Part shown: positions 1 to 52,533 of the stretch, piece by piece
Numbering within the stretch: the stretch's first letter is position 1
Layout: the number at the start of each line of letters is the position of its first letter
Assembly (NCBI GenBank): GCA_035570235.1
Contig: DATMML010000130.1
Coordinates: forward strand, 1-52,533
DNA from: Vicinamibacteria bacterium
GTDB lineage: Bacteria; Acidobacteriota; Vicinamibacteria; Fen-336
Reading direction: 5' to 3'
Length of the DNA stretch: 52,533 nucleotides
The notes under the pieces: model-generated
What the model saw: the letters and a program-made list of their open reading frames with translations, nothing else
What the model was told of the DNA's origin: nothing
The model's database searches: none
Position numbers and translations under genes: made by a program

Positions 1-144
1 CTTGTCTCCAGCGTCACCGGAACTCACCCCGCCTCGCCATCGTCCACTCGACTCCAGGAAAAGGCCGCGCCCAAAGCCAGGCCCAGCTTCCATCTCGCTT
101 CGGCGGAAGCCGATTGCTCCGCACGCCAAGTGCCGCTTTGCGAT

Positions 145-184
145 CCTCGGCGGTCGCGCCGGGCCTTGTCACTCGCCGCCGAGG
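145..184. repeat. Inverted repeat (hairpin)
   Basis: CCTCGGCGG (145-153) and CCGCCGAGG (176-184) are perfect 9-bp complements around a 22-nt loop. There is no T-run on either side, so this is not a classical intrinsic terminator. It could end transcription of a gene left of the window. Seen directly; function unknown. Confidence 0.4.
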
Positions 185-197
185 CGGATCCTAGCTC

Positions 198-329
198 ATG
201 CGCGAGTTTGCTGACAAACTGATGATCCGACAACTGATGATCCGACTGCCGGCGAGAGGAGGAGAAGGCCGCTCCGCCGCTGGTCTGACGAAGCGCGCGG
301 TCATGAGTGAAGCGGGCTGCCGGGGGTAA
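198..329 (+). pseudogene. Short frame echoing a methyltransferase start
   Basis: The frame opens M-R-E-F-A-D-K-L. The methyltransferase gene at 14729 opens M-P-E-F-A-D-K-L, and 20 of the first 24 bases match, as does the CTC just before both ATGs. After this the frame runs through a 15-bp tandem duplication (219-233 and 234-248) and ends at a TAA after 43 codons without any methyltransferase motif. It could be the stub of a deleted methyltransferase gene, a recombination scar, or chance. No protein function is proposed. Confidence 0.25.
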
Positions 330-335
330 GCGTTG

Positions 336-2384
336 ATGAAGCGGGCCGTGGTCTTTGCGTGTGCTCTGCTCGTGCTTACGGGCCCGTTCGGGGTCTGGAC
401 ATCTACGTCCGTAGCGAGCTTCTTCCGCTTCCTCCTGGCATTCGTGATCTTGATTGTGCTTCCCGGGCTTCTCATTACAGGGTTTCTCCGGTTGCGCGTT
501 GAACCCCTGGAGCAGTGGATGCTCGCGCTCCTTCTCGGGATGCTCTCGGCGTCCTCGATCTATTGGATCACGTCCTGGTCCCCCTGGCCCCATCTCTTCT
601 GGGTCTGGCCCGTCGGGGTGGGGGCTTTGATCGTCCGGTGGCGCCGGGCGCTCCGGGAGGGCCTTCTGGACCGAATGGACCCGTCCCATGTCCTGTTGGC
701 CACGGCCATCGCGGCGACGCTCGCCCCTCTCCTGGCCGGGCCCGTCTCTTATTGGACCCTGAGCCTTAGGCCTGACGGACAGATGCTGCGGCCGATGCCC
801 GACGTCGAATTCCACCTTGCCATCGTCCGCGAGCTGATGCACACGGTCCCGCCCCAGACGCCCTTCGTAGCGGGCATACCACTCCGGTATCACTACGGGG
901 CTGATCTGACCGCGGCCCTTCTGGCCCGGACGGCGATGCTCGACCCCGCCGACGTGGTCGTGCGCTTTCTTCCCCCCGTGTTGCTGATCCAGGCGACCCT
1001 GTCGGTGTTCTGCCTTGCTCGCCTCTGGATCGGATCGGGCGCCGTGGCGGCCTTGGTCGCGGGGCTCACGGTGCTGGGCGGGGATCTGACCTGGGTCGTT
1101 GGTGCCCTCTGTCCGGGGGTCAGTTCCTGGGATTTCGGAGTCTTTCAGGCACCAACGTTCTACTCCTTGTACACGGCCAACCCCATGCTCCCCGCCCTGG
1201 GGCTTCTCTTTGGGGGCTTGTTCGCTCTCGTAAAAGCCTGCCGTGAACGCCGGTTGGCGTGGGTTGTGGTCGCCGTCGTGCTGTTCGCCGCGCTCATGGA
1301 GTTCAAGGTTTTCACCGGGCTACACGCGGCGGTGGCGCTCGCCGTCACGGGAATCTGGGCCCGGTGGCGGGGACTCGATCTGACCCTGGCGAAGATCGCG
1401 ATCCCGGTGGGGATAGTGGCCTGCGGTTCCCTGGTGATGCTTGGGGTGGGGAGCCAGGCTTCGCTCCAAGTACTCCGCTTCGCACCCCTCCATCTGCTCG
1501 AGACAACCGCCGACAGGGTGTGCTTTCTCCCCGGTACCTCGGCGGGGGCGGTGTGGAATCCCTTGACTCGACTCGCGTTGCTTCTGGGCATGGTCCTTCC
1601 CGTCTACCTCATCGGCAGTCTGGGACCACGTCTGCTGGGCTCTAGGGCCCTTGTCGCTCCCCTGCGGCAGCTCAAGGAAGATCGTCCGGACCCGCGCCTG
1701 GCGTGCTCCCTCTTCTTGACCATTTTCGCGGTCTTGGGGTTCCTGGCAACCGCAGTCTTTCGGCTGACCCAGCGGGACGAGCCTGGCTCCTACAACAACT
1801 CCGCGTGGTTTCTGGTTCAGAGCAAGTACCTGATGTGGATCTTCGTGGGTGAGGCCCTGGTCGCGATCCGACGGCGAGGCCGGCGGCCGGCGTTCGCGGC
1901 CGCCCTGCTCGTCTCGGCCCTCAGCCTTCCATCGACCGTAGCTTGGATGCGTGAGGCCCCGGACCGTACCCTGCTGGACGCGGAGCAGGTTTCCCTCATG
2001 CGGTTGTTGGGCTCGCTCTGCCGCGACGGGATCACCGCCCTTGGCCCCCTCCCGGGAGGCGATGAGCCCGAGGGGCCGCGGGACACCGGTGCGGAGCTCA
2101 TGAGCCTGGCCGGTTGCCGTGTACCGCTTGCCGGACCGTTTGCGCACGAGTTCGTCTCCCAGGCGGAGTGGAGGCGCCGTCAGACGGACATGTTCAGGTT
2201 CTGGAATTCCTGGCGAAAGGGTCGAGTGCGGACTGAGATCCTCGATCGCTACGATGCACGGTACGTCATGGCGAGGCTGGATCACGTGCAGGGGCCCTTC
2301 CCCGGGCTCCCGCCCATCTTCGTCGGATCCAGCTACGCCGTGTACCCCGTCTCCCGTCGAGCCATCGCCCCGGATGGGCAGTGA
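336..2384 (+). CDS. Large polytopic membrane protein, GT-C-like
   Basis: This 682-residue protein has about a dozen hydrophobic segments, starting with two near the N-terminus, and a soluble C-terminal tail of roughly 130 residues. The first large loop carries MPDVEFH and, some 30 residues later, GIPLRYHYGAD. Acidic and His residues in the first periplasmic loop are typical of GT-C lipid-linked-sugar transferases, but I cannot name a family. I chose ATG 336 over the TTG one codon upstream. A G-rich stretch (GGGGGTAAG) 5-13 bases before the ATG could bind the ribosome. It converges on the phosphoglycosyl transferase operon. The membrane location is clear from the sequence; a glycosyltransferase role is inferred from the neighbours. 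Confidence 0.75.
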   Translation: MKRAVVFACALLVLTGPFGVWTSTSVASFFRFLLAFVILIVLPGLLITGFLRLRVEPLEQWMLALLLGMLSASSIYWITSWSPWPHLFWVWPVGVGALIVRWRRALREGLLDRMDPSHVLLATAIAATLAPLLAGPVSYWTLSLRPDGQMLRPMPDVEFHLAIVRELMHTVPPQTPFVAGIPLRYHYGADLTAALLARTAMLDPADVVVRFLPPVLLIQATLSVFCLARLWIGSGAVAALVAGLTVLGGDLTWVVGALCPGVSSWDFGVFQAPTFYSLYTANPMLPALGLLFGGLFALVKACRERRLAWVVVAVVLFAALMEFKVFTGLHAAVALAVTGIWARWRGLDLTLAKIAIPVGIVACGSLVMLGVGSQASLQVLRFAPLHLLETTADRVCFLPGTSAGAVWNPLTRLALLLGMVLPVYLIGSLGPRLLGSRALVAPLRQLKEDRPDPRLACSLFLTIFAVLGFLATAVFRLTQRDEPGSYNNSAWFLVQSKYLMWIFVGEALVAIRRRGRRPAFAAALLVSALSLPSTVAWMREAPDRTLLDAEQVSLMRLLGSLCRDGITALGPLPGGDEPEGPRDTGAELMSLAGCRVPLAGPFAHEFVSQAEWRRRQTDMFRFWNSWRKGRVRTEILDRYDARYVMARLDHVQGPFPGLPPIFVGSSYAVYPVSRRAIAPDGQ

Positions 2385-2458
2385 AGAGCGAGGCCGCCTT
2401 AGGCCGGCCCGTTCGTGTTGCAGCTACGGGGCGGCCGTTCGGCTGCGCAGGGTTTTCT

Positions 2459-3478
2459 TCACCTAGGCTCCCGCCGCCCCGCCATCCCACCCTCGGCGGC
2501 GAAGAAGAGCAGGGCCAGGGTCAAACCCGTCCACGCCCACACCGCATCCGCGCTCCGCCAGGCCTGAAGCGCAATCACGGTCAGGGCGCACGACCCCAAG
2601 CCGAGTCCCGCCGCCACCCAGCCATGGCCGAAGCGCAGGGCCAGGCGCTGATAGAGGTGCTCGCGGTGCGCCTCGTAAAAGCGCTCGCCGCGAGCGAGCC
2701 TGCGGGCCAGGGTCCAGGTGGCGTCGGCAAGGAACAGCCACAGGCTCAAGGCCACGAACATCACGGCCCGCGGCCGTGTGTCCGCGGGCGCCAGGAGTGG
2801 AAGCGCGGAGAGGGTGTACCCGAGGAAGCAGCTCCCGATGTCGCCCATGAAGATCGTGGCCGGCGACCAGTTGAAAAGGAGAAAGCCGAGACAAGCCCCG
2901 GCGATGGCGGCCCCGAGCCCGGCCGCGACCGGGTCCCAGCCCGCCAAGACGAGACCGAGGCCGGTGACCACTCCCTGCAGGGCCGCGAGCCCGTCGATCC
3001 CGTCCAGGAAGTTGTAGAAGTTCACGACCGCCACGATCCAGAGGACGGCGAAGACCCCTCCCAGCCCGTGTAGCGGCAGATCCAACGGGGGGGGCAAGGG
3101 CAGGCGATCAATCCCCGCCCCTCCCCAGACGGCGGCCAGGGCCGCCACCATCTGGAAGGCGAGCCGGGGAAGGGGTGGGAGCCCGAAGCGGTCGTCCCAG
3201 AGCCCCACCAGCGCGAGCGCGACCCCGGCCCCGAGGAGGGTGGCTCCCCCCGCCCGGGCCAATGGCGAAGCGCTCAACGCGACAAGCGAGGCCAGGACAA
3301 TGGCCGCGCCACCCCCCCGGGGGACGACCCTCTGGTGCGACGAGCGTGGGTTGGGCCGATCCAAGAAACCCAGGCGCCGGGCCGCGGCCCGGATGAGGGG
3401 CGTGACCGCGACCGCAACTGCAAAGGAGAGGAGCAGGATGGTGGCGGCCGGTGCCCAGGGAGTCATGGGACTGGACAT
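2459..3478 (-). CDS. WecA/WbpL-type polyprenyl-phosphate phosphoglycosyl transferase
   Basis: A 339-residue polytopic enzyme of the MraY/WecA (PNPT) superfamily. The family moves a HexNAc-1-phosphate from a UDP-sugar to undecaprenyl phosphate on the cytoplasmic face, the first committed step of glycan assembly. Visible motifs are DRPNPRSSH (about 40-48), the Asp pair in GLWDDRFG (95-96), NFLDGIDGL (156-164), FMGDIGS (about 210-216) and HREHLYQRL (271-279), the last being typical of the WecA/WbpL branch rather than MraY. The start at 3478 has GGAAGG just upstream; the frame stays open further upstream but there overlaps the preceding gene. It is last in a three-gene operon, 13 bp after its neighbour. 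It is the only initiating transferase I see in the window, so it probably primes this locus's glycan. The exact sugar cannot be read from sequence. Confidence 0.9.
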   Translation of the reverse strand: MSSPMTPWAPAATILLLSFAVAVAVTPLIRAAARRLGFLDRPNPRSSHQRVVPRGGGAAIVLASLVALSASPLARAGGATLLGAGVALALVGLWDDRFGLPPLPRLAFQMVAALAAVWGGAGIDRLPLPPPLDLPLHGLGGVFAVLWIVAVVNFYNFLDGIDGLAALQGVVTGLGLVLAGWDPVAAGLGAAIAGACLGFLLFNWSPATIFMGDIGSCFLGYTLSALPLLAPADTRPRAVMFVALSLWLFLADATWTLARRLARGERFYEAHREHLYQRLALRFGHGWVAAGLGLGSCALTVIALQAWRSADAVWAWTGLTLALLFFAAEGGMAGRREPR

Positions 3479-3491
3479 TGCCTTCCGCGAA

Positions 3492-5624
3492 CTACCTGGG
3501 GAGGCCGGACAAGAGCCGGGCCGGGTCCAGCACGGGTGCCCAGTAGCGCACCCGGTCCGAAGCCAGCACGAACTCGTCGACCTGATGGGCGAGGAACCAG
3601 GCCGCGACAAAGGCCGCGGCCAGGGCAAGGGCCTTCCCCCGCTGCCCGAGCAGGGTCCGATAGAAGCCGGCTTCGCAGAGGGGAGGCAAGGCCGCCACCA
3701 GCTGGGCGGTCAGGCAGGGGGAGACGTGCCTCGGGCCGTCGCTGAAGAAGAAAAGGAAGATGGGAAGATTGAAGAGGAGCGGCCAGGCGAGATAGAGCGT
3801 GCGCCGCGCTTCGTACGGGAGCCAGAGACACAGCGCGATGACCCCGATAAGAGCGAAGACGAAAGGAGCCCGCAGGGCTTGGACGGGGGCGTGGGGGAAG
3901 GTCACGGGGTTGCTCTTGCCCGGCGCGAACAGATCAAGGTACTCGAGGCCGCGATGAAGCATTAGGTGCGGCACGTAGACAGGGTAGGTCAGGGTGAAGC
4001 GCAGGACCTCGCGAAGAGCAGTGCTGGAGGCCCGCTGAGAGGTAGGAGGCAGGCCGACCTCCTTCATCCACGAGAAGTAGCTTGTGTCATCCGTATGCCA
4101 TTTGAACCTGTTCGGTACCTGCCAGAGCCCCACCCAGGCTACGTTCCCCAGGTTGGAGGTGGTCATCGAGAAATCGCCCGTGTAGCGGTATTTGTAGAGG
4201 CCCCAGGACGTCCCGATGGCGAGGTACAGGACGGCCGGGAGGGCGAGGTAGCGCCAGGCGCGCCAATAGAGAATGAGCGACATGGCGGCCCAGCCGGGCA
4301 CGGCGTCCGCCCGCATGATGAACCAGAGGGCAAAACCGAGGTGGACGAGAAGATGGTAGCGGAACCTGGGGGTCACGCCCCCGCGGCTCTGGTCGAGAAA
4401 GAGGCAGAGCGCGCCCGCGACGAGGAGGTAGATCGGAACCATGATGGAGTCCGCCTGGGGATTGGCGAGCTGATTGGGAAGGAGGGCGGCGATGGAAGCC
4501 GCGGCCACGGCCACGCCCGGTCGCATGACCCGGCTGGCGCAGCCGACGAAGAAGGCATTGGCGCCCGCGAACAGGAGTAGATGGAGCTTGAGGGCGGCGA
4601 GACCAATGCTCAGTAGGTCGGTCTTGAACCCCGCGACTATGCCCGCCAGGGCGTTGAAGAGCCCGTAGCCCGGCATCCTTTCCCAAGGCACCCACCCCGC
4701 CCAGAAGGTGAGCCCTTTGCCCTCCAGGAGCCGGGAGCCGAGATACATGCCGTAGTTCAAGTTGCCGCCGACCGTTTCTTGAATGGCGCCCGAGGTCAGG
4801 ACTGCGACCCGAAAGTCGGTCGACCAGAACGGGCTGTAGATCACCCACAGTTCCAGCACGGCTACGGCCAGGGTCAAGAAGAAGAGGAAGGCCGGGGCGA
4901 GCATGCTGAGGGCGCCTCTACGGACTCCCAGGGAGGAGACGACGCCTAGACATGCGAGCAGCAGGCAGACTCGGGCCAGGACGCCGCGGTACACCAGGCG
5001 GTCCGGCAGGTCGGAGAGGAACGGTCGGACATCCCGATCAAGGCCGACAGGAGAGGCGTAGAGTCCGACCTCATCCAACAAGAGGCGAAGGGCGGGCTCT
5101 CCTTCCCCCGCCGCCCGACGCACGACCACCTGGATCTGGTGGACATCCAGCGAAGGATCGAGCCCGAGGAGCCGGCGCTTGCCTGGGCCCCTACCCTGGT
5201 CTCCCGCCTCGATGCGCCTCCAACCGACGCCCGGATCGAACCCCAAGACCTCGATGGTGAGACCGTCCGCCGACGGACGGGCCCCTAACAACAAGACCTG
5301 CGCGCGCCACGGCGAGCGGGAGGGAATCTCGAAATGAAGGGTCAGGTGGTCCGCCCCGGGGTCGCCGGCTTCGACCCGGAAGCGGCCGGGGCTGACGAGA
5401 AGAACGCTGACCGGACAGGGCTTAAGGCCGACGGAGGGCTGGACGTCGCGGCCGGGCTCGGGGCCGCAGCTGGCGCTGACCAGGGGGGCGACTCCGTCCG
5501 GGGTGCTGGCGAACAGCTTGGGCCACACGAACAGCGCCAGGGCGGCCAGGGTCACGGTGCAGAAGGCGAGGGCGGAGGCGGAGACGACGGGGAGGTGCCT
5601 AGGCAGGCTCCATCTTGCCGTCAC
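3492..5624 (-). CDS. Polytopic membrane protein with N-terminal periplasmic domain
   Basis: This 710-residue protein has one N-terminal membrane anchor (about 12-33), a soluble stretch of roughly 200 residues rich in predicted beta strand, then about ten further membrane helices. The region after the second helix (STDFRVAV, then LEGKGLTFWAGWVPWERMPG) resembles the first loop of PMT/GT39-like proteins. I infer a GT-C transferase or another membrane-bound glycan enzyme with an extra periplasmic domain, but the family is not recognised with confidence. Its GTG start overlaps the stop of the heparinase-like gene by 4 bases (GTGA), indicating translational coupling. The phosphoglycosyl transferase follows 13 bp later. 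Confidence 0.75.
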   Translation of the reverse strand: MTARWSLPRHLPVVSASALAFCTVTLAALALFVWPKLFASTPDGVAPLVSASCGPEPGRDVQPSVGLKPCPVSVLLVSPGRFRVEAGDPGADHLTLHFEIPSRSPWRAQVLLLGARPSADGLTIEVLGFDPGVGWRRIEAGDQGRGPGKRRLLGLDPSLDVHQIQVVVRRAAGEGEPALRLLLDEVGLYASPVGLDRDVRPFLSDLPDRLVYRGVLARVCLLLACLGVVSSLGVRRGALSMLAPAFLFFLTLAVAVLELWVIYSPFWSTDFRVAVLTSGAIQETVGGNLNYGMYLGSRLLEGKGLTFWAGWVPWERMPGYGLFNALAGIVAGFKTDLLSIGLAALKLHLLLFAGANAFFVGCASRVMRPGVAVAAASIAALLPNQLANPQADSIMVPIYLLVAGALCLFLDQSRGGVTPRFRYHLLVHLGFALWFIMRADAVPGWAAMSLILYWRAWRYLALPAVLYLAIGTSWGLYKYRYTGDFSMTTSNLGNVAWVGLWQVPNRFKWHTDDTSYFSWMKEVGLPPTSQRASSTALREVLRFTLTYPVYVPHLMLHRGLEYLDLFAPGKSNPVTFPHAPVQALRAPFVFALIGVIALCLWLPYEARRTLYLAWPLLFNLPIFLFFFSDGPRHVSPCLTAQLVAALPPLCEAGFYRTLLGQRGKALALAAAFVAAWFLAHQVDEFVLASDRVRYWAPVLDPARLLSGLPR

Positions 5625-7642
5625 GGGCTCGGTGACTCCGGCCCCAGGCGGACGGTCAGGGTCTGGTCCAACGGGCCTTCGCGCGACCAGACGAGCCGCA
5701 CCACGGGCAGGGCGACGCCATAGCTCGGGGACACGCGGCCCTCTCCAACCTCCAGGGACCAGGCTTCGGAGGGGCTCCAGGAGAGAGTGAAGAGTTTGTT
5801 GCCGGCCTCAAGCAAGAGAAGCCCTTGACCTTCCTTGCGCACCGCGACTCCGGGGGCCAAGTGAAGGGGAATCGTGATGCGATGGCGACCATCGCCTTCG
5901 AAGGCGTCCTGGATGACGAGCGTGTGGCGCTCATGGTCCAGGACGATCGTTCTCACCGGCGTGACCGGCGGGGCCAGGCGGCGGTAGCCGGCGTGCGAGC
6001 CGCAGAAGGTGTCCGCTCCCGTTCCGGTCTTGAAGCGCCGCACTTCCGGCCGCGCGTCGTAGTCGAGGGTCCACAGCTCCTCCGGCCGAAAGCGGTTGAT
6101 CTCCTCGCCGTCCACGCAAGGAGTGTTGTGGGAGGCGGAGGACCGGAACAGATTGCGCTCCGCGAAGGAGGCAGAGTAGAGGTAGGCTCCGCAATCGGAA
6201 ACAAGATGGGTCCGGTCCAGGACCGCCTCCAGAGAGAGGCAATCGTTGTGGCCATGCCCACCCCGGCCGGCGAACCCCACGGGGCCACAATCGATGAAGA
6301 CGTGATCACGGTCGTTGCGCAGGACGTAGTACCCACCTTCCGGGAAGGCCCGGGACGGGGGCGACCGCAGCGGGCCGTCGGTGGGGGAAAGGCTACCGGC
6401 CACGCTCGGGCCCAAGAGCCAGAGGATCTCACTCCGGCTGCCGCCAAAACTCTCGCGGAGGTCGGGGACACCCCAGGCCGCGCCCACCAGGCCAGACAGA
6501 TAACGGTGGTCGTTCAGGCTCTGACCACCCAGGGGCAGGGCCCGCGCGTCATCCGCATCACCCCAGAGGGGGACGGAGCCGTCGGGCCGCGAGTAGGTGG
6601 CGCTGAAGCGAGCCATCTCCACTACGCGCTCGCGGTACTCGTTGGGCACCTCCAGGTCGAAGGCCTCACGATAGAGGGCGGGAAGCAGGAATAGCTCCAA
6701 GACCAGGCGGTGGTACGCAACCGAGCCCTCGAAATCGACCCCGTCGACGGAAGTCTGGCGGGCGATCTCTTGGGAGAGGATCGACCACCCCCTTTGCCCC
6801 CAGCGGGGGGCATCCCTCCCGGGGCCAAAGAATAGCTCGGCGAAGACAAGGCCAGCCGCGTCCGCGGTGCAATGGTTGCCGTTCACGTCCGAGATCTCGA
6901 GATGCCGCTCCGTGAAGTCGCCGTGGAGATAGAGGGCACACAGGAAGCGTTCGCGGAAGAGAGGGTCGGTCCAGGACGGGCTCGCATGGAAGACCCGGAA
7001 GAACCAGGTCCAGGTCAGGATCCGGAGCGCGGCCTCCATCGCGCACGCCCAGTTGATGCTCTTTGCGTAGGGGTTGGCGGCGATCCAGTCTTCGAGCACG
7101 CCGCGCACAGCCTGTGCCTGGCGCTCGTCCCGGGTAAGGAGGTATGCCTGGCCGCAGGGAATCAGCCATTGCAGGCGCGAGAGCTCCCAGGGCACCTTGA
7201 CATCGCTTGCGTCATCCGGGTTGACGTAGGCAATGTCGCGCATGAAGCGGCGGGGCCAGGCGACACCCGATTTGAAGTCCGCGGACCAGTCGAAGCGGGG
7301 TCCGAGTTCGACGGGACCGGACCCCAGGAGACTGACTCGATGGGCGCGTGCGTCTTCGGCCGCGGCGAGAATGCGCTCCTCATCTCCAGGGCAGAGGTCG
7401 CGATAGGCCTCGGGCGACACTGGCCTTGTGTAGGCGGGATAAGGTCGCTCGCTCAGCCGTCGCCAGAGCGAGTCAATATCGGGAGCCCCCGTGGCGCGCA
7501 GAAGAGCCTCTCGGCTGAAGCGGCGCGCACGGCGCGGAGCCAGGAACCGCTCGGCCTGAGCCGCAAGTTCGTAGGCCACGCGCCGGGCCACGGCCCGGGG
7601 TGGCCGGCGCAGGCCCCATCGGACGATTTGCGAGAGTCTCAC
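5621..7642 (-). CDS. Heparinase II/III-like protein
   Basis: A 673-residue protein with the layout of heparinase II/III family proteins: an all-alpha toroid first half (for example INWACAMEAALRILTW and DVNGNHCTADAAG) and a beta-rich second half containing GGYYVLRNDRDHVFIDCGP and GRGGHGHNDCLSLE. The family includes polysaccharide lyases acting on uronic-acid polymers. Members inside capsule and exopolysaccharide clusters may trim, edit or epimerise the polymer. No signal peptide is obvious at the chosen start. I prefer GTG 7642 to a GTG at 7735 because the conserved-looking sequence begins there and the longer form would overlap the divergent gene; neither has a good ribosome site. First gene of the operon ending at 2459. 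The bi-domain oxidoreductase and asparagine synthase of this window are frequent companions of such proteins. Confidence 0.85.
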   Translation of the reverse strand: MRLSQIVRWGLRRPPRAVARRVAYELAAQAERFLAPRRARRFSREALLRATGAPDIDSLWRRLSERPYPAYTRPVSPEAYRDLCPGDEERILAAAEDARAHRVSLLGSGPVELGPRFDWSADFKSGVAWPRRFMRDIAYVNPDDASDVKVPWELSRLQWLIPCGQAYLLTRDERQAQAVRGVLEDWIAANPYAKSINWACAMEAALRILTWTWFFRVFHASPSWTDPLFRERFLCALYLHGDFTERHLEISDVNGNHCTADAAGLVFAELFFGPGRDAPRWGQRGWSILSQEIARQTSVDGVDFEGSVAYHRLVLELFLLPALYREAFDLEVPNEYRERVVEMARFSATYSRPDGSVPLWGDADDARALPLGGQSLNDHRYLSGLVGAAWGVPDLRESFGGSRSEILWLLGPSVAGSLSPTDGPLRSPPSRAFPEGGYYVLRNDRDHVFIDCGPVGFAGRGGHGHNDCLSLEAVLDRTHLVSDCGAYLYSASFAERNLFRSSASHNTPCVDGEEINRFRPEELWTLDYDARPEVRRFKTGTGADTFCGSHAGYRRLAPPVTPVRTIVLDHERHTLVIQDAFEGDGRHRITIPLHLAPGVAVRKEGQGLLLLEAGNKLFTLSWSPSEAWSLEVGEGRVSPSYGVALPVVRLVWSREGPLDQTLTVRLGPESPSP

Positions 7643-7683
7643 CGTCGAGGATCGGCGTGCGGTGCCATCAGCAGAGTCGCGAC

Positions 7684-7713
7684 TTGACAGCGGTCGCGCC
7701 AGGGGCCTACCGT
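7684..7713 (+). promoter_or_regulatory. Promoter, TTGACA-18-TACCGT
   Basis: TTGACA (7684-7689), an 18-bp spacer and TACCGT (7708-7713) lie in the divergent gap before the membrane protein gene. ATG 7723 begins 9 nt after the -10 box, so transcription could start at or just before the start codon. Read by eye, not tested. Confidence 0.45.
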
Positions 7714-7722
7714 GCTGCTTCG

Positions 7723-9171
7723 ATGCTCCCGGCACAATCCACGGACGAGTTCGTCCCGCTGGGGCGCTCGGTCCTGCGGATTTTCTCCTTGCCCCTTACC
7801 CATGTCATGAACAGGACGCTGGTCGCCGCCTGCCTACTGATGACCGCGCTGCTGTGGTCGAACTCGCGGATCCTGGCCATGCGGTCGAACCAAAACCCGG
7901 ACAAGCCAGTTGTCCTATCTGGCTACTACGTATACCACGGGATGGCAGCCGCTCTCGAAGACGGGCGGCTCGGCCAGCTCGATCTCAACCGCTATCGCCA
8001 CTACGTCGCTCTGGGCAACCCCAATGCGGTCTACAAGCGGTTCTCCGACCAAGGCTCCCCCGAGTTCGTGGACTACTACACTCTCGACATCGGCTACTCC
8101 TTCATCGTGGAGATCGCCCGCCTCGCCTTTCCCACGCTGCCCGACAACCACTGGCGCTCGATCGCCCTTCAGCTGCTGGTGGACGTAGGCTTGGTCGTCC
8201 TCGTCTACACCATCTTTGCATCGTGGGACATTCGCCTTGGTGCCTTGGCGGCTCTGTTCTACACCGGCAACAAGGTGTTCCTGTATCTCGCCTCGTTTGC
8301 CTACTACTACTACTGGGACGTGGTCTTGACGCTGACTGTGTTTGCCCTCCTGCTCTTGACTCTCAGGCGGGCCGGGCCCCCCGCCTTCCTGCTGGGGCTG
8401 ACAGGGTTCGTTCTAGGCTTCGGAGTCTGGATGCGGGCGTCCTGGTGGCCGATCACGTGCTTCCTGCTCGCCCTAATGGTCCTCACTCCTGCCTTGCGCA
8501 AGCAAAGCATTTGGTGCGCCTTGATCTTCGGTCTCGTGGCCGCACCCCAGATCTACCGCTCCTCCCGAGCCCGAGGGTCCCTGGTCCTTTCCACCCGAGC
8601 GAGCTGGCACGTGGCGCTCGTTGGCCTCGGGTACTATCCGAACCCGTATGGGCTGGAGGCAAACGACGAGGCTGTCTACCGCCTGACCCGGGAGAAGTAC
8701 GGAGTCCCTTTTCGCATGGACGACTACAAAGAGCATGACCAGGCGGTGAAAAAGGAGTTTCTGTCACTCCTGCGCAAAGACCCCCAGTTCGTGCTGCGCT
8801 CGTTCCGGGGTCGGCTCTGGGAGTCGCTTCTGGGGACGACGGTTACGAGCATGGCCCCTTATCCGTTCCTTCCGAACCCGGTCTACCGGCTGGTCTGCCT
8901 GACGGGTCTCGTCCTGATGGTACTCGCGGGGGGGGAACGGCGGTGGCTGGGAGTGGCGGCCGCGGGAACGTATCTCGTCTATGTCCTGGTGACCTGCCTC
9001 TTCTACTTCGTCGGCCTCGCCTATGATAATGTCTCTCAGGTCGCGCTCCTGGTACTGTTCCTGGGCGGCCTGGGCTCCGCGCCTGGTGCGGCCTCCCGAC
9101 TGGCTCGACGTTGGCGGGCCGCTCGGCAAGGGTCGGACGTGCCGCCCGCCCCGGCCCCGGCGTCGGGCTGA
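7723..9171 (+). CDS. Polytopic membrane protein, GT-C-like
   Basis: A 482-residue protein with about 8-10 hydrophobic segments. The first loop contains GYYVYHGMAAALEDGRLGQL and later VDYYTLDIGYSF, with acidic and aromatic residues as in GT-C transferases; no family is named with confidence. Start choice: ATG 7723 lies 9 nt after a good promoter -10 box and would be leaderless. ATG 7807 would begin right at the first membrane helix but has no ribosome site. I favour 7723, which adds 28 residues. It is divergent from the heparinase operon and followed 38 bp later by the GT2-methyltransferase fusion, so the two are probably co-transcribed. Confidence 0.7.
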   Translation: MLPAQSTDEFVPLGRSVLRIFSLPLTHVMNRTLVAACLLMTALLWSNSRILAMRSNQNPDKPVVLSGYYVYHGMAAALEDGRLGQLDLNRYRHYVALGNPNAVYKRFSDQGSPEFVDYYTLDIGYSFIVEIARLAFPTLPDNHWRSIALQLLVDVGLVVLVYTIFASWDIRLGALAALFYTGNKVFLYLASFAYYYYWDVVLTLTVFALLLLTLRRAGPPAFLLGLTGFVLGFGVWMRASWWPITCFLLALMVLTPALRKQSIWCALIFGLVAAPQIYRSSRARGSLVLSTRASWHVALVGLGYYPNPYGLEANDEAVYRLTREKYGVPFRMDDYKEHDQAVKKEFLSLLRKDPQFVLRSFRGRLWESLLGTTVTSMAPYPFLPNPVYRLVCLTGLVLMVLAGGERRWLGVAAAGTYLVYVLVTCLFYFVGLAYDNVSQVALLVLFLGGLGSAPGAASRLARRWRAARQGSDVPPAPAPASG

Positions 9172-9209
9172 GCCGCCCGCCGGTGGCGCAGAGCAGGAGG
9201 CCCCGCCCG

Positions 9210-10790
9210 TTGGGTCGCACCCCTCAGAACACCGAACGGCCTTCCCCGGCGGACCCGCTCGCCCGCAAGCCGCGCCTCCTGATCTTCGTGGTTGCTTACA
9301 ACGCGGAAAGCACCATCGACCAGGTCCTGGGCCGCATACCCCGTGCACTGGCCGGGGAGTACGAGGTCGAAGTACTGGTTCTGGACGACTCCTCCCAAGA
9401 CCGTACGTTCGAGAGGAGCGGCGAGATAAAGCGCGGGGGCGGTCTGCCCTTCCCTCTGCACGTCCTCTTCAACCCCGTGAACCAGGGCTACGGTGGCAAC
9501 CAGAAGATCGGCTATCACTTCGCCATTGAAGAGGGCTTCGACTTTGTGGCCCTCGTCCACGGGGACGGGCAGTACGCGCCGGAGTGCCTGCCCGACCTGG
9601 TGCGGCCTCTGCGCGAGGGGGAGGCGGACGCGGTGTTCGGCTCCCGCATGCTGGAGCGGGGGGCGGCCCTGGCCGGGGGCATGCCCTTATACAAGTTCGT
9701 CGGCAACCGGATCCTCAGTTGGTTCCAGAACCAGATGCTGGGCACCTCCTTGAGCGAGTTCCACTCCGGATACCGCGTCTACTCCGTCCAGGCTCTGAAG
9801 CGGATCCCGTTTGGCCTCAACACCAACGACTTCCACTTCGACACCGAGATCATCATCCAGCTTCTGTTCGCGAAGCAGAGGATCAAGGAGCTCGCGATCC
9901 CCACCTACTACGGGGACGAGATCTCGCGCGTCAACGGGCTGAAGTACGCCTGGCACGTGGCGAAGGCAGTGCTCGTGGCCCGCACGCAACGGATGGGTCT
10001 GTTCTACGACCGCCGCTTCGACTCCGAGCCCGCCGCAACCGACAATGTCCACTACCAATTGAAGCTCGGCTACCTGAGCCCACACACCCTGGCCTTGAGG
10101 AAGATACCGCGCGGGGCGCGGGTCCTCGATCTGGGTTGCGCCGGAGGCTACGTGGCCGCGCTCCTCCGGGAACACAACGGCTGCCACGTCACGGGGGTGG
10201 ACTACTCGCCGCCTGGACCGGGAGTGGAGCTGGACCACTTCCTTCTGCACGATCTGAACGATGGCTTCCCCCCTGTCGACCCCGCCGAGTTCGATTACGT
10301 CCTGCTGCTGGATGTGATTGAGCACCTCGTCTCCCCGGAGGGCTTCGTCGAGCGCTTGCGCGAGACCATGAAGCTGGCTCCGAACACGAAGCTGTTCGTC
10401 AGCACCGCCAATGTCGGCTTCTTCATCAACCGGGTGATGCTGCTCTTCGGGCAGTTCAACTACGGGAAGCGGGGAATCCTGGATCTCACCCACAAGCGGC
10501 TGTTCACGTTTGAGTCGTTCCGTCGGCTGTTCGAGCAGGCCGGGTTCCGCGTCGTGGAGGCGCGGGCCATCCCGGGCCCCTTTCCACTCGCCCTCGGCGA
10601 GAACGGCCTCAGCCGGGCCCTCCTCGCGCTCAACGAGGCCTTGAACCGAATGGCCAAGGGGCTCTTCGCCTACCAGGCTTTCCTGGTGGTCGAGCCGCTG
10701 CCCTCCCTGGAGTACCTGCTGCGCGAGGCCCACGCCCACTCGGCCCGGCGGTCCGCGGCGACGGAAGTGCCTACTTCGTCGCCTCGATGA
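9210..10790 (+). CDS. GT2 glycosyltransferase fused to SAM-dependent methyltransferase
   Basis: This 526-residue protein has two enzyme domains. Residues about 20-260 are a GT-A fold family 2 transferase of the dolichol-phosphate-mannose-synthase type, with nucleotide-binding LDDSSQDRTF and metal-binding HGDGQYAP. Residues about 290-450 are a class I methyltransferase with motif I VLDLGCAGGYVAALL, acidic GVDYSP after beta-2, and LLLDVIEHL. It has no clear membrane helix. The TTG start at 9210 is preceded by AGGAGG (9195-9200) at 9-nt spacing; a GTG at 9183 is an alternative. The 3' end overlaps the convergent methyltransferase gene by 20 bp. The fusion suggests that a sugar is transferred, perhaps to a polyprenyl phosphate, and methylated by one polypeptide. 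Domain calls are firm; the substrate is unknown. Confidence 0.88.
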   Translation: MGRTPQNTERPSPADPLARKPRLLIFVVAYNAESTIDQVLGRIPRALAGEYEVEVLVLDDSSQDRTFERSGEIKRGGGLPFPLHVLFNPVNQGYGGNQKIGYHFAIEEGFDFVALVHGDGQYAPECLPDLVRPLREGEADAVFGSRMLERGAALAGGMPLYKFVGNRILSWFQNQMLGTSLSEFHSGYRVYSVQALKRIPFGLNTNDFHFDTEIIIQLLFAKQRIKELAIPTYYGDEISRVNGLKYAWHVAKAVLVARTQRMGLFYDRRFDSEPAATDNVHYQLKLGYLSPHTLALRKIPRGARVLDLGCAGGYVAALLREHNGCHVTGVDYSPPGPGVELDHFLLHDLNDGFPPVDPAEFDYVLLLDVIEHLVSPEGFVERLRETMKLAPNTKLFVSTANVGFFINRVMLLFGQFNYGKRGILDLTHKRLFTFESFRRLFEQAGFRVVEARAIPGPFPLALGENGLSRALLALNEALNRMAKGLFAYQAFLVVEPLPSLEYLLREAHAHSARRSAATEVPTSSPR

Positions 10791-11577
10791 GCAAGTAGAG
10801 GCCGTGGTGGGCGAGGAGGCGCCTCACCGCCCACCGGGGATAGAGTGCCTTGGCGGCGGTTAGGAGAATGCTCCGATGACGCTGCCCGACCGCGCCTTGG
10901 AGCAAGTCCCCGGGGCTCAGCAGCGTTCGCACGCTGACCTCGGAGAAGCCGGCGAACAGCTTGCGCGCCTCCTCCGGCGAGTAGGCCTTGGTGCCCGGGC
11001 TCTCCAAGTGGCGGGCGTAGGTCTCGCGCAGCCCCAGCCGGGGACGACCCGTGAGCAGCCCGTAGCGGAGCCAGAGCATGTAACCCACCAGCGAGTGACG
11101 GTGGTAGATCATCACCCGTGCCTGGCCGCCCGGCCTCAAGACCCGGCGAATCTCGAGCGCGGCCGCGGGGGTGTCGGGCGAATGGTGGATCACGCCCCAG
11201 GAGTAGACGAGGTCGAAAGCCTCACCCGGAAGAGGGAGCCGTTCCGCGTCCGCTACGAGCAGGCGGGAGGCCAGCCCGAAGAGGCGAAGTCGCCGGTCCG
11301 TGTAGGCCACGGCGTTCGGAGTGAGGTCAATCCCGGTCAGGGACCGCGGTCCTGACCGCGCCCACTCCAGGTGATCGGCGCCCATGCCCACCCCGAGCTC
11401 GAGCACGTCCTTGCCGCGCCCCTCCGCGAAGCGAGCGAACACGGGGAGATAGGGCTCGAGCCGGTAGCGGGCTCGGGCCTGCGCCTCCAGGCGCTCGGGG
11501 AGCTCGTCTCCCCGCGCGTAGACCTCGCCGCAAGGGGCCTGCTCCCAGAAGTCGCGGACGCGCTGCTTGTCGGTCAC
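10771..11577 (-). CDS. Class I SAM-dependent methyltransferase
   Basis: A 268-residue soluble methyltransferase. Motif I is VLELGVGMGADHLEWA, followed by LTGIDLTPNAV, DAERLPLPGEAFDLVYSWGV and IRRVLRPGG, the classic Methyltransf_11 order. It is clearly paralogous to the enzyme encoded at 14729-15547; both carry YSxGVxHHxPxT and YHxHS. The start is GTG 11577, which shares four bases (GTGA) with the stop of the upstream GT4, so translation is coupled. Third gene of the flippase-GT4-methyltransferase operon, it probably O-methylates a sugar of the same glycan. Its last 20 bp overlap the end of the convergent fusion gene. Confidence 0.9.
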   Translation of the reverse strand: MTDKQRVRDFWEQAPCGEVYARGDELPERLEAQARARYRLEPYLPVFARFAEGRGKDVLELGVGMGADHLEWARSGPRSLTGIDLTPNAVAYTDRRLRLFGLASRLLVADAERLPLPGEAFDLVYSWGVIHHSPDTPAAALEIRRVLRPGGQARVMIYHRHSLVGYMLWLRYGLLTGRPRLGLRETYARHLESPGTKAYSPEEARKLFAGFSEVSVRTLLSPGDLLQGAVGQRHRSILLTAAKALYPRWAVRRLLAHHGLYLLIEATK

Positions 11578-13280
11578 GGAGTGGGCGGGATCGGTGGAGC
11601 GTCGGTAGCCTCCCGAGTCCGCGCGAGCACCGCCGCCACGTTCTTGTCCCAGGTGAAGGACGCAAGGGCGAGTCGGCGGGCCGTAGCGCCGAGCGCCTCC
11701 CGCTCCGGGATGGGCATCTCCACCGCCCGCCGGATTCCTTCCCCGAGCTCCTCCAGGCTCCCTGGTTTGACGAGGAGCGCGGCGGCCCCTGACGCGGCTC
11801 CGTCCGCGGGAGGCGGCGTCCCCGGCCGCCACCCTTTCAAGACCCAGCCGATCTGGTCGAGGTCGGACGCCAGGATCAACTTGCCCATGGCCATGTACTC
11901 GAAGAGCTTGGTGGGGCTTCCGAAGAAAGGCGTGCCATCGGGGTTTGGCACGTGCGGCGAGAGCAGTATTTCGGAAGCGGCCAGGATGCCGGGGGTGTCT
12001 GCCTGGGGGCGCAGCCCGGCCAGGGTCACGAAGGGCGCACCCAGGGCCAGTCCCAGAATCGCGCGGACCTTGGGAGCGAGCACGCCGTCGCCCACCAGAA
12101 GGAAATGAACCCTCCTTCGTTCCAGCCAGGCCCGGTCCTCGTCTATGAGCTTCCGGATCGCGCCCGCGAGCACGTCGGTGCCGTGCCATTGGCCGAAGGT
12201 GCCCACGAAGGTCAGGAGGTCGGCCTCGAGCGGGATCCCGAGCGCCTCCCGGACCTGCTGGCGGTTGCTCTCCTCGAAACGCGTGGGGTCGAAAACGGCG
12301 GGATCGATGCAGTTGGGATAGAAGAGGATCCGCTCGGGTGCCGCTCCCAGCGAGACCGCCTGCTCTACGAGCGCCTGCGACACCACGACCACCAAGTCCG
12401 CATGCTTCAAGTTGAGCCGTTCAAAGGCGCCGGCTAGCGCCTCGAAACGAAGGGGGCGGCCCCAGTGCCGCTGAGCCCAGACTTCGGACCCGTTGAACTC
12501 CAGGACCAAGGGCAGGCGATGGCGCTGCCGCAGGATCACGCCCGTGGCGTCGTTGAGGGAGTAGCGCTGGTAGATAAAATCAGGCCGGATCTCGAGCAGG
12601 TGCGTTTCCGCCTGCGACAGGAATGCCGATTGATATCGGTGCTGGTTGAGTTCGTAGGGAAAGGAGATGAGAAAATCGGGCGGCACCACCACCTGCTCGG
12701 CGGCCGGGTTTACCAGCGCTTGCTCATGTGCGGCCACAAGCCGGAGCTGAACGCCCATTCTCAAGAAGGCGTTGACCACCCCCGACACATGGGCGACCGA
12801 GCCGCCAACACTGGCGCCGAACGTCAGGGTTGGCTTGAGGTACAGGCAGCGACGGGACGCGCCCAGGGCCTGGTGGGGGAGGTGCTTGCTCTGGAGCGAG
12901 CGGACCCGAAACCAGGCCCGGGCCAAGGTGAAGGAGCCCGCCAATAGACCAGCCACAATCCGGACGAGGGAACGAACGAGATTGCCGCCTCCGAGGGGCG
13001 TCCCCTCCTGCCCGGGTGGCCAGACCTCGCGCCGGTCGGCAGGGACGCAGAAGGCGAGGACCACCAAATAATCGCAGAAGAGGCGCAGCTCCCCGGCAGT
13101 GCCGGTCACGACCGCGCAGCCCACCGGATGCCGGCGGAGATTGCGCCAGCTCTCGCGCAGGCTCGTGCGCCGGAGACCCGGCAGGTCGACGAACGATATC
13201 TCGGGCCCGAAGCGGTCCTGGAACGACCGTCGTATTTCGGAGTCGGGGGGCGTCGGGGAGAGGACGAGAACGGGAGTCAT
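11574..13280 (-). CDS. Family 4 glycosyltransferase with N-terminal extension
   Basis: A 568-residue retaining GT4 transferase (GT-B fold). The N-terminal Rossmann half includes GGSVAHVSGVVNAF and the acceptor-side FIYQRYSLND; the C-terminal half has LTFVGTFGQWHG, HFLLVGDG and the donor-site GSPTKLFEYMAMGKLILASD, where the Glu of LFEYMA is in the usual catalytic position. Typical GT4 enzymes are about 380-420 residues. Here roughly 140 extra residues precede the GT-B fold, opening MTPVLVLSPTPP and holding a hydrophobic stretch that could touch the membrane. The ATG start lies 64 bp after the flippase gene. Probably transfers one sugar of the lipid-linked repeat unit in the cytoplasm; donor unknown. 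Confidence 0.88.
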   Translation of the reverse strand: MTPVLVLSPTPPDSEIRRSFQDRFGPEISFVDLPGLRRTSLRESWRNLRRHPVGCAVVTGTAGELRLFCDYLVVLAFCVPADRREVWPPGQEGTPLGGGNLVRSLVRIVAGLLAGSFTLARAWFRVRSLQSKHLPHQALGASRRCLYLKPTLTFGASVGGSVAHVSGVVNAFLRMGVQLRLVAAHEQALVNPAAEQVVVPPDFLISFPYELNQHRYQSAFLSQAETHLLEIRPDFIYQRYSLNDATGVILRQRHRLPLVLEFNGSEVWAQRHWGRPLRFEALAGAFERLNLKHADLVVVVSQALVEQAVSLGAAPERILFYPNCIDPAVFDPTRFEESNRQQVREALGIPLEADLLTFVGTFGQWHGTDVLAGAIRKLIDEDRAWLERRRVHFLLVGDGVLAPKVRAILGLALGAPFVTLAGLRPQADTPGILAASEILLSPHVPNPDGTPFFGSPTKLFEYMAMGKLILASDLDQIGWVLKGWRPGTPPPADGAASGAAALLVKPGSLEELGEGIRRAVEMPIPEREALGATARRLALASFTWDKNVAAVLARTREATDAPPIPPTP

Positions 13281-13344
13281 TGTCTGTGGGCCGCGGGGAT
13301 GGACGCGGAGTTCGACCCACCCCCTGGCGAGGGATCCGTGAGCT

Positions 13345-14646
13345 TCACCCTCGCTTCCTCAGGAGGACGTCCCCGCCCGACCGTTCTTGCACGAACAGCC
13401 TGGCCGAGAGTCCAAACACCAGGGCGTAACTCAGGCTGCTGGTCACAGAAGCCGCCAGCAACCCGAAGCGTGGGAGCAGGATGAAGTTGAGGGAGACATT
13501 GACGGCCAGGCCGAGGAACCAGTAAAGGGAGAGGACCACCGGGAAGCCGCGGGCGCCAAAGTACTGGGAGAGGAGGCCTTGGAGGGCTAAGCATACGAAC
13601 CCCGGAAGGAGGAGCAGAAGAGCAGGGTAGGCATCCGCATAGGCGTGCCCGAAAATCCAGACGATCCCCCAATAGCCAAAGGCCACAAGAGCCACGACCA
13701 GGGAGAGAACAAGAGCGAAGGTCGGACGGAGAAGGCGTAGGAGGGCTTGCTTCGGGTTAGCGTGACGCACGATGGAGGGAAGGGCCACGGCCGCGATCGT
13801 TATGGGCAGGATCTGCGCGATATCGATGATCTGGGACGCGATCGAGTAGACCCCCGTCTCTCCCGAACCGCGGAAGGCGCGCATGAGCAGGATGTCCGAC
13901 TTCACGAGCAGGAAGGGAAGGAAGAGCAGAGGGTAGGCCCGGAAGCCGAGGCGCAGGGCGGCCTTGAAGAACGCGGTCGGATGCCGAGAGCGAGCCGTGA
14001 CAAGGGGGAAGGCCCGCGCCAGGTGGCGGGCGCCCAGGAAGGCCACCAGGGCATCGGCCGCGATCAGAGCCCCCACGAACCAGGGAAGAGAGGCGGGGAA
14101 GAGGAGCAGAGATAGCCCGGCCAGACAAACGGAGGTGACCCGGCCCGTCAACTCGATCCGGGCCAGCGGCTTCGAGCCTAGCGTGGCCAGGAGGGCGGCG
14201 GCTTGGTGGAGGCCGAGGAGCTGCAGGGGGATCCAGATCGTGCAGAAAGGCCACCAAACAAGAAGGTACACGGCCGACGGCGCTAGGAGCCAGATGCCGG
14301 CTCCCGCGACCGCGAGCAGGAGCATGGAAAGGCCGGGGAGCACGTAGAGGTAGGGGCGATAGCGGGTTATGCGACGAGGCCGGCGCGAGAAGAGAACGAC
14401 CAGGGACGAAGAGAGGCCGAGGTTCAGGATCTGGGCCGTCACCAGAGTAGCCGTGGCAAGAGCCGCGAACTCGCCTCGTCCCTGGGGCCGGAGCGCCCGG
14501 GCTGAGAACACTGCGAGCACCATTCCCGCCACCACGCCAACCAAGCGGGCCGCATAGAGCCGTCCGTAGGAGGCCCACTCCTCCCCGAGCTGATGGGACA
14601 CCCGGTCCCAGCTACGCGCCCAGAGTCCGTTCGCAACCGGTGACAT
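13345..14646 (-). CDS. Wzx-type polysaccharide flippase (MATE/MOP superfamily)
   Basis: This 433-residue protein has about 12-14 membrane helices in the arrangement of polysaccharide biosynthesis proteins: an early RLVGVVAGMVLAVFSARALR and, mid-protein, KSDILLMRAFRGSGETGVYS, the typical 'lone charge plus GxYS' signature of this family. Wzx proteins translocate undecaprenyl-diphosphate-linked repeat units across the inner membrane. The start at ATG 14646 has AGGAGA at 9-nt spacing; a longer frame upstream would run across the divergent methyltransferase gene. First gene of the operon with the GT4 and the methyltransferase. It is the only flippase recognised in the window. Confidence 0.88.
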   Translation of the reverse strand: MSPVANGLWARSWDRVSHQLGEEWASYGRLYAARLVGVVAGMVLAVFSARALRPQGRGEFAALATATLVTAQILNLGLSSSLVVLFSRRPRRITRYRPYLYVLPGLSMLLLAVAGAGIWLLAPSAVYLLVWWPFCTIWIPLQLLGLHQAAALLATLGSKPLARIELTGRVTSVCLAGLSLLLFPASLPWFVGALIAADALVAFLGARHLARAFPLVTARSRHPTAFFKAALRLGFRAYPLLFLPFLLVKSDILLMRAFRGSGETGVYSIASQIIDIAQILPITIAAVALPSIVRHANPKQALLRLLRPTFALVLSLVVALVAFGYWGIVWIFGHAYADAYPALLLLLPGFVCLALQGLLSQYFGARGFPVVLSLYWFLGLAVNVSLNFILLPRFGLLAASVTSSLSYALVFGLSARLFVQERSGGDVLLRKRG

Positions 14647-14728
14647 CCCGCGGTCTCCTACGCTAGCGTTCAGAAACAGGGCAGGGGAGAATAGCCGGGA
14701 AGCCGCGCGGCGAGCGGCACAAAAGCTC

Positions 14729-15547
14729 ATGCCGGAGTTTGCAGACAAGCTGGAGGTCCAGAAGCAGTGGAACGCCGATCCCTGCGGGTCGTCCACGGCA
14801 CGGGAGCACGAGTCGGGCTCCGCCGCCTTCTTCCACAAGGTGGAGACAGAGCGCTACGACATCTACGCTCCCTGGATGCGTATGGCCATTGGCTTCGAGG
14901 CTTACCGGGGGAAGAGAGTCCTTGAGATCGGACCCGGGCTCGGCACCGACCACGCCCAGTTCGCGCGGGCCGGCGCGGAGATGTACGCCTTGGACCTTAC
15001 GGCCCGGCATCTGGAGCTGACCCGCCGCCACTTTGAGCTCGAGGGCCTGGTCACCCGACTTGTACGGGGGGACGCCGAAGCCCTCCCCTTCGAGGCGGAC
15101 TATTTCGATGTCGTATATTCGTTTGGCGTTCTGCATCACACGCCCGGGACGCAAGCGGCCATCGACGAGGTCCGCCGCGTCCTCCGACCCGGCGGCCTGG
15201 CCATCGTTGGCCTGTACCACAAGCACTCGGCCTTCTACTGGATCTGCACTATGCTCCTGCGAGGCGTCATACGAGGTGAACTCCGGAAGAAGGGGTATCG
15301 CCGGCTCCTGGCCGACATCGAGTACCGATCGACGGACTCCGATGCCGTGCCTTTGGTCAAGGTCCTGACTCGCCGTGACTGCCGGCGGCTCTTCGCGGAC
15401 TTTGCAGAGACAAGGATCCGCGCCGACCAGATCGATTACGCACATTTCTGGCCCTCGCTTCCGCCCGCGACCGGCGCCTCCCGGCGCCTCCTGGAGAGGT
15501 TCGCCCATCGCTGGGGCTGGTACCTCACGGTGTTCTCGCTGAAGTGA
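14729..15547 (+). CDS. Class I SAM-dependent methyltransferase
   Basis: A 272-residue enzyme with motif I VLEIGPGLGTDHAQFA, acidic ALDLTARHLELT, DAEALPFEADYFDVVYSFGV and VRRVLRPGG. The C-terminal third (residues about 160-270) holds YHKHSAFYWI and an Arg-rich tail. It parallels the methyltransferase at 10771-11577 and probably methylates a sugar of the same glycan. The ATG follows the divergent flippase gene by 82 bp. No strong ribosome site is visible. It converges on the bi-domain oxidoreductase gene with an 18-bp gap. Family certain, acceptor unknown. Confidence 0.9.
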   Translation: MPEFADKLEVQKQWNADPCGSSTAREHESGSAAFFHKVETERYDIYAPWMRMAIGFEAYRGKRVLEIGPGLGTDHAQFARAGAEMYALDLTARHLELTRRHFELEGLVTRLVRGDAEALPFEADYFDVVYSFGVLHHTPGTQAAIDEVRRVLRPGGLAIVGLYHKHSAFYWICTMLLRGVIRGELRKKGYRRLLADIEYRSTDSDAVPLVKVLTRRDCRRLFADFAETRIRADQIDYAHFWPSLPPATGASRRLLERFAHRWGWYLTVFSLK

Positions 15548-15565
15548 TGGGCGACGGTTCGACTC

Positions 15566-17692
15566 TCAACGCGAGTCCGGTGCCGCCGCCTGCTCCGCGC
15601 ACCAAGTGGCTCGGTAGCCGTCCTCGGCGGTGACGCCGAGGTTCTCCTCCCCCTTTAGGGCGCGATGGAGGTTCTCGAGCTGCTCCGCCTGTCCCTTCTC
15701 GACTGCGTGCGTTCGCATCCCCTTCTTGTCAAGACCGTGAACCTCCAACGTCCGGTAGTCGTCGATGATGAAAGTGACCCCTCCTGCGAACACTTCCACG
15801 CGCTCTTTGCCCGCGGCGGGCGCGCCGCCGCCGGCGTAGACGAGGGTGCCCACGGAGCCGTCTTCGAACTCCAGGGCCACGACGGCCTCGTCGCGCGAGC
15901 GGCCCGGGGTTGAGACCGCGCGGACGCGTTTTGCCCCCGCCCCCGCCAGGAAGGCCAAGAAGTCGAAGAAGTGCACGCCTTCGCCGAGCAGCCTCCCCCC
16001 TCCCTCCGCGGGGTCGAGGAGCCAGTGCTCGGGAGGCAGGGCCCCCGCGTTAACGCGGTAAATGAGGGTCTTGGGAGCGGCCACGGTCGTCAGCAGTTCC
16101 TTCAAACGGGCGGCGTGGGGCGAGAAGCGCCGATTGAAACCTACGGTGAGGAGAGCCTTCTCGCGGACCACGGCCTCGGCGAGATCGCGCCCCTCCGCCG
16201 CCGTCATCGTCATTGGCTTCTCCACGAAAACGGCCTTGCCAGCCTCGACGGCGGCCTTGGCGATCTCGTAGTGCAAGTTGTGGCGGGTCGCCACATAGAG
16301 GACGTCCACGGAGGGGTCAGCCAGAAGCTCCCGGTAGTCCGTCGTCCCCTTCGCGAAGCCGTCGTTCACCACTGCGCCCCGAACGGTGAGCCCACTGCGC
16401 GCGCAAGCCCCGGCCAAGCGGAATCCAGGGTGTTTCCGGATCAGGGGGAGGAGCATCGAGCGGAAGTAGGCACCGTAGCCCACGACGCCAACTCCGTACC
16501 CCGCGATCTTCCGGGGGGCGGAGGCCCGGCGGGGAAGGAGGGTGTGCCCCGCGCTGGCGGCGGGCGCCTCGGGTAGGTGATGGTCGAGGAGGACGCCGAT
16601 GGGACGCTGCTCGGACACGAGGGAGGCATAGGCCGCGGCGGCCTCCTCCACGGGCAGGGTCGCGTCGATCAGCGGTCGTACCTCGAGCGATCCCTGGACC
16701 ACTAGGCGAAGGACCTCCTCCAGGTTTCGCCCCTCCGTCCAGCGTACGTAGGCGAGCGGGTAGTCTTGCCCTCTCTCTTCGTATTGCGGGTCGTAGCGCC
16801 CAGGACCGTAGGAGGTGGAGATCAGGAAGTCGAGCTCCTTCTTGTAGATACGGTCGCGCTGGATCCGGATGGGGACGTCGCCGACGAGCACCACGCGCCC
16901 CTTCTTGCGACAGGCCTCGAATGCGCGGTTCAAAAGGCCCACATCCCCTCCCGCCGCGGTCACGATTACGGCGTCCGCCCCGCGTCCCGCCGTGCGCTCG
17001 AGCACCCCGGCCACGAAGTCCCGGTCCGTAGTCGTGAAGCCGTGGGCCAGGCCGAGGGCTTCTGCCCGCGCGACGCGATCGGCCCGCAGGTCCACGCCAA
17101 TCGCGACCGCCCCCGACGCGCGCAAGAGCTGGGCCGTGATCTGGCCGAGGAGGCCGAGGCCAACGACGGCGACATGCTCACCAAGCGTGGGAGCCGCACG
17201 GCGCACGCCCTGGAGGGCGATCGCCCCGAGGGTTGTGAAGGCGCCCTCCTCGAAGGAGACACTCTCGGGGAGCCTCACTACCAGATTGCGGGGGACGACG
17301 TTGAACGCGGCGTGGTTCGCATAGCCGGCCCCCGCGCAGGCTACCCGATCTCCGGCCCGCAGGTCCGCGACGCCCTCTCCCACTTCCGTTACCACGCCAG
17401 CACACGAGTAGCCGGTGGGCATTTCCGTCGACACCCGGGTGCGGACCAGGTCGGCGGTCTGCCTCAGGCCGTGGCTCGAGACTCTCTCCACGACCTTGCG
17501 CACGAGGGCCGGATTGCGGATGGCTTTGAGCACCAGGCTTTCTCGCCGTCCCCCGCTCCCGAGCGCGGCCGCTTCCGTGCCGGCACTGATCAGGGAGTGG
17601 CTGGTGCGCACGAGGACCGCGCCTGGCTGGACGAGCGGCTCCGGGACCTCGACCACCCGGACCTCACCGCCGCTGATCGCTACTTGAAGCAA
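15566..17692 (-). CDS. Bi-domain oxidoreductase (alcohol dehydrogenase plus Gfo/Idh/MocA)
   Basis: A 708-residue fusion. Residues 1 to about 370 are a medium-chain dehydrogenase (SLISAGTEA, GYSCAGVVTEVGEG, GDRVACAG, NAD-binding AVVGLGLLGQITAQLL). Residues about 395-708 are a Gfo/Idh/MocA oxidoreductase with Rossmann VGVVGYGAYFRSM, the diagnostic VEKPMTMT and a C-terminal domain containing EGVHFFDFLAFLAG. Such two-domain proteins recur in exopolysaccharide clusters beside heparinase-like proteins and are presumed to oxidise or epimerise a sugar nucleotide or uronic acid; the reaction is not established. The structural zinc cysteines of classical alcohol dehydrogenases are not evident. The TTG start at 17692 is supported by GGAGG about 8 nt upstream. 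Confidence 0.9.
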   Translation of the reverse strand: MLQVAISGGEVRVVEVPEPLVQPGAVLVRTSHSLISAGTEAAALGSGGRRESLVLKAIRNPALVRKVVERVSSHGLRQTADLVRTRVSTEMPTGYSCAGVVTEVGEGVADLRAGDRVACAGAGYANHAAFNVVPRNLVVRLPESVSFEEGAFTTLGAIALQGVRRAAPTLGEHVAVVGLGLLGQITAQLLRASGAVAIGVDLRADRVARAEALGLAHGFTTTDRDFVAGVLERTAGRGADAVIVTAAGGDVGLLNRAFEACRKKGRVVLVGDVPIRIQRDRIYKKELDFLISTSYGPGRYDPQYEERGQDYPLAYVRWTEGRNLEEVLRLVVQGSLEVRPLIDATLPVEEAAAAYASLVSEQRPIGVLLDHHLPEAPAASAGHTLLPRRASAPRKIAGYGVGVVGYGAYFRSMLLPLIRKHPGFRLAGACARSGLTVRGAVVNDGFAKGTTDYRELLADPSVDVLYVATRHNLHYEIAKAAVEAGKAVFVEKPMTMTAAEGRDLAEAVVREKALLTVGFNRRFSPHAARLKELLTTVAAPKTLIYRVNAGALPPEHWLLDPAEGGGRLLGEGVHFFDFLAFLAGAGAKRVRAVSTPGRSRDEAVVALEFEDGSVGTLVYAGGGAPAAGKERVEVFAGGVTFIIDDYRTLEVHGLDKKGMRTHAVEKGQAEQLENLHRALKGEENLGVTAEDGYRATWCAEQAAAPDSR

Positions 17693-17761
17693 GCGCTTTC
17701 CTCCGCGTCTTAGCCGATAGAGCGCGCGGTTATTCTGACACAGGCCGCCCCCGACCCGTCC

Positions 17762-17791
17762 TGGACAGGGGGCGCGTGGCGAGTGGATACT
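17762..17791 (+). promoter_or_regulatory. Promoter, TGGACA-18-GATACT
   Basis: TGGACA (17762-17767) and GATACT (17786-17791) lie 18 bp apart upstream of the asparagine synthase gene. A start about 7 nt later would give a leader of about 36 nt containing the GA-rich ribosome site just before ATG 17835. Read by eye. Confidence 0.4.
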
Positions 17792-17834
17792 AGGACCTTG
17801 TAGCCGGGCGGCTCAGAAAAGAAAAGAGAAGACC

Positions 17835-19856
17835 ATGTGCGGGATCGTGGGATGGCTGTCGACCTCGTCCGCCCACCGGGTGGAGGCCGAAGCCCTGGGA
17901 CGAATGCGGGACGCGATCGCCCACCGGGGGCCGGACGGCGTCGGGCTTTGGTTGTCACCAGACCGGCAGGCTGGCCTCGCGTTCCGCCGACTGGCCATCG
18001 TCGATTTGGCCGCCAACGCCAACCAGCCCATGGCCAACGAGGACGGCGCCGTCCAGCTCGTGTTCAACGGCGAGGTCTACAACCATGCCGACCTCCGCAA
18101 GGAGCTGCTCGCCAAAGGACACCGCTTCCGCACCGACCACTCCGACACGGAGACGATCGTTCACGGCTACGAGGAGTGGGGGGCGGGAGTCGTGGACCGG
18201 CTGGAGGGCAAGTTCGGTATCGGGATTTGGGACGAGAATCGGCGGCGCTTATTCCTGGCCCGGGACCGCGTGGGCGTCAAACCGCTCTATTTCTCCTGGA
18301 CGCGACACGGTTTCGTCTTCGCCTCCGAGATTAAGGCCCTCCTCCATCATCCAGACGTCTCGGCCGACATGGAGCCCCTATCCGTCTACCACTATCTCTC
18401 CTTCCTCACCACCCCCGCCCCCCTCACCATGTTCCGTGGCATCTACAAGCTGCCCGCGGGCTACCGCGCCTTCGTGGAGCCCGACGGCCGCATGATCGCG
18501 GAGGCGTACTGGGACGCCCTGCCCGGCTCCGGGGAGGACCTGCCGGAGCTACGCCGCCTTTCGAAAGGGGCGCTGCGGGACTTTGCCGTGCGCCGGTCGC
18601 GGGAGCTGCTCGCGGCGGGGGTGGAGAAGCGGCTCATGTCGGACGTGCCCTTCGGGGTCCTCCTCTCCGGGGGCATCGACTCCTCCGCCAACGTCGCTCT
18701 CATGAGCCGGTCCATGAACCAACCCGTCCGAACTTTCACGGTCGGGTTTTCGGACCACGAGCACCTGAACGAGCTCACCTACGCGCGGCGCGTGGCCGAG
18801 CACTTCAAGACCGATCATCACGAGGTCCTGGTCGACGAGAAGGCGATGCAAGAATACCTGCCTTCTTTGATCTTCTCCCAGGATGAGCCGATCGCGGATT
18901 GGGTCTGTATCCCCCTCTACTTCGTCTCCAAGCTCGTGCGCGACAGCGGCACGGTGGTGGTGCAGGTGGGGGAGGGCAGCGACGAGCAGTTCTGCGGCTA
19001 CACGTCCTACATGAACTACCTGGACATGTACCGACGGTACTGGCAGCCCTTCTCCCGGCTCCCCGCGGCGGCGCGGGGGGCGGCGGCGGCGCTGGCCCGG
19101 GGGCTGACGGGCATGGTCGACCGCTACGATCCCTATCTGGACTTGATCGACCGGGCGGGCCGTGACCGTGAGCCTTTCTGGAGCGGGGCCACCGTCTACT
19201 CGGAGGCCCGCAAGGCCCGCCTCATCGACCGCGCCCGCATCGAGCCGTTGGTCGTGCCCGCGGAGATGACCCGCTCCGGAATGCTCCCCCCCTCCTTTGC
19301 CAAGGCGGACAGCTACGAGGTTGTCCGTTCCTTCTTCTCGCGCCTGGACGAGAAGGCCCCAGGAAGCGACATCCTGACCCGCATGACCTACTCCGAATTC
19401 AAGTTGAGGCTGCCGGAGCTTCTCCTCATGCGCGTAGACAAGATCGGGATGTCGGTTTCAATCGAGCCCCGGGTTCCCTTCCTGGACCACAAGCTGGTGG
19501 AGTTCACCATGAACCTTCCGATGGAGGTCAAGGTGGGGGACGGGGTCGCAAAGTCCCTGCTCAAGGAGTCCATGCGCGGCCTCCTCCCCGATGACATCAT
19601 CGACCGCCCCAAGATGGGCTTCGGTGCGCCGATGGCCCAGTGGCTGAAGGGCGCCTTTGGCTCCGCGGTGCGCGCGGAGCTGCAGTCCACCCGGTTCTTC
19701 GAGAGATTCCCGGCCAAGCGCCAGGTCGTGCTGGACATGCTCGACCGCCACCGCGAGGGGCGGGCGGAGTTCTCGCTTTACATCTGGACCATCTACAACG
19801 CGGTGGCCTGGTTCGATTTCTGGGTGGAGAAGTCGCGCGAGGTCCGGGTCGCCTGA
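17835..19856 (+). CDS. asnB: Glutamine-dependent asparagine synthase (AsnB family)
   Basis: A 673-residue amidotransferase. It starts M-C-G-I-V-G-W, so Cys2 is the nucleophile that releases ammonia from glutamine. The N-terminal glutaminase domain has AHRGPDG and FNGEVYNH. The C-terminal synthetase has the ATP-binding loop SGGIDSS near residue 280 and MSVSIEPRVPFLDHKLVE. The textbook reaction makes asparagine from aspartate. Family members inside surface-glycan clusters are thought to amidate uronic acids or amino-acid decorations, and the setting here favours that reading. Length is somewhat above the 550-650 typical of bacterial AsnB. It has its own likely promoter and converges on the wecB-like gene with a 6-bp gap. 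Confidence 0.93.
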   Translation: MCGIVGWLSTSSAHRVEAEALGRMRDAIAHRGPDGVGLWLSPDRQAGLAFRRLAIVDLAANANQPMANEDGAVQLVFNGEVYNHADLRKELLAKGHRFRTDHSDTETIVHGYEEWGAGVVDRLEGKFGIGIWDENRRRLFLARDRVGVKPLYFSWTRHGFVFASEIKALLHHPDVSADMEPLSVYHYLSFLTTPAPLTMFRGIYKLPAGYRAFVEPDGRMIAEAYWDALPGSGEDLPELRRLSKGALRDFAVRRSRELLAAGVEKRLMSDVPFGVLLSGGIDSSANVALMSRSMNQPVRTFTVGFSDHEHLNELTYARRVAEHFKTDHHEVLVDEKAMQEYLPSLIFSQDEPIADWVCIPLYFVSKLVRDSGTVVVQVGEGSDEQFCGYTSYMNYLDMYRRYWQPFSRLPAAARGAAAALARGLTGMVDRYDPYLDLIDRAGRDREPFWSGATVYSEARKARLIDRARIEPLVVPAEMTRSGMLPPSFAKADSYEVVRSFFSRLDEKAPGSDILTRMTYSEFKLRLPELLLMRVDKIGMSVSIEPRVPFLDHKLVEFTMNLPMEVKVGDGVAKSLLKESMRGLLPDDIIDRPKMGFGAPMAQWLKGAFGSAVRAELQSTRFFERFPAKRQVVLDMLDRHREGRAEFSLYIWTIYNAVAWFDFWVEKSREVRVA

Positions 19857-19862
19857 GCGCGC

Positions 19863-20957
19863 TCAGCGCTCTAAGAGCACCTCCGCGATCCGCTCCGCCG
19901 CCCGCCCGTCCCAGAGGGGCGGGCAGGGCAGTTGCTCTCCCGACTCCCGCCGGCGAATGGCCGCCTCGAGGTCGGCGCGCAGCGTGGCCAGCGTGGTCAG
20001 GCGGTTCGAGCCGAGGGAGATGGTCACCGGGCGCTCGGTGTTCGGCCGCAGAGTGAGGCAGGGAACCTGCAGAAAGGTCGTCTCCTCCTGGAGGCCTCCG
20101 GAGTCGGTGAGAACGCAGGAGGCCTGGTCGGCCAAGCCGATGCTGTCGAGGTAGCCGACGGGATCGATGAGCTTCGTCCCGGCCTGGGACTGCAGGGCGT
20201 CGAGCAGGCCGAAGTCAATGAGGCGCTGCCGAGTCCGCGGATGCACCGGGAAGACCACGGGCAGGCCCTTGGCCATATCGCGGAGGCAATCCACGATGGC
20301 GCTGAGCGACTCGCGGCCGTCCACGTTCGAGGGGCGATGAAGGGTTACGTAGATGAACCGCCGCGGCTGCACCCCCAGCCGGCGATGAACCAGGCGGGCG
20401 CGGGCTCTCTCCAGGTTGTGAGAGAGGGTGTCGATCATGACGTTGCCCACTTGGCGGATCCGATCCGGGGGGATCCCCTCCCGGCGTAGGTTCTCGTCGG
20501 CGTCGGAACTGGGGGTGAGGAGGAGGTCGGCCAAGGCGTCTGTGACGAGCCGGTTGATCTCCTCGGGCATGGTGCGGTCGAACGACCGCAAGCCCGCCTC
20601 CACGTGGGCAACGCGCACTCCGAGCTTCGCCGCCACCAGCGTGCAGGCCATGGTGGAGTTCACGTCGCCCACCACCATCACCCAGTCCGGCGCGAAGCCC
20701 TTCAGCACGGGCTCGAAACGGATCATGATCTGGGCCGTCTGCCCGGCGTGGCTCCCCGAGCCAACTTCCAGGTTCTCGTCCGGAGGCGCGATCTCCAGCT
20801 CATCGAAGAAGACCTGCGACATGGCTTCTTCGTAGTGTTGGCCGGTGTGGACGAGACGCTGCAGGAACGAGCCGCGGTGGGCGGTCAGGGCCCGCATCAC
20901 GGGGGCCACCTTCATGAAGTTGGGCCGGGCGCCCACAACGTGAAGCACCTTGATCAA
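19863..20957 (-). CDS. wecB: Non-hydrolysing UDP-N-acetylglucosamine 2-epimerase (WecB-like)
   Basis: This 364-residue protein has the length and motifs of WecB: GARPNFMKVAPVMRAL at the start, VVGDVNSTMA, HVEAGLRSFD followed by MPEEINRLVTD, VHPRTR, and SDSGG-type TDSGGLQEE with RPNTERP. The enzyme interconverts UDP-GlcNAc and UDP-ManNAc in the cytoplasm; relatives act on other UDP-HexNAcs such as UDP-FucNAc. Start TTG 20957 overlaps the stop of the GT4 gene by four bases (TTGA), so they are coupled. Pairing of a WecB-like epimerase with a WbuB-like GT4 is known from L-FucNAc-containing O-antigens, but the other enzymes of that pathway are not in this window. Confidence 0.92.
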   Translation of the reverse strand: MIKVLHVVGARPNFMKVAPVMRALTAHRGSFLQRLVHTGQHYEEAMSQVFFDELEIAPPDENLEVGSGSHAGQTAQIMIRFEPVLKGFAPDWVMVVGDVNSTMACTLVAAKLGVRVAHVEAGLRSFDRTMPEEINRLVTDALADLLLTPSSDADENLRREGIPPDRIRQVGNVMIDTLSHNLERARARLVHRRLGVQPRRFIYVTLHRPSNVDGRESLSAIVDCLRDMAKGLPVVFPVHPRTRQRLIDFGLLDALQSQAGTKLIDPVGYLDSIGLADQASCVLTDSGGLQEETTFLQVPCLTLRPNTERPVTISLGSNRLTTLATLRADLEAAIRRRESGEQLPCPPLWDGRAAERIAEVLLER

Positions 20958-22228
20958 GAATCGCCCTTCCTTCCCTCCCCGGGCACACTACCACGGCCCG
21001 CGCCGCCCCCCACCACCTGTCCCAGGATGTCGAGGTAGCGGCGGGCTAGTGCTCGCCGGTCGAAATGTGTGGCCACGTACGGCCGGCCCCGCGCGCCCAT
21101 CTGGGCGCCCAGCCCCGGGTCGTCGGCGAGGCGGAGGATGGCCCGCGACAAGGCCTCGGCATCCTCGGGAGGAACCACGATCGCGGCCCCGGAAGCGGTC
21201 AGGATCGCCGCCGCCTCCCCCGCAACCGAGGCCACGATCGGCCGGGCACAAGCCAGGATCTCGAACATCTTGGAGGGAACGAAGGAGCGGAAGAGGGGAA
21301 CGTTGCGCAGGGGGACCAGGCAGACGTCGGCGCTGCGGTAGAGGGCGGGCACGTGGTCGCGAGAGACCCCGGGCCGGAAGCTCACATTCCCAAGGCCAAG
21401 GGAAGACGCCCGCGCCTGAAGCGCGTCCTTTTCCGCGCCCTCCCCTACAAAGAGGAAGTGGATCCGCGGATCGCCGCGCAACAGGCCGGCCACGTCCAGG
21501 ATCCGGTCCAGGGCATGACTGATGCCCAGGGCGCCGCAGTAGAGAACCACGAACGTCGCGGTCGGCCCCAGGCTGGCCCGTAGTCCGGGGTCGGGGGGGC
21601 CGGGGGTGAAGAAATCGAGGTCCACGCCGTTGGGGAGGACGTGGGTCTTGGCGGCGTCGATCCCGCGCTCCCGGATGTTGCGGGCAAAGGCCTCGGTCAC
21701 CGTCACCACCGCCGCGCTCCGGCGATAGAGGAATAGCTCCAGTCCCTCCAGGCCGCGGATGACGAAGCGGCTCCGGATGACCCCCAGGTCCACGAAGATT
21801 GCGGGCCAGAGGTCGCGCACCTCGAAGACGAAGGGCACCCCGAGCCTTCGTGAGATCACCCACGCCGCGACCACCGAGAAGAGGGTCGGCGAGGAGGCCA
21901 CGAGCACGTCGATGCCGTGCAGGGGGGGCGTCGCTTGCACGACCGCCTGCGCCATGAAGAAGAGGTGGCCCAGGGTCCTTTTCAGGAAGCCGCGATTGGG
22001 GGTGGCGTAGGTGCGGCAGCGAATGACCCGGAGGCCCTCCACCGGCTCGATCTGGAACCGTCGTCCCCGATACCCCTCCGGAATGATGCCGGTGGGGTGG
22101 TTCGGGAAATTGGTCACGACCGAGACCTCATGGCCCTCCGCCACCCAGGCCCGGCCCAGCTCAAGGAGGCGCGCGCTGGGAGCCCCCATCTCGGGCCAGA
22201 AGTAGTGGCTGAGGATCGCGATCTTCAA
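20954..22228 (-). CDS. Family 4 glycosyltransferase, WbuB-like
   Basis: A 424-residue GT4 enzyme that opens MKIAILSHYFWPEMGAPSAR, the typical WbuB-type start. It continues with GHEVSVVTNFPNHPTG and, in the donor half, VLYCGALGISHALD, FLFVGEGAEKD and FVPSKMFEILACARPIVAS, where the Glu of MFEIL is in the catalytic position. WbuB transfers L-FucNAc in several O-antigens; the sugar here is not proven. The TTG start at 22228 is fixed by this conserved N-terminus. It is the first gene of a two-gene unit with the epimerase. A cytoplasmic, peripheral membrane enzyme is expected. Confidence 0.9.
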   Translation of the reverse strand: MKIAILSHYFWPEMGAPSARLLELGRAWVAEGHEVSVVTNFPNHPTGIIPEGYRGRRFQIEPVEGLRVIRCRTYATPNRGFLKRTLGHLFFMAQAVVQATPPLHGIDVLVASSPTLFSVVAAWVISRRLGVPFVFEVRDLWPAIFVDLGVIRSRFVIRGLEGLELFLYRRSAAVVTVTEAFARNIRERGIDAAKTHVLPNGVDLDFFTPGPPDPGLRASLGPTATFVVLYCGALGISHALDRILDVAGLLRGDPRIHFLFVGEGAEKDALQARASSLGLGNVSFRPGVSRDHVPALYRSADVCLVPLRNVPLFRSFVPSKMFEILACARPIVASVAGEAAAILTASGAAIVVPPEDAEALSRAILRLADDPGLGAQMGARGRPYVATHFDRRALARRYLDILGQVVGGGAGRGSVPGEGRKGDS

Positions 22229-22471
22229 GCGTACGCGGCCCTTTCGCGGTCGGCGTGAACCAGGAAGGGGGCGGCCGCCTGCCTCCCGAGCCCGGGATCA
22301 TCGACCCTGTCCGGCGGGTGGCGAGCGAAGTTGGCGGCGTGCGGGCGCGTGCGATAACTGACGTTCTGACCAGCCCGCCGAAGCCCGAGGTGGACGATCG
22401 CAGCCGCGTGAGGGGGGAACCGAGACATTCCGCGAGCGAGGAGTATGTGGCTTGAGGGTTGGAGAAGCAAG

Positions 22472-22500
22472 TTGTCCGCGAAGTCGGCCGCTCCTATACT
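22472..22500 (+). promoter_or_regulatory. Promoter, TTGTCC-17-TATACT, close to start codon
   Basis: TTGTCC (22472-22477), exactly 17 bp, then TATACT (22495-22500). Only 11 nt separate the -10 box from ATG 22512, so the mRNA should begin about 5 nt before the start codon or at it. No Shine-Dalgarno sequence is possible in such a leader. This is the best-looking promoter in the window. Confidence 0.6.
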
Positions 22501-22511
22501 GGCCTCCTCCG

Positions 22512-24854
22512 ATGCGGCCGAGACTTTGGTCGGCCCTGCTTTCCGTCGGTCTCTTCGGCGCGATCGTCAGCGTCTTCCTCATCTCCTCCAGCGCGCGGCT
22601 CCCCCTCAAGACTCCATTCGTGACGAAGACGGAACGCGGCCGACCGCTTCTCGCCCCCCTGGTCCGGACCGCGGGACGAGCCGGCGCCCCCCACTACCAA
22701 CTGGGACTCTTCTTGGCCTCCGTCACGACCCTGCTTGAACACCCCGAGATTCAGCTCTTCTTCTCCACCGGCTCCGGCAACACCCCGCGGGTTCGAGCGG
22801 AACTGCAGGTCGTGGGCACGCCGTGCCGCTATACCACCGAGGCGGGGGCAACGCTCGCCGATGGCGAGCCGCTCCCCCTTCTGCGTGGGCCGGAGTGTAC
22901 GCCCTCTCCCCGGCAGCCGACGGGTCGGCTCGAGCTGGACGTCGAGTACGAGGGAGGCGCCGACCTCTCAATCTGGGCCTTTCCACCGCTACCTGATGTT
23001 CCCGCTCCCGGGGCCTTTCGCATCTCCGCCTCGACCCCGGTTGGCGAAGCGCCGCTCCTGCGTGGATTCTTTATCGACTATCCGCCGACCGCTCCTCGCA
23101 TTCGCCTTCTGAACTACATGTGGCAGGTATCGCCCTCACCCTTGTGGCTCTGGCTGCTCCTGAGCCTGGCGGCCGCCCTGGGCGTGGGGGGGATCCTGGT
23201 CTTCCCCATGCACCCCTCGCCCCCAGAGGCCGGCCAGGTCCCGATCCGGCGAGCGCTTTTGGGCGGCCTGGGAGCATCTTTCCTGGCCGGCGCCCTGGGG
23301 CTGACCTACGCAGTCCTGGTCCCACCCTTGAGCGGCCCCGATGAGCCCTACCACCTGTTCGGCTTCGCCGAGCTGAACGAGGAAGCTGGGTTGCCGAGCG
23401 GGATCGTTCAATGGATGAGCGTGACCCATTTCCAGCGGATTCGAGCCCATCCCACGGAGCGGTTCCGAGCCATGGACATCGGCCACCCCCTCGACCTTGA
23501 GGATCCTGAGTTCAAGGCGACCGAGGTGGCCATGCGCAGCGCGAGCACCGCGCGGCTCTGGAGGGCGGCCGGTGGCCTTCTCCACGATCAGACGGCACCG
23601 CGGACGCTTCTGGTCGTCCGCCTGCTCAACGCGTCGCTGTTCGCGTTCATGGTTGGCCTGGGCACGAGCCTGGCCGTGGGGTGCTCCGCCGCCCCCTACC
23701 CGCAGCTCGTGTGCCTTCCTTTCCTGTTCGTTCCCGCTCTTCCTTTCTTTGCCATGCACTTCTCGGAAACGGCCCTCCTGACCTCAACCTACGTGCTGCT
23801 CGCGTCCAGCCTCGCGGTGCTGTTTCTGGACGGGCCGCGGGCTCACGCGGCGGGCTTCTCGCTAGGGCTGAGCACCGCCCTGATGCTCGCGGGCGGGAGG
23901 TCCCCGTGGCCCCTGGTGGCGGTAGTCGCCATGGCCCTCGGGGCTCGGGTCCTCCTCGGGTCCCTCCGGGAAAGGGGTGAAGTTTGGGCGGCGGGGGTCT
24001 TCTGGGCGGGCTTCGCCCTGGGAAGCGGCACCTTCTACCACATCTTGAGCAAGGTCTATCGCCCCATGCTGTTGCAGTTCACGGCCTACGCCCCCGCGGG
24101 ATTGCGGCCGGTGGCGGTGTGGCTGGTGGAGCATCCCTGGGGCATCGCCGGCCTGGCCGCGCTGGCCGGGGCCGCGGAGGTGGGCTTCGCCCGTCTGCGG
24201 CGCGCGCTCCCGCAGGCTTGGGCACGCCCCGCGGGAACGGTCGTGCGGTGGGCGGCCCTCGCCCTGGCCGTCGCCGTCGGCCTCTCCCTTTTGGGCTCGC
24301 TCTTCCTCTCCTACCCCCAACTCGAGCTAGAGCCCCTGCAGCCGCTGTCCCGTCCTGCCTTTACGACCCGCATCCTGGCCACCATGGCCACGATGTTCCG
24401 GCTTCGAGATCCGAACTTCCTACTCCACTCAACCTTCTGGGCCGGCTTTGGCTGGCTGGACACCTTGCCGGATGCGACCTTCTTGTCCACCCTCGCCCTC
24501 CTGACCGCAGCCTGCTTGATCACTCTCCTGCTCCACCTGGCCCGGCATCGGGACATTCGACGCTTCTTCTGGCTTCTTGCGCTCGGGCTGGGCTCCGCGC
24601 TCGCGCTCGTCATCTACGCCCTGTCGATCTACGGTCTGCCCATGGCCCTGCAGGGGCGGTACCTGATCGGCTGGTATCTGCCCGTGCTCTCGGTGATCGG
24701 GTGCGGGGTGGTTCTGGCCGAGCCGCCGAAGGCAAGGAGTGCCCAGCATCCAGTGGCGATTCCGGACCGGATTTCAAGGCCGGCGGTTCTGCTTGCCCTC
24801 TGCGGCCTGGTTCACGCCTACTGTCTCTGTTTCATCCTCGGGCGGTACTTCTGA
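22512..24854 (+). CDS. DUF2142-family polytopic membrane protein
   Basis: A 780-residue protein with one N-terminal helix, a soluble domain of about 170 residues, then about 11 membrane helices. The loop after the third helix contains LSGPDEPYHLFGFAELN; the P-D-E-x-x-H pattern followed by a long acidic loop marks the DUF2142 family, distant GT-C-like proteins found in O-antigen and teichoic acid loci. The reaction has not been established for this branch. ATG 22512 is favoured over an upstream in-frame TTG (22452) because a -10 box lies 11 nt before it and a hydrophobic helix follows. Convergent with the next gene, 7 bp apart. Confidence 0.8.
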   Translation: MRPRLWSALLSVGLFGAIVSVFLISSSARLPLKTPFVTKTERGRPLLAPLVRTAGRAGAPHYQLGLFLASVTTLLEHPEIQLFFSTGSGNTPRVRAELQVVGTPCRYTTEAGATLADGEPLPLLRGPECTPSPRQPTGRLELDVEYEGGADLSIWAFPPLPDVPAPGAFRISASTPVGEAPLLRGFFIDYPPTAPRIRLLNYMWQVSPSPLWLWLLLSLAAALGVGGILVFPMHPSPPEAGQVPIRRALLGGLGASFLAGALGLTYAVLVPPLSGPDEPYHLFGFAELNEEAGLPSGIVQWMSVTHFQRIRAHPTERFRAMDIGHPLDLEDPEFKATEVAMRSASTARLWRAAGGLLHDQTAPRTLLVVRLLNASLFAFMVGLGTSLAVGCSAAPYPQLVCLPFLFVPALPFFAMHFSETALLTSTYVLLASSLAVLFLDGPRAHAAGFSLGLSTALMLAGGRSPWPLVAVVAMALGARVLLGSLRERGEVWAAGVFWAGFALGSGTFYHILSKVYRPMLLQFTAYAPAGLRPVAVWLVEHPWGIAGLAALAGAAEVGFARLRRALPQAWARPAGTVVRWAALALAVAVGLSLLGSLFLSYPQLELEPLQPLSRPAFTTRILATMATMFRLRDPNFLLHSTFWAGFGWLDTLPDATFLSTLALLTAACLITLLLHLARHRDIRRFFWLLALGLGSALALVIYALSIYGLPMALQGRYLIGWYLPVLSVIGCGVVLAEPPKARSAQHPVAIPDRISRPAVLLALCGLVHAYCLCFILGRYF

Positions 24855-24861
24855 CGAACTC

Positions 24862-26874
24862 TCAGTCGTCAGGGGAATGGCCGCGTGCGTTCGACTCCTG
24901 TTCGTGCTCGCCGGGTCCTATGTCCAACCTCCACCATGAGATCCGGAGGGGTGGTCCGTTTGCCCAACCGCCTTGAAACCTGATCGTGGCGACCTTGCCT
25001 CGCTGCCGAATCCGTCCCTCAAACAATGCCACGAGGTGGTTGGGGCTGATGGGCAGCTGGCTGATCCACAACCCGCTCCCCACTTGATCCGGAACAAAAC
25101 GGTGCTGGAGCGTGGAACCCGAGGTCAGGGTGGTTTCCAGCCACATCTCTTCCTCCCTCAGTGCCAAGCGGCGCAACCAGGCCGCCCAGGGACGCTGGAG
25201 CTCCACCTCCGCTAGGGTGACGCCACCCGCGTCCGGGACCGGCGTCGAGTCACCCCAGGGAACGGTCACGGTCCCTAGGAATCGCCTCGACACCGACCGT
25301 GGGTTGGCTCGGGTAACGAGGATGAAAACCGTCCCTCCTGGGCTCAAGAGGTCATAGTGGCTGAGGATCGACAGCAGGGTGTGCGGCTCGTCCCAGAACA
25401 TATGACGGCCGTCGATGCTTTGGAGCCCCGCCGTGAGGTGCCAAAGAAGGTATTGCGGCCGACGCGAAGAGTTGAAGAATGCCGCGTTCAGACGGTCGAG
25501 GGTCGGAAAAGCCAGGAAAGATGCCGGGGAGGGGCGATGGGCCCAGTTCAAATGGTTGGCGGCCACATAGCTGGCCTCCCAAGGGTAGACGTCCACCGTG
25601 GAATCTCCAAGAACCCCCCGCTCCGCTGCCGACAGCACGAGGGGCTCGAGCGCCCGGCTCGAGAGCTGGCCTAGAGATGCCCGGTACTGCGGCAGCCGAA
25701 CCAGGGCTCTCAAACCCGTGACTCCAGGCAGATGGAGGGGCTGGGCCAGTGCCTTGGCGAGAGTCCGGACCGGAGTGTCCTTGTCAGCGGGGAGATGGAA
25801 CCAGGCCGCGACCAGCGACACCACCGCCCCCACCAAGATGGGCGAGGCGCGCCACCTGCGCTCCGCGGTCAAGGAGTCGGTGAAAAGCACGGCTACGATG
25901 AAGAGGCCAAACAGGACAAGAAGTCGCCCGTGCACATCTGGGCGCACCAGCGAATGCTTCCAGGCAACGAACAGGGGCACTGCGCACCCAGCGAGGGAAA
26001 GGCGTGCGCGGCGGTGTCTCAGGAAGATGCACCATGCGCCGAGGAGAAGAAAGAACCCAAGGAAGCTTCCCGCCACAAGCTGCCATCCCTCGATCCCGCG
26101 GCTGGCGACGGAGGAATAGCCTGCGACCATCGACAAGCCCACGGCCAGGTAGGTCCCGAGGCCAGACAGCGAGCCGTAGCAGACTAGCCAGCCGGCGAGT
26201 AGGCCGAGGGTGGCACCACTGCTCGCCACCGCGATGCGGGTCAGGACCGACGAGGGCCTTCGCTGGAGCACGACGACTGTGGCCAGCGTCAGGAGAGCGC
26301 CCGGGCCGATCGTGAGCTTCAGGAGCAGGTAAAAGCCGGCAAGTACGCTCGCCATTCCAAATGCAATGAGCCCGCGTCGGCCTTTGCCGTGTAGTCCCAA
26401 GAGCAATAGGAGGAGGAATAGGGCAAACCAGCGGTACTCGTCCCAAAAAGCCAGATGAATGGCGTAGGTCAGGAACAACGCGGTCAGAATCCTTCTGGCC
26501 ACGGAACCGGGTAAGGACCAGACATAGGCTGCCACGGCGGAGCCCAGCATGAGGACCAAGAGAGCCTGGGCCAGGAACCAAGAACGGGTAACGTCGCCAA
26601 CGTCGACGGGGAAGAGCAACCAGCCGTACGGTCCGCGATCGGCAAGGAACTCCCTTCCCCAACGCTCGCCGTGCACAGCTGCGTAGTTGAGGGCAAATGC
26701 GTAGGAGTTGTCTAGACCGGGCTGCGGGTAAGAGACCGCCGCTCGGAAACCCATGAGGACGCTTCCTACGACGGTCAGGGCGAAAAGCAGTGGCGAGCCT
26801 GCCCTTTGCTCTAAGTCCCCGCGGGGAAGAGCTGAGTCCGGAGACTCTTCGGGTGCGGTTGCATTTGCTGACAT
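24862..26874 (-). CDS. Large polytopic membrane protein of unknown function
   Basis: A 670-residue protein with about 11 membrane helices followed by a soluble C-terminal part of some 260 residues. The first loop reads GLDNSYAFALNYAAVHG and then FLADRGPYGWLLFPV, the layout 'GLD-x-S(Y/W)-x-x-AL ... GP-x-G' of a group of uncharacterised GT39-like proteins. The acidic residue after the first helix would fit a GT-C catalytic Asp. It starts at ATG 26874, about 10 nt after the predicted transcription start of its own promoter (26892-26920). No operon partner is seen. Function inferred only from neighbours. Confidence 0.72.
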   Translation of the reverse strand: MSANATAPEESPDSALPRGDLEQRAGSPLLFALTVVGSVLMGFRAAVSYPQPGLDNSYAFALNYAAVHGERWGREFLADRGPYGWLLFPVDVGDVTRSWFLAQALLVLMLGSAVAAYVWSLPGSVARRILTALFLTYAIHLAFWDEYRWFALFLLLLLLGLHGKGRRGLIAFGMASVLAGFYLLLKLTIGPGALLTLATVVVLQRRPSSVLTRIAVASSGATLGLLAGWLVCYGSLSGLGTYLAVGLSMVAGYSSVASRGIEGWQLVAGSFLGFFLLLGAWCIFLRHRRARLSLAGCAVPLFVAWKHSLVRPDVHGRLLVLFGLFIVAVLFTDSLTAERRWRASPILVGAVVSLVAAWFHLPADKDTPVRTLAKALAQPLHLPGVTGLRALVRLPQYRASLGQLSSRALEPLVLSAAERGVLGDSTVDVYPWEASYVAANHLNWAHRPSPASFLAFPTLDRLNAAFFNSSRRPQYLLWHLTAGLQSIDGRHMFWDEPHTLLSILSHYDLLSPGGTVFILVTRANPRSVSRRFLGTVTVPWGDSTPVPDAGGVTLAEVELQRPWAAWLRRLALREEEMWLETTLTSGSTLQHRFVPDQVGSGLWISQLPISPNHLVALFEGRIRQRGKVATIRFQGGWANGPPLRISWWRLDIGPGEHEQESNARGHSPDD

Positions 26875-26891
26875 TGACTGGCCGCGCGCGC

Positions 26892-26920
26892 AGGATAGCG
26901 GCCCAGCGAGGGAAGGGCAA
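26892..26920 (-). promoter_or_regulatory. Promoter, TTGCCC-17-TATCCT
   Basis: On the minus strand TTGCCC (26920-26915), 17 bp, then TATCCT (26897-26892). The -10 box ends 17 nt before ATG 26874, giving a leader of about 10 nt without a Shine-Dalgarno sequence. It matches the promoter at 22472-22500 closely (TTGNCC-17-TATNCT). Confidence 0.5.
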
Positions 26921-27029
26921 CAGAGTGAAGACTTTGGGCAGTTGGTGTCGGGCTACGGTGCAGGAGGCTTGAGGAGCCAGTAAGATTGGCTACCCCTTAT
27001 GCGAGCGCACGTGTCGCCTTGCTAGTACG

Positions 27030-28367
27030 GTGACGACAGGTTCAGTGGAAAACGCGACCTTTGTCTCGTTCGATGGCGGCGTTTCGGTTCGGTCGTCGTA
27101 TTGCCGTCCCGATAGCTATCGCATGATTGAGGACCACGGCGACCGGGCTCATTGCATTGCCCGGGGTGGTGGTTACTCGTATGCGGCGGCGAGCTTCGGC
27201 GCCGGCAGCCTCGTCCTGGACATGACGGGTCTCAACCGCGTGCTCCGGTTCGACCCCTCCACTCGGCTCATCGAAGTGGAGGCGGGCATGACGCTTGGCG
27301 ACCTGTTCGCCGTTACCGCACCCCGGGGTCTATGGCTTCCCGTCCAGCCCGGGTACCCGGACATCACGATCGGAGGCTGCATCGCCGCCAACGTGCACGG
27401 GAAGAACCCGCATCGCGAAGGTACGTTCGGCCAATCGGTAGCGTCCCTGAACCTCTATCATCCGCAGCGCGGCGCGGTCCGGATCGACCGGGAAAGCGAG
27501 GCCGAGCTCTTCGAGCTGACCTGCGGCGGATACGGACTCACGGGAGTCATCCTCGCGGCGACCCTCCGATTGGAGCCGCTTCCGGGGCACGTGGCTTCCG
27601 TTTCCCGGACTCCTATCGACGGCCTCGCGGAGGGCTTGGAGCGGGTGCGTGCCCTGACCGAAGAGAGCGCCTTCGCATATACCTGGCACGAGGGGACACC
27701 CTCGCCCCGCGCGTTCGGCCGCGGCTTCGTGTTTCAGGGACGCATCGCCCCCGGCCCGCCCCCGCCCGTAGCCGTCCCCCCCTATCGGAGGCTCGTAGCC
27801 AAAAGCCGTGGGCGCCTGCCCATCTCCGTGTGGGGGCGGCGCACGACGTGGCTCCTGGCGGGAGGCTTTCGACGGCTGGAGGCCATGAAGCCGGACCTCA
27901 CGGAAATGCCGCTCTTTGACGCCATGTTCCCGTTCGCGCGCCGCGGAGTGTACTTCCTGCTCTATGGGCGACGGGGCCTGGCGGAGTACCAGGCGCTCGT
28001 GCCATTGCGTGCCGTCGCCGCGTTCCTCCAAGAGCTCGAGAGAGAGGTTCTGCGGAAACGGGCCCCCTTGGTGATGCTCTCGATGAAGCTGTTCCGGGGG
28101 GACCAACGCTTCCTGCGCTTCGAGGGAGACGGCATCTGCTTCACCGCGGACCTGGTGCGCTCCCCGGCCGGCCTGGGCTTCCTCCCGGTCCTGGATCGTC
28201 TGACCATCGCCGCCGGGGGCATCCCCAACATCATCAAGGACTCGCGCCTGCCCATCGCCGTGGTTCGCCAGTGCTATCCCCAATTAGAACGCTTTCGCGA
28301 GAAGCTGCGCGCCTACGACCCCGAGCGGCGCTTTCGCTCGGAGCTATCGGAGAGGCTGGAGCTGTGA
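27030..28367 (+). CDS. DprE1-like FAD-binding oxidase
   Basis: This 445-residue flavoprotein of the FAD_binding_4 (VAO/PCMH) type resembles DprE1, the oxidase half of decaprenylphosphoryl-ribose 2'-epimerase. FAD-binding features are CIARGGGYSYAAAS, VLDMTGLNRVL, VEAGMTLGDLF and PGYPDITIGGCIAANVHGKN followed by GTFGQSV. A C-terminal GSGxP-like segment and the Lys near KDSRLP are in place of the DprE1 active site region. In actinobacteria DprE1 works with the SDR DprE2 on a polyprenyl-phosphate sugar. A GT2 follows in the same operon, which would fit a lipid-linked sugar substrate. The GTG start has no evident ribosome site; GTG 27045 is possible. Confidence 0.82.
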   Translation: MTTGSVENATFVSFDGGVSVRSSYCRPDSYRMIEDHGDRAHCIARGGGYSYAAASFGAGSLVLDMTGLNRVLRFDPSTRLIEVEAGMTLGDLFAVTAPRGLWLPVQPGYPDITIGGCIAANVHGKNPHREGTFGQSVASLNLYHPQRGAVRIDRESEAELFELTCGGYGLTGVILAATLRLEPLPGHVASVSRTPIDGLAEGLERVRALTEESAFAYTWHEGTPSPRAFGRGFVFQGRIAPGPPPPVAVPPYRRLVAKSRGRLPISVWGRRTTWLLAGGFRRLEAMKPDLTEMPLFDAMFPFARRGVYFLLYGRRGLAEYQALVPLRAVAAFLQELEREVLRKRAPLVMLSMKLFRGDQRFLRFEGDGICFTADLVRSPAGLGFLPVLDRLTIAAGGIPNIIKDSRLPIAVVRQCYPQLERFREKLRAYDPERRFRSELSERLEL

Positions 28368-28524
28368 CCCCAGTAGCGGTCGGGGAGCGCGCAGGGCAGG
28401 GCTGCGCCCTGGCGCGGCTGACGGCCCGGGCAGAACCTGGCGACCGGGCGCTTTGCAGGCCGGTGGGCGCTGCCGTCCGGCGCCCATCCCGGCTCGTCTT
28501 CGGGCGCCTGAGGTCCTGAGGAGT

Positions 28525-29253
28525 ATGGCGGAGTCGATCAGCCTGTGCTTTCCGGTCTACAAGGACGAGCGCACCGTCCATCTGGTGGCGGAGAAGGCCC
28601 TCCGATTCCTGTCTTCCCTGGAAGGCGAATACGAGATCATCATCGTGGATGACGGGTCGCCGGACCGCTCGGGAGAGGTCGCGGACGAGCTGGCCCGAGA
28701 GAACCCCTGCATCCGGGTGATACACCACGAATCCAACGCGGGCTACGGGGCCGCCGTCCGCTCCGCCATCGCGGCCAGCCGGTTCGAGTTCATATGCATG
28801 ACGGATGGCGATGATCAATACGAAGTCGAGGACTTCCGGAAGCTTCTGAAACTCAAAGACCGCTATGATTTGATCATCACTTTCCGCTACAAGAAAATCT
28901 ACTCCAGCCTGCGTATCTTCGTCTCCTGGGTCTACAACCGAGTCCTCCGTCTGCTCTTCCGAACCCCTTTTAGGGACGTCTCCACCGGACTGCGCATGGT
29001 TCGCCGCTCGGTGCTGGAGGACATTGTGCTCGAGGCCGATAGCCCGTTCATCGGAGCGGAATTGGCGATCAAGGCCATGCTGAAGGGCTACCGGGTCGGA
29101 GAGGTCGGCATCCAGACCTTCCCCCGGCAGTTCGGCTCTGGCAGCTCGACCTCTTTTCCCAACATCCTCGCTACCATGGCCGACATGTGGAAGATCTACC
29201 GCAAGGTCTTCTCAGACGCCTATGACCTTCCCACCGGGCGGCCGCGCACCTAG
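28525..29253 (+). CDS. GT2 glycosyltransferase, polyprenyl-phosphate-sugar-synthase type
   Basis: A 242-residue soluble GT-A enzyme with ISLCFPVYKDERTV, nucleotide-binding IIIVDDGSPDRSGE and metal-binding CMTDGDDQYEVEDF. It lacks the C-terminal helices of GtrB/ArnC, like many short dolichol-phosphate-mannose-synthase relatives. ATG 28525 is fixed by GAGGAG (28518-28523). It sits 157 bp after the DprE1-like gene and 48 bp before a DUF2079 membrane protein. The likely job is to make a polyprenyl-phosphate sugar, which the flavoprotein might modify and a GT-C protein might use; this pathway is inference. Confidence 0.87.
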   Translation: MAESISLCFPVYKDERTVHLVAEKALRFLSSLEGEYEIIIVDDGSPDRSGEVADELARENPCIRVIHHESNAGYGAAVRSAIAASRFEFICMTDGDDQYEVEDFRKLLKLKDRYDLIITFRYKKIYSSLRIFVSWVYNRVLRLLFRTPFRDVSTGLRMVRRSVLEDIVLEADSPFIGAELAIKAMLKGYRVGEVGIQTFPRQFGSGSSTSFPNILATMADMWKIYRKVFSDAYDLPTGRPRT

Positions 29254-29301
29254 CGCGCATGGCGCACCTTTTGGCCTGGGCGGATCCTCGGTCGACGGGT
29301 C

Positions 29302-30876
29302 TTGACTGCGGGTCGGAGCTCCACGGCCCCGGAGCGCTCTGGACCATCGGCGAGAGGGTTGGGGCCGATCAAGGGCAAGGCTGATTTGCCTCTGGGTTTG
29401 TCCAAGCCAGTGCGCACGTCCCTGCTCCTGGCGACCGGCGTCTTGATTCCGGGGCTTCCCCTCTACCACTCCTACTCCCGGCTCCAGCTCGAGTGGGCGG
29501 ACATTGGCAGCATCTACGACATGCTGCGGAATGTGGTTGAAGTCGGATATCTCCGCTACTACGAGACGGGTGCTGACTACCTTCAAATTCATTTCACCCC
29601 CTTCCTCTTCCCGCTCGCCTGGCTCATCCGACCCCTTCCCTACCTCCTCTTCCTGCTCGCTCTGCACGCGGTGGCCTTGGTCGCAGGGGCTTATGCGCTG
29701 TTCCTGATCTCCCTAAACGTGACCCGATCGGAGACGGTCTCCATCCTGATGTTTTTCATGTTCTTGGCCAGCCCCTATTCCATGGCCGCCGTCCTGTACC
29801 CGCACTACAACATCTTCATGGTCCCGGCCCTGCTGTTCTTCTACTATTTCTTGTTGCGGGGATGGCCGGTGGCGAGCACGGCCTGTCTCTTGCTCGCCCT
29901 CTCGATCAAGGAGGACGTCTGGGTGTACGCCCTTTGCTTGCTGCTGACGCAAATCGGCAGCGCCAAGAGTCGAGTCATCGCCTGGCAAGCCGCCGTCACC
30001 GTTGCCTACTTTCTTCTGGGCACGCAATGGCTTTGGCCGCATCTTCTTCCCGACCGGCAGGACGTGTTTCTGCAATGCTTCGCTCAGGGCGGCTCCAAGG
30101 TGGGGGTTGGGCTTTACCTCCTGGGGCACCCTCTCGCCACTGCTGAAAAGCTCTGGACGGGTCCGGGTCTTGGGTTTTTCTCCACCCTGTTGTTCGTGCC
30201 GTTCCTTGCCCCGCTCAAGGCCCTCTGCGTTCTACCTCCGACGTACCTGTGGCTGAATTCAACGAGTCCCGAGAGGAGTTCGCTCGCATTCAACAACGGG
30301 ATACCGAGTCTTGTGCTTTTTACCGCGATACTGCCCTACGGACTGCGGACCCTTGAGAAAGGCGTCGCGTGGATCCTGGGTCGGCTTGGGATCGGCCCCG
30401 GGCTCAACGAGCGCTGGCCGCGACGGGCTCTTATCCTGGCGGGCGCAATGCTCCTGGGGGCGAGCGTTCTCGGCAATCTGAACCTTCCCGTGGGGCTCGA
30501 GAAGAGCCCGAATCTGCGCACGGCCTACTTAGATCCCGAGCGCAGGGGCGACGGTGCTCGAGACCACTACAAGGTCGGGTGGGACATCCTCGAGCACCGC
30601 CTGAGGCCGAACACAAGTGTCATCACGGACTTCACCCTGGCTACTTATACCCGCGAACGACACCAAACCTACGGGTTTCATCGAGACTGGCCCACACTCA
30701 AGGAGGGGACGCTGCGGCCGGACTATGTCCTGTATCATCTCAAGCCTCTGCAACCGGCCGTTGGGCCCCGACGGATGCGGGCGATTCACGAATGGATGCT
30801 CGCCAATCGTGATTACCGGCTGGTCTACAACAGAGCTGAGTACTACTTGTTCGAGCGGGCGGGAGAGGGCGGCTGA
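29302..30876 (+). CDS. DUF2079-like polytopic membrane protein
   Basis: Up to 524 residues with about 10 membrane helices. The pattern HFTPFLFPLAWLIRPLPY, followed later by KEDVWVYALCL, is that of DUF2079 proteins, which are GT-C-like and uncharacterised. The C-terminal 130 residues are soluble and contain NTSVITDFTLATY and YVLYHLKP. The true start is unclear: TTG 29302 is the longest option, and TTG 29359 just after GAGAGG would shorten it by 19 residues. It follows the GT2 by 48 bp and precedes a methyltransferase by 88 bp in the same direction. Confidence 0.78.
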   Translation: MTAGRSSTAPERSGPSARGLGPIKGKADLPLGLSKPVRTSLLLATGVLIPGLPLYHSYSRLQLEWADIGSIYDMLRNVVEVGYLRYYETGADYLQIHFTPFLFPLAWLIRPLPYLLFLLALHAVALVAGAYALFLISLNVTRSETVSILMFFMFLASPYSMAAVLYPHYNIFMVPALLFFYYFLLRGWPVASTACLLLALSIKEDVWVYALCLLLTQIGSAKSRVIAWQAAVTVAYFLLGTQWLWPHLLPDRQDVFLQCFAQGGSKVGVGLYLLGHPLATAEKLWTGPGLGFFSTLLFVPFLAPLKALCVLPPTYLWLNSTSPERSSLAFNNGIPSLVLFTAILPYGLRTLEKGVAWILGRLGIGPGLNERWPRRALILAGAMLLGASVLGNLNLPVGLEKSPNLRTAYLDPERRGDGARDHYKVGWDILEHRLRPNTSVITDFTLATYTRERHQTYGFHRDWPTLKEGTLRPDYVLYHLKPLQPAVGPRRMRAIHEWMLANRDYRLVYNRAEYYLFERAGEGG

Positions 30877-30964
30877 TCTCAAGGGCAGGCGGGATGGTCA
30901 GGCTCGGGCCGGCCGCAGGGCCGCGGGGCGCCCCCGTCCCTGGCCCCCCGACGGCAGAACCGTC

Positions 30965-31744
30965 ATGAATTCCGGCTCTTTGGATCCCCTTGCGGCCGAG
31001 CAGACTATGGGCCTCAACGCCGAGGCCTTGGCCGCCGCCCAAAACCTCTGGAGCTGGAACCTGGGGGTCTTCCCCCTCCAGCCGGGGCGGCGGATTCTGG
31101 ACGTGGGCTGCGGCCCGTGCCTCTACTGGCGAGAGATCGTCCGGCTGCGCCCGGCCCTCTACCTAGCCGCCGACCTCAGCGAAGCCTTCTTGGCGGAGGC
31201 CCAGCGACGGCTCGAAGGGCAGGTGCCGGTTGAGACGCGCCGGCTCGATCTGATCCAATGGGAGCCCGATGCCTGGTGGGCGGACAAGGAGCTGGACGAC
31301 GCCTTCTGCTTCGACGTCCTCGAGCACATCGAGGACGATGCCCTGGCTGCCCGCAAGCTGGCCCTGCTCCTCCGGTTGGCTCGGGTCCAGAGGCTTTTCG
31401 TGCGCGTTCCGGCGCTGCCCTGGATCTATGGTCGGAATGACGCCGCCATCGGACACTACCGGCGCTACTCGAGAAGCGGGCTGCGGAAGCTTCTCGAGGG
31501 GGCGGGCCTTCGTCCCCTCAAAATCCGCTTCCACAATGCGGCCGGTATTTTTCCCTGGTTCGTGGTCGGGCGCCTTGCCCGTCGCGCCCAGGCGGTGAGC
31601 GCGGCGGAGGGGCGGCTCTTCGACGCCCTGGTTCCCGCCCTTCGGCTGGCCGAGAGGCTCGTCCCTCCGCCCATAGGGCTCTCCCTCTACGCCGTCTGCT
31701 CGGTGGCCCCGCCGGGAGGCGAGAAACAGGAGTCGGCCCCGTGA
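30965..31744 (+). CDS. Class I SAM-dependent methyltransferase
   Basis: A 259-residue enzyme with motif I ILDVGCGPCLYWREIV, acidic LAADLSEAFLAEAQ and DAFCFDVLEHIEDD. The segment IGHYRRYSRSGLRKLLEGAG is typical of the sugar- and lipid-directed methyltransferases in glycan loci. ATG 30965 directly follows a small perfect hairpin (GACGG, 5-nt loop, CCGTC at 30950-30964) instead of a clear ribosome site. Its stop overlaps the aminotransferase GTG by four bases. A long open stretch upstream in the same frame overlaps the DUF2079 gene and is not counted. Confidence 0.87.
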   Translation: MNSGSLDPLAAEQTMGLNAEALAAAQNLWSWNLGVFPLQPGRRILDVGCGPCLYWREIVRLRPALYLAADLSEAFLAEAQRRLEGQVPVETRRLDLIQWEPDAWWADKELDDAFCFDVLEHIEDDALAARKLALLLRLARVQRLFVRVPALPWIYGRNDAAIGHYRRYSRSGLRKLLEGAGLRPLKIRFHNAAGIFPWFVVGRLARRAQAVSAAEGRLFDALVPALRLAERLVPPPIGLSLYAVCSVAPPGGEKQESAP

Positions 31745-32928
31745 GGCTGGCCCTGCTCGGAGGAGAGCCGGCGTTCGCGCGCCCGCTGGCGGTGGGCGTC
31801 CCGATCCTGGAGGCGGACACCCGCGAACGCTACTACCGCCTGATGGCGGGTGCCTTCGAGCGGAATTGGCTAACGAACGATGGCCCTCTCGTGCGGCAGC
31901 TCGAAGACGAGCTGGCCCGGCTCCACGCGGTCCGGCACTGCGCCCTCGTCTGCAACGCCACCATGGCCCAGGTCCTGCTCCTGCGCGCCCTGGAACTCCA
32001 CGGCGAGGTCGTCCTCCCTTCCTTTACTTTTGCGGCCACCGCCCACGCCTGCGCCTGGCAGGGCCTGACCCCGGTCTTTTGCGACATCTCTCCCGACTCA
32101 CTGATGGCGGGGCCGGCCGAGGTGGAGAGGGCAATAACCAGCGGGACCCGCGCCGTGATCGGCGTTCATCTGTTCGGCAATGTGTGCGACACGGCCGGCC
32201 TGGCCGAGACTTGCGCCCGCCGGGGGCTCACCCTCTTCTTCGATGCGGCGCACGCATTCGGTTGTACCCTCGGCGACACGCCGATCGGAGGCTCCGGCCG
32301 GGCGGAGATCCTGAGCTTCCACGCCACCAAGGCTTTCAGCACCTTCGAGGGCGGCGCGGTCCTGACCAACGATTCCGACCTGGACGCCCGAATCCGCGCT
32401 TTGCGCAACTTCGGGTTCCGCGGCTATGACGATGTGGCCTGGCTCGGCCTGAACGGAAAGCTATCGGAATCGGGGGCCGCCCTTGGGCTGGCCTCGCTGC
32501 CGGCGGTCGAGGGGCGCCGGAGGCGGTACCAAGCGATCTACGAGGCCTATCGGGACGGCCTCGCGGACATCCCCGGGGTGAGGGTCCTTCCCGTGGGCCA
32601 GCGGGGACGTTCCAACTACCACTATGTGCCCGTTCTCATCGAGGGCGCTGCCTTCGGGCTGCCCCGCGATCTCCTCTACCGGTTGCTGTGGGCCGAGAAT
32701 GTCCTGGTGCGGCGATACTTCTATCCCGGCCTCCACCGGATGGCCGCCTATGCCGGGACGACCCCCGGGGTATCGCTGCCCGCCACCGAGGAGGTTGCGG
32801 ACCGGATCCTGTGCCTCCCCTCAGGCTTCGAGGAACCCGTCCCGACGGTCGAGAGGATCGTGGGGCTCTTTCGTGAAGCGCGGGCCCGAGTCGCGGAGCT
32901 GCGCCAACTGGAGCCAGCCCGCCCATGA
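31741..32928 (+). CDS. DegT/DnrJ/EryC1/StrS aminotransferase
   Basis: A 395-residue PLP enzyme of the sugar aminotransferase family. It opens MRLALLGGEPAF, continues with NWLTNDGPLVRQLE, VCNATMAQVLLLRAL and PSFTFAATAHAC, and carries the PLP Lys197 in SFHATKAFSTFEGG. The family turns 3- or 4-keto sugar nucleotides into amino sugars with glutamate as donor. No dehydratase that would make the keto substrate is visible nearby, so the precursor must come from elsewhere. Coupled by 4-base overlaps to the methyltransferase before it (GTGA) and the flavoprotein after it (ATGA). Confidence 0.92.
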   Translation: MRLALLGGEPAFARPLAVGVPILEADTRERYYRLMAGAFERNWLTNDGPLVRQLEDELARLHAVRHCALVCNATMAQVLLLRALELHGEVVLPSFTFAATAHACAWQGLTPVFCDISPDSLMAGPAEVERAITSGTRAVIGVHLFGNVCDTAGLAETCARRGLTLFFDAAHAFGCTLGDTPIGGSGRAEILSFHATKAFSTFEGGAVLTNDSDLDARIRALRNFGFRGYDDVAWLGLNGKLSESGAALGLASLPAVEGRRRRYQAIYEAYRDGLADIPGVRVLPVGQRGRSNYHYVPVLIEGAAFGLPRDLLYRLLWAENVLVRRYFYPGLHRMAAYAGTTPGVSLPATEEVADRILCLPSGFEEPVPTVERIVGLFREARARVAELRQLEPARP

Positions 32929-34352
32929 AGGCTCTCGTTCTCGGGGGCGGGCCGGCGGGACTGTGCGCGGCCTGGAACCTGGCCCAGGACGGCCACCGGG
33001 TGCTCGTGCTCGAAAGGGAGCCGGTCTGGGGCGGTTTGTCCATCACCTTCGAGCGTCAAGGCTACAAGTACGATCTGGGCCCCCACAACATCCACTCACG
33101 CCGCGAGAGCGTCCTCCGTTTCCTGGCCGGCGTCCTCGGGGACCGCTTCCTCACCTACTACCCGGTCCTGCAGATCTATTTCCGCGGCCGGCGCATTGGC
33201 TACCCCCTCGTCGGTCTCGAGGTCCTGGGCGCCATCCCGCTCCTTACCGCGCTTGGCTGCGGGGCGAGTTTTGTCGGCAACCGCGGCTTGAGCGTCTTCT
33301 CGAGGGGCTACCGCGACGACGGCAGCTATGAGACTTGGGTCGTGAACCGGTTCGGCCGCCGCTTCTACGACATCTTCTTCGGGCCCTACTCGGCGAAGGT
33401 TTGGGGCATTCCCCCCCGGGAGCTCTCGGACGTCGTGGCCAAGAAGCGCATTGCCGTGAGAAGCATCGGCGAATTGATCCGCTCCATCCTGGTCAGGCAG
33501 GAGTCGTACCATCCCGAGAATGCGCGCCTGATCAAGAACCACTACCCCGCGGGCGGGGTGGGCGAGATCTCGGATTTCTTCGCGCGCGGCATTCGGGCTG
33601 CGGGCGGCGAGATCCGCACCAACTGCCTCGTGGACCGCCTCGTTCTGGAGGGGGGCTCGATCCGAACCGTCTCCTGGACCACGGGTGGTCGGCGGGAGAG
33701 CTTGGACTTATCGGACGGGGGGGAGGCCTGGCAGGTGCTCTCCACGGCCCCCCTGAACGATCTGGTGAAGATGGTCGAGGGCCCGGTGGCGGACCCGGTG
33801 CGGCAGGCCGCGTCGGAGCTGGACTTTACCTCCGAGGTCCTCCTCTACCTGAACTTGGACGGGCCGAGCGCCTTCGGCGTCCACCTCCTCTACTTCAGCG
33901 AGTCGGAGTTCCCCTTCAACCGGATCTACGACATCGGCCTCTTCAGCCGAGAGATGGTCCCCGCGGGCAAGAGCGCTCTGTGCATAGAGCTGACCTGTTC
34001 CCAAAGCGACGCCCTATGGACGATGGAGGCCCCCGAGGTTTTTGCGCTCTGCATGCCCTCTCTGGAGCGGCACCACCTGCTGGACCGCGCCCGCGTGGAG
34101 GACTGCCACATCCGCCGGCTCGAGCACGCTTACCCCCGCTTCCGAGTCGGATACCAAAAGAGGGTCCAGTCGATCCTGGATTTCGTGGACGGGGTCGAGA
34201 ACCTCACGACCTTCGGCCGGCAGGGCCTGTTTGCGTACGCGAACGTCGACGACGCGATCTGGATGGGTTTCGAGATCGCCAAGAGCCTTCCCTACCGGAA
34301 ACGGATGCCGTTGCCGCTCAAGGAACTCCTCCCGACCTACATCGATTTCTGA
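32925..34352 (+). CDS. FAD-dependent amine-oxidase/UDP-galactopyranose-mutase-like protein
   Basis: A 475-residue flavoprotein. The N-terminal dinucleotide site is VLGGGPAGLCAAWNLAQDG with the ribose-binding Glu in VLERE, then GGLSITFERQGYKYDLGPH, as in UDP-galactopyranose-mutase and protoporphyrinogen-oxidase-like enzymes. A motif FGPYSAKVWG in the middle recurs in the polysaccharide-cluster branch. These enzymes may isomerise or desaturate a sugar; the role here is not established. The start overlaps the aminotransferase stop (ATGA). Last gene of the plus operon, followed by an inverted repeat at 34365-34400 and the convergent acyltransferase. Confidence 0.82.
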   Translation: MKALVLGGGPAGLCAAWNLAQDGHRVLVLEREPVWGGLSITFERQGYKYDLGPHNIHSRRESVLRFLAGVLGDRFLTYYPVLQIYFRGRRIGYPLVGLEVLGAIPLLTALGCGASFVGNRGLSVFSRGYRDDGSYETWVVNRFGRRFYDIFFGPYSAKVWGIPPRELSDVVAKKRIAVRSIGELIRSILVRQESYHPENARLIKNHYPAGGVGEISDFFARGIRAAGGEIRTNCLVDRLVLEGGSIRTVSWTTGGRRESLDLSDGGEAWQVLSTAPLNDLVKMVEGPVADPVRQAASELDFTSEVLLYLNLDGPSAFGVHLLYFSESEFPFNRIYDIGLFSREMVPAGKSALCIELTCSQSDALWTMEAPEVFALCMPSLERHHLLDRARVEDCHIRRLEHAYPRFRVGYQKRVQSILDFVDGVENLTTFGRQGLFAYANVDDAIWMGFEIAKSLPYRKRMPLPLKELLPTYIDF

Positions 34353-34364
34353 CCGCAGCTCTCC

Positions 34365-34400
34365 CCAGGGTGGAGGGACGACGGAGGTGTCCGACCCTGG
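34365..34400. terminator. Possible bidirectional terminator between convergent genes
   Basis: CCAGGGT (34365-34371) pairs with ACCCTGG (34394-34400), and three further inner pairs (GGA/TCC) are possible with a one-base bulge. It lies between two convergent genes. There is no T-run, so it is only a weak candidate. Confidence 0.3.
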
Positions 34401-34424
34401 CTTCCGGCGCAGAGAGGGCGCGGC

Positions 34425-35096
34425 TTAGAGGTAAGGATCGTCGACGGCGCGGCCACGGATGATCTGCGCTGGCGCTCCGAAAGCCACCACCTCGGGGGGG
34501 ATGTCCTGCATGACCAACGCGCCGGCGCCCACGACCGTGTGTGCCCCGATCCTGAGGTTGTGCACGACCCTGGCCCCTAGGCCCACCGCCGCGCAGGTCC
34601 CGAGGCGTACGCGCCCCCCCGTGACCGCGCCAGGGGCGAGACTGGAATAGTCCTCCATGACGCCATCGTGATCCAGGGAGGCGAGGGTGTTGACGATGCA
34701 CCCCTTCCCGATCCGGGACCCGCTCACCACGACGGCCCCGGCCATGATCACGGTCCCGGGCTCGATGGTGACGTCGCCGGCGACGGTGGCTGCGGGATGG
34801 ACGGAGGACACGAACACGAAGCTGGGGACCAACGCCTGCACCCGCTCCATGGCCGCTCGACGCTGCCAGTTGTCACCGATGGCGACGAACCCGAGCGTGG
34901 TGCCTTGCTCCCGGCAGAGGGCGGGCAGGTCCGATTCTTGCCCGAGCACCTGCGACCCCAGGCCCGGGGTCCCCTTCGGCTGCGAGGAGTCGATCAGGCC
35001 CACGACGTGGTAACGCCCCTCGGAGCGAATGACGTCGAGAACCGACCGGGCGTGACCCCCCGCGCCGATCACGAGAACCCGCTCCTTAGTTCCCAT
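34425..35096 (-). CDS. NeuD/PglD-like sugar O- or N-acyltransferase
   Basis: A 223-residue protein with an N-terminal Rossmann-like UDP-sugar part (VLVIGAGGHARSVLDVIRSE) and a C-terminal left-handed beta helix of hexapeptide repeats (for example VTIEPGTVIMAGAVVVSGSRIGKG split over several turns). It ends with GALVMQDIPPEVVAFGAPA. The family includes PglD and NeuD, which acetylate amino sugars with acetyl-CoA; the His of SLDHDG is in the catalytic position. It starts at ATG 35096, with a likely promoter at 35225-35254. It converges on the operon encoding the aminotransferase, and the two could act one after the other on the same amino sugar. Confidence 0.9.
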   Translation of the reverse strand: MGTKERVLVIGAGGHARSVLDVIRSEGRYHVVGLIDSSQPKGTPGLGSQVLGQESDLPALCREQGTTLGFVAIGDNWQRRAAMERVQALVPSFVFVSSVHPAATVAGDVTIEPGTVIMAGAVVVSGSRIGKGCIVNTLASLDHDGVMEDYSSLAPGAVTGGRVRLGTCAAVGLGARVVHNLRIGAHTVVGAGALVMQDIPPEVVAFGAPAQIIRGRAVDDPYL

Positions 35097-35436
35097 GCTG
35101 CCGTCCCTCGTCTTCGTGCTTCGGGGAGTCACGGTCCGGGGGCCGCGGCGCCGGCTCCCCGACGCCCCCGCCGGGAACCTCGCGCGCGGAAAAGAGGGGC
35201 TCAATCAGGGGGCAATCCTGGAGCAGAGTACTTTCGCCAAGAGGCTGCGGTCAAGCAGAGAGGGGCAGAGAGGGGTAGGGGGTCAGCGCCCCGACAAAAT
35301 CCGCCCTTCCATGCCCCTTCCCGCTTCCAAGGGCATTCTCATTTGCTTCGACGGTAGAGGGCGGCAGAGAGTGGATGGTTGCGGTCGCGTGGCTTCCGGA
35401 CACAGAGTAGGTGTCGGCGGTGCCGAGAAAGCGACC
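35097..35436. other. Divergent intergenic region, 340 bp
   Basis: No gene is supported. The minus strand holds a likely promoter for the acyltransferase (35225-35254). On the plus strand, TTGCGG and CAGAGT separated by 18 bp before the membrane protein gene at 35437 form only a weak promoter candidate. The rest is GC-rich with several purine tracts. Confidence 0.5.
35225..35254 (-). promoter_or_regulatory. Promoter, TTGACC-18-TACTCT
   Basis: Minus strand TTGACC (35254-35249), 18 bp, then TACTCT (35230-35225). Transcription would start near 35218, giving a leader of about 120 nt before the acyltransferase ATG at 35096. Read by eye. Confidence 0.4.
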
Positions 35437-37029
35437 ATGAATTCCAGGCGCATCGTTGGTTTGCTGGCCATCATCGTGATCGGTCTCGGCGGTGTCTCCC
35501 TGTGGCTCGGGCAGGACATGAACTGGGACCTGCTGAACTACCATTACTACGACGGCTACGCGTTCCTCCATGACCGCCTCGACCGCGACATCGTGCCCGC
35601 GGGCATCCAGACCTACCAGCCTCCGCTCCTCCACGCTTTCCACTATCTCGGCATCGCCCACCTGCCGCCGCGCGTGTTTGGCTTCCTGCTCGGCGTTCTC
35701 CACGGCCTGAACGTACCTCTTCTATTCCTGCTTGGATGGACCGTGCTGTCCTCCGCGGAGCCGCGGCAGGCAAGGACAATCGCCCTCGCCGCCGCCGTGC
35801 TGGGGGGAATGGGGCCGGCCGCGGTCTCGATGTTGGGCACGAGCTTTGGGGACAACCTGGTGACCCTCCCCGCCTTGCTGGCGCTCCTGATCGTGTTGGG
35901 GCAGATCGAAGACCGCACCGGCCGCCAACCCCATCTCTGGGCTCTGCTGGGAGCGGGGCTTCTGGCCGGCGTCGCCAGCGGGCTCAAACTGACGATGGGT
36001 GTGTTCCACGTGGCTCTGCTCGCGGCCGCGGTCGGGTGGCTGCCAAGGCGCGAGAAGGGCTGGGCCGGGATCGGCCTCATCGGGCTCGGTAGCCTTCTCG
36101 GTTTTGCGCCCACCGGCGGATTCTGGGCCTGGAGGATGTTCCGTCTCCTGGGCAATCCCGTGTTCCCTTTTGCCAACGCGCTGTTTCGCTCCGATTTCTA
36201 CGCGCCCGAGAACTTCGGGAGCACCATCTACGTCTCCCGGACGCCCTACGATCTCCTCCGCCCCGCCCTGGACACCGCCCTCGGCCGGGCCGAGCGCCTC
36301 CAGGAGATCGGGCTGCGTGACGGCCGCCTTCTGCTGGTGTTGGTCGTGGCGTTGCTCTCTCTGGCTCTCCTGGTGGTGGGCTCTGTCCGGCGCCGGTCGG
36401 ACCAGACCGCGCCGGTGTCGCTCGGGCCGGGGGAGAAGGCCTTCCTGTTTTACTGGTTCACGGCCTATCTGCTATGGGCCCAGTTCCTGCCCTACTATCG
36501 GTATTTCACCCTTCTCGAGTTCACGGCGCCGCTCGTGGCCTTCCTCCTCCTGCGCCGTCTCGTCCCCGGGAGGCATTTGTCGCGAGTTGTGCTGGTTGCG
36601 GCTCTGGTCCTGGCCGCGACCACGCGTACAGGCTCCTGGGGCCGCTGGCGGTGGCAGGATCAGTGGCTGGAACTGCCGGTCCCGCCGCTCGGTCTGCAGC
36701 CGGACAGCATGATTCTCCTTGTGGGCCAGCCCATCTCGTACGCGATCCCGTCGTTTCGGGAAGATGCGCGCTTCGTCCACCTTACCGCCGTGGACGCCTT
36801 CGGAGCGGGGGCGAGATGGAAGCAGCGGATCTCGGAGGCCGTCTCTGCGCACCGGGGGCCCTTCCTGCTCCTGTCGAACTTCGAGTACTCCCGCGCAGAG
36901 GGGGAAGCGCGGGCGCGGGAGTTCGGCTTGCAAGCGACCCCCGAGTGCGAACCGATCCGGCGTGATCCTTTGCGCTTACGGCTGTGCGCCCTCGCGCGAC
37001 CGGCGGGGAACGTCTTGGGTGCGCCCTGA
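35437..37029 (+). CDS. Polytopic membrane protein, GT-C-like
   Basis: A 530-residue protein with about 10 helices. After the first helix comes MNWDLLNYHYYDGYAFLHDR and then AGIQTYQPPLLHAFHYLG, a loop with Asp and His residues shared by a group of uncharacterised GT-C-like proteins. A soluble tail of about 100 residues contains FREDARFVHLTAVD. The start at ATG 35437 has GAGAAAG a few bases upstream and is immediately followed by a hydrophobic helix; the frame stays open further upstream but its composition is poor. Probably a periplasm-facing glycosyltransferase or polymer-modifying enzyme, by context only. Confidence 0.75.
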   Translation: MNSRRIVGLLAIIVIGLGGVSLWLGQDMNWDLLNYHYYDGYAFLHDRLDRDIVPAGIQTYQPPLLHAFHYLGIAHLPPRVFGFLLGVLHGLNVPLLFLLGWTVLSSAEPRQARTIALAAAVLGGMGPAAVSMLGTSFGDNLVTLPALLALLIVLGQIEDRTGRQPHLWALLGAGLLAGVASGLKLTMGVFHVALLAAAVGWLPRREKGWAGIGLIGLGSLLGFAPTGGFWAWRMFRLLGNPVFPFANALFRSDFYAPENFGSTIYVSRTPYDLLRPALDTALGRAERLQEIGLRDGRLLLVLVVALLSLALLVVGSVRRRSDQTAPVSLGPGEKAFLFYWFTAYLLWAQFLPYYRYFTLLEFTAPLVAFLLLRRLVPGRHLSRVVLVAALVLAATTRTGSWGRWRWQDQWLELPVPPLGLQPDSMILLVGQPISYAIPSFREDARFVHLTAVDAFGAGARWKQRISEAVSAHRGPFLLLSNFEYSRAEGEARAREFGLQATPECEPIRRDPLRLRLCALARPAGNVLGAP

Positions 37030-37075
37030 GCCCGCTCACGATCGTCGCCGGGTACCGCTCTCAATGCTCTCCCGA

Positions 37076-37105
37076 CTGACAGCCTCGTGCACGGCTTGAT
37101 AAGCT
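37076..37105 (+). promoter_or_regulatory. Promoter, CTGACA-18-TAAGCT
   Basis: CTGACA (37076-37081) and TAAGCT (37100-37105) are 18 bp apart in the 107-bp gap before the gene at 37137. A leader of about 25 nt is implied. Moderate match by eye. Confidence 0.35.
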
Positions 37106-37136
37106 GCTCCCGGACGGTCCACCCCTCGGTACGGCT

Positions 37137-39224
37137 TTGAATCAGCAAGAGCAGCAACCTACCACCGGCGACACCGCGCCACCGACCTCGCGCCCACGCT
37201 CCATCCGGTACCTTCCGGCCTCGGCCGAGGCCGCGGCGGGCCTGATGGCGGTGGCCGCCATCCTCACGCTCGGCTGGGCGACGCTCACTCTCTACGGAGC
37301 CTTGGCAGGTGGGGGTCCGATCGTGGTGGACCCCGCGGTCACGCCATTCTTCGGCCCCCACCACATCAACGCGTATTTTTCGCGGATCATCGGTCTCTAC
37401 GACGCCCGCGGGCAGACCCTCGCCCACCTCGTAATGGTGCTGGCGATCGCCGGGGTGGTCGCGTTCTCTCGGCTCGGCCCGACCCGGGTCATTCCCCTGG
37501 GCCGTCGGCTTCGGCGCGGCTGGCTCGCTGCCGCCATCTGCCTTTGCGGGGCTGCCGCCCTCTACTTCGGGACAACGCACCGCCCGATCGCATATGTGGC
37601 GGGTGCGGTTTTGTTCCTCCTCGGCCTCGCGGTTGCTCCTCTCCGACGCGGGATCGGGAATCGGGCCTTGGCGGGGGCGGCGGTCTTGGCCCTGGCCGCG
37701 GTCACCCTACCGGGGTTCTTCTTACGGCCCGACCTCTCGCACATTACTTGGTGGGAGGTCTGTTTCAGCCAAGCCCACTACGTGCTGGCGATCGCGCCCA
37801 GTGATCTTCTGGCCGCGGGTCGGATCCTCCTGGAGGACGTGCAGCCGGTTTATGGGCTGGCCCTTCCCGTCTTGGGCGCGGCCCTGGAGCGGGCTTTGGG
37901 CCCCCTGAGCCTCGGCGGCTGGGTCCATCTGCTCCAGGGCTTGCAGGCCGTTTACTTGTTCCTCGCCGCCTTCCTTTTCTGGAGGCACGCGCGGGGCCGG
38001 TGGGGGATGGTCCTCTTCGCCTTCGCGATGGTCTTCCCTTGGTACCACTTCAACCATCGCGGCCTCTTCTATCCCAACCAGACTCCCTGGCGGACGATGG
38101 CCATCCCCTTGGCCGTGCTGGCCGTCTACTTCGTCCGCGACCAGGGCCTCCGTGTCGCCGCTTTGATCCTGGGCGGGACGAGCGGCGCTGCTGTGCTCTT
38201 CAACCCCGAGAGCGGGGTGGCGGTGATGGCGGGCAGTCTGGCCTATCTCGCCTTTCGCTATCGCCTGCCTGGCCCCGGGGGCCTCCTCGCCGGCATTCTC
38301 TTCCCGGCGGGAGCCCTGGGTTCGGGTTTGCTCGGCGCCGCGCTTGCTCGAATCGCGCTCGGCTATTGGGTGGATGTGAGCCGTCTGCTGGAAACGTGGC
38401 GAACGGCATTCCTGGCCGCCTCCGGCGGATTTGATGGCCGGCCCCTCAGCAGCGACCCCTGGCCCGTTCTCATCTTCGCCCACGCCGCGTTCGTGCTCAT
38501 CCACGGCGCGCTCCGGCGGGAGTCCGGATTCGCGCCCAGCTTCCGGGCCTTCTTGGCCACGACCCTCCTGGTCTGGTTCGCCTACTATGCCAATCGGCCG
38601 CACCCCTGGAATCTTTCCAGCTTCTACCTCCTCTACGGCTTCCTGCTCATCGACAGCCTGCGCTACGTGCAGCTGAATCTCCGCCGTCGGCGGGTGGACG
38701 ACGTCGTTGTATCTACCGTCGCCGCCCTCCTCCTCATCGCCCTCCCCAATCTGTACCAAATGGCGGCCAAGGGAGCGCAGCAGGTCGCAGCGGGGATCGC
38801 GAGGGCGGGGCGAAAGGGCGGGGGCGAGGGAGGCCGCTTGGTGAGCGGCGTGTACCTTCCCGAGCCGGGGGCGACGGAGCTGCTGCAGAAGGCGGCCTTT
38901 ATCCGTTCCCGAGCTGGCTCGGGGCCGCCGGTCTACCTCACCTCCGACTCCTATCTCGTGCCAAAGGTCGCGGGCGTCTTCCCGCCCCTGCCCGCGATCG
39001 ACGCTTGTTGGGAGATCATCACCCGGCAGGACTACCAGGAGCTTCTGGCGGGGCTGACCCGGCCCGGCCACGATGTCGTCTACTTCGACGCCCCCGGCAC
39101 GCTGGCCCACGACAACACGACGTGCTGGGAGTTCTATGCCCGGATCCGCCTGGACCTGGGGGCGCAATTTGAAAGGGGCGGCGTCGAGCAAGGATGGGAA
39201 GTCTGGCGGCGGCGCGGGCCTTGA
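37137..39224 (+). CDS. Large polytopic membrane protein of unknown function
   Basis: A 695-residue protein with about 12 helices and a soluble C-terminal domain of some 140 residues (YLTSDSYLVPKVAGVFP, DACWEIITRQDYQELL). A mid-protein loop, AGRILLEDVQPVYGLALPVL, and later FNHRGLFYPNQTPWRTMAIP, place it near the group of membrane proteins that sense or use a lipid donor at the periplasmic face, but I do not recognise a named family. The TTG start at 37137 is the longest; the first internal Met is at residue 37, at the first helix. It lies 81 bp before the next membrane protein gene in the same direction. Confidence 0.72.
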   Translation: MNQQEQQPTTGDTAPPTSRPRSIRYLPASAEAAAGLMAVAAILTLGWATLTLYGALAGGGPIVVDPAVTPFFGPHHINAYFSRIIGLYDARGQTLAHLVMVLAIAGVVAFSRLGPTRVIPLGRRLRRGWLAAAICLCGAAALYFGTTHRPIAYVAGAVLFLLGLAVAPLRRGIGNRALAGAAVLALAAVTLPGFFLRPDLSHITWWEVCFSQAHYVLAIAPSDLLAAGRILLEDVQPVYGLALPVLGAALERALGPLSLGGWVHLLQGLQAVYLFLAAFLFWRHARGRWGMVLFAFAMVFPWYHFNHRGLFYPNQTPWRTMAIPLAVLAVYFVRDQGLRVAALILGGTSGAAVLFNPESGVAVMAGSLAYLAFRYRLPGPGGLLAGILFPAGALGSGLLGAALARIALGYWVDVSRLLETWRTAFLAASGGFDGRPLSSDPWPVLIFAHAAFVLIHGALRRESGFAPSFRAFLATTLLVWFAYYANRPHPWNLSSFYLLYGFLLIDSLRYVQLNLRRRRVDDVVVSTVAALLLIALPNLYQMAAKGAQQVAAGIARAGRKGGGEGGRLVSGVYLPEPGATELLQKAAFIRSRAGSGPPVYLTSDSYLVPKVAGVFPPLPAIDACWEIITRQDYQELLAGLTRPGHDVVYFDAPGTLAHDNTTCWEFYARIRLDLGAQFERGGVEQGWEVWRRRGP

Positions 39225-39305
39225 GTCCGTGCCTGCCCCCCGCCCCCCCTATCCCGCCTGGGTGGTCACGTCTCGCCCTCACCCTGGGTCTCTGACAGAA
39301 TCACC

Positions 39306-40553
39306 GTGCGGGAGGACCTCCTCTCCTTCGACGCGAGGCTTGTGATCTTCACAGGTACTTTTCGTGCCCGGGCTGTCCCCGCGCTTCTCCTGGTGGGGGG
39401 GGCCGGTCTAGGGTTGCGCTTCTGGGTGGCAAGCCACTCCATCGGAAGCGATGACGTGACCCTCTGGCTCGACCATGCGCGGCTCGTGAGGGACCACGGG
39501 GTGGGGTACGCCCTCGAGCACAGCGAGGCCTACAATCACCCCCCCTTGATGGGGTATTGGGCGGCGGTCGCGAGCGAGGTCTCGCGTGAACGGCTTCGGA
39601 CGTTTGCGATCCTGATCAAGCTTCCCGGCCTGCTGGCCGAGCTCGGGACCGCCGCTCTTCTGTACCGCATCGGCCGTGCCCATCGTGGGCCTCGGGGCGG
39701 CGCGCTCGCGGTGGCCACCTACGGCTGGGCCCTGTGTGCGATCCTGGTGAGCGGGTTCCACGGCAATACGGACGCCCTCTACGCGTTCTTTTGTCTTCTT
39801 GCCGCCTACTACGCGTCCGAACCGCGCCGTTTCTTCAGGTGCGGCCTGGCCCTGGCCGCCGCTCTGAACGTCAAGCTCCTGCCCCTCCTCCTGATCCCTC
39901 CCCTTGCCGCCCAGTGTCGATCGGTCCGCGACCTTCAGCGGTTCCTCGGGGGCCTTTCGGTGGCGATGATCCCGTTCTTGCCGTTCGTCTTCACCGTGGG
40001 CCCGAGCCTGTATCGAAACATGCTGGCCTACAACTCCAATCAGGACAACTGGGGCCTGGTCGCCTTTCTGAACGCTTCCTATGCGACGGCGGCTTTCGGT
40101 GACTTGGCGCGCTCCTTGGGCGCCATCTACTTCCCCCTCGCTCGCTATCTGATCCTGCTCGCCATCGCGGTCGTGAGCCTGCGGGGGTGGCGGGTTGGGG
40201 AGTCCGCCTACCAGCTGTGCACGCTCTCTTTCGTCATCTTTCTCGTACTGACGCCGGGCTTTGGCGTGCAATACACGATCATGGTTGCTCCGCTGCTCTG
40301 CGCGGTCAGCCTGGGGCGGGGGGCGGTCTACGCTTCGCTAGCCGGAGTGTTCATCGGGAGCGTGTATCTGTATTTCAAGCTGCCCGGGAGTCCTTGGCAG
40401 TCGAACTTCTGGTCGCTCTTCCCACGGGCCTGCGCGCTCGTAGGGATGCTCGCGTGGGGGTACCTGGCGGATACCGGCATCCGACTCGGCTGGGACCTCT
40501 TTTGGCGGAACCCCGGAGGTGACCCTGGGCCTGGGCGCGCTCAACCGAGTTGA
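39306..40553 (+). CDS. GT-C mannosyltransferase-like membrane protein (GT87-like)
   Basis: A 415-residue protein with about 10 helices. Of all the membrane proteins here it looks most like a GT-C enzyme: SIGSDDVTLWLDHARLV after the first helix, AYNHPPLMGYWAA, GFHGNTDALYAFF and ALNVKLLPLLLIPP are the pattern of GT87/GT39-like mannosyltransferases that use polyprenyl-phosphate sugars. The Asp pair of SDD is the likely catalytic site (family knowledge). GTG 39306 is the start used; a TGaCAGAAT element lies just before it. It converges on the epimerase gene. Confidence 0.78.
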   Translation: MREDLLSFDARLVIFTGTFRARAVPALLLVGGAGLGLRFWVASHSIGSDDVTLWLDHARLVRDHGVGYALEHSEAYNHPPLMGYWAAVASEVSRERLRTFAILIKLPGLLAELGTAALLYRIGRAHRGPRGGALAVATYGWALCAILVSGFHGNTDALYAFFCLLAAYYASEPRRFFRCGLALAAALNVKLLPLLLIPPLAAQCRSVRDLQRFLGGLSVAMIPFLPFVFTVGPSLYRNMLAYNSNQDNWGLVAFLNASYATAAFGDLARSLGAIYFPLARYLILLAIAVVSLRGWRVGESAYQLCTLSFVIFLVLTPGFGVQYTIMVAPLLCAVSLGRGAVYASLAGVFIGSVYLYFKLPGSPWQSNFWSLFPRACALVGMLAWGYLADTGIRLGWDLFWRNPGGDPGPGRAQPS

Positions 40554-40623
40554 GCGGGTGGCGCGCTCAGAGAAAGACCGAGGGAGCCCGCCCCTTAGGG
40601 CGTTTGTTCCCGGCCGCCGAGAA

Positions 40624-40643
40624 GAGCGCCTCCCTGGGCGCTC
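40624..40643 (-). terminator. Terminator-like hairpin after the epimerase gene
   Basis: GAGCGC, an 8-nt loop and GCGCTC form a perfect stem 4 bp past the stop codon of the minus-strand epimerase gene. In the minus direction it is followed by TTCTC. A plausible, if T-poor, terminator for the GT2-epimerase operon. Confidence 0.45.
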
Positions 40644-40647
40644 AGGT

Positions 40648-41685
40648 TCAGGGGCGCCCCGGGTCGCCCCCGAAATGCGGCGGCGAGGGGGCAGGGAGGG
40701 CCCCCGCCTGAAAGAGCCTGAGCTCGTGCCGATAGACGCGGTCGACGCCGACGGCGAGGCCGGTGGCGGCGGGCCGGGGCTCGTCGCTCCACACCCGGGA
40801 CCGGAATTGCAGCCGCGCCGGTTGCTGCGCGTGCACGGGATGGAGTCCGGAGACGACCCTCAGCTGCCGCTTGGCCAGGCGGCGGAATACACCCAGGAGC
40901 GTGGCGATCGTCGTCTCCTGCTCGGAGGCGCAGATCTTGAGGACGTGGCGGGCCCCCGAAGCGGCCGCCGCCTCGGTGCCCAGCCGCTCCATCCAGCGGA
41001 CGAGAGAGGGGGCCGCGTCCTCCACGTAGACGTAGTCCCGGATCGTGTCCAGGGGAACGTAGATGTGGACGGGCTGGTGGTGGATGAGGCAGCGGCTCAT
41101 CTGGGAGATCAGGCCTTTGGGCTTTCCCATCCTTTGGCCGGGTCCGTAGAGATTCGAGATGCGAGCCACGAGCGATGAGACCTGCGGATGCCGCGCCACC
41201 CACCGCTCGAGCGTCTGCTCCTGGTGGAGCTTGGCCAGGCCGTAAGGCGAGATCGGCCGGGGCGCGGAGGCTTCGTGGAGCGGCCGCTCGGGGCTTCCGG
41301 CATAGAGGCCTCCCGCCGAGCTGGCGAAGAAGAGGCGCCCCGGCCGATTGCTGGCCCCGGGGGCCGCTTTCAGCTCCTGTTCGAGCCGCTCCAGGAAGAG
41401 TTCCCAGGTCGCGGACTCGGTGTCGAGAGTGGTGGGGGAGGTGCCCACCACCCCCGCCCCCGCGCACCAGAGCACGCTCCACGTAGGGTAGGGACCCTCC
41501 CCGGCGGCAGCCACGAAAGCCCGGACGGCCGCTCCCAGCCGGACCTCCAGTTGGGCCCGGTCCTCCCAGGGCAGCGGGTCCGGCGGGGGACTCCAAGGCG
41601 CCAAGCCCGCGGCGGAGTGGACCGCGCGGGCCACGTGCGACCCCAGCAGCCCTCCGCTCCCCACCACCCAGGTGAGGGTGGTCAC
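40648..41685 (-). CDS. NAD-dependent epimerase/dehydratase (extended SDR)
   Basis: A 345-residue extended short-chain dehydrogenase. The N-terminal nucleotide site is VVGSGGLLGSH (8-17), slightly different from the usual GxxGxxG. A catalytic Ser is likely in FASSAGGLY and the Tyr-x3-Lys is in SPYGLAK. ISNLYGPGQRMGKPKG and IRDYVYVEDAA follow as in sugar-nucleotide epimerases. It probably epimerises or reduces a nucleotide sugar for the neighbouring transferases; substrate unknown. GTG 41685 overlaps the stop of the GT2 by four bases (GTGA). The last 40 residues are Pro-rich. Confidence 0.86.
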   Translation of the reverse strand: MTTLTWVVGSGGLLGSHVARAVHSAAGLAPWSPPPDPLPWEDRAQLEVRLGAAVRAFVAAAGEGPYPTWSVLWCAGAGVVGTSPTTLDTESATWELFLERLEQELKAAPGASNRPGRLFFASSAGGLYAGSPERPLHEASAPRPISPYGLAKLHQEQTLERWVARHPQVSSLVARISNLYGPGQRMGKPKGLISQMSRCLIHHQPVHIYVPLDTIRDYVYVEDAAPSLVRWMERLGTEAAAASGARHVLKICASEQETTIATLLGVFRRLAKRQLRVVSGLHPVHAQQPARLQFRSRVWSDEPRPAATGLAVGVDRVYRHELRLFQAGALPAPSPPHFGGDPGRP

Positions 41686-42689
41686 GACCGCGGTCGCTCC
41701 TCGCCCGAGGGGCGGGAGGCGATCAGGTAGGGCGGCTTGCCCATGGCCATCGATACCGCCACTCCGAGGTACTCCGCGATGATCCCGAGCGAGACCAGGA
41801 TGAAGCCGGCGAAGAAGCAGACCACCACCACCATGGAGGTCCAGCCCTGCACCGGGATCTGGTGGTGCAGCCGACCCCAAAGGGCGACCCCGCTGATCCC
41901 GAAGGCGAGGAAGATGGATAGCAGCCCCAGGAGTCCGATCCAACGCAGGGGGCGTGTGCCGGAGGTGAGCACGAGCTGCCAGAAATGGCCGACCAGGCGC
42001 CGCGGGCTGTAGCCGGAGGGTCGGCCCCGCTCCCGCCGGAGGGCGACCGGGCAATGGCGCGCCTTCGCCACGACCCAGGAGAGGGCCACGTCGAGGTAGA
42101 CGTTGGCCCCGCAATAGGCGGCCACCCCCCGCGCGATCTCACCCTCGATCAGGCGGAAGCTATTGAACGCGCCCAGCGCCCGATTCCCCAGCATGCGCAC
42201 GAAGAACCATTTGGCAAAAGCGCTGGACTGGTTTCGGAACCAGCCATGGGGAGGCTCGTTTGTGGGTTGGGCGTAGACGAGCTGGGCCCCGTGCCCGAGC
42301 GCCTCGTCCAGGAGCTTGCCAATATCGGCCGGATCCTGCTGCCCGTCCTCGTCCAGGGTGGCCACCCAGTCCGATACCGTGCTCGCCATTCCCGCTAAGG
42401 TGGCGGGATGCTGTCCGAAGTTCCGCGACAGCCACAAAAGACGCACGAAGGGCGCCCGCGCGGCCAGGGCCCTCATGACCGTGGCCGAGTCGTCGATCGC
42501 GCCGTCGTGGACGAGGAGCACCTCGCTCACGCGGAACGCGCGCCCGGCGGGGGTCTTCGCGGAAGCGGTGAGGGGCTCGATCTCGGAAACCAGGGCCTCG
42601 ATCGTGCGCGCGCCCTGATAGAGGGGCACCACCACCGAAATTTCGTGGACCACGTTCTCCGAGACCTCCGTTTCGCCCCCCCTCGGCAT
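41682..42689 (-). CDS. Membrane-anchored GT2, polyprenyl-phosphate glycosyltransferase type
   Basis: A 335-residue GT2 like ArnC/GtrB: a GT-A domain (ISVVVPLYQGARTI, LLVHDGAIDDSATV, ATLDEDGQQDPADI) and two C-terminal membrane helices (about 240-300). The usual D-D-G of the nucleotide site is H-D-G here; GtrB-like enzymes also vary at this place. The family makes undecaprenyl-phosphate-linked sugars on the cytoplasmic face for use by GT-C enzymes outside. The ATG at 42689 lies 9 nt after an extended -10 element, so the mRNA may be leaderless. Coupled to the SDR epimerase gene. Confidence 0.9.
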   Translation of the reverse strand: MPRGGETEVSENVVHEISVVVPLYQGARTIEALVSEIEPLTASAKTPAGRAFRVSEVLLVHDGAIDDSATVMRALAARAPFVRLLWLSRNFGQHPATLAGMASTVSDWVATLDEDGQQDPADIGKLLDEALGHGAQLVYAQPTNEPPHGWFRNQSSAFAKWFFVRMLGNRALGAFNSFRLIEGEIARGVAAYCGANVYLDVALSWVVAKARHCPVALRRERGRPSGYSPRRLVGHFWQLVLTSGTRPLRWIGLLGLLSIFLAFGISGVALWGRLHHQIPVQGWTSMVVVVCFFAGFILVSLGIIAEYLGVAVSMAMGKPPYLIASRPSGEERPRS

Positions 42690-42698
42690 GGCACCGGC

Positions 42699-42707
42699 AT
42701 CTTAGCA
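42699..42707 (-). promoter_or_regulatory. Extended -10 promoter element (TGCTAAGAT)
   Basis: Minus strand TGC-TAAGAT ends 9 nt before ATG 42689. No -35 box is seen at the right distance, which an extended -10 can compensate. Transcription would begin at or next to the start codon. Confidence 0.45.
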
Positions 42708-42731
42708 GAGCGGCTTCGGCGGGGGCGTCGC

Positions 42732-42760
42732 TTGATGTAGGCCTTGGACTCCAATATGTT
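42732..42760 (+). promoter_or_regulatory. Promoter, TTGATG-17-TATGTT, next to GTG start
   Basis: TTGATG (42732-42737), 17 bp, TATGTT (42755-42760), then 8 nt to GTG 42769. Transcription would begin at the start codon. It lies in the same 79-bp gap as the divergent extended -10 promoter. Confidence 0.5.
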
Positions 42761-42768
42761 TCGCGCTT

Positions 42769-43890
42769 GTGTCCTTGAGTGCGTCCAGCCCGGTCGAGCC
42801 CAAGATCACCGTCGTCTTCCTGCTGTACCACGCGGCCCGCGTGGTGCCCGCTCTGGTGGAGCTCCTGGCCCGCCAGACCCACCCCGAATTTCCCCGACAG
42901 TCCGACTGGCTGGACGCCCTCTTCATGGATGACGCCTCTTCCGATGACACCGCCCAGGTCCTAGCCCGATCACTCCAGGAGGCGGGAGCCCCGTCGCACT
43001 ACCGCATGGTGCTCAATCCGGAGAACCTCGGGCTGGCGGGCACCCTGAACAAGGCGTTTGGACTCGCCCGCACGCCCTACGCCCTCACCTGCCATTTGGA
43101 CTGCCGCTTCGGCCGGGACGACTACGTCGCGCGCATGCTCGGGCTCATGGAGGGGCATCCCCGCGCCGCCGCCATCACCGGCCAGCCCGCGGTGGCGGCG
43201 GACAGCGCCCTTCCCTTCGCGGAGAAGCTGAACCTCATTTGCAACCTGATGGACATCTTCCCGGCTTCCGAAGGCGAGGAGCTCGTGCCGGTGGGCTTCG
43301 CGGAAGGGCGCTGCGACGCTTTCCGCTTGGAGGCCCTGCGGGCGGTGGGCTTCTACGACACCACCCTCAGGGTGGCGGGCGAGGATCAGGTGCTGGCCGG
43401 GAAGCTGAGGAAGGCGGGCTATGAGATCTACCAGGCCCCGCAGCTCACCTACTACCTTTCGGTCTCGGGCGAGCAGGACACGGTGGGCAAGCTGGTCCGC
43501 CACCAGCGCCTCTTCGGCCGGGCCCATCCCTACATCCTCATCTTGAACCGCGAGAGCCGGGGGGGGGTGGTTGGGGAACGGGCCGGTATGAACCGGCAGT
43601 GGCGACTGCTTCTGCGGACCACCCAGGTCGCGTCCGCGGGGGTCTACCTCTTCGTCGCGGCCGCCCTCGTTCTCGGCTGGCCGGCCTGGTGGTGGGGAAG
43701 CGCGCTCGGTCTCCTGGCCCTCGCGAAGGGGGGGCTCTTCCTCCGCCATTTACGGGCGGTGCCCCTCGCCCCCCTCGAGCTTGGCGGCTTTGTGCTCCTG
43801 CAGCCCGTGCTGGACGCGTCCTACACCGTCGGCTTCGTCCAGGGCCTCTGGAGGGTGGCCCGGGGCACGGACGGTCGCGCCATCGACTGA
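42769..43890 (+). CDS. GT2 glycosyltransferase with C-terminal membrane helices
   Basis: A 373-residue GT2. ITVVFLLYHAARVVPAL opens the fold, LFMDDASSDDTAQVL is the nucleotide site, CHLDCRFGRDDYV replaces the usual D-x-D region, and GEDQVLAGKLRKAG carries the acidic base found in many rhamnosyl- and galactosyl-type GT2 enzymes. Three hydrophobic segments follow in the last 100 residues. The GTG start lies 8 nt after a -10 box. Divergent from the other GT2. It likely adds one sugar of the glycan; donor not readable. Confidence 0.87.
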   Translation: MSLSASSPVEPKITVVFLLYHAARVVPALVELLARQTHPEFPRQSDWLDALFMDDASSDDTAQVLARSLQEAGAPSHYRMVLNPENLGLAGTLNKAFGLARTPYALTCHLDCRFGRDDYVARMLGLMEGHPRAAAITGQPAVAADSALPFAEKLNLICNLMDIFPASEGEELVPVGFAEGRCDAFRLEALRAVGFYDTTLRVAGEDQVLAGKLRKAGYEIYQAPQLTYYLSVSGEQDTVGKLVRHQRLFGRAHPYILILNRESRGGVVGERAGMNRQWRLLLRTTQVASAGVYLFVAAALVLGWPAWWWGSALGLLALAKGGLFLRHLRAVPLAPLELGGFVLLQPVLDASYTVGFVQGLWRVARGTDGRAID

Positions 43891-43919
43891 CGGCGGGGGC
43901 GTTACGCGGCTGATGGCCG

Positions 43920-46097
43920 CTAGGGAGCAGGCAGCGCCACCCCGCCCGCCCCCGCGCTCGCGTGGACATCCCCTAGCACGAGGTATCGTGGCGCCCAGTC
44001 TTCGTGAACGATGCCGATGAAATAGAGGTAGTCCGCCTCCGGGTCGGGCCCAGAGTCGCGGGCGGGAAGCTCAAGGCGATGCGGGCCCGGACGGAGGTCG
44101 GAGAAGAAAACGGCCCAGTTCGCCGAACGCCGGCCGTTCGCGAGGGCATTCCCGTCGAGGACGACCCGGGGGGCCCGATCGGCCAGCCTGCGTCCCCCGA
44201 GGATTGCGACGTGGGGCCCGGGGACGTCCACCTCGACGCGAATAGAGAGCGTGCCCGAACTCGAGTCAGCAGAGAGGAGGCGCGCCACGCCCGGCAGGGG
44301 GGGGGTGACCGTCCGCAGGAGCGCACTGCTGTCGGTCTCCGCCACCACCGGCCAGCCGTAGCGCCCGCTCGCCTCCTTCAGAGAGTTCGCGAAGGGTTTG
44401 GCGGGGGCCCCGGCCAGGCCGATGGAGTAGACGGGCAGGATCGCGGTCTTGAGCCGCGGGTCGCGTATCTCGAGCAGCCTCGGGTCTGGATCGAGGTCCT
44501 CCTCGCAGGCGCGGCGATTGAACTGAAGCTCGAAGTTCGGATAGCCGGGAAATAAGAAGCAGAAGAGCCCCATTCGATTGTGGTAGCGCTCCGGCCAGAG
44601 GATTCGTCGGTAGTCCGGGTTGAAGGCCTGGATGCGGGAATAGCTCATGAGCATGGCGGCCTGAGTCACCCCGCGTGGATAGTCCACTTCGGCGGGGGCC
44701 AAGATGCGAGAACCGGGCGAGCTGGCGGTAGTCTCCCGCACCGTGCGCAGGAAGGCGGCCCGCTCCGGCTCTCCGACGCGAAAGCTCACCCAGATCCGCT
44801 TTCCCACCGCAAACGTGCCCACGTCCAGGAGGCACACCGCACCCAGCCAGGCGCCCAGGGCCACGGCGATCGGTCGGGGGCCATGCCGCAGGCCCAGCGC
44901 GGCCAGGATGCCGAGCGGGAAGATCAGGTGGATCGCGAATCGGTAGGCGTGGTTGTTCCAATGCCAGAGGTGGTTGAAGGCGAGGAACAGAGTTGCCCCC
45001 AGCATCGCCAGGGCCCAGACCAGCACAGGCCGCTCGCGATAGCGGGGGTAGGCCAGGGCGGCCGCCAACGCGTAGGCCGTAAAGAAGAGCGCCAGGCCCG
45101 CGAGCCCGACCGCGGCCCGCTGAACCTCGGCGTCCTGCACCGCGGCCAGCACGCGGGCGTGCTGCGCCAGCTTCAGCAGGTAGGGCGCCGCCACCAGGCC
45201 GGCGGTCCCGTAGCTCCACAAGTAGAACGGCTTCTTGGAGTCGAAGGCGAAGGTGGCGACCAGAGCTCCCGTGCCCAGGACGATGAGGCTCATGATGGAG
45301 AGCAGGGGACAGGTTGCCACCAGGAACCCGAAGGCGGCCGCCACAAGGCCCAGGGCAACCAGCCAAATCCAGAAGCGGGGCTGCCGCGGCCGGTCGAGGC
45401 CGTTGCTCAGGACAAGGTAGACGAGCTGGACGAAGGCTGCGTTCACGAACGTGAGGGTATGGGTCTGGAACAGGAGGGCCAGGAGCGCCCCCGAAGCGAT
45501 CGCCCGGGGCACGCTGAAATGCTGGTAGGCGAGATAGGTGAGGGCCAAGCAGGGCAGGAAGAGCACCCACCCGAGGCTCTGGGCCGTTCCCAGGGAAATG
45601 GTGTGAAAGGGGACGTGCAGGATGAAATTCAGGGGGAACCCGGAGCCGGGGTCCGGCCGGTCGAGGATGAAGGAGTTGCCTCCCAGAGAGATGAGGAGGC
45701 TAGCCCAGAACGCGACCCTCGAATCACGGACGACGGCCGCGATGGAGTAATAGTTCAGCAGCAAGAAGGCGAAGCCAAGCAAGGGGCCGTAGATCACGGC
45801 CTGAACGGTCATGGCCGGCCAGTGACCGACTTCACCGATGAGGTTGATCAGGGCATCGGAGAGGTAGTAGGTGTAAACGGGGAATTCCCCGGAAGAACCG
45901 TCGCTCAGGTAGTGATGCGGTGGCAGCACCCACCACTTCCCATATGTGATCTGAGAGACACCTTCGGGGTGGTTGAGCCAGATGGGCCAGTCCAAACCCC
46001 TCCGGGCGACGTCACCCAGCACCGGGCTGACGTAGAGCAATGCCACCAGGGTGGCGCAGCCAAGGACGGCCCAGGTGATCGAAGAGGGGCGCCTCAC
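43920..46097 (-). CDS. Large polytopic membrane protein with C-terminal periplasmic domain
   Basis: A 725-residue protein with about 12 helices. The first loop, WPIWLNHPEGVSQITYGKWW, then PVYTYYLSDALI, is like that of the GT-C-type proteins in this locus. The last 250 residues are soluble; their end (GPHVAILGGRRLADRAP, GPHRLELPARDSG) looks like a small beta-sandwich of carbohydrate-binding style, by appearance only. GTG 46097 is the chosen start and a hydrophobic helix follows at once. It converges on the GT2 gene with 29 bp between. Family not recognised. Confidence 0.73.
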   Translation of the reverse strand: MRRPSSITWAVLGCATLVALLYVSPVLGDVARRGLDWPIWLNHPEGVSQITYGKWWVLPPHHYLSDGSSGEFPVYTYYLSDALINLIGEVGHWPAMTVQAVIYGPLLGFAFLLLNYYSIAAVVRDSRVAFWASLLISLGGNSFILDRPDPGSGFPLNFILHVPFHTISLGTAQSLGWVLFLPCLALTYLAYQHFSVPRAIASGALLALLFQTHTLTFVNAAFVQLVYLVLSNGLDRPRQPRFWIWLVALGLVAAAFGFLVATCPLLSIMSLIVLGTGALVATFAFDSKKPFYLWSYGTAGLVAAPYLLKLAQHARVLAAVQDAEVQRAAVGLAGLALFFTAYALAAALAYPRYRERPVLVWALAMLGATLFLAFNHLWHWNNHAYRFAIHLIFPLGILAALGLRHGPRPIAVALGAWLGAVCLLDVGTFAVGKRIWVSFRVGEPERAAFLRTVRETTASSPGSRILAPAEVDYPRGVTQAAMLMSYSRIQAFNPDYRRILWPERYHNRMGLFCFLFPGYPNFELQFNRRACEEDLDPDPRLLEIRDPRLKTAILPVYSIGLAGAPAKPFANSLKEASGRYGWPVVAETDSSALLRTVTPPLPGVARLLSADSSSGTLSIRVEVDVPGPHVAILGGRRLADRAPRVVLDGNALANGRRSANWAVFFSDLRPGPHRLELPARDSGPDPEADYLYFIGIVHEDWAPRYLVLGDVHASAGAGGVALPAP

Positions 46098-46340
46098 GTG
46101 ACCGTAGCGTTCACCGGAGGGTCAGAAGCTCGCCCGCTCTTGCCGGAATCCGGGAGGCAGGGGGCCGAGTGGATGAAGTCCACGAAGGGGGGCAGACAAG
46201 CCACGGCCAGGAGTGAGTTCCCACCGGTGGGGCCGAGCCATTACTCGAACCGACCTCGACCCCGCTCGGCATTCTGTGGGCATCTTACCAGACCGGTCCC
46301 ACGCGGGCGCCGCAGGGCACGGGCTGGGATGACGTCCTCG

Positions 46341-46380
46341 GTTCCTCGAGCCAGGGCGTCGCTCTCCGCGTTCCTCGAGC
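46341..46380. repeat. 11-bp direct repeats containing CTCGAG
   Basis: GTTCCTCGAGC occurs at 46341-46351 and 46370-46380. The spacing of 29 bp is close to three helical turns, so both would face the same side of DNA. They could be an operator, about 125 bp upstream of the promoter; unproven. Confidence 0.25.
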
Positions 46381-46505
46381 GGAGTGCCCTAGGAGCCGTC
46401 CCGACTGCGGGGCGCGGGTTGCCCTAGACACCCCCGGGGATGGCGAGCTCTAGCCTTTGCAACGGCTTCCAGTCTCTTATGCACCTTTCCCCGTTATCGA
46501 CTCAT

Positions 46506-46534
46506 TTGACAAGATCGCCGGGCAGGTCTAGCGT
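46506..46534 (+). promoter_or_regulatory. Promoter, TTGACA-17-TAGCGT
   Basis: A consensus -35 box TTGACA (46506-46511), 17-bp spacer, and TAGCGT (46529-46534). A leader of about 110 nt leads to the FecR/DUF6600 start, which has a GGAGG ribosome site. Unlike other promoters in this window it is far from the start codon. Confidence 0.55.
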
Positions 46535-46651
46535 GGAATTAAGTCAACCCTAGACCCTCACCCGGTCCGCTTCCCTCCGGTGTGGGCGCGGAGGGCAGTC
46601 TTGTCGCCAGAGTCGCGAAGCGCCGGCCGTGAAACAAGAATCCTGGAGGCC

Positions 46652-49063
46652 ATGTCCATGACCCGTCTGCTCCGGTGCGGGATGCTCGTCAGCTTCGTCG
46701 TCCTCGCTTTTGTGGGGGGGGCCTTCGCCGACGATCCACCCTCCCGCGTCGCCCGCCTCAGCTACGCCGACGGGTCGGTGTCCTTTCGGCCGGGAAATCT
46801 GGACGATTGGGCGCCCGCCTCGCGCAACCGTCCCCTGACTACGGGTGACCGTCTCTGGACGGATAAAGGCTCGCGAAGCGAGCTGCACCTGGGGAGCACG
46901 ACCGTCCGCCTGGGGCCCGAGACCGCCTTTGCCTTCCTCAACCTGGACGACAACGTGACCCAGATGCAGGTGACGCAGGGCTCGGTGAGCGTCCATGTGC
47001 GCAACGTCCTCGAGGGAGAGTCGATGGAGGTGGACACGCCAAATGCGGCGGTGTCCCTGCTCCATCCCGGCACCTACCGCATCGACGTGGACGCGAACGG
47101 AGACTCCACGGTGTCCGTGCGCAGGGGGGATGCCGAGGCCACCGCGGAAGGCTCGGAAGTGCCCCTTCACGCCCGGCAGGTAGGGGTCTTTCTGGGCGCG
47201 CATCCTCCCATCTACGACATTCAGGAAGAGAGCACTCCTGACGATTGGGACCGGTGGTGCACGGAGCGCGAGCGTCGCTACGAGGAGCCCCACGTCTCCG
47301 CCCGGTATGTGTCTAACGACGTCGTTGGGTCGGAGGACCTCGACGGGTACGGCCGCTGGCGCGACGTCCCGAACTATGGCTCGGTGTGGGTTCCGACGTC
47401 CATGGGCCCGTCCTGGGCGCCCTATCGCGCAGGGCACTGGGGTTATGTGGCTCCGTGGGGTTGGACGTGGATCGATGACGCGCCCTGGGGCTTTGCACCG
47501 TTCCACTACGGACGCTGGGCCCGCGTATCCGGGGAATGGGTCTGGGCTCCGGGGACGATCGTGGCCCGGCCCGTCTATGCCCCCGCGCTGGTGGCCTTCG
47601 TGGGTGGGAACAATTGGAGCGCTTCTCTCTCCATCGGCGTGGGGGGCGGAGTGGCGTGGTTCCCGCTGGGTCCGCGCGAGGCCTACTATCCCTCTTACGC
47701 GGTCAGCCCCGCCTACGTGCGAAACATCAACGTCACCCACGTCAACGTAACGAACATCAACGTCACGAATGTCAACGCGACCAATGTCACCTATGTCAAT
47801 CAGTCGGTGGCGGGGGCGGTCACGGCCGTCCCGCGCTCCACGTTCGTCTCCGCACAACCGGTCGCAGCGGCGGCAGTGGCGGTCCCCGTGAGCGCGGTGG
47901 CCTCGGTGCAGGCCGGCGGTGCTCCCGTGGGGGTCCAGCCGACCTCGCAGAGCGTCCTGTCCCGACCGGTCACGGCCTCGGCCGCGAGCGTTCCCCAACC
48001 CCCGGCCGCGGTTAGCGGGCGATCCGTGGTGGCCAAGATGACGCCCCCTGCGCCCGCTCCGGCTTTTGGGGCCTCCGCCCACGCCGCCCAAGTGGTGACG
48101 AACCCACTGATCAGGCCCGCGATTCCGCCGCCCGGGCCATCGACTGTTGCCATGCGCCCGTCTCGCGCCACGCTTCCCCCTCCCCGGCCCGCGACCCCCC
48201 CCGCAGCCTCCTTCGCTGCCGGCGGGAAGGTGTCCGGTGCCGCCCGAGCGACCTCCCAACCGACCGGAGCCGCGGCCCCTCTCACGGGGCCGACGACCGC
48301 TGCCGGCGGGAAGGTGTCCGGCGCCCCCCGGGCGACCTCCCAACCGACGGGAGTCGCAGCCCCTCTCACGGGGCCCACGACGGGAGTAGCGGGGCAGTCG
48401 ACCGCTCAACCCAAACTGAACGACCGGCCGAGCCACGCGCCCGTCGCCCACGGAGCTGCTCCGCAATCGACGGGAGCCTCGTCCCCCTCCACCGGGGTCG
48501 CGAACCCGGGGGCGACGGGGACGGTCCACCCCCACACCGCGGCGAAGACCGACGCCAATCCGCGGGGCGGGCAGGCCGGTTCGGGTGGCTCTCCCCCTCA
48601 GCATTCGACAGTGGCGGGCTCCCAACTGGCACCGAAGGGGGAAGCGGGAGGGTCGAGTCACCCCCACGCAAACTCCGCGACTGCGGGCAACGGACCCGGT
48701 GCTCACCCGCAGCATGCTGCGGGGGCAGGCTCCCAGCCGCCGAAGGCGGGGGATACGGGAGGATCGAATCACCCCCACGCAAACTCCGCGATTGCGGGCA
48801 GCGGACCCGGTGGTCACCCGCCCACCGCGAAGGATGGGGGGTCGGACCACCCTGCCCACAAGAACCCCGACGCGGCGGCCGGCGGGTCTCATCCGCAACA
48901 CAATCCCGCCAACTCTCAACCGGCTCAACATAAAGAAGGCTCCGGCGGCTCCCCCCATCAGCCGTCTCCCGCGGGGCACGAGAAGGCAGCACCCGAAGCG
49001 CACAAACCCCCCCCTCCGGCGCCGCATCCGCAGCCAACGCCCACGCCTCATCCGCAAAAGTAG
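46652..49063 (+). CDS. Secreted FecR-domain protein with DUF6600 region and repeat-rich tail
   Basis: An 803-residue exported protein. A signal peptide covers about 1-27 with cleavage at GAFA|DD. Residues about 35-170 are a FecR-like domain (GDRLWTDKGSRSELHLG, VTQGSVSVHV, VDTPNAAVSLLHPGTYRID). Residues about 215-305 are a DUF6600-type tryptophan-rich region (YGRWRDVPNYGSVWVP, WGYVAPWGWTW, DDAPWGFAPFHYGRW). A short Asn-Val-Thr repeat (about 358-383) and a long Pro/Ala/Gly/His-rich tail follow. DUF6600 proteins are common in Acidobacteriota; they are cell-surface proteins of unknown role. GGAGG (46645-46649) suits ATG 46658 better than 46652; they are two codons apart. No FecI or FecA partner is seen, so a link to sigma-factor signalling is not supported. 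Confidence 0.85.
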   Translation: MSMTRLLRCGMLVSFVVLAFVGGAFADDPPSRVARLSYADGSVSFRPGNLDDWAPASRNRPLTTGDRLWTDKGSRSELHLGSTTVRLGPETAFAFLNLDDNVTQMQVTQGSVSVHVRNVLEGESMEVDTPNAAVSLLHPGTYRIDVDANGDSTVSVRRGDAEATAEGSEVPLHARQVGVFLGAHPPIYDIQEESTPDDWDRWCTERERRYEEPHVSARYVSNDVVGSEDLDGYGRWRDVPNYGSVWVPTSMGPSWAPYRAGHWGYVAPWGWTWIDDAPWGFAPFHYGRWARVSGEWVWAPGTIVARPVYAPALVAFVGGNNWSASLSIGVGGGVAWFPLGPREAYYPSYAVSPAYVRNINVTHVNVTNINVTNVNATNVTYVNQSVAGAVTAVPRSTFVSAQPVAAAAVAVPVSAVASVQAGGAPVGVQPTSQSVLSRPVTASAASVPQPPAAVSGRSVVAKMTPPAPAPAFGASAHAAQVVTNPLIRPAIPPPGPSTVAMRPSRATLPPPRPATPPAASFAAGGKVSGAARATSQPTGAAAPLTGPTTAAGGKVSGAPRATSQPTGVAAPLTGPTTGVAGQSTAQPKLNDRPSHAPVAHGAAPQSTGASSPSTGVANPGATGTVHPHTAAKTDANPRGGQAGSGGSPPQHSTVAGSQLAPKGEAGGSSHPHANSATAGNGPGAHPQHAAGAGSQPPKAGDTGGSNHPHANSAIAGSGPGGHPPTAKDGGSDHPAHKNPDAAAGGSHPQHNPANSQPAQHKEGSGGSPHQPSPAGHEKAAPEAHKPPPPAPHPQPTPTPHPQK
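47723..47800 (+). repeat. Asn-Val-Thr coding repeats
   Basis: Degenerate 9-15 bp units of the type AACGTNAC repeat through this stretch and encode about 26 residues built of N-I/V-N-V-T. Such runs are usual after DUF6600 regions and are protein repeats, not a DNA element. Confidence 0.6.
48214..48381 (+). repeat. 84-bp tandem duplication inside the FecR/DUF6600 gene
   Basis: Two nearly identical 84-bp units (48214-48297 and 48298-48381) encode 28 residues each: GGKVSGAxRATSQPTGxAAP with a short PLTGPTT tail. The few differences suggest a recent in-frame duplication. Confidence 0.8.
48610..48832 (+). repeat. 111-bp imperfect tandem repeat inside the FecR/DUF6600 gene
   Basis: Two units with a 111-bp (37-residue) offset, best conserved over the segment encoding HPHANSAxAGxGPGxHP. 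The His-Pro-His spacing could bind metal, but that is speculation. Confidence 0.7.
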
Positions 49064-49095
49064 GTCGACGGGGGGAGGGGCTCCCGCGCTTCGGG

Positions 49096-49129
49096 CCGAG
49101 GCCGGCTCTCGCTGAGGGCCCGGCCTCGG
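49096..49129 (+). terminator. Strong GC hairpin downstream of the FecR/DUF6600 gene
   Basis: CCGAGGCCGG (49096-49105) and CCGGCCTCGG (49120-49129) form a perfect 10-bp stem with a 14-nt loop, 32 nt after the stop codon. There is no U-tract, as is common for terminator-like hairpins in very GC-rich bacteria. Confidence 0.45.
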
Positions 49130-49221
49130 GGGCGGGGAGGCTACTGCCGGCGAGGCCCTGGCTCCCTCTACGCGCCTCTCCGATTTGTCCCTCCATCGGT
49201 CAGCGCCCTTGGTGTTGAAGG

Positions 49222-49256
49222 ACGGCCCCCCAGGGCGTGAGTCCCTGGACGGCCGT
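49222..49256. terminator. Second long hairpin upstream of the last membrane protein gene
   Basis: ACGGCC (49222-49227) pairs with GGCCGT (49251-49256), and CCAGGG (49230-49235) with CCCTGG (49243-49248), with a 2x2 internal loop and a 7-nt loop. It lies 31 bp before the extended -10 element of the next gene, so it may insulate that gene from readthrough. Confidence 0.4.
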
Positions 49257-49287
49257 CTCGAGACACCCGCGGTACTACTCGCGCGAG

Positions 49288-49296
49288 TGCTAGAAT
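49288..49296 (+). promoter_or_regulatory. Extended -10 promoter element (TGCTAGAAT)
   Basis: TG-C-TAGAAT at 49288-49296, ending 11 nt before ATG 49308, the same distance as at 22500/22512. There is no -35 match. A leaderless mRNA is implied. Confidence 0.5.
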
Positions 49297-49307
49297 GCGT
49301 GGCCTCC

Positions 49308-50600
49308 ATGAGCGCTTCGGAGGAGCCACCGCGGTCGGGGGTCGGCCGGGGCCGCGGCTCCCTCGTCCTTGGGTCCGCCTTCTTCCTTCTATATCTGGGC
49401 TGGGGCCTGGCCTTCCACATACGGGCGCCCCGGGTCTTCCAATACACCGATCAGGTCTTCGATGCCGACATCCCTACCCGCATCATGGATCTCGCGCGCT
49501 TCGGAGGCCCACATCGGACCAGGCTCCACCCCCTGTTCGTCCTCCTCCTGAACCCGATCGGCCAGGCGGTGCGGGCGGGAATTCGGGGGGCCGGGCTCGA
49601 TCACTCGGGGCGACTGACGGCCCTCCTGATGTGCGCCCTGGCCGGGGCCCTGGGCGTCGTCTTCTTCCGCGTGCTCCTCGACCGCTTGGGCCTCGAGCCC
49701 CCGCTCACCTGGCTCGGGAGCATCCTCTTCGGCTTGTCCTCGAGCCAGCTGTTTTTCAGCTGCATGCCCGAAAGCTTCGCCTTCTCCGGCCTCAGTCTGG
49801 TGATCCTTTTTGCGCTGGCCGCCGGCCCCTGCAGGCGGCCAGGCGTTCTATTCCTGGCTGGCATCGGCTCCTTCTCCATGGCGGCTACCAACCTGGCCGC
49901 GGCGGTCTTGGCCCGCGCTTCGTCCTTGAATTGGGCCCGCCCGCGTCCTAGCCTCAGGCGCCTCGTGATCTTTGGGCTCGGAATCGTCCTCGTGACCGCG
50001 CTCCTGAGCCTGGCCCAGGTCTGGATCTACCCAGGGAGCTCCCCCTTCTTCATGCCCACGACCCTCCATCGCGATGATCTGCTGAGCTTCGTCTGGCCGG
50101 CGTGCTTGTCCGAGCTGACCGCTCGGGAAGCGGAGGTAATCGGCCATTTCTTCTTCGCCAATCTCGTAGCCCCGAAGCTCGAGGTCAATGAGCCGGGCGG
50201 GTTGCGGACGGAGGTCGACTTTGGCCCCATCACCCTCGACTCCCTGCGCGCGGGCGGTCTCGCCCATGGCCTCCTTTGGGCGAGCCTCCTCGGCGCCGGG
50301 CTCGTTTTCGGGAGCAAGGGAGGGCTTCCGGCCGGCCCGGTACTAGGACTCCTGGTCTGGGTGGGCCTCCACGCCGCATTGCACTCGTTCTGGGGCACCT
50401 CCCTCTTTCTATATTCCTGTCAGTGGACGTTCGCGGTGGTGGCCCTCGGGATCTGGTCCTTGAACCGCCTTGCCGCCGAGCGACCGGCCTGGGGGCGGGC
50501 TCTCGTGGGGTTGCTCTTCGTCTTGATCGGGATCCAGGCCGTGTGCAACAACGCTTTTCTGCTCGAGATCCTGCGCATCTTCTCTCACGACCCGCCTTGA
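49308..50600 (+). CDS. Polytopic membrane protein, GT-C-like
   Basis: A 430-residue protein with about 10 helices. The loop after the first helix, YTDQVFDADIPTRIMDLARF, followed by HRTRLHPLFVLLLNP, has the acidic residues and the 'HP-L' step of GT-C-like proteins; a family name is not certain. ATG 49308 is preceded by an extended -10 element 11 nt away and no ribosome site. A longer frame upstream (from 49185) runs through the promoter and a hairpin and is rejected. It stands alone between the FecR-type gene and the convergent lipoprotein gene. Confidence 0.74.
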   Translation: MSASEEPPRSGVGRGRGSLVLGSAFFLLYLGWGLAFHIRAPRVFQYTDQVFDADIPTRIMDLARFGGPHRTRLHPLFVLLLNPIGQAVRAGIRGAGLDHSGRLTALLMCALAGALGVVFFRVLLDRLGLEPPLTWLGSILFGLSSSQLFFSCMPESFAFSGLSLVILFALAAGPCRRPGVLFLAGIGSFSMAATNLAAAVLARASSLNWARPRPSLRRLVIFGLGIVLVTALLSLAQVWIYPGSSPFFMPTTLHRDDLLSFVWPACLSELTAREAEVIGHFFFANLVAPKLEVNEPGGLRTEVDFGPITLDSLRAGGLAHGLLWASLLGAGLVFGSKGGLPAGPVLGLLVWVGLHAALHSFWGTSLFLYSCQWTFAVVALGIWSLNRLAAERPAWGRALVGLLFVLIGIQAVCNNAFLLEILRIFSHDPP

Positions 50601-50692
50601 TCAGACGAGACTAAGGAATCCGCGCTGCCGCCAGAGCGGCGAAAAGGACTTCTGAGCCCTTGTCCGTACGGCGGCGCGGGGGCTGTCCGCGC

Positions 50693-51916
50693 CTAGTGAG
50701 GAGTGACGAGCCCGATCCAGGGGGCGTACCCAATCCCGTCGTTCCACGCGGCGACGGTTCCCAGCCTGCCTCCCTCCGCCTGGGATATGGGTTGCAAATC
50801 GCCCGTGGTGGCGTTGACCAAGTAGCCCAAAACGTCCCCTGGCCGCAGGACGTAAAGGAAACGGCCGGCCGGGTCGAGAGACAGCGTGGAAGCTGGATAC
50901 GAGTAGGTGGGGTCCGAACTGTAGGTTGCCAAGATCACACCCGAAGCGACCACGCGGATGGGAGAGGGGACTCCGGCGTCATCTAACCGGTAAGCCCAGA
51001 TATCCGAGCCGCTGGCGAGGTATAGGAGATGACCGGAAGGGTGTACTACCAGCGACCCCGGGATCCCGGGCAACGGGGTCCTTCCGATGGCCGTCAGGCT
51101 ACCGTTTACACCGTCGATGTCGAATTGGGCGACTTGGCCCGACGGGCCCGTTCCTGGCATCATGCCGTACAAGTGGCGACCGGTGGGATCGACCGCAACG
51201 CACCTTCCCGCCGTCCACTGTCCGAGGTAGCGCAAGCTCCCCGTCTCGACATCCGTTTGATACCCGAACGCAGGGGGCACGGCCGCCCCAACGTGACAGC
51301 TGCCGTAGTAAACGAAATGTCCCGTTGGCTCGACGACGACCCAGTCGTCCCCCTGCTCCAGCTCGTATTCGCCTCCGCAGCTCACCTCGGAGATCGTGTC
51401 GCCGAGGGCCCCGGTCATCGCGTCGATCGCGGCCGTGCCGATCGAGCACGACGGATACTCGTCCAACAATAGGAACCGGCCGGAGGGATGGACGGTGATA
51501 AAAGCCGGTTGAACCAGAAACAACCTCCTTGTGCTCACCTTGGACAGGGCTCCCATCGAGGGATCAATCCCGTAAGTCACTACGTTCCTATCCCGCCCAC
51601 AATGGTCAGTGGAGCAACCTGTGTTGTCGCCTGCGAGCGACGCGTAGAGAAAGCGTCCCCGCGGATCCAGGCTCGCGAAGGCCACATCACCGGGAAAGAA
51701 GCCCAAATCGGCCTCGGCTCCCGGCGGAACGGTCCCGACCAAATTCCAGGCACCGGTCGAGCCGTCAACTCTGTAAGCCGTGTGCACCGTTCTCCAAGGG
51801 GCAAGCCGAGCGCCTAGGACATAGGCAAACGTGGGCCCTGGTGGGGAGGGCTGACTGCCGCAGGCGGCGAGGAGGGTCAGCGACAGGCAGCTTCCAATGC
51901 TCCAGACTCGCAGCAT
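50693..51916 (-). CDS. Beta-propeller lipoprotein (YncE/lactonase-like)
   Basis: A 407-residue protein with a lipoprotein signal: a hydrophobic N-terminus ending LTLLAAC, where Cys would be acylated at about residue 19. The rest is made of recurring blades of about 50 residues with signatures such as LDPRGRFLYA, VHPSGRFLLL, VEPTGHFVYYG, VDPTGRHLYG, VHPSGHLLYLA and LDPAGRFLYVL, a seven-bladed propeller like YncE or 6-phosphogluconolactonase. Several Cys (CSTDHC, SCSIG, SCGGE, SCHVG) could form disulfides. An enzyme activity is not shown. The start is at ATG 51916, with GAAGG upstream. It is the downstream neighbour of the truncated gene at the right edge. Confidence 0.85.
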   Translation of the reverse strand: MLRVWSIGSCLSLTLLAACGSQPSPPGPTFAYVLGARLAPWRTVHTAYRVDGSTGAWNLVGTVPPGAEADLGFFPGDVAFASLDPRGRFLYASLAGDNTGCSTDHCGRDRNVVTYGIDPSMGALSKVSTRRLFLVQPAFITVHPSGRFLLLDEYPSCSIGTAAIDAMTGALGDTISEVSCGGEYELEQGDDWVVVEPTGHFVYYGSCHVGAAVPPAFGYQTDVETGSLRYLGQWTAGRCVAVDPTGRHLYGMMPGTGPSGQVAQFDIDGVNGSLTAIGRTPLPGIPGSLVVHPSGHLLYLASGSDIWAYRLDDAGVPSPIRVVASGVILATYSSDPTYSYPASTLSLDPAGRFLYVLRPGDVLGYLVNATTGDLQPISQAEGGRLGTVAAWNDGIGYAPWIGLVTPH

Positions 51917-51941
51917 TGCCGGACCTTCGGACAACTCTAAG

Positions 51942-52533
51942 CTAGTTGGCATTCTCCGGCGGGAGCATCTGGCCCGCGAAGGAGGCTCGGCCAAGAGTCA
52001 TGCCCGCCGGGCTGTCTCCCACCGCGAGACGTGCGCGGACGATAGGAGCCAGCTCGGCGCGGGCGCGAAGCACCTCGCGTTCTCTCAGGAGAACGAGCGC
52101 AGAGCCCGCGGGTCGATCAAGGAGCAAACTCAAGGCTTGGGGCCGACCCGGAAACGCGTCCACCGCGGGCCCCGCGGGTCCGAGCTCCCAAGCCCCCCGC
52201 CAAGCGGCCAGCCCAAAAGCCACACGGCTGCCCCCAAGGTGGCGTGCGAAGATGCCACTCGTGGCTGCCTCGCCGCCCCAAACAAGGATGGGCTCGACCG
52301 AGCCTGCGGGGAGAGCGGAAAAGATGACCTGGCGATCGAGGCGGACCCGGTCGAGAGAGTAGATCGGGATCCAGCGCCAGTCCGGGCCGGCAAAGAGGTA
52401 CGCCCCCTCACGCGATGCGGGGACCCAGAGCTGACCCATGACCGGAGCGGGGGGCGGCGTGTCCGTCTCGGTGAGGAGGGCGGGCGCGGCCGCGATCGGG
52501 GGCAGGGCTTCGAGGCCGGGTGGCGCGGCCCAG
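51942..52533 (-). CDS. C-terminal part of a gene cut by the window edge, function unknown
   Basis: The frame is open from the right edge to the stop at 51942, giving at least 196 residues, and stays open through the last base, so the start lies outside. The visible part begins with a Pro/Ala-rich linker, then GQLWVPASREGAYLFAG and LDRVRLDRQVIFSALPAGSV, a pattern of beta strands. There is no recognised motif. Its stop lies 25 bp before the lipoprotein start, so they may be co-transcribed. Confidence 0.6.
   Translation of the reverse strand, partial: WAAPPGLEALPPIAAAPALLTETDTPPPAPVMGQLWVPASREGAYLFAGPDWRWIPIYSLDRVRLDRQVIFSALPAGSVEPILVWGGEAATSGIFARHLGGSRVAFGLAAWRGAWELGPAGPAVDAFPGRPQALSLLLDRPAGSALVLLREREVLRARAELAPIVRARLAVGDSPAGMTLGRASFAGQMLPPENAN

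Follow-up and report, generated by a model that had tools for sequence, protein, structure and literature searches.

Promoter-abutting start codons and probable leaderless or near-leaderless mRNAs in a Vicinamibacteria genome

Five genes in the window, the whole 52,533-nucleotide stretch of Vicinamibacteria DNA analyzed here, are preceded by promoters that abut their start codons. Their mRNAs are probably leaderless or carry a leader of 1–5 nt, and this appears to be habitual both throughout the host genome and in its class (probability of about 0.87, judged from sequence). In the proposed mechanism, the -10 hexamer of a housekeeping (sigma-70/RpoD-type) promoter ends 8–11 bp ahead of the start codon. 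Since RNA polymerase usually initiates about 7 nt past this hexamer, the mRNA 5' end would fall on the start codon or 1–5 nt upstream of it. Ribosomes would have to engage an AUG or GUG at or near the 5' end without Shine-Dalgarno (SD) contact, with other genes using SD sites. Because the spacing of 8–11 nt exceeds the 6 nt that sets +1 on the start codon, a leader of 1–5 nt should be as likely as none. At least 7–8% of the first genes of transcription units in the sampled part of the genome would share this arrangement.

Five promoter–start pairs in the window

Three of the five sites combine a TTGNNN box with a -10 hexamer at a spacing of 17–18 bp. On the plus strand, TTGTCC (22472–22477) and TATACT (22495–22500) are separated by 17 bp and form a promoter (22472..22500, score 16.3, runner-up in 230 nt 6.2) whose -10 box ends 11 nt before ATG 22512; the gene (22512..24854) encodes a 780-aa protein with 12 predicted transmembrane (TM) segments and without a Pfam match. 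The promoter at 42732..42760 (plus strand; TTGATG 42732–42737, 17 bp, TATGTT 42755–42760; score 16.3, runner-up 2.0) leaves 8 nt to GTG 42769 of a family 2/21-like glycosyltransferase gene (42769..43890; PF00535 4.1e-12, PF13506 3e-8). The third, at 7684..7713 (plus strand; TTGACA 7684–7689, 18 bp, TACCGT 7708–7713; score 17.2, runner-up 2.0), leaves 9 nt to ATG 7723 of a gene (7723..9171) for a 482-aa protein with 5 predicted TM segments and without a Pfam match. This site lies outside the range 22495–49308 given in the original prediction.

The other two sites show a TGC extended -10 and no -35 box. One is TGCTAGAAT at 49288..49296 on the plus strand (TAGAAT 49291–49296; score 12.3, runner-up 2.1), which ends 11 nt before ATG 49308 of a gene (49308..50600) encoding a 430-aa protein with 5 predicted TM segments and without a Pfam match, the start codon of which is less certain. 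The other is TGCTAAGAT at 42699..42707 on the minus strand (TAAGAT 42704–42699; score 10.9, runner-up 1.3), 9 nt before ATG 42689 of a family 2 glycosyltransferase gene (41682..42689, minus strand; PF00535, 8.5e-15) divergent to the 42769 gene. Direct reading with checked coordinates thus reproduced the predicted spacings of 8, 9, 9, 11 and 11 nt, the three -35 boxes at 17, 17 and 18 bp and the two extended -10 elements (TGCTANNNT).

Such motifs might have been picked out by eye from chance occurrences, as TANNNT is short and background alone would put 34 matches into a 6-nt window across 732 first genes. Against this, all five sites possess a -35 box or an extended -10, and each is the top-scoring promoter in its upstream 230 nt, with scores of 10.9–17.2 and a margin of at least 9 units. 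Chance is the least probable of the alternatives considered here, and for the genome as a whole it is already refuted by the counts below.

It is unlikely, but conceivable, that the promoters are real and that translation begins at a downstream in-frame codon, leaving ordinary leaders in which the proposed ATG or GTG is not the start. Start choice is error-prone in GC-rich genomes, and a motif-blind start caller, which agreed with three of the five starts (22512, 42689 and 7723), moved the other two, choosing TTG 42775 (6 nt downstream) instead of 42769 and the upstream GTG 49287 instead of 49308. The former shift, however, lengthens the leader by 6 nt only. In-frame stops lie 36 nt upstream of 42769, with no start codon in between, and 15 nt upstream of 42689, where the stop TAA sits within the -10 box, and therefore neither start can be placed further upstream. 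For 49308, in-frame GTG codons at -9 (GTG 49299) or -21 (GTG 49287) are possible alternatives, as is an in-frame TTG at -60 for 22512.

Genome-wide excess and -35 coupling

Gene-model counts cover a sample of 31% of the host genome containing 732 first genes of transcription units, and the 18–47 nt region served as the background for expected values. The genome-wide count proposed with the original prediction, TANNNT frequency against chance, gave 91 occurrences of the motif 6–11 nt upstream of first-gene starts against 34.0 expected (P=8.6e-13), and the prediction withstood this check. Among 64 gapped patterns, TA...T showed the strongest enrichment. Promoter scores of at least 10 at 6–11 nt occurred in 7.3% of 709 first genes versus 0.61% of 2127 control windows. 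A pyrimidine-purine (YR) initiator step at the start codon was raised only weakly (57/82 versus 439/753, P=0.058).

A start-proximal TANNNT might instead represent an AT-rich, unstructured element for translation initiation, low structure near starts being a known non-SD route. Genes inside operons also showed a weak excess (9 versus 4.2 expected in 394 genes, P=0.05), which is compatible with such an element; per gene, however, the excess reached 7.8% in first genes and only 1.2% in inner genes. Moreover, 13 of the site -10 boxes were preceded by TTGAC at 16–19 bp against 0.12 expected (P=4.9e-12), the coupling falling at exactly 17–18 bp. TGN directly preceded 21 of the 91 sites and TTG occurred at 16–19 bp in 28; the two elements tended toward mutual exclusion, both being present in 2/91 (P=0.016). 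Since -35 boxes are coupled at sigma-70 spacing, the -10 boxes are promoters rather than mere AT-rich starts, and the translation-element explanation is nearly refuted. The TANNNT excess and this coupling support the reading of leaderless mRNAs, or mRNAs with a leader of 0–5 nt.

The distribution of promoters relative to starts bears on translation from a downstream codon as well. Called starts had 78 TTGAC/TANNNT promoters at distances of up to 300 nt, of which 1 lay at 0–5 nt and 13 at 6–11 nt, the fullest bin; a random downstream start would not produce such a sharp lower edge. When TTGAC-N18/19-TANNNT-N6..11-ATG was searched without gene models over the whole host genome, 57 matches were obtained, compared with 13 at 0–5, 21 at 12–17 and 22 at 18–23 nt, 1 when the spacer was wrong and 2 for the reversed pattern; the spacing-bin and wrong-spacer counts are sequence matches including nested ATGs, not genes. 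An excess specific to 6–11 nt before ATG (57 versus 1–2) argues against translation from a downstream codon and for starts that abut their promoters.

The claimed lack of SD sequences was borne out at the five sites, none of which has an SD pentamer in its final ~20 nt. That other genes of the window have one holds for a minority only, because an SD was found in 6 of the 33 called genes. In the sampled genome, 4/89 TANNNT-site genes had an SD compared with 201/643 elsewhere (P=4e-9), a depletion that is partly a footprint effect, some pyrimidine-rich control patterns being equally low. A 16S gene, sought for its anti-SD, was not found in the host genome bin; a full 16S was found only in genome G063, carrying CCTCCTTTCT.

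The five genes do all encode membrane proteins or glycosyltransferases, as had been stated, which follows from the composition of the locus, where most genes encode membrane proteins or sugar enzymes. As a general link the association was not supported genome-wide: at least one TM segment was predicted in 36/89 proteins at sites versus 207/643 elsewhere (P=0.15), and at least three in 15/89 versus 80/643 (P=0.24).

Relatives and leader length

Pooled over 59 relatives, the same search gave 1133 matches at 6–11 nt versus 328 (0–5), 557 (12–17), 536 (18–23), 95 with a wrong spacer and 69 reversed. The 6–11 nt count exceeded the mean of the 12–17 and 18–23 counts in 53 of the 59 (Wilcoxon P=2.8e-10). 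The start-proximal signal was present in a Deinococcus sample and absent in an E. coli sample. By the single gene RecA, identity to the host is 87% for G008, 75–76% for genomes titled Terriglobia, 73% for G035, 71% for a Thermoanaerobaculia MAG, 68–69% for Actinobacteria and 63–66% for Proteobacteria and Myxococcales.

With gene calls made under the host-genome model, G008 had 39 sites versus 8.6 expected in 149 first genes; its self-trained calls, GTG-heavy and evidently trained on the wrong strand (0 sites in 148 first genes), were discarded. Orthologs in G008 shared the site for 7/14 host sites versus 14/100 other genes (P=0.004), and significance was lost when both genes had to be first in their unit (4/7 versus 5/27, P=0.061). 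No such sharing was seen with G035 (1/9, P=0.31).

For the individual genes, two Terriglobia MAGs encode homologues of the 42689 product (L031 and L032; 71% and 69%) that carry TGCTAGAAT 8 nt before an ATG at almost the same position, which again speaks against translation from a downstream codon. In both, the -10 box shares bases with an in-frame ATG, so that their mutual likeness could be partly coding; L031 and L032 may also be close relatives of each other. A TACACT 8 nt before an ATG in L039 was set aside, as MAFFT alignment places the box out of register. Between two homologues of the 22512 gene, TANNNT precedes the start in L261 alone, and this motif may contain the stop of the upstream gene. 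The 42769 gene has only distant matches (≤37%), and no homologue of the 49308 gene was found in the 59 relatives.

The host spacing centers on 8–9 nt and so exceeds that of the comparison samples. Sites at 6–7 versus 8–11 nt numbered 33 versus 58 in the host, 15 versus 24 in G008, 14 versus 5 in G035 and 8 versus 6 in D. deserti (pooled P=0.003). Tentatively, the host family might keep the start codon at a distance from the -10 box that is 2–3 nt greater than in classic leaderless bacteria. Instead of truly leaderless mRNAs, this would mean either a distinct class of ultra-short (1–4 nt) leaders or a polymerase that starts further downstream, a proposal we consider doubtful at present.

Known systems and implications

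Promoter-abutting leaderless starts are already a known phenomenon. The TA-led genes described by Zheng et al. 2011 (PMC3160421) have a TANNNT whose first T lies ~12 bp before the start and likewise no SD; they were predicted there in 3/3 Acidobacteria genomes, averaging 13.3% of genes (9.7–19.4). That account covers few genomes and gives a spacing centered on 6 nt, whereas another genome and class and the -35 coupling were tested here, with a center of 8–9 nt. In Deinococcus-Thermus, TANNNT a few bp before an ORF is reported to be the promoter -10 region and to yield leaderless mRNA, and a properly spaced -35 box strengthens it (PMC12340547). That work is experimental, while the present host is known from its sequence, in which extended -10 elements and TTGAC are common. 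The leaderless genes of Mycobacterium tuberculosis are similar in having a TANNNT -10 near the start codon, with transcription starting within 5 bp of it (PMC3898074), the host starts being predicted ones; as described there, however, they have no conserved -35 box and TGN in only 7%, unlike the host with TGN in 21/91 and TTG in 28/91.

Taken together, the motif test, -35 coupling and class-wide controls show that promoter-abutting starts are in wide use in an uncultured lineage that is probably acidobacterial. Such starts will be misplaced by gene callers relying on SD alone, and the contrast between spacings of 6–7 and 8–11 nt offers a testable comparison for the minimum leader that a ribosome accepts.

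Promoters abutting five start codons

Direct reading of the sequence confirmed the original prediction of -10 boxes located 8–11 nt before five start codons, at 22512 (ATG), 49308 (ATG), 42689 (ATG, minus strand), 42769 (GTG) and 7723 (ATG), an arrangement that this prediction took to mean likely leaderless mRNAs. It likewise recovered the proposed -35 boxes, as TTGNNN at 17, 17 and 18 bp in three of the five sites, and the extended -10, as TGCTANNNT in both sites devoid of a -35 box. The claimed lack of a Shine-Dalgarno (SD) sequence also held, with an SD pentamer present in none of the five and in 6 of the 33 genes called in the window. With 110 promoter-like host sequences from outside the window as its training set, a promoter model placed each box first in its own 230-nt upstream region, with scores of 16.3 before 22512 (next best 6.2), 12.3 before 49308 (2.1), 10.9 before 42689 (1.3), 16.3 before 42769 (2.0) and 17.2 before 7723 (2.0). 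Scores of at least 10 at 6–11 nt before the start were found for 7.3% of 709 first genes of transcription units versus 0.61% of 2127 control windows. The 79-bp gap between the divergent glycosyltransferase genes (42689–42769) contains a promoter for either gene, the two lying back to back and each directly adjoining the start codon that it serves, and the in-frame stop TAA preceding the 42689 gene is part of that gene's -10 box (42699–42704, minus strand).

The suggested link to membrane proteins and glycosyltransferases is true of the five genes, which encode two GT2 glycosyltransferases and three multi-TM proteins without a Pfam match, but sites were not significantly enriched for membrane proteins genome-wide (P = 0.15). 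The locus holding the five genes is itself rich in multi-TM and glycosyltransferase genes. The window is a surface-polysaccharide type locus (2459–43890), with several family 2, family 4 and group 1 glycosyltransferases, a WecB-like epimerase, asparagine synthase, DegT aminotransferase, heparinase II/III, a PglD-like acetyltransferase, methyltransferases and many multi-TM proteins lacking a Pfam match. Relatives of the 780-aa membrane protein (22512–24854) occur at 35–36% in 2 of 59 related genomes, both from one other family of the class.

TANNNT excess before start codons

In 1,788,446 of the 5,718,581 host bases, 1311 genes were called with a coding-only model blind to upstream motifs, and TANNNT was counted by its distance to the start, the expectation at spacing 6–11 being derived from spacing 18–47. 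The proposed genome-wide count, performed on this sampled part, bore the prediction out, giving 91 sites versus 34.0 expected before 732 host first genes (P = 8.6e-13) and 9 versus 4.2 before 394 operon-inner genes (P = 0.05). Among all 64 XY...Z patterns, TA...T was the most strongly enriched. This excess is a low estimate, since true promoters abound in the background too (23 TTGAC at 16–19 bp before 170 background TANNNT boxes). Similar excesses were detected in two related genomes, G008 (39 versus 8.6, P = 8.7e-11; genes called with the model of the host genome) and G035 (19 versus 4.0, P = 3.7e-6), and in a D. deserti plasmid (14 versus 3.8, P = 4e-4), and none was seen in E. coli (4 versus 10.6).

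TTGAC lay 16–19 bp upstream of 13 of the 91 host boxes versus 0.12 expected (P = 4.9e-12), in 12 of the 13 at exactly 17 or 18 bp; TTG and the extended -10 tended to exclude one another (both in 2/91 boxes, P = 0.016). In G008, the -35 coupling was not significant (one TTGAC, P = 0.11), and TGN preceded 14/39 sites versus 6/43 background boxes. For 78 two-box promoters within 300 nt of called starts, the fullest distance bin was 6–11 nt, with 13 promoters, compared with 1 at 0–5 and 7 at 12–17 nt. At several strong promoters of different genomes, a palindrome-like string near CTATTGACTCGATAG sits directly 3' of the -10 box, like a repressor operator (G000:C5:24296-24347, minus strand); similar strings occur at G000:C45:20961-21009, G009:C137:5359-5407 and G008:C1:324837-324890.

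Counts independent of gene models gave 57 TTGAC-N18/19-TANNNT-ATG at distance 6–11 in the whole host genome, compared with 13 at 0–5, 21 at 12–17 and 22 at 18–23 (controls: wrong spacer 1, reversed 2). Summed over 59 relatives, the counts were 1133, 328, 557 and 536, respectively (controls: 95 and 69), and the 6–11 bin exceeded the mean of 12–17 and 18–23 in 53 of the 59 genomes (lower in 5, equal in 1; Wilcoxon P = 2.8e-10). TGCTANNNT-N6..11-ATG appeared 22 times versus 5.1 expected in the sampled host sequence and 10 versus 1.7 in G008; with GTG instead of ATG, no excess was found in the host (9 versus 10.0).

Spacing, initiation and Shine-Dalgarno depletion

With sigma-70 polymerase, transcription typically begins some 7 nt past the -10 hexamer; thus, at spacing 6, +1 would fall on the start codon, and spacing 8–11 would leave a 2–5 nt leader, or no leader should the polymerase start farther downstream. 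Ribosomes would then bind a 5'-terminal start codon without SD pairing, a mode of initiation described in other bacteria. A pyrimidine-purine step coinciding with the start codon was no more than weakly raised (57/82 versus 439/753, P = 0.058). The ratio of sites at spacing 6–7 to those at 8–11 was 33:58 in the host and 15:24 in G008, compared with 14:5 for G035 and 8:6 for D. deserti (pooled P = 0.003); this longer spacing is the one unusual detail, a result that start-calling errors could also give.

Of the 89 genes that have a site, 4 carried an SD pentamer, compared with 201 of 643 others (P = 4e-9). This depletion is partly a footprint effect; with other patterns at the same place, the median SD rate was 25%, and a few pyrimidine-rich ones were as low as TANNNT. 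At G000:C37:179169-180800, TATAAT-ggaggcgca-ATG combines a -10 box with an SD-like GGAGG, neither of them more than 15 nt from the single start.

Conservation and relation to known leaderless genes

Two homologues of the 42689 gene, from MAGs titled Terriglobia, carry TGCTAGAAT 8 nt before ATG, though an in-frame ATG overlaps the box in them. A myxococcal homologue, L033, has AGGAG in its place. For the 22512 gene, TANNNT lies 8 nt before the GTG start in one homologue out of two. Among reciprocal best hits with G008, sites were shared more often than expected (7/14 versus 14/100, P = 0.004), but not significantly so when both genes had to be first in their unit (4/7 versus 5/27, P = 0.061); with G035, 1/9 were shared (P = 0.31).

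No 16S was found in the host genome bin, and the RecA sequence points to Acidobacteriota as the probable host phylum. In the openly accessible literature on leaderless genes and start-site mapping, no mapped start sites for Acidobacteria/Acidobacteriota appeared among the matches listed. Zheng et al. 2011 (PMC3160421) predicted such genes in 3/3 Acidobacteria, at 13.3% on average, and experimental leaderless cases are described for Deinococcus (PMC12340547) and M. tuberculosis (PMC3898074). Given these predicted and experimental precedents, the promoter-abutting starts of this host are a further case of an already known phenomenon.
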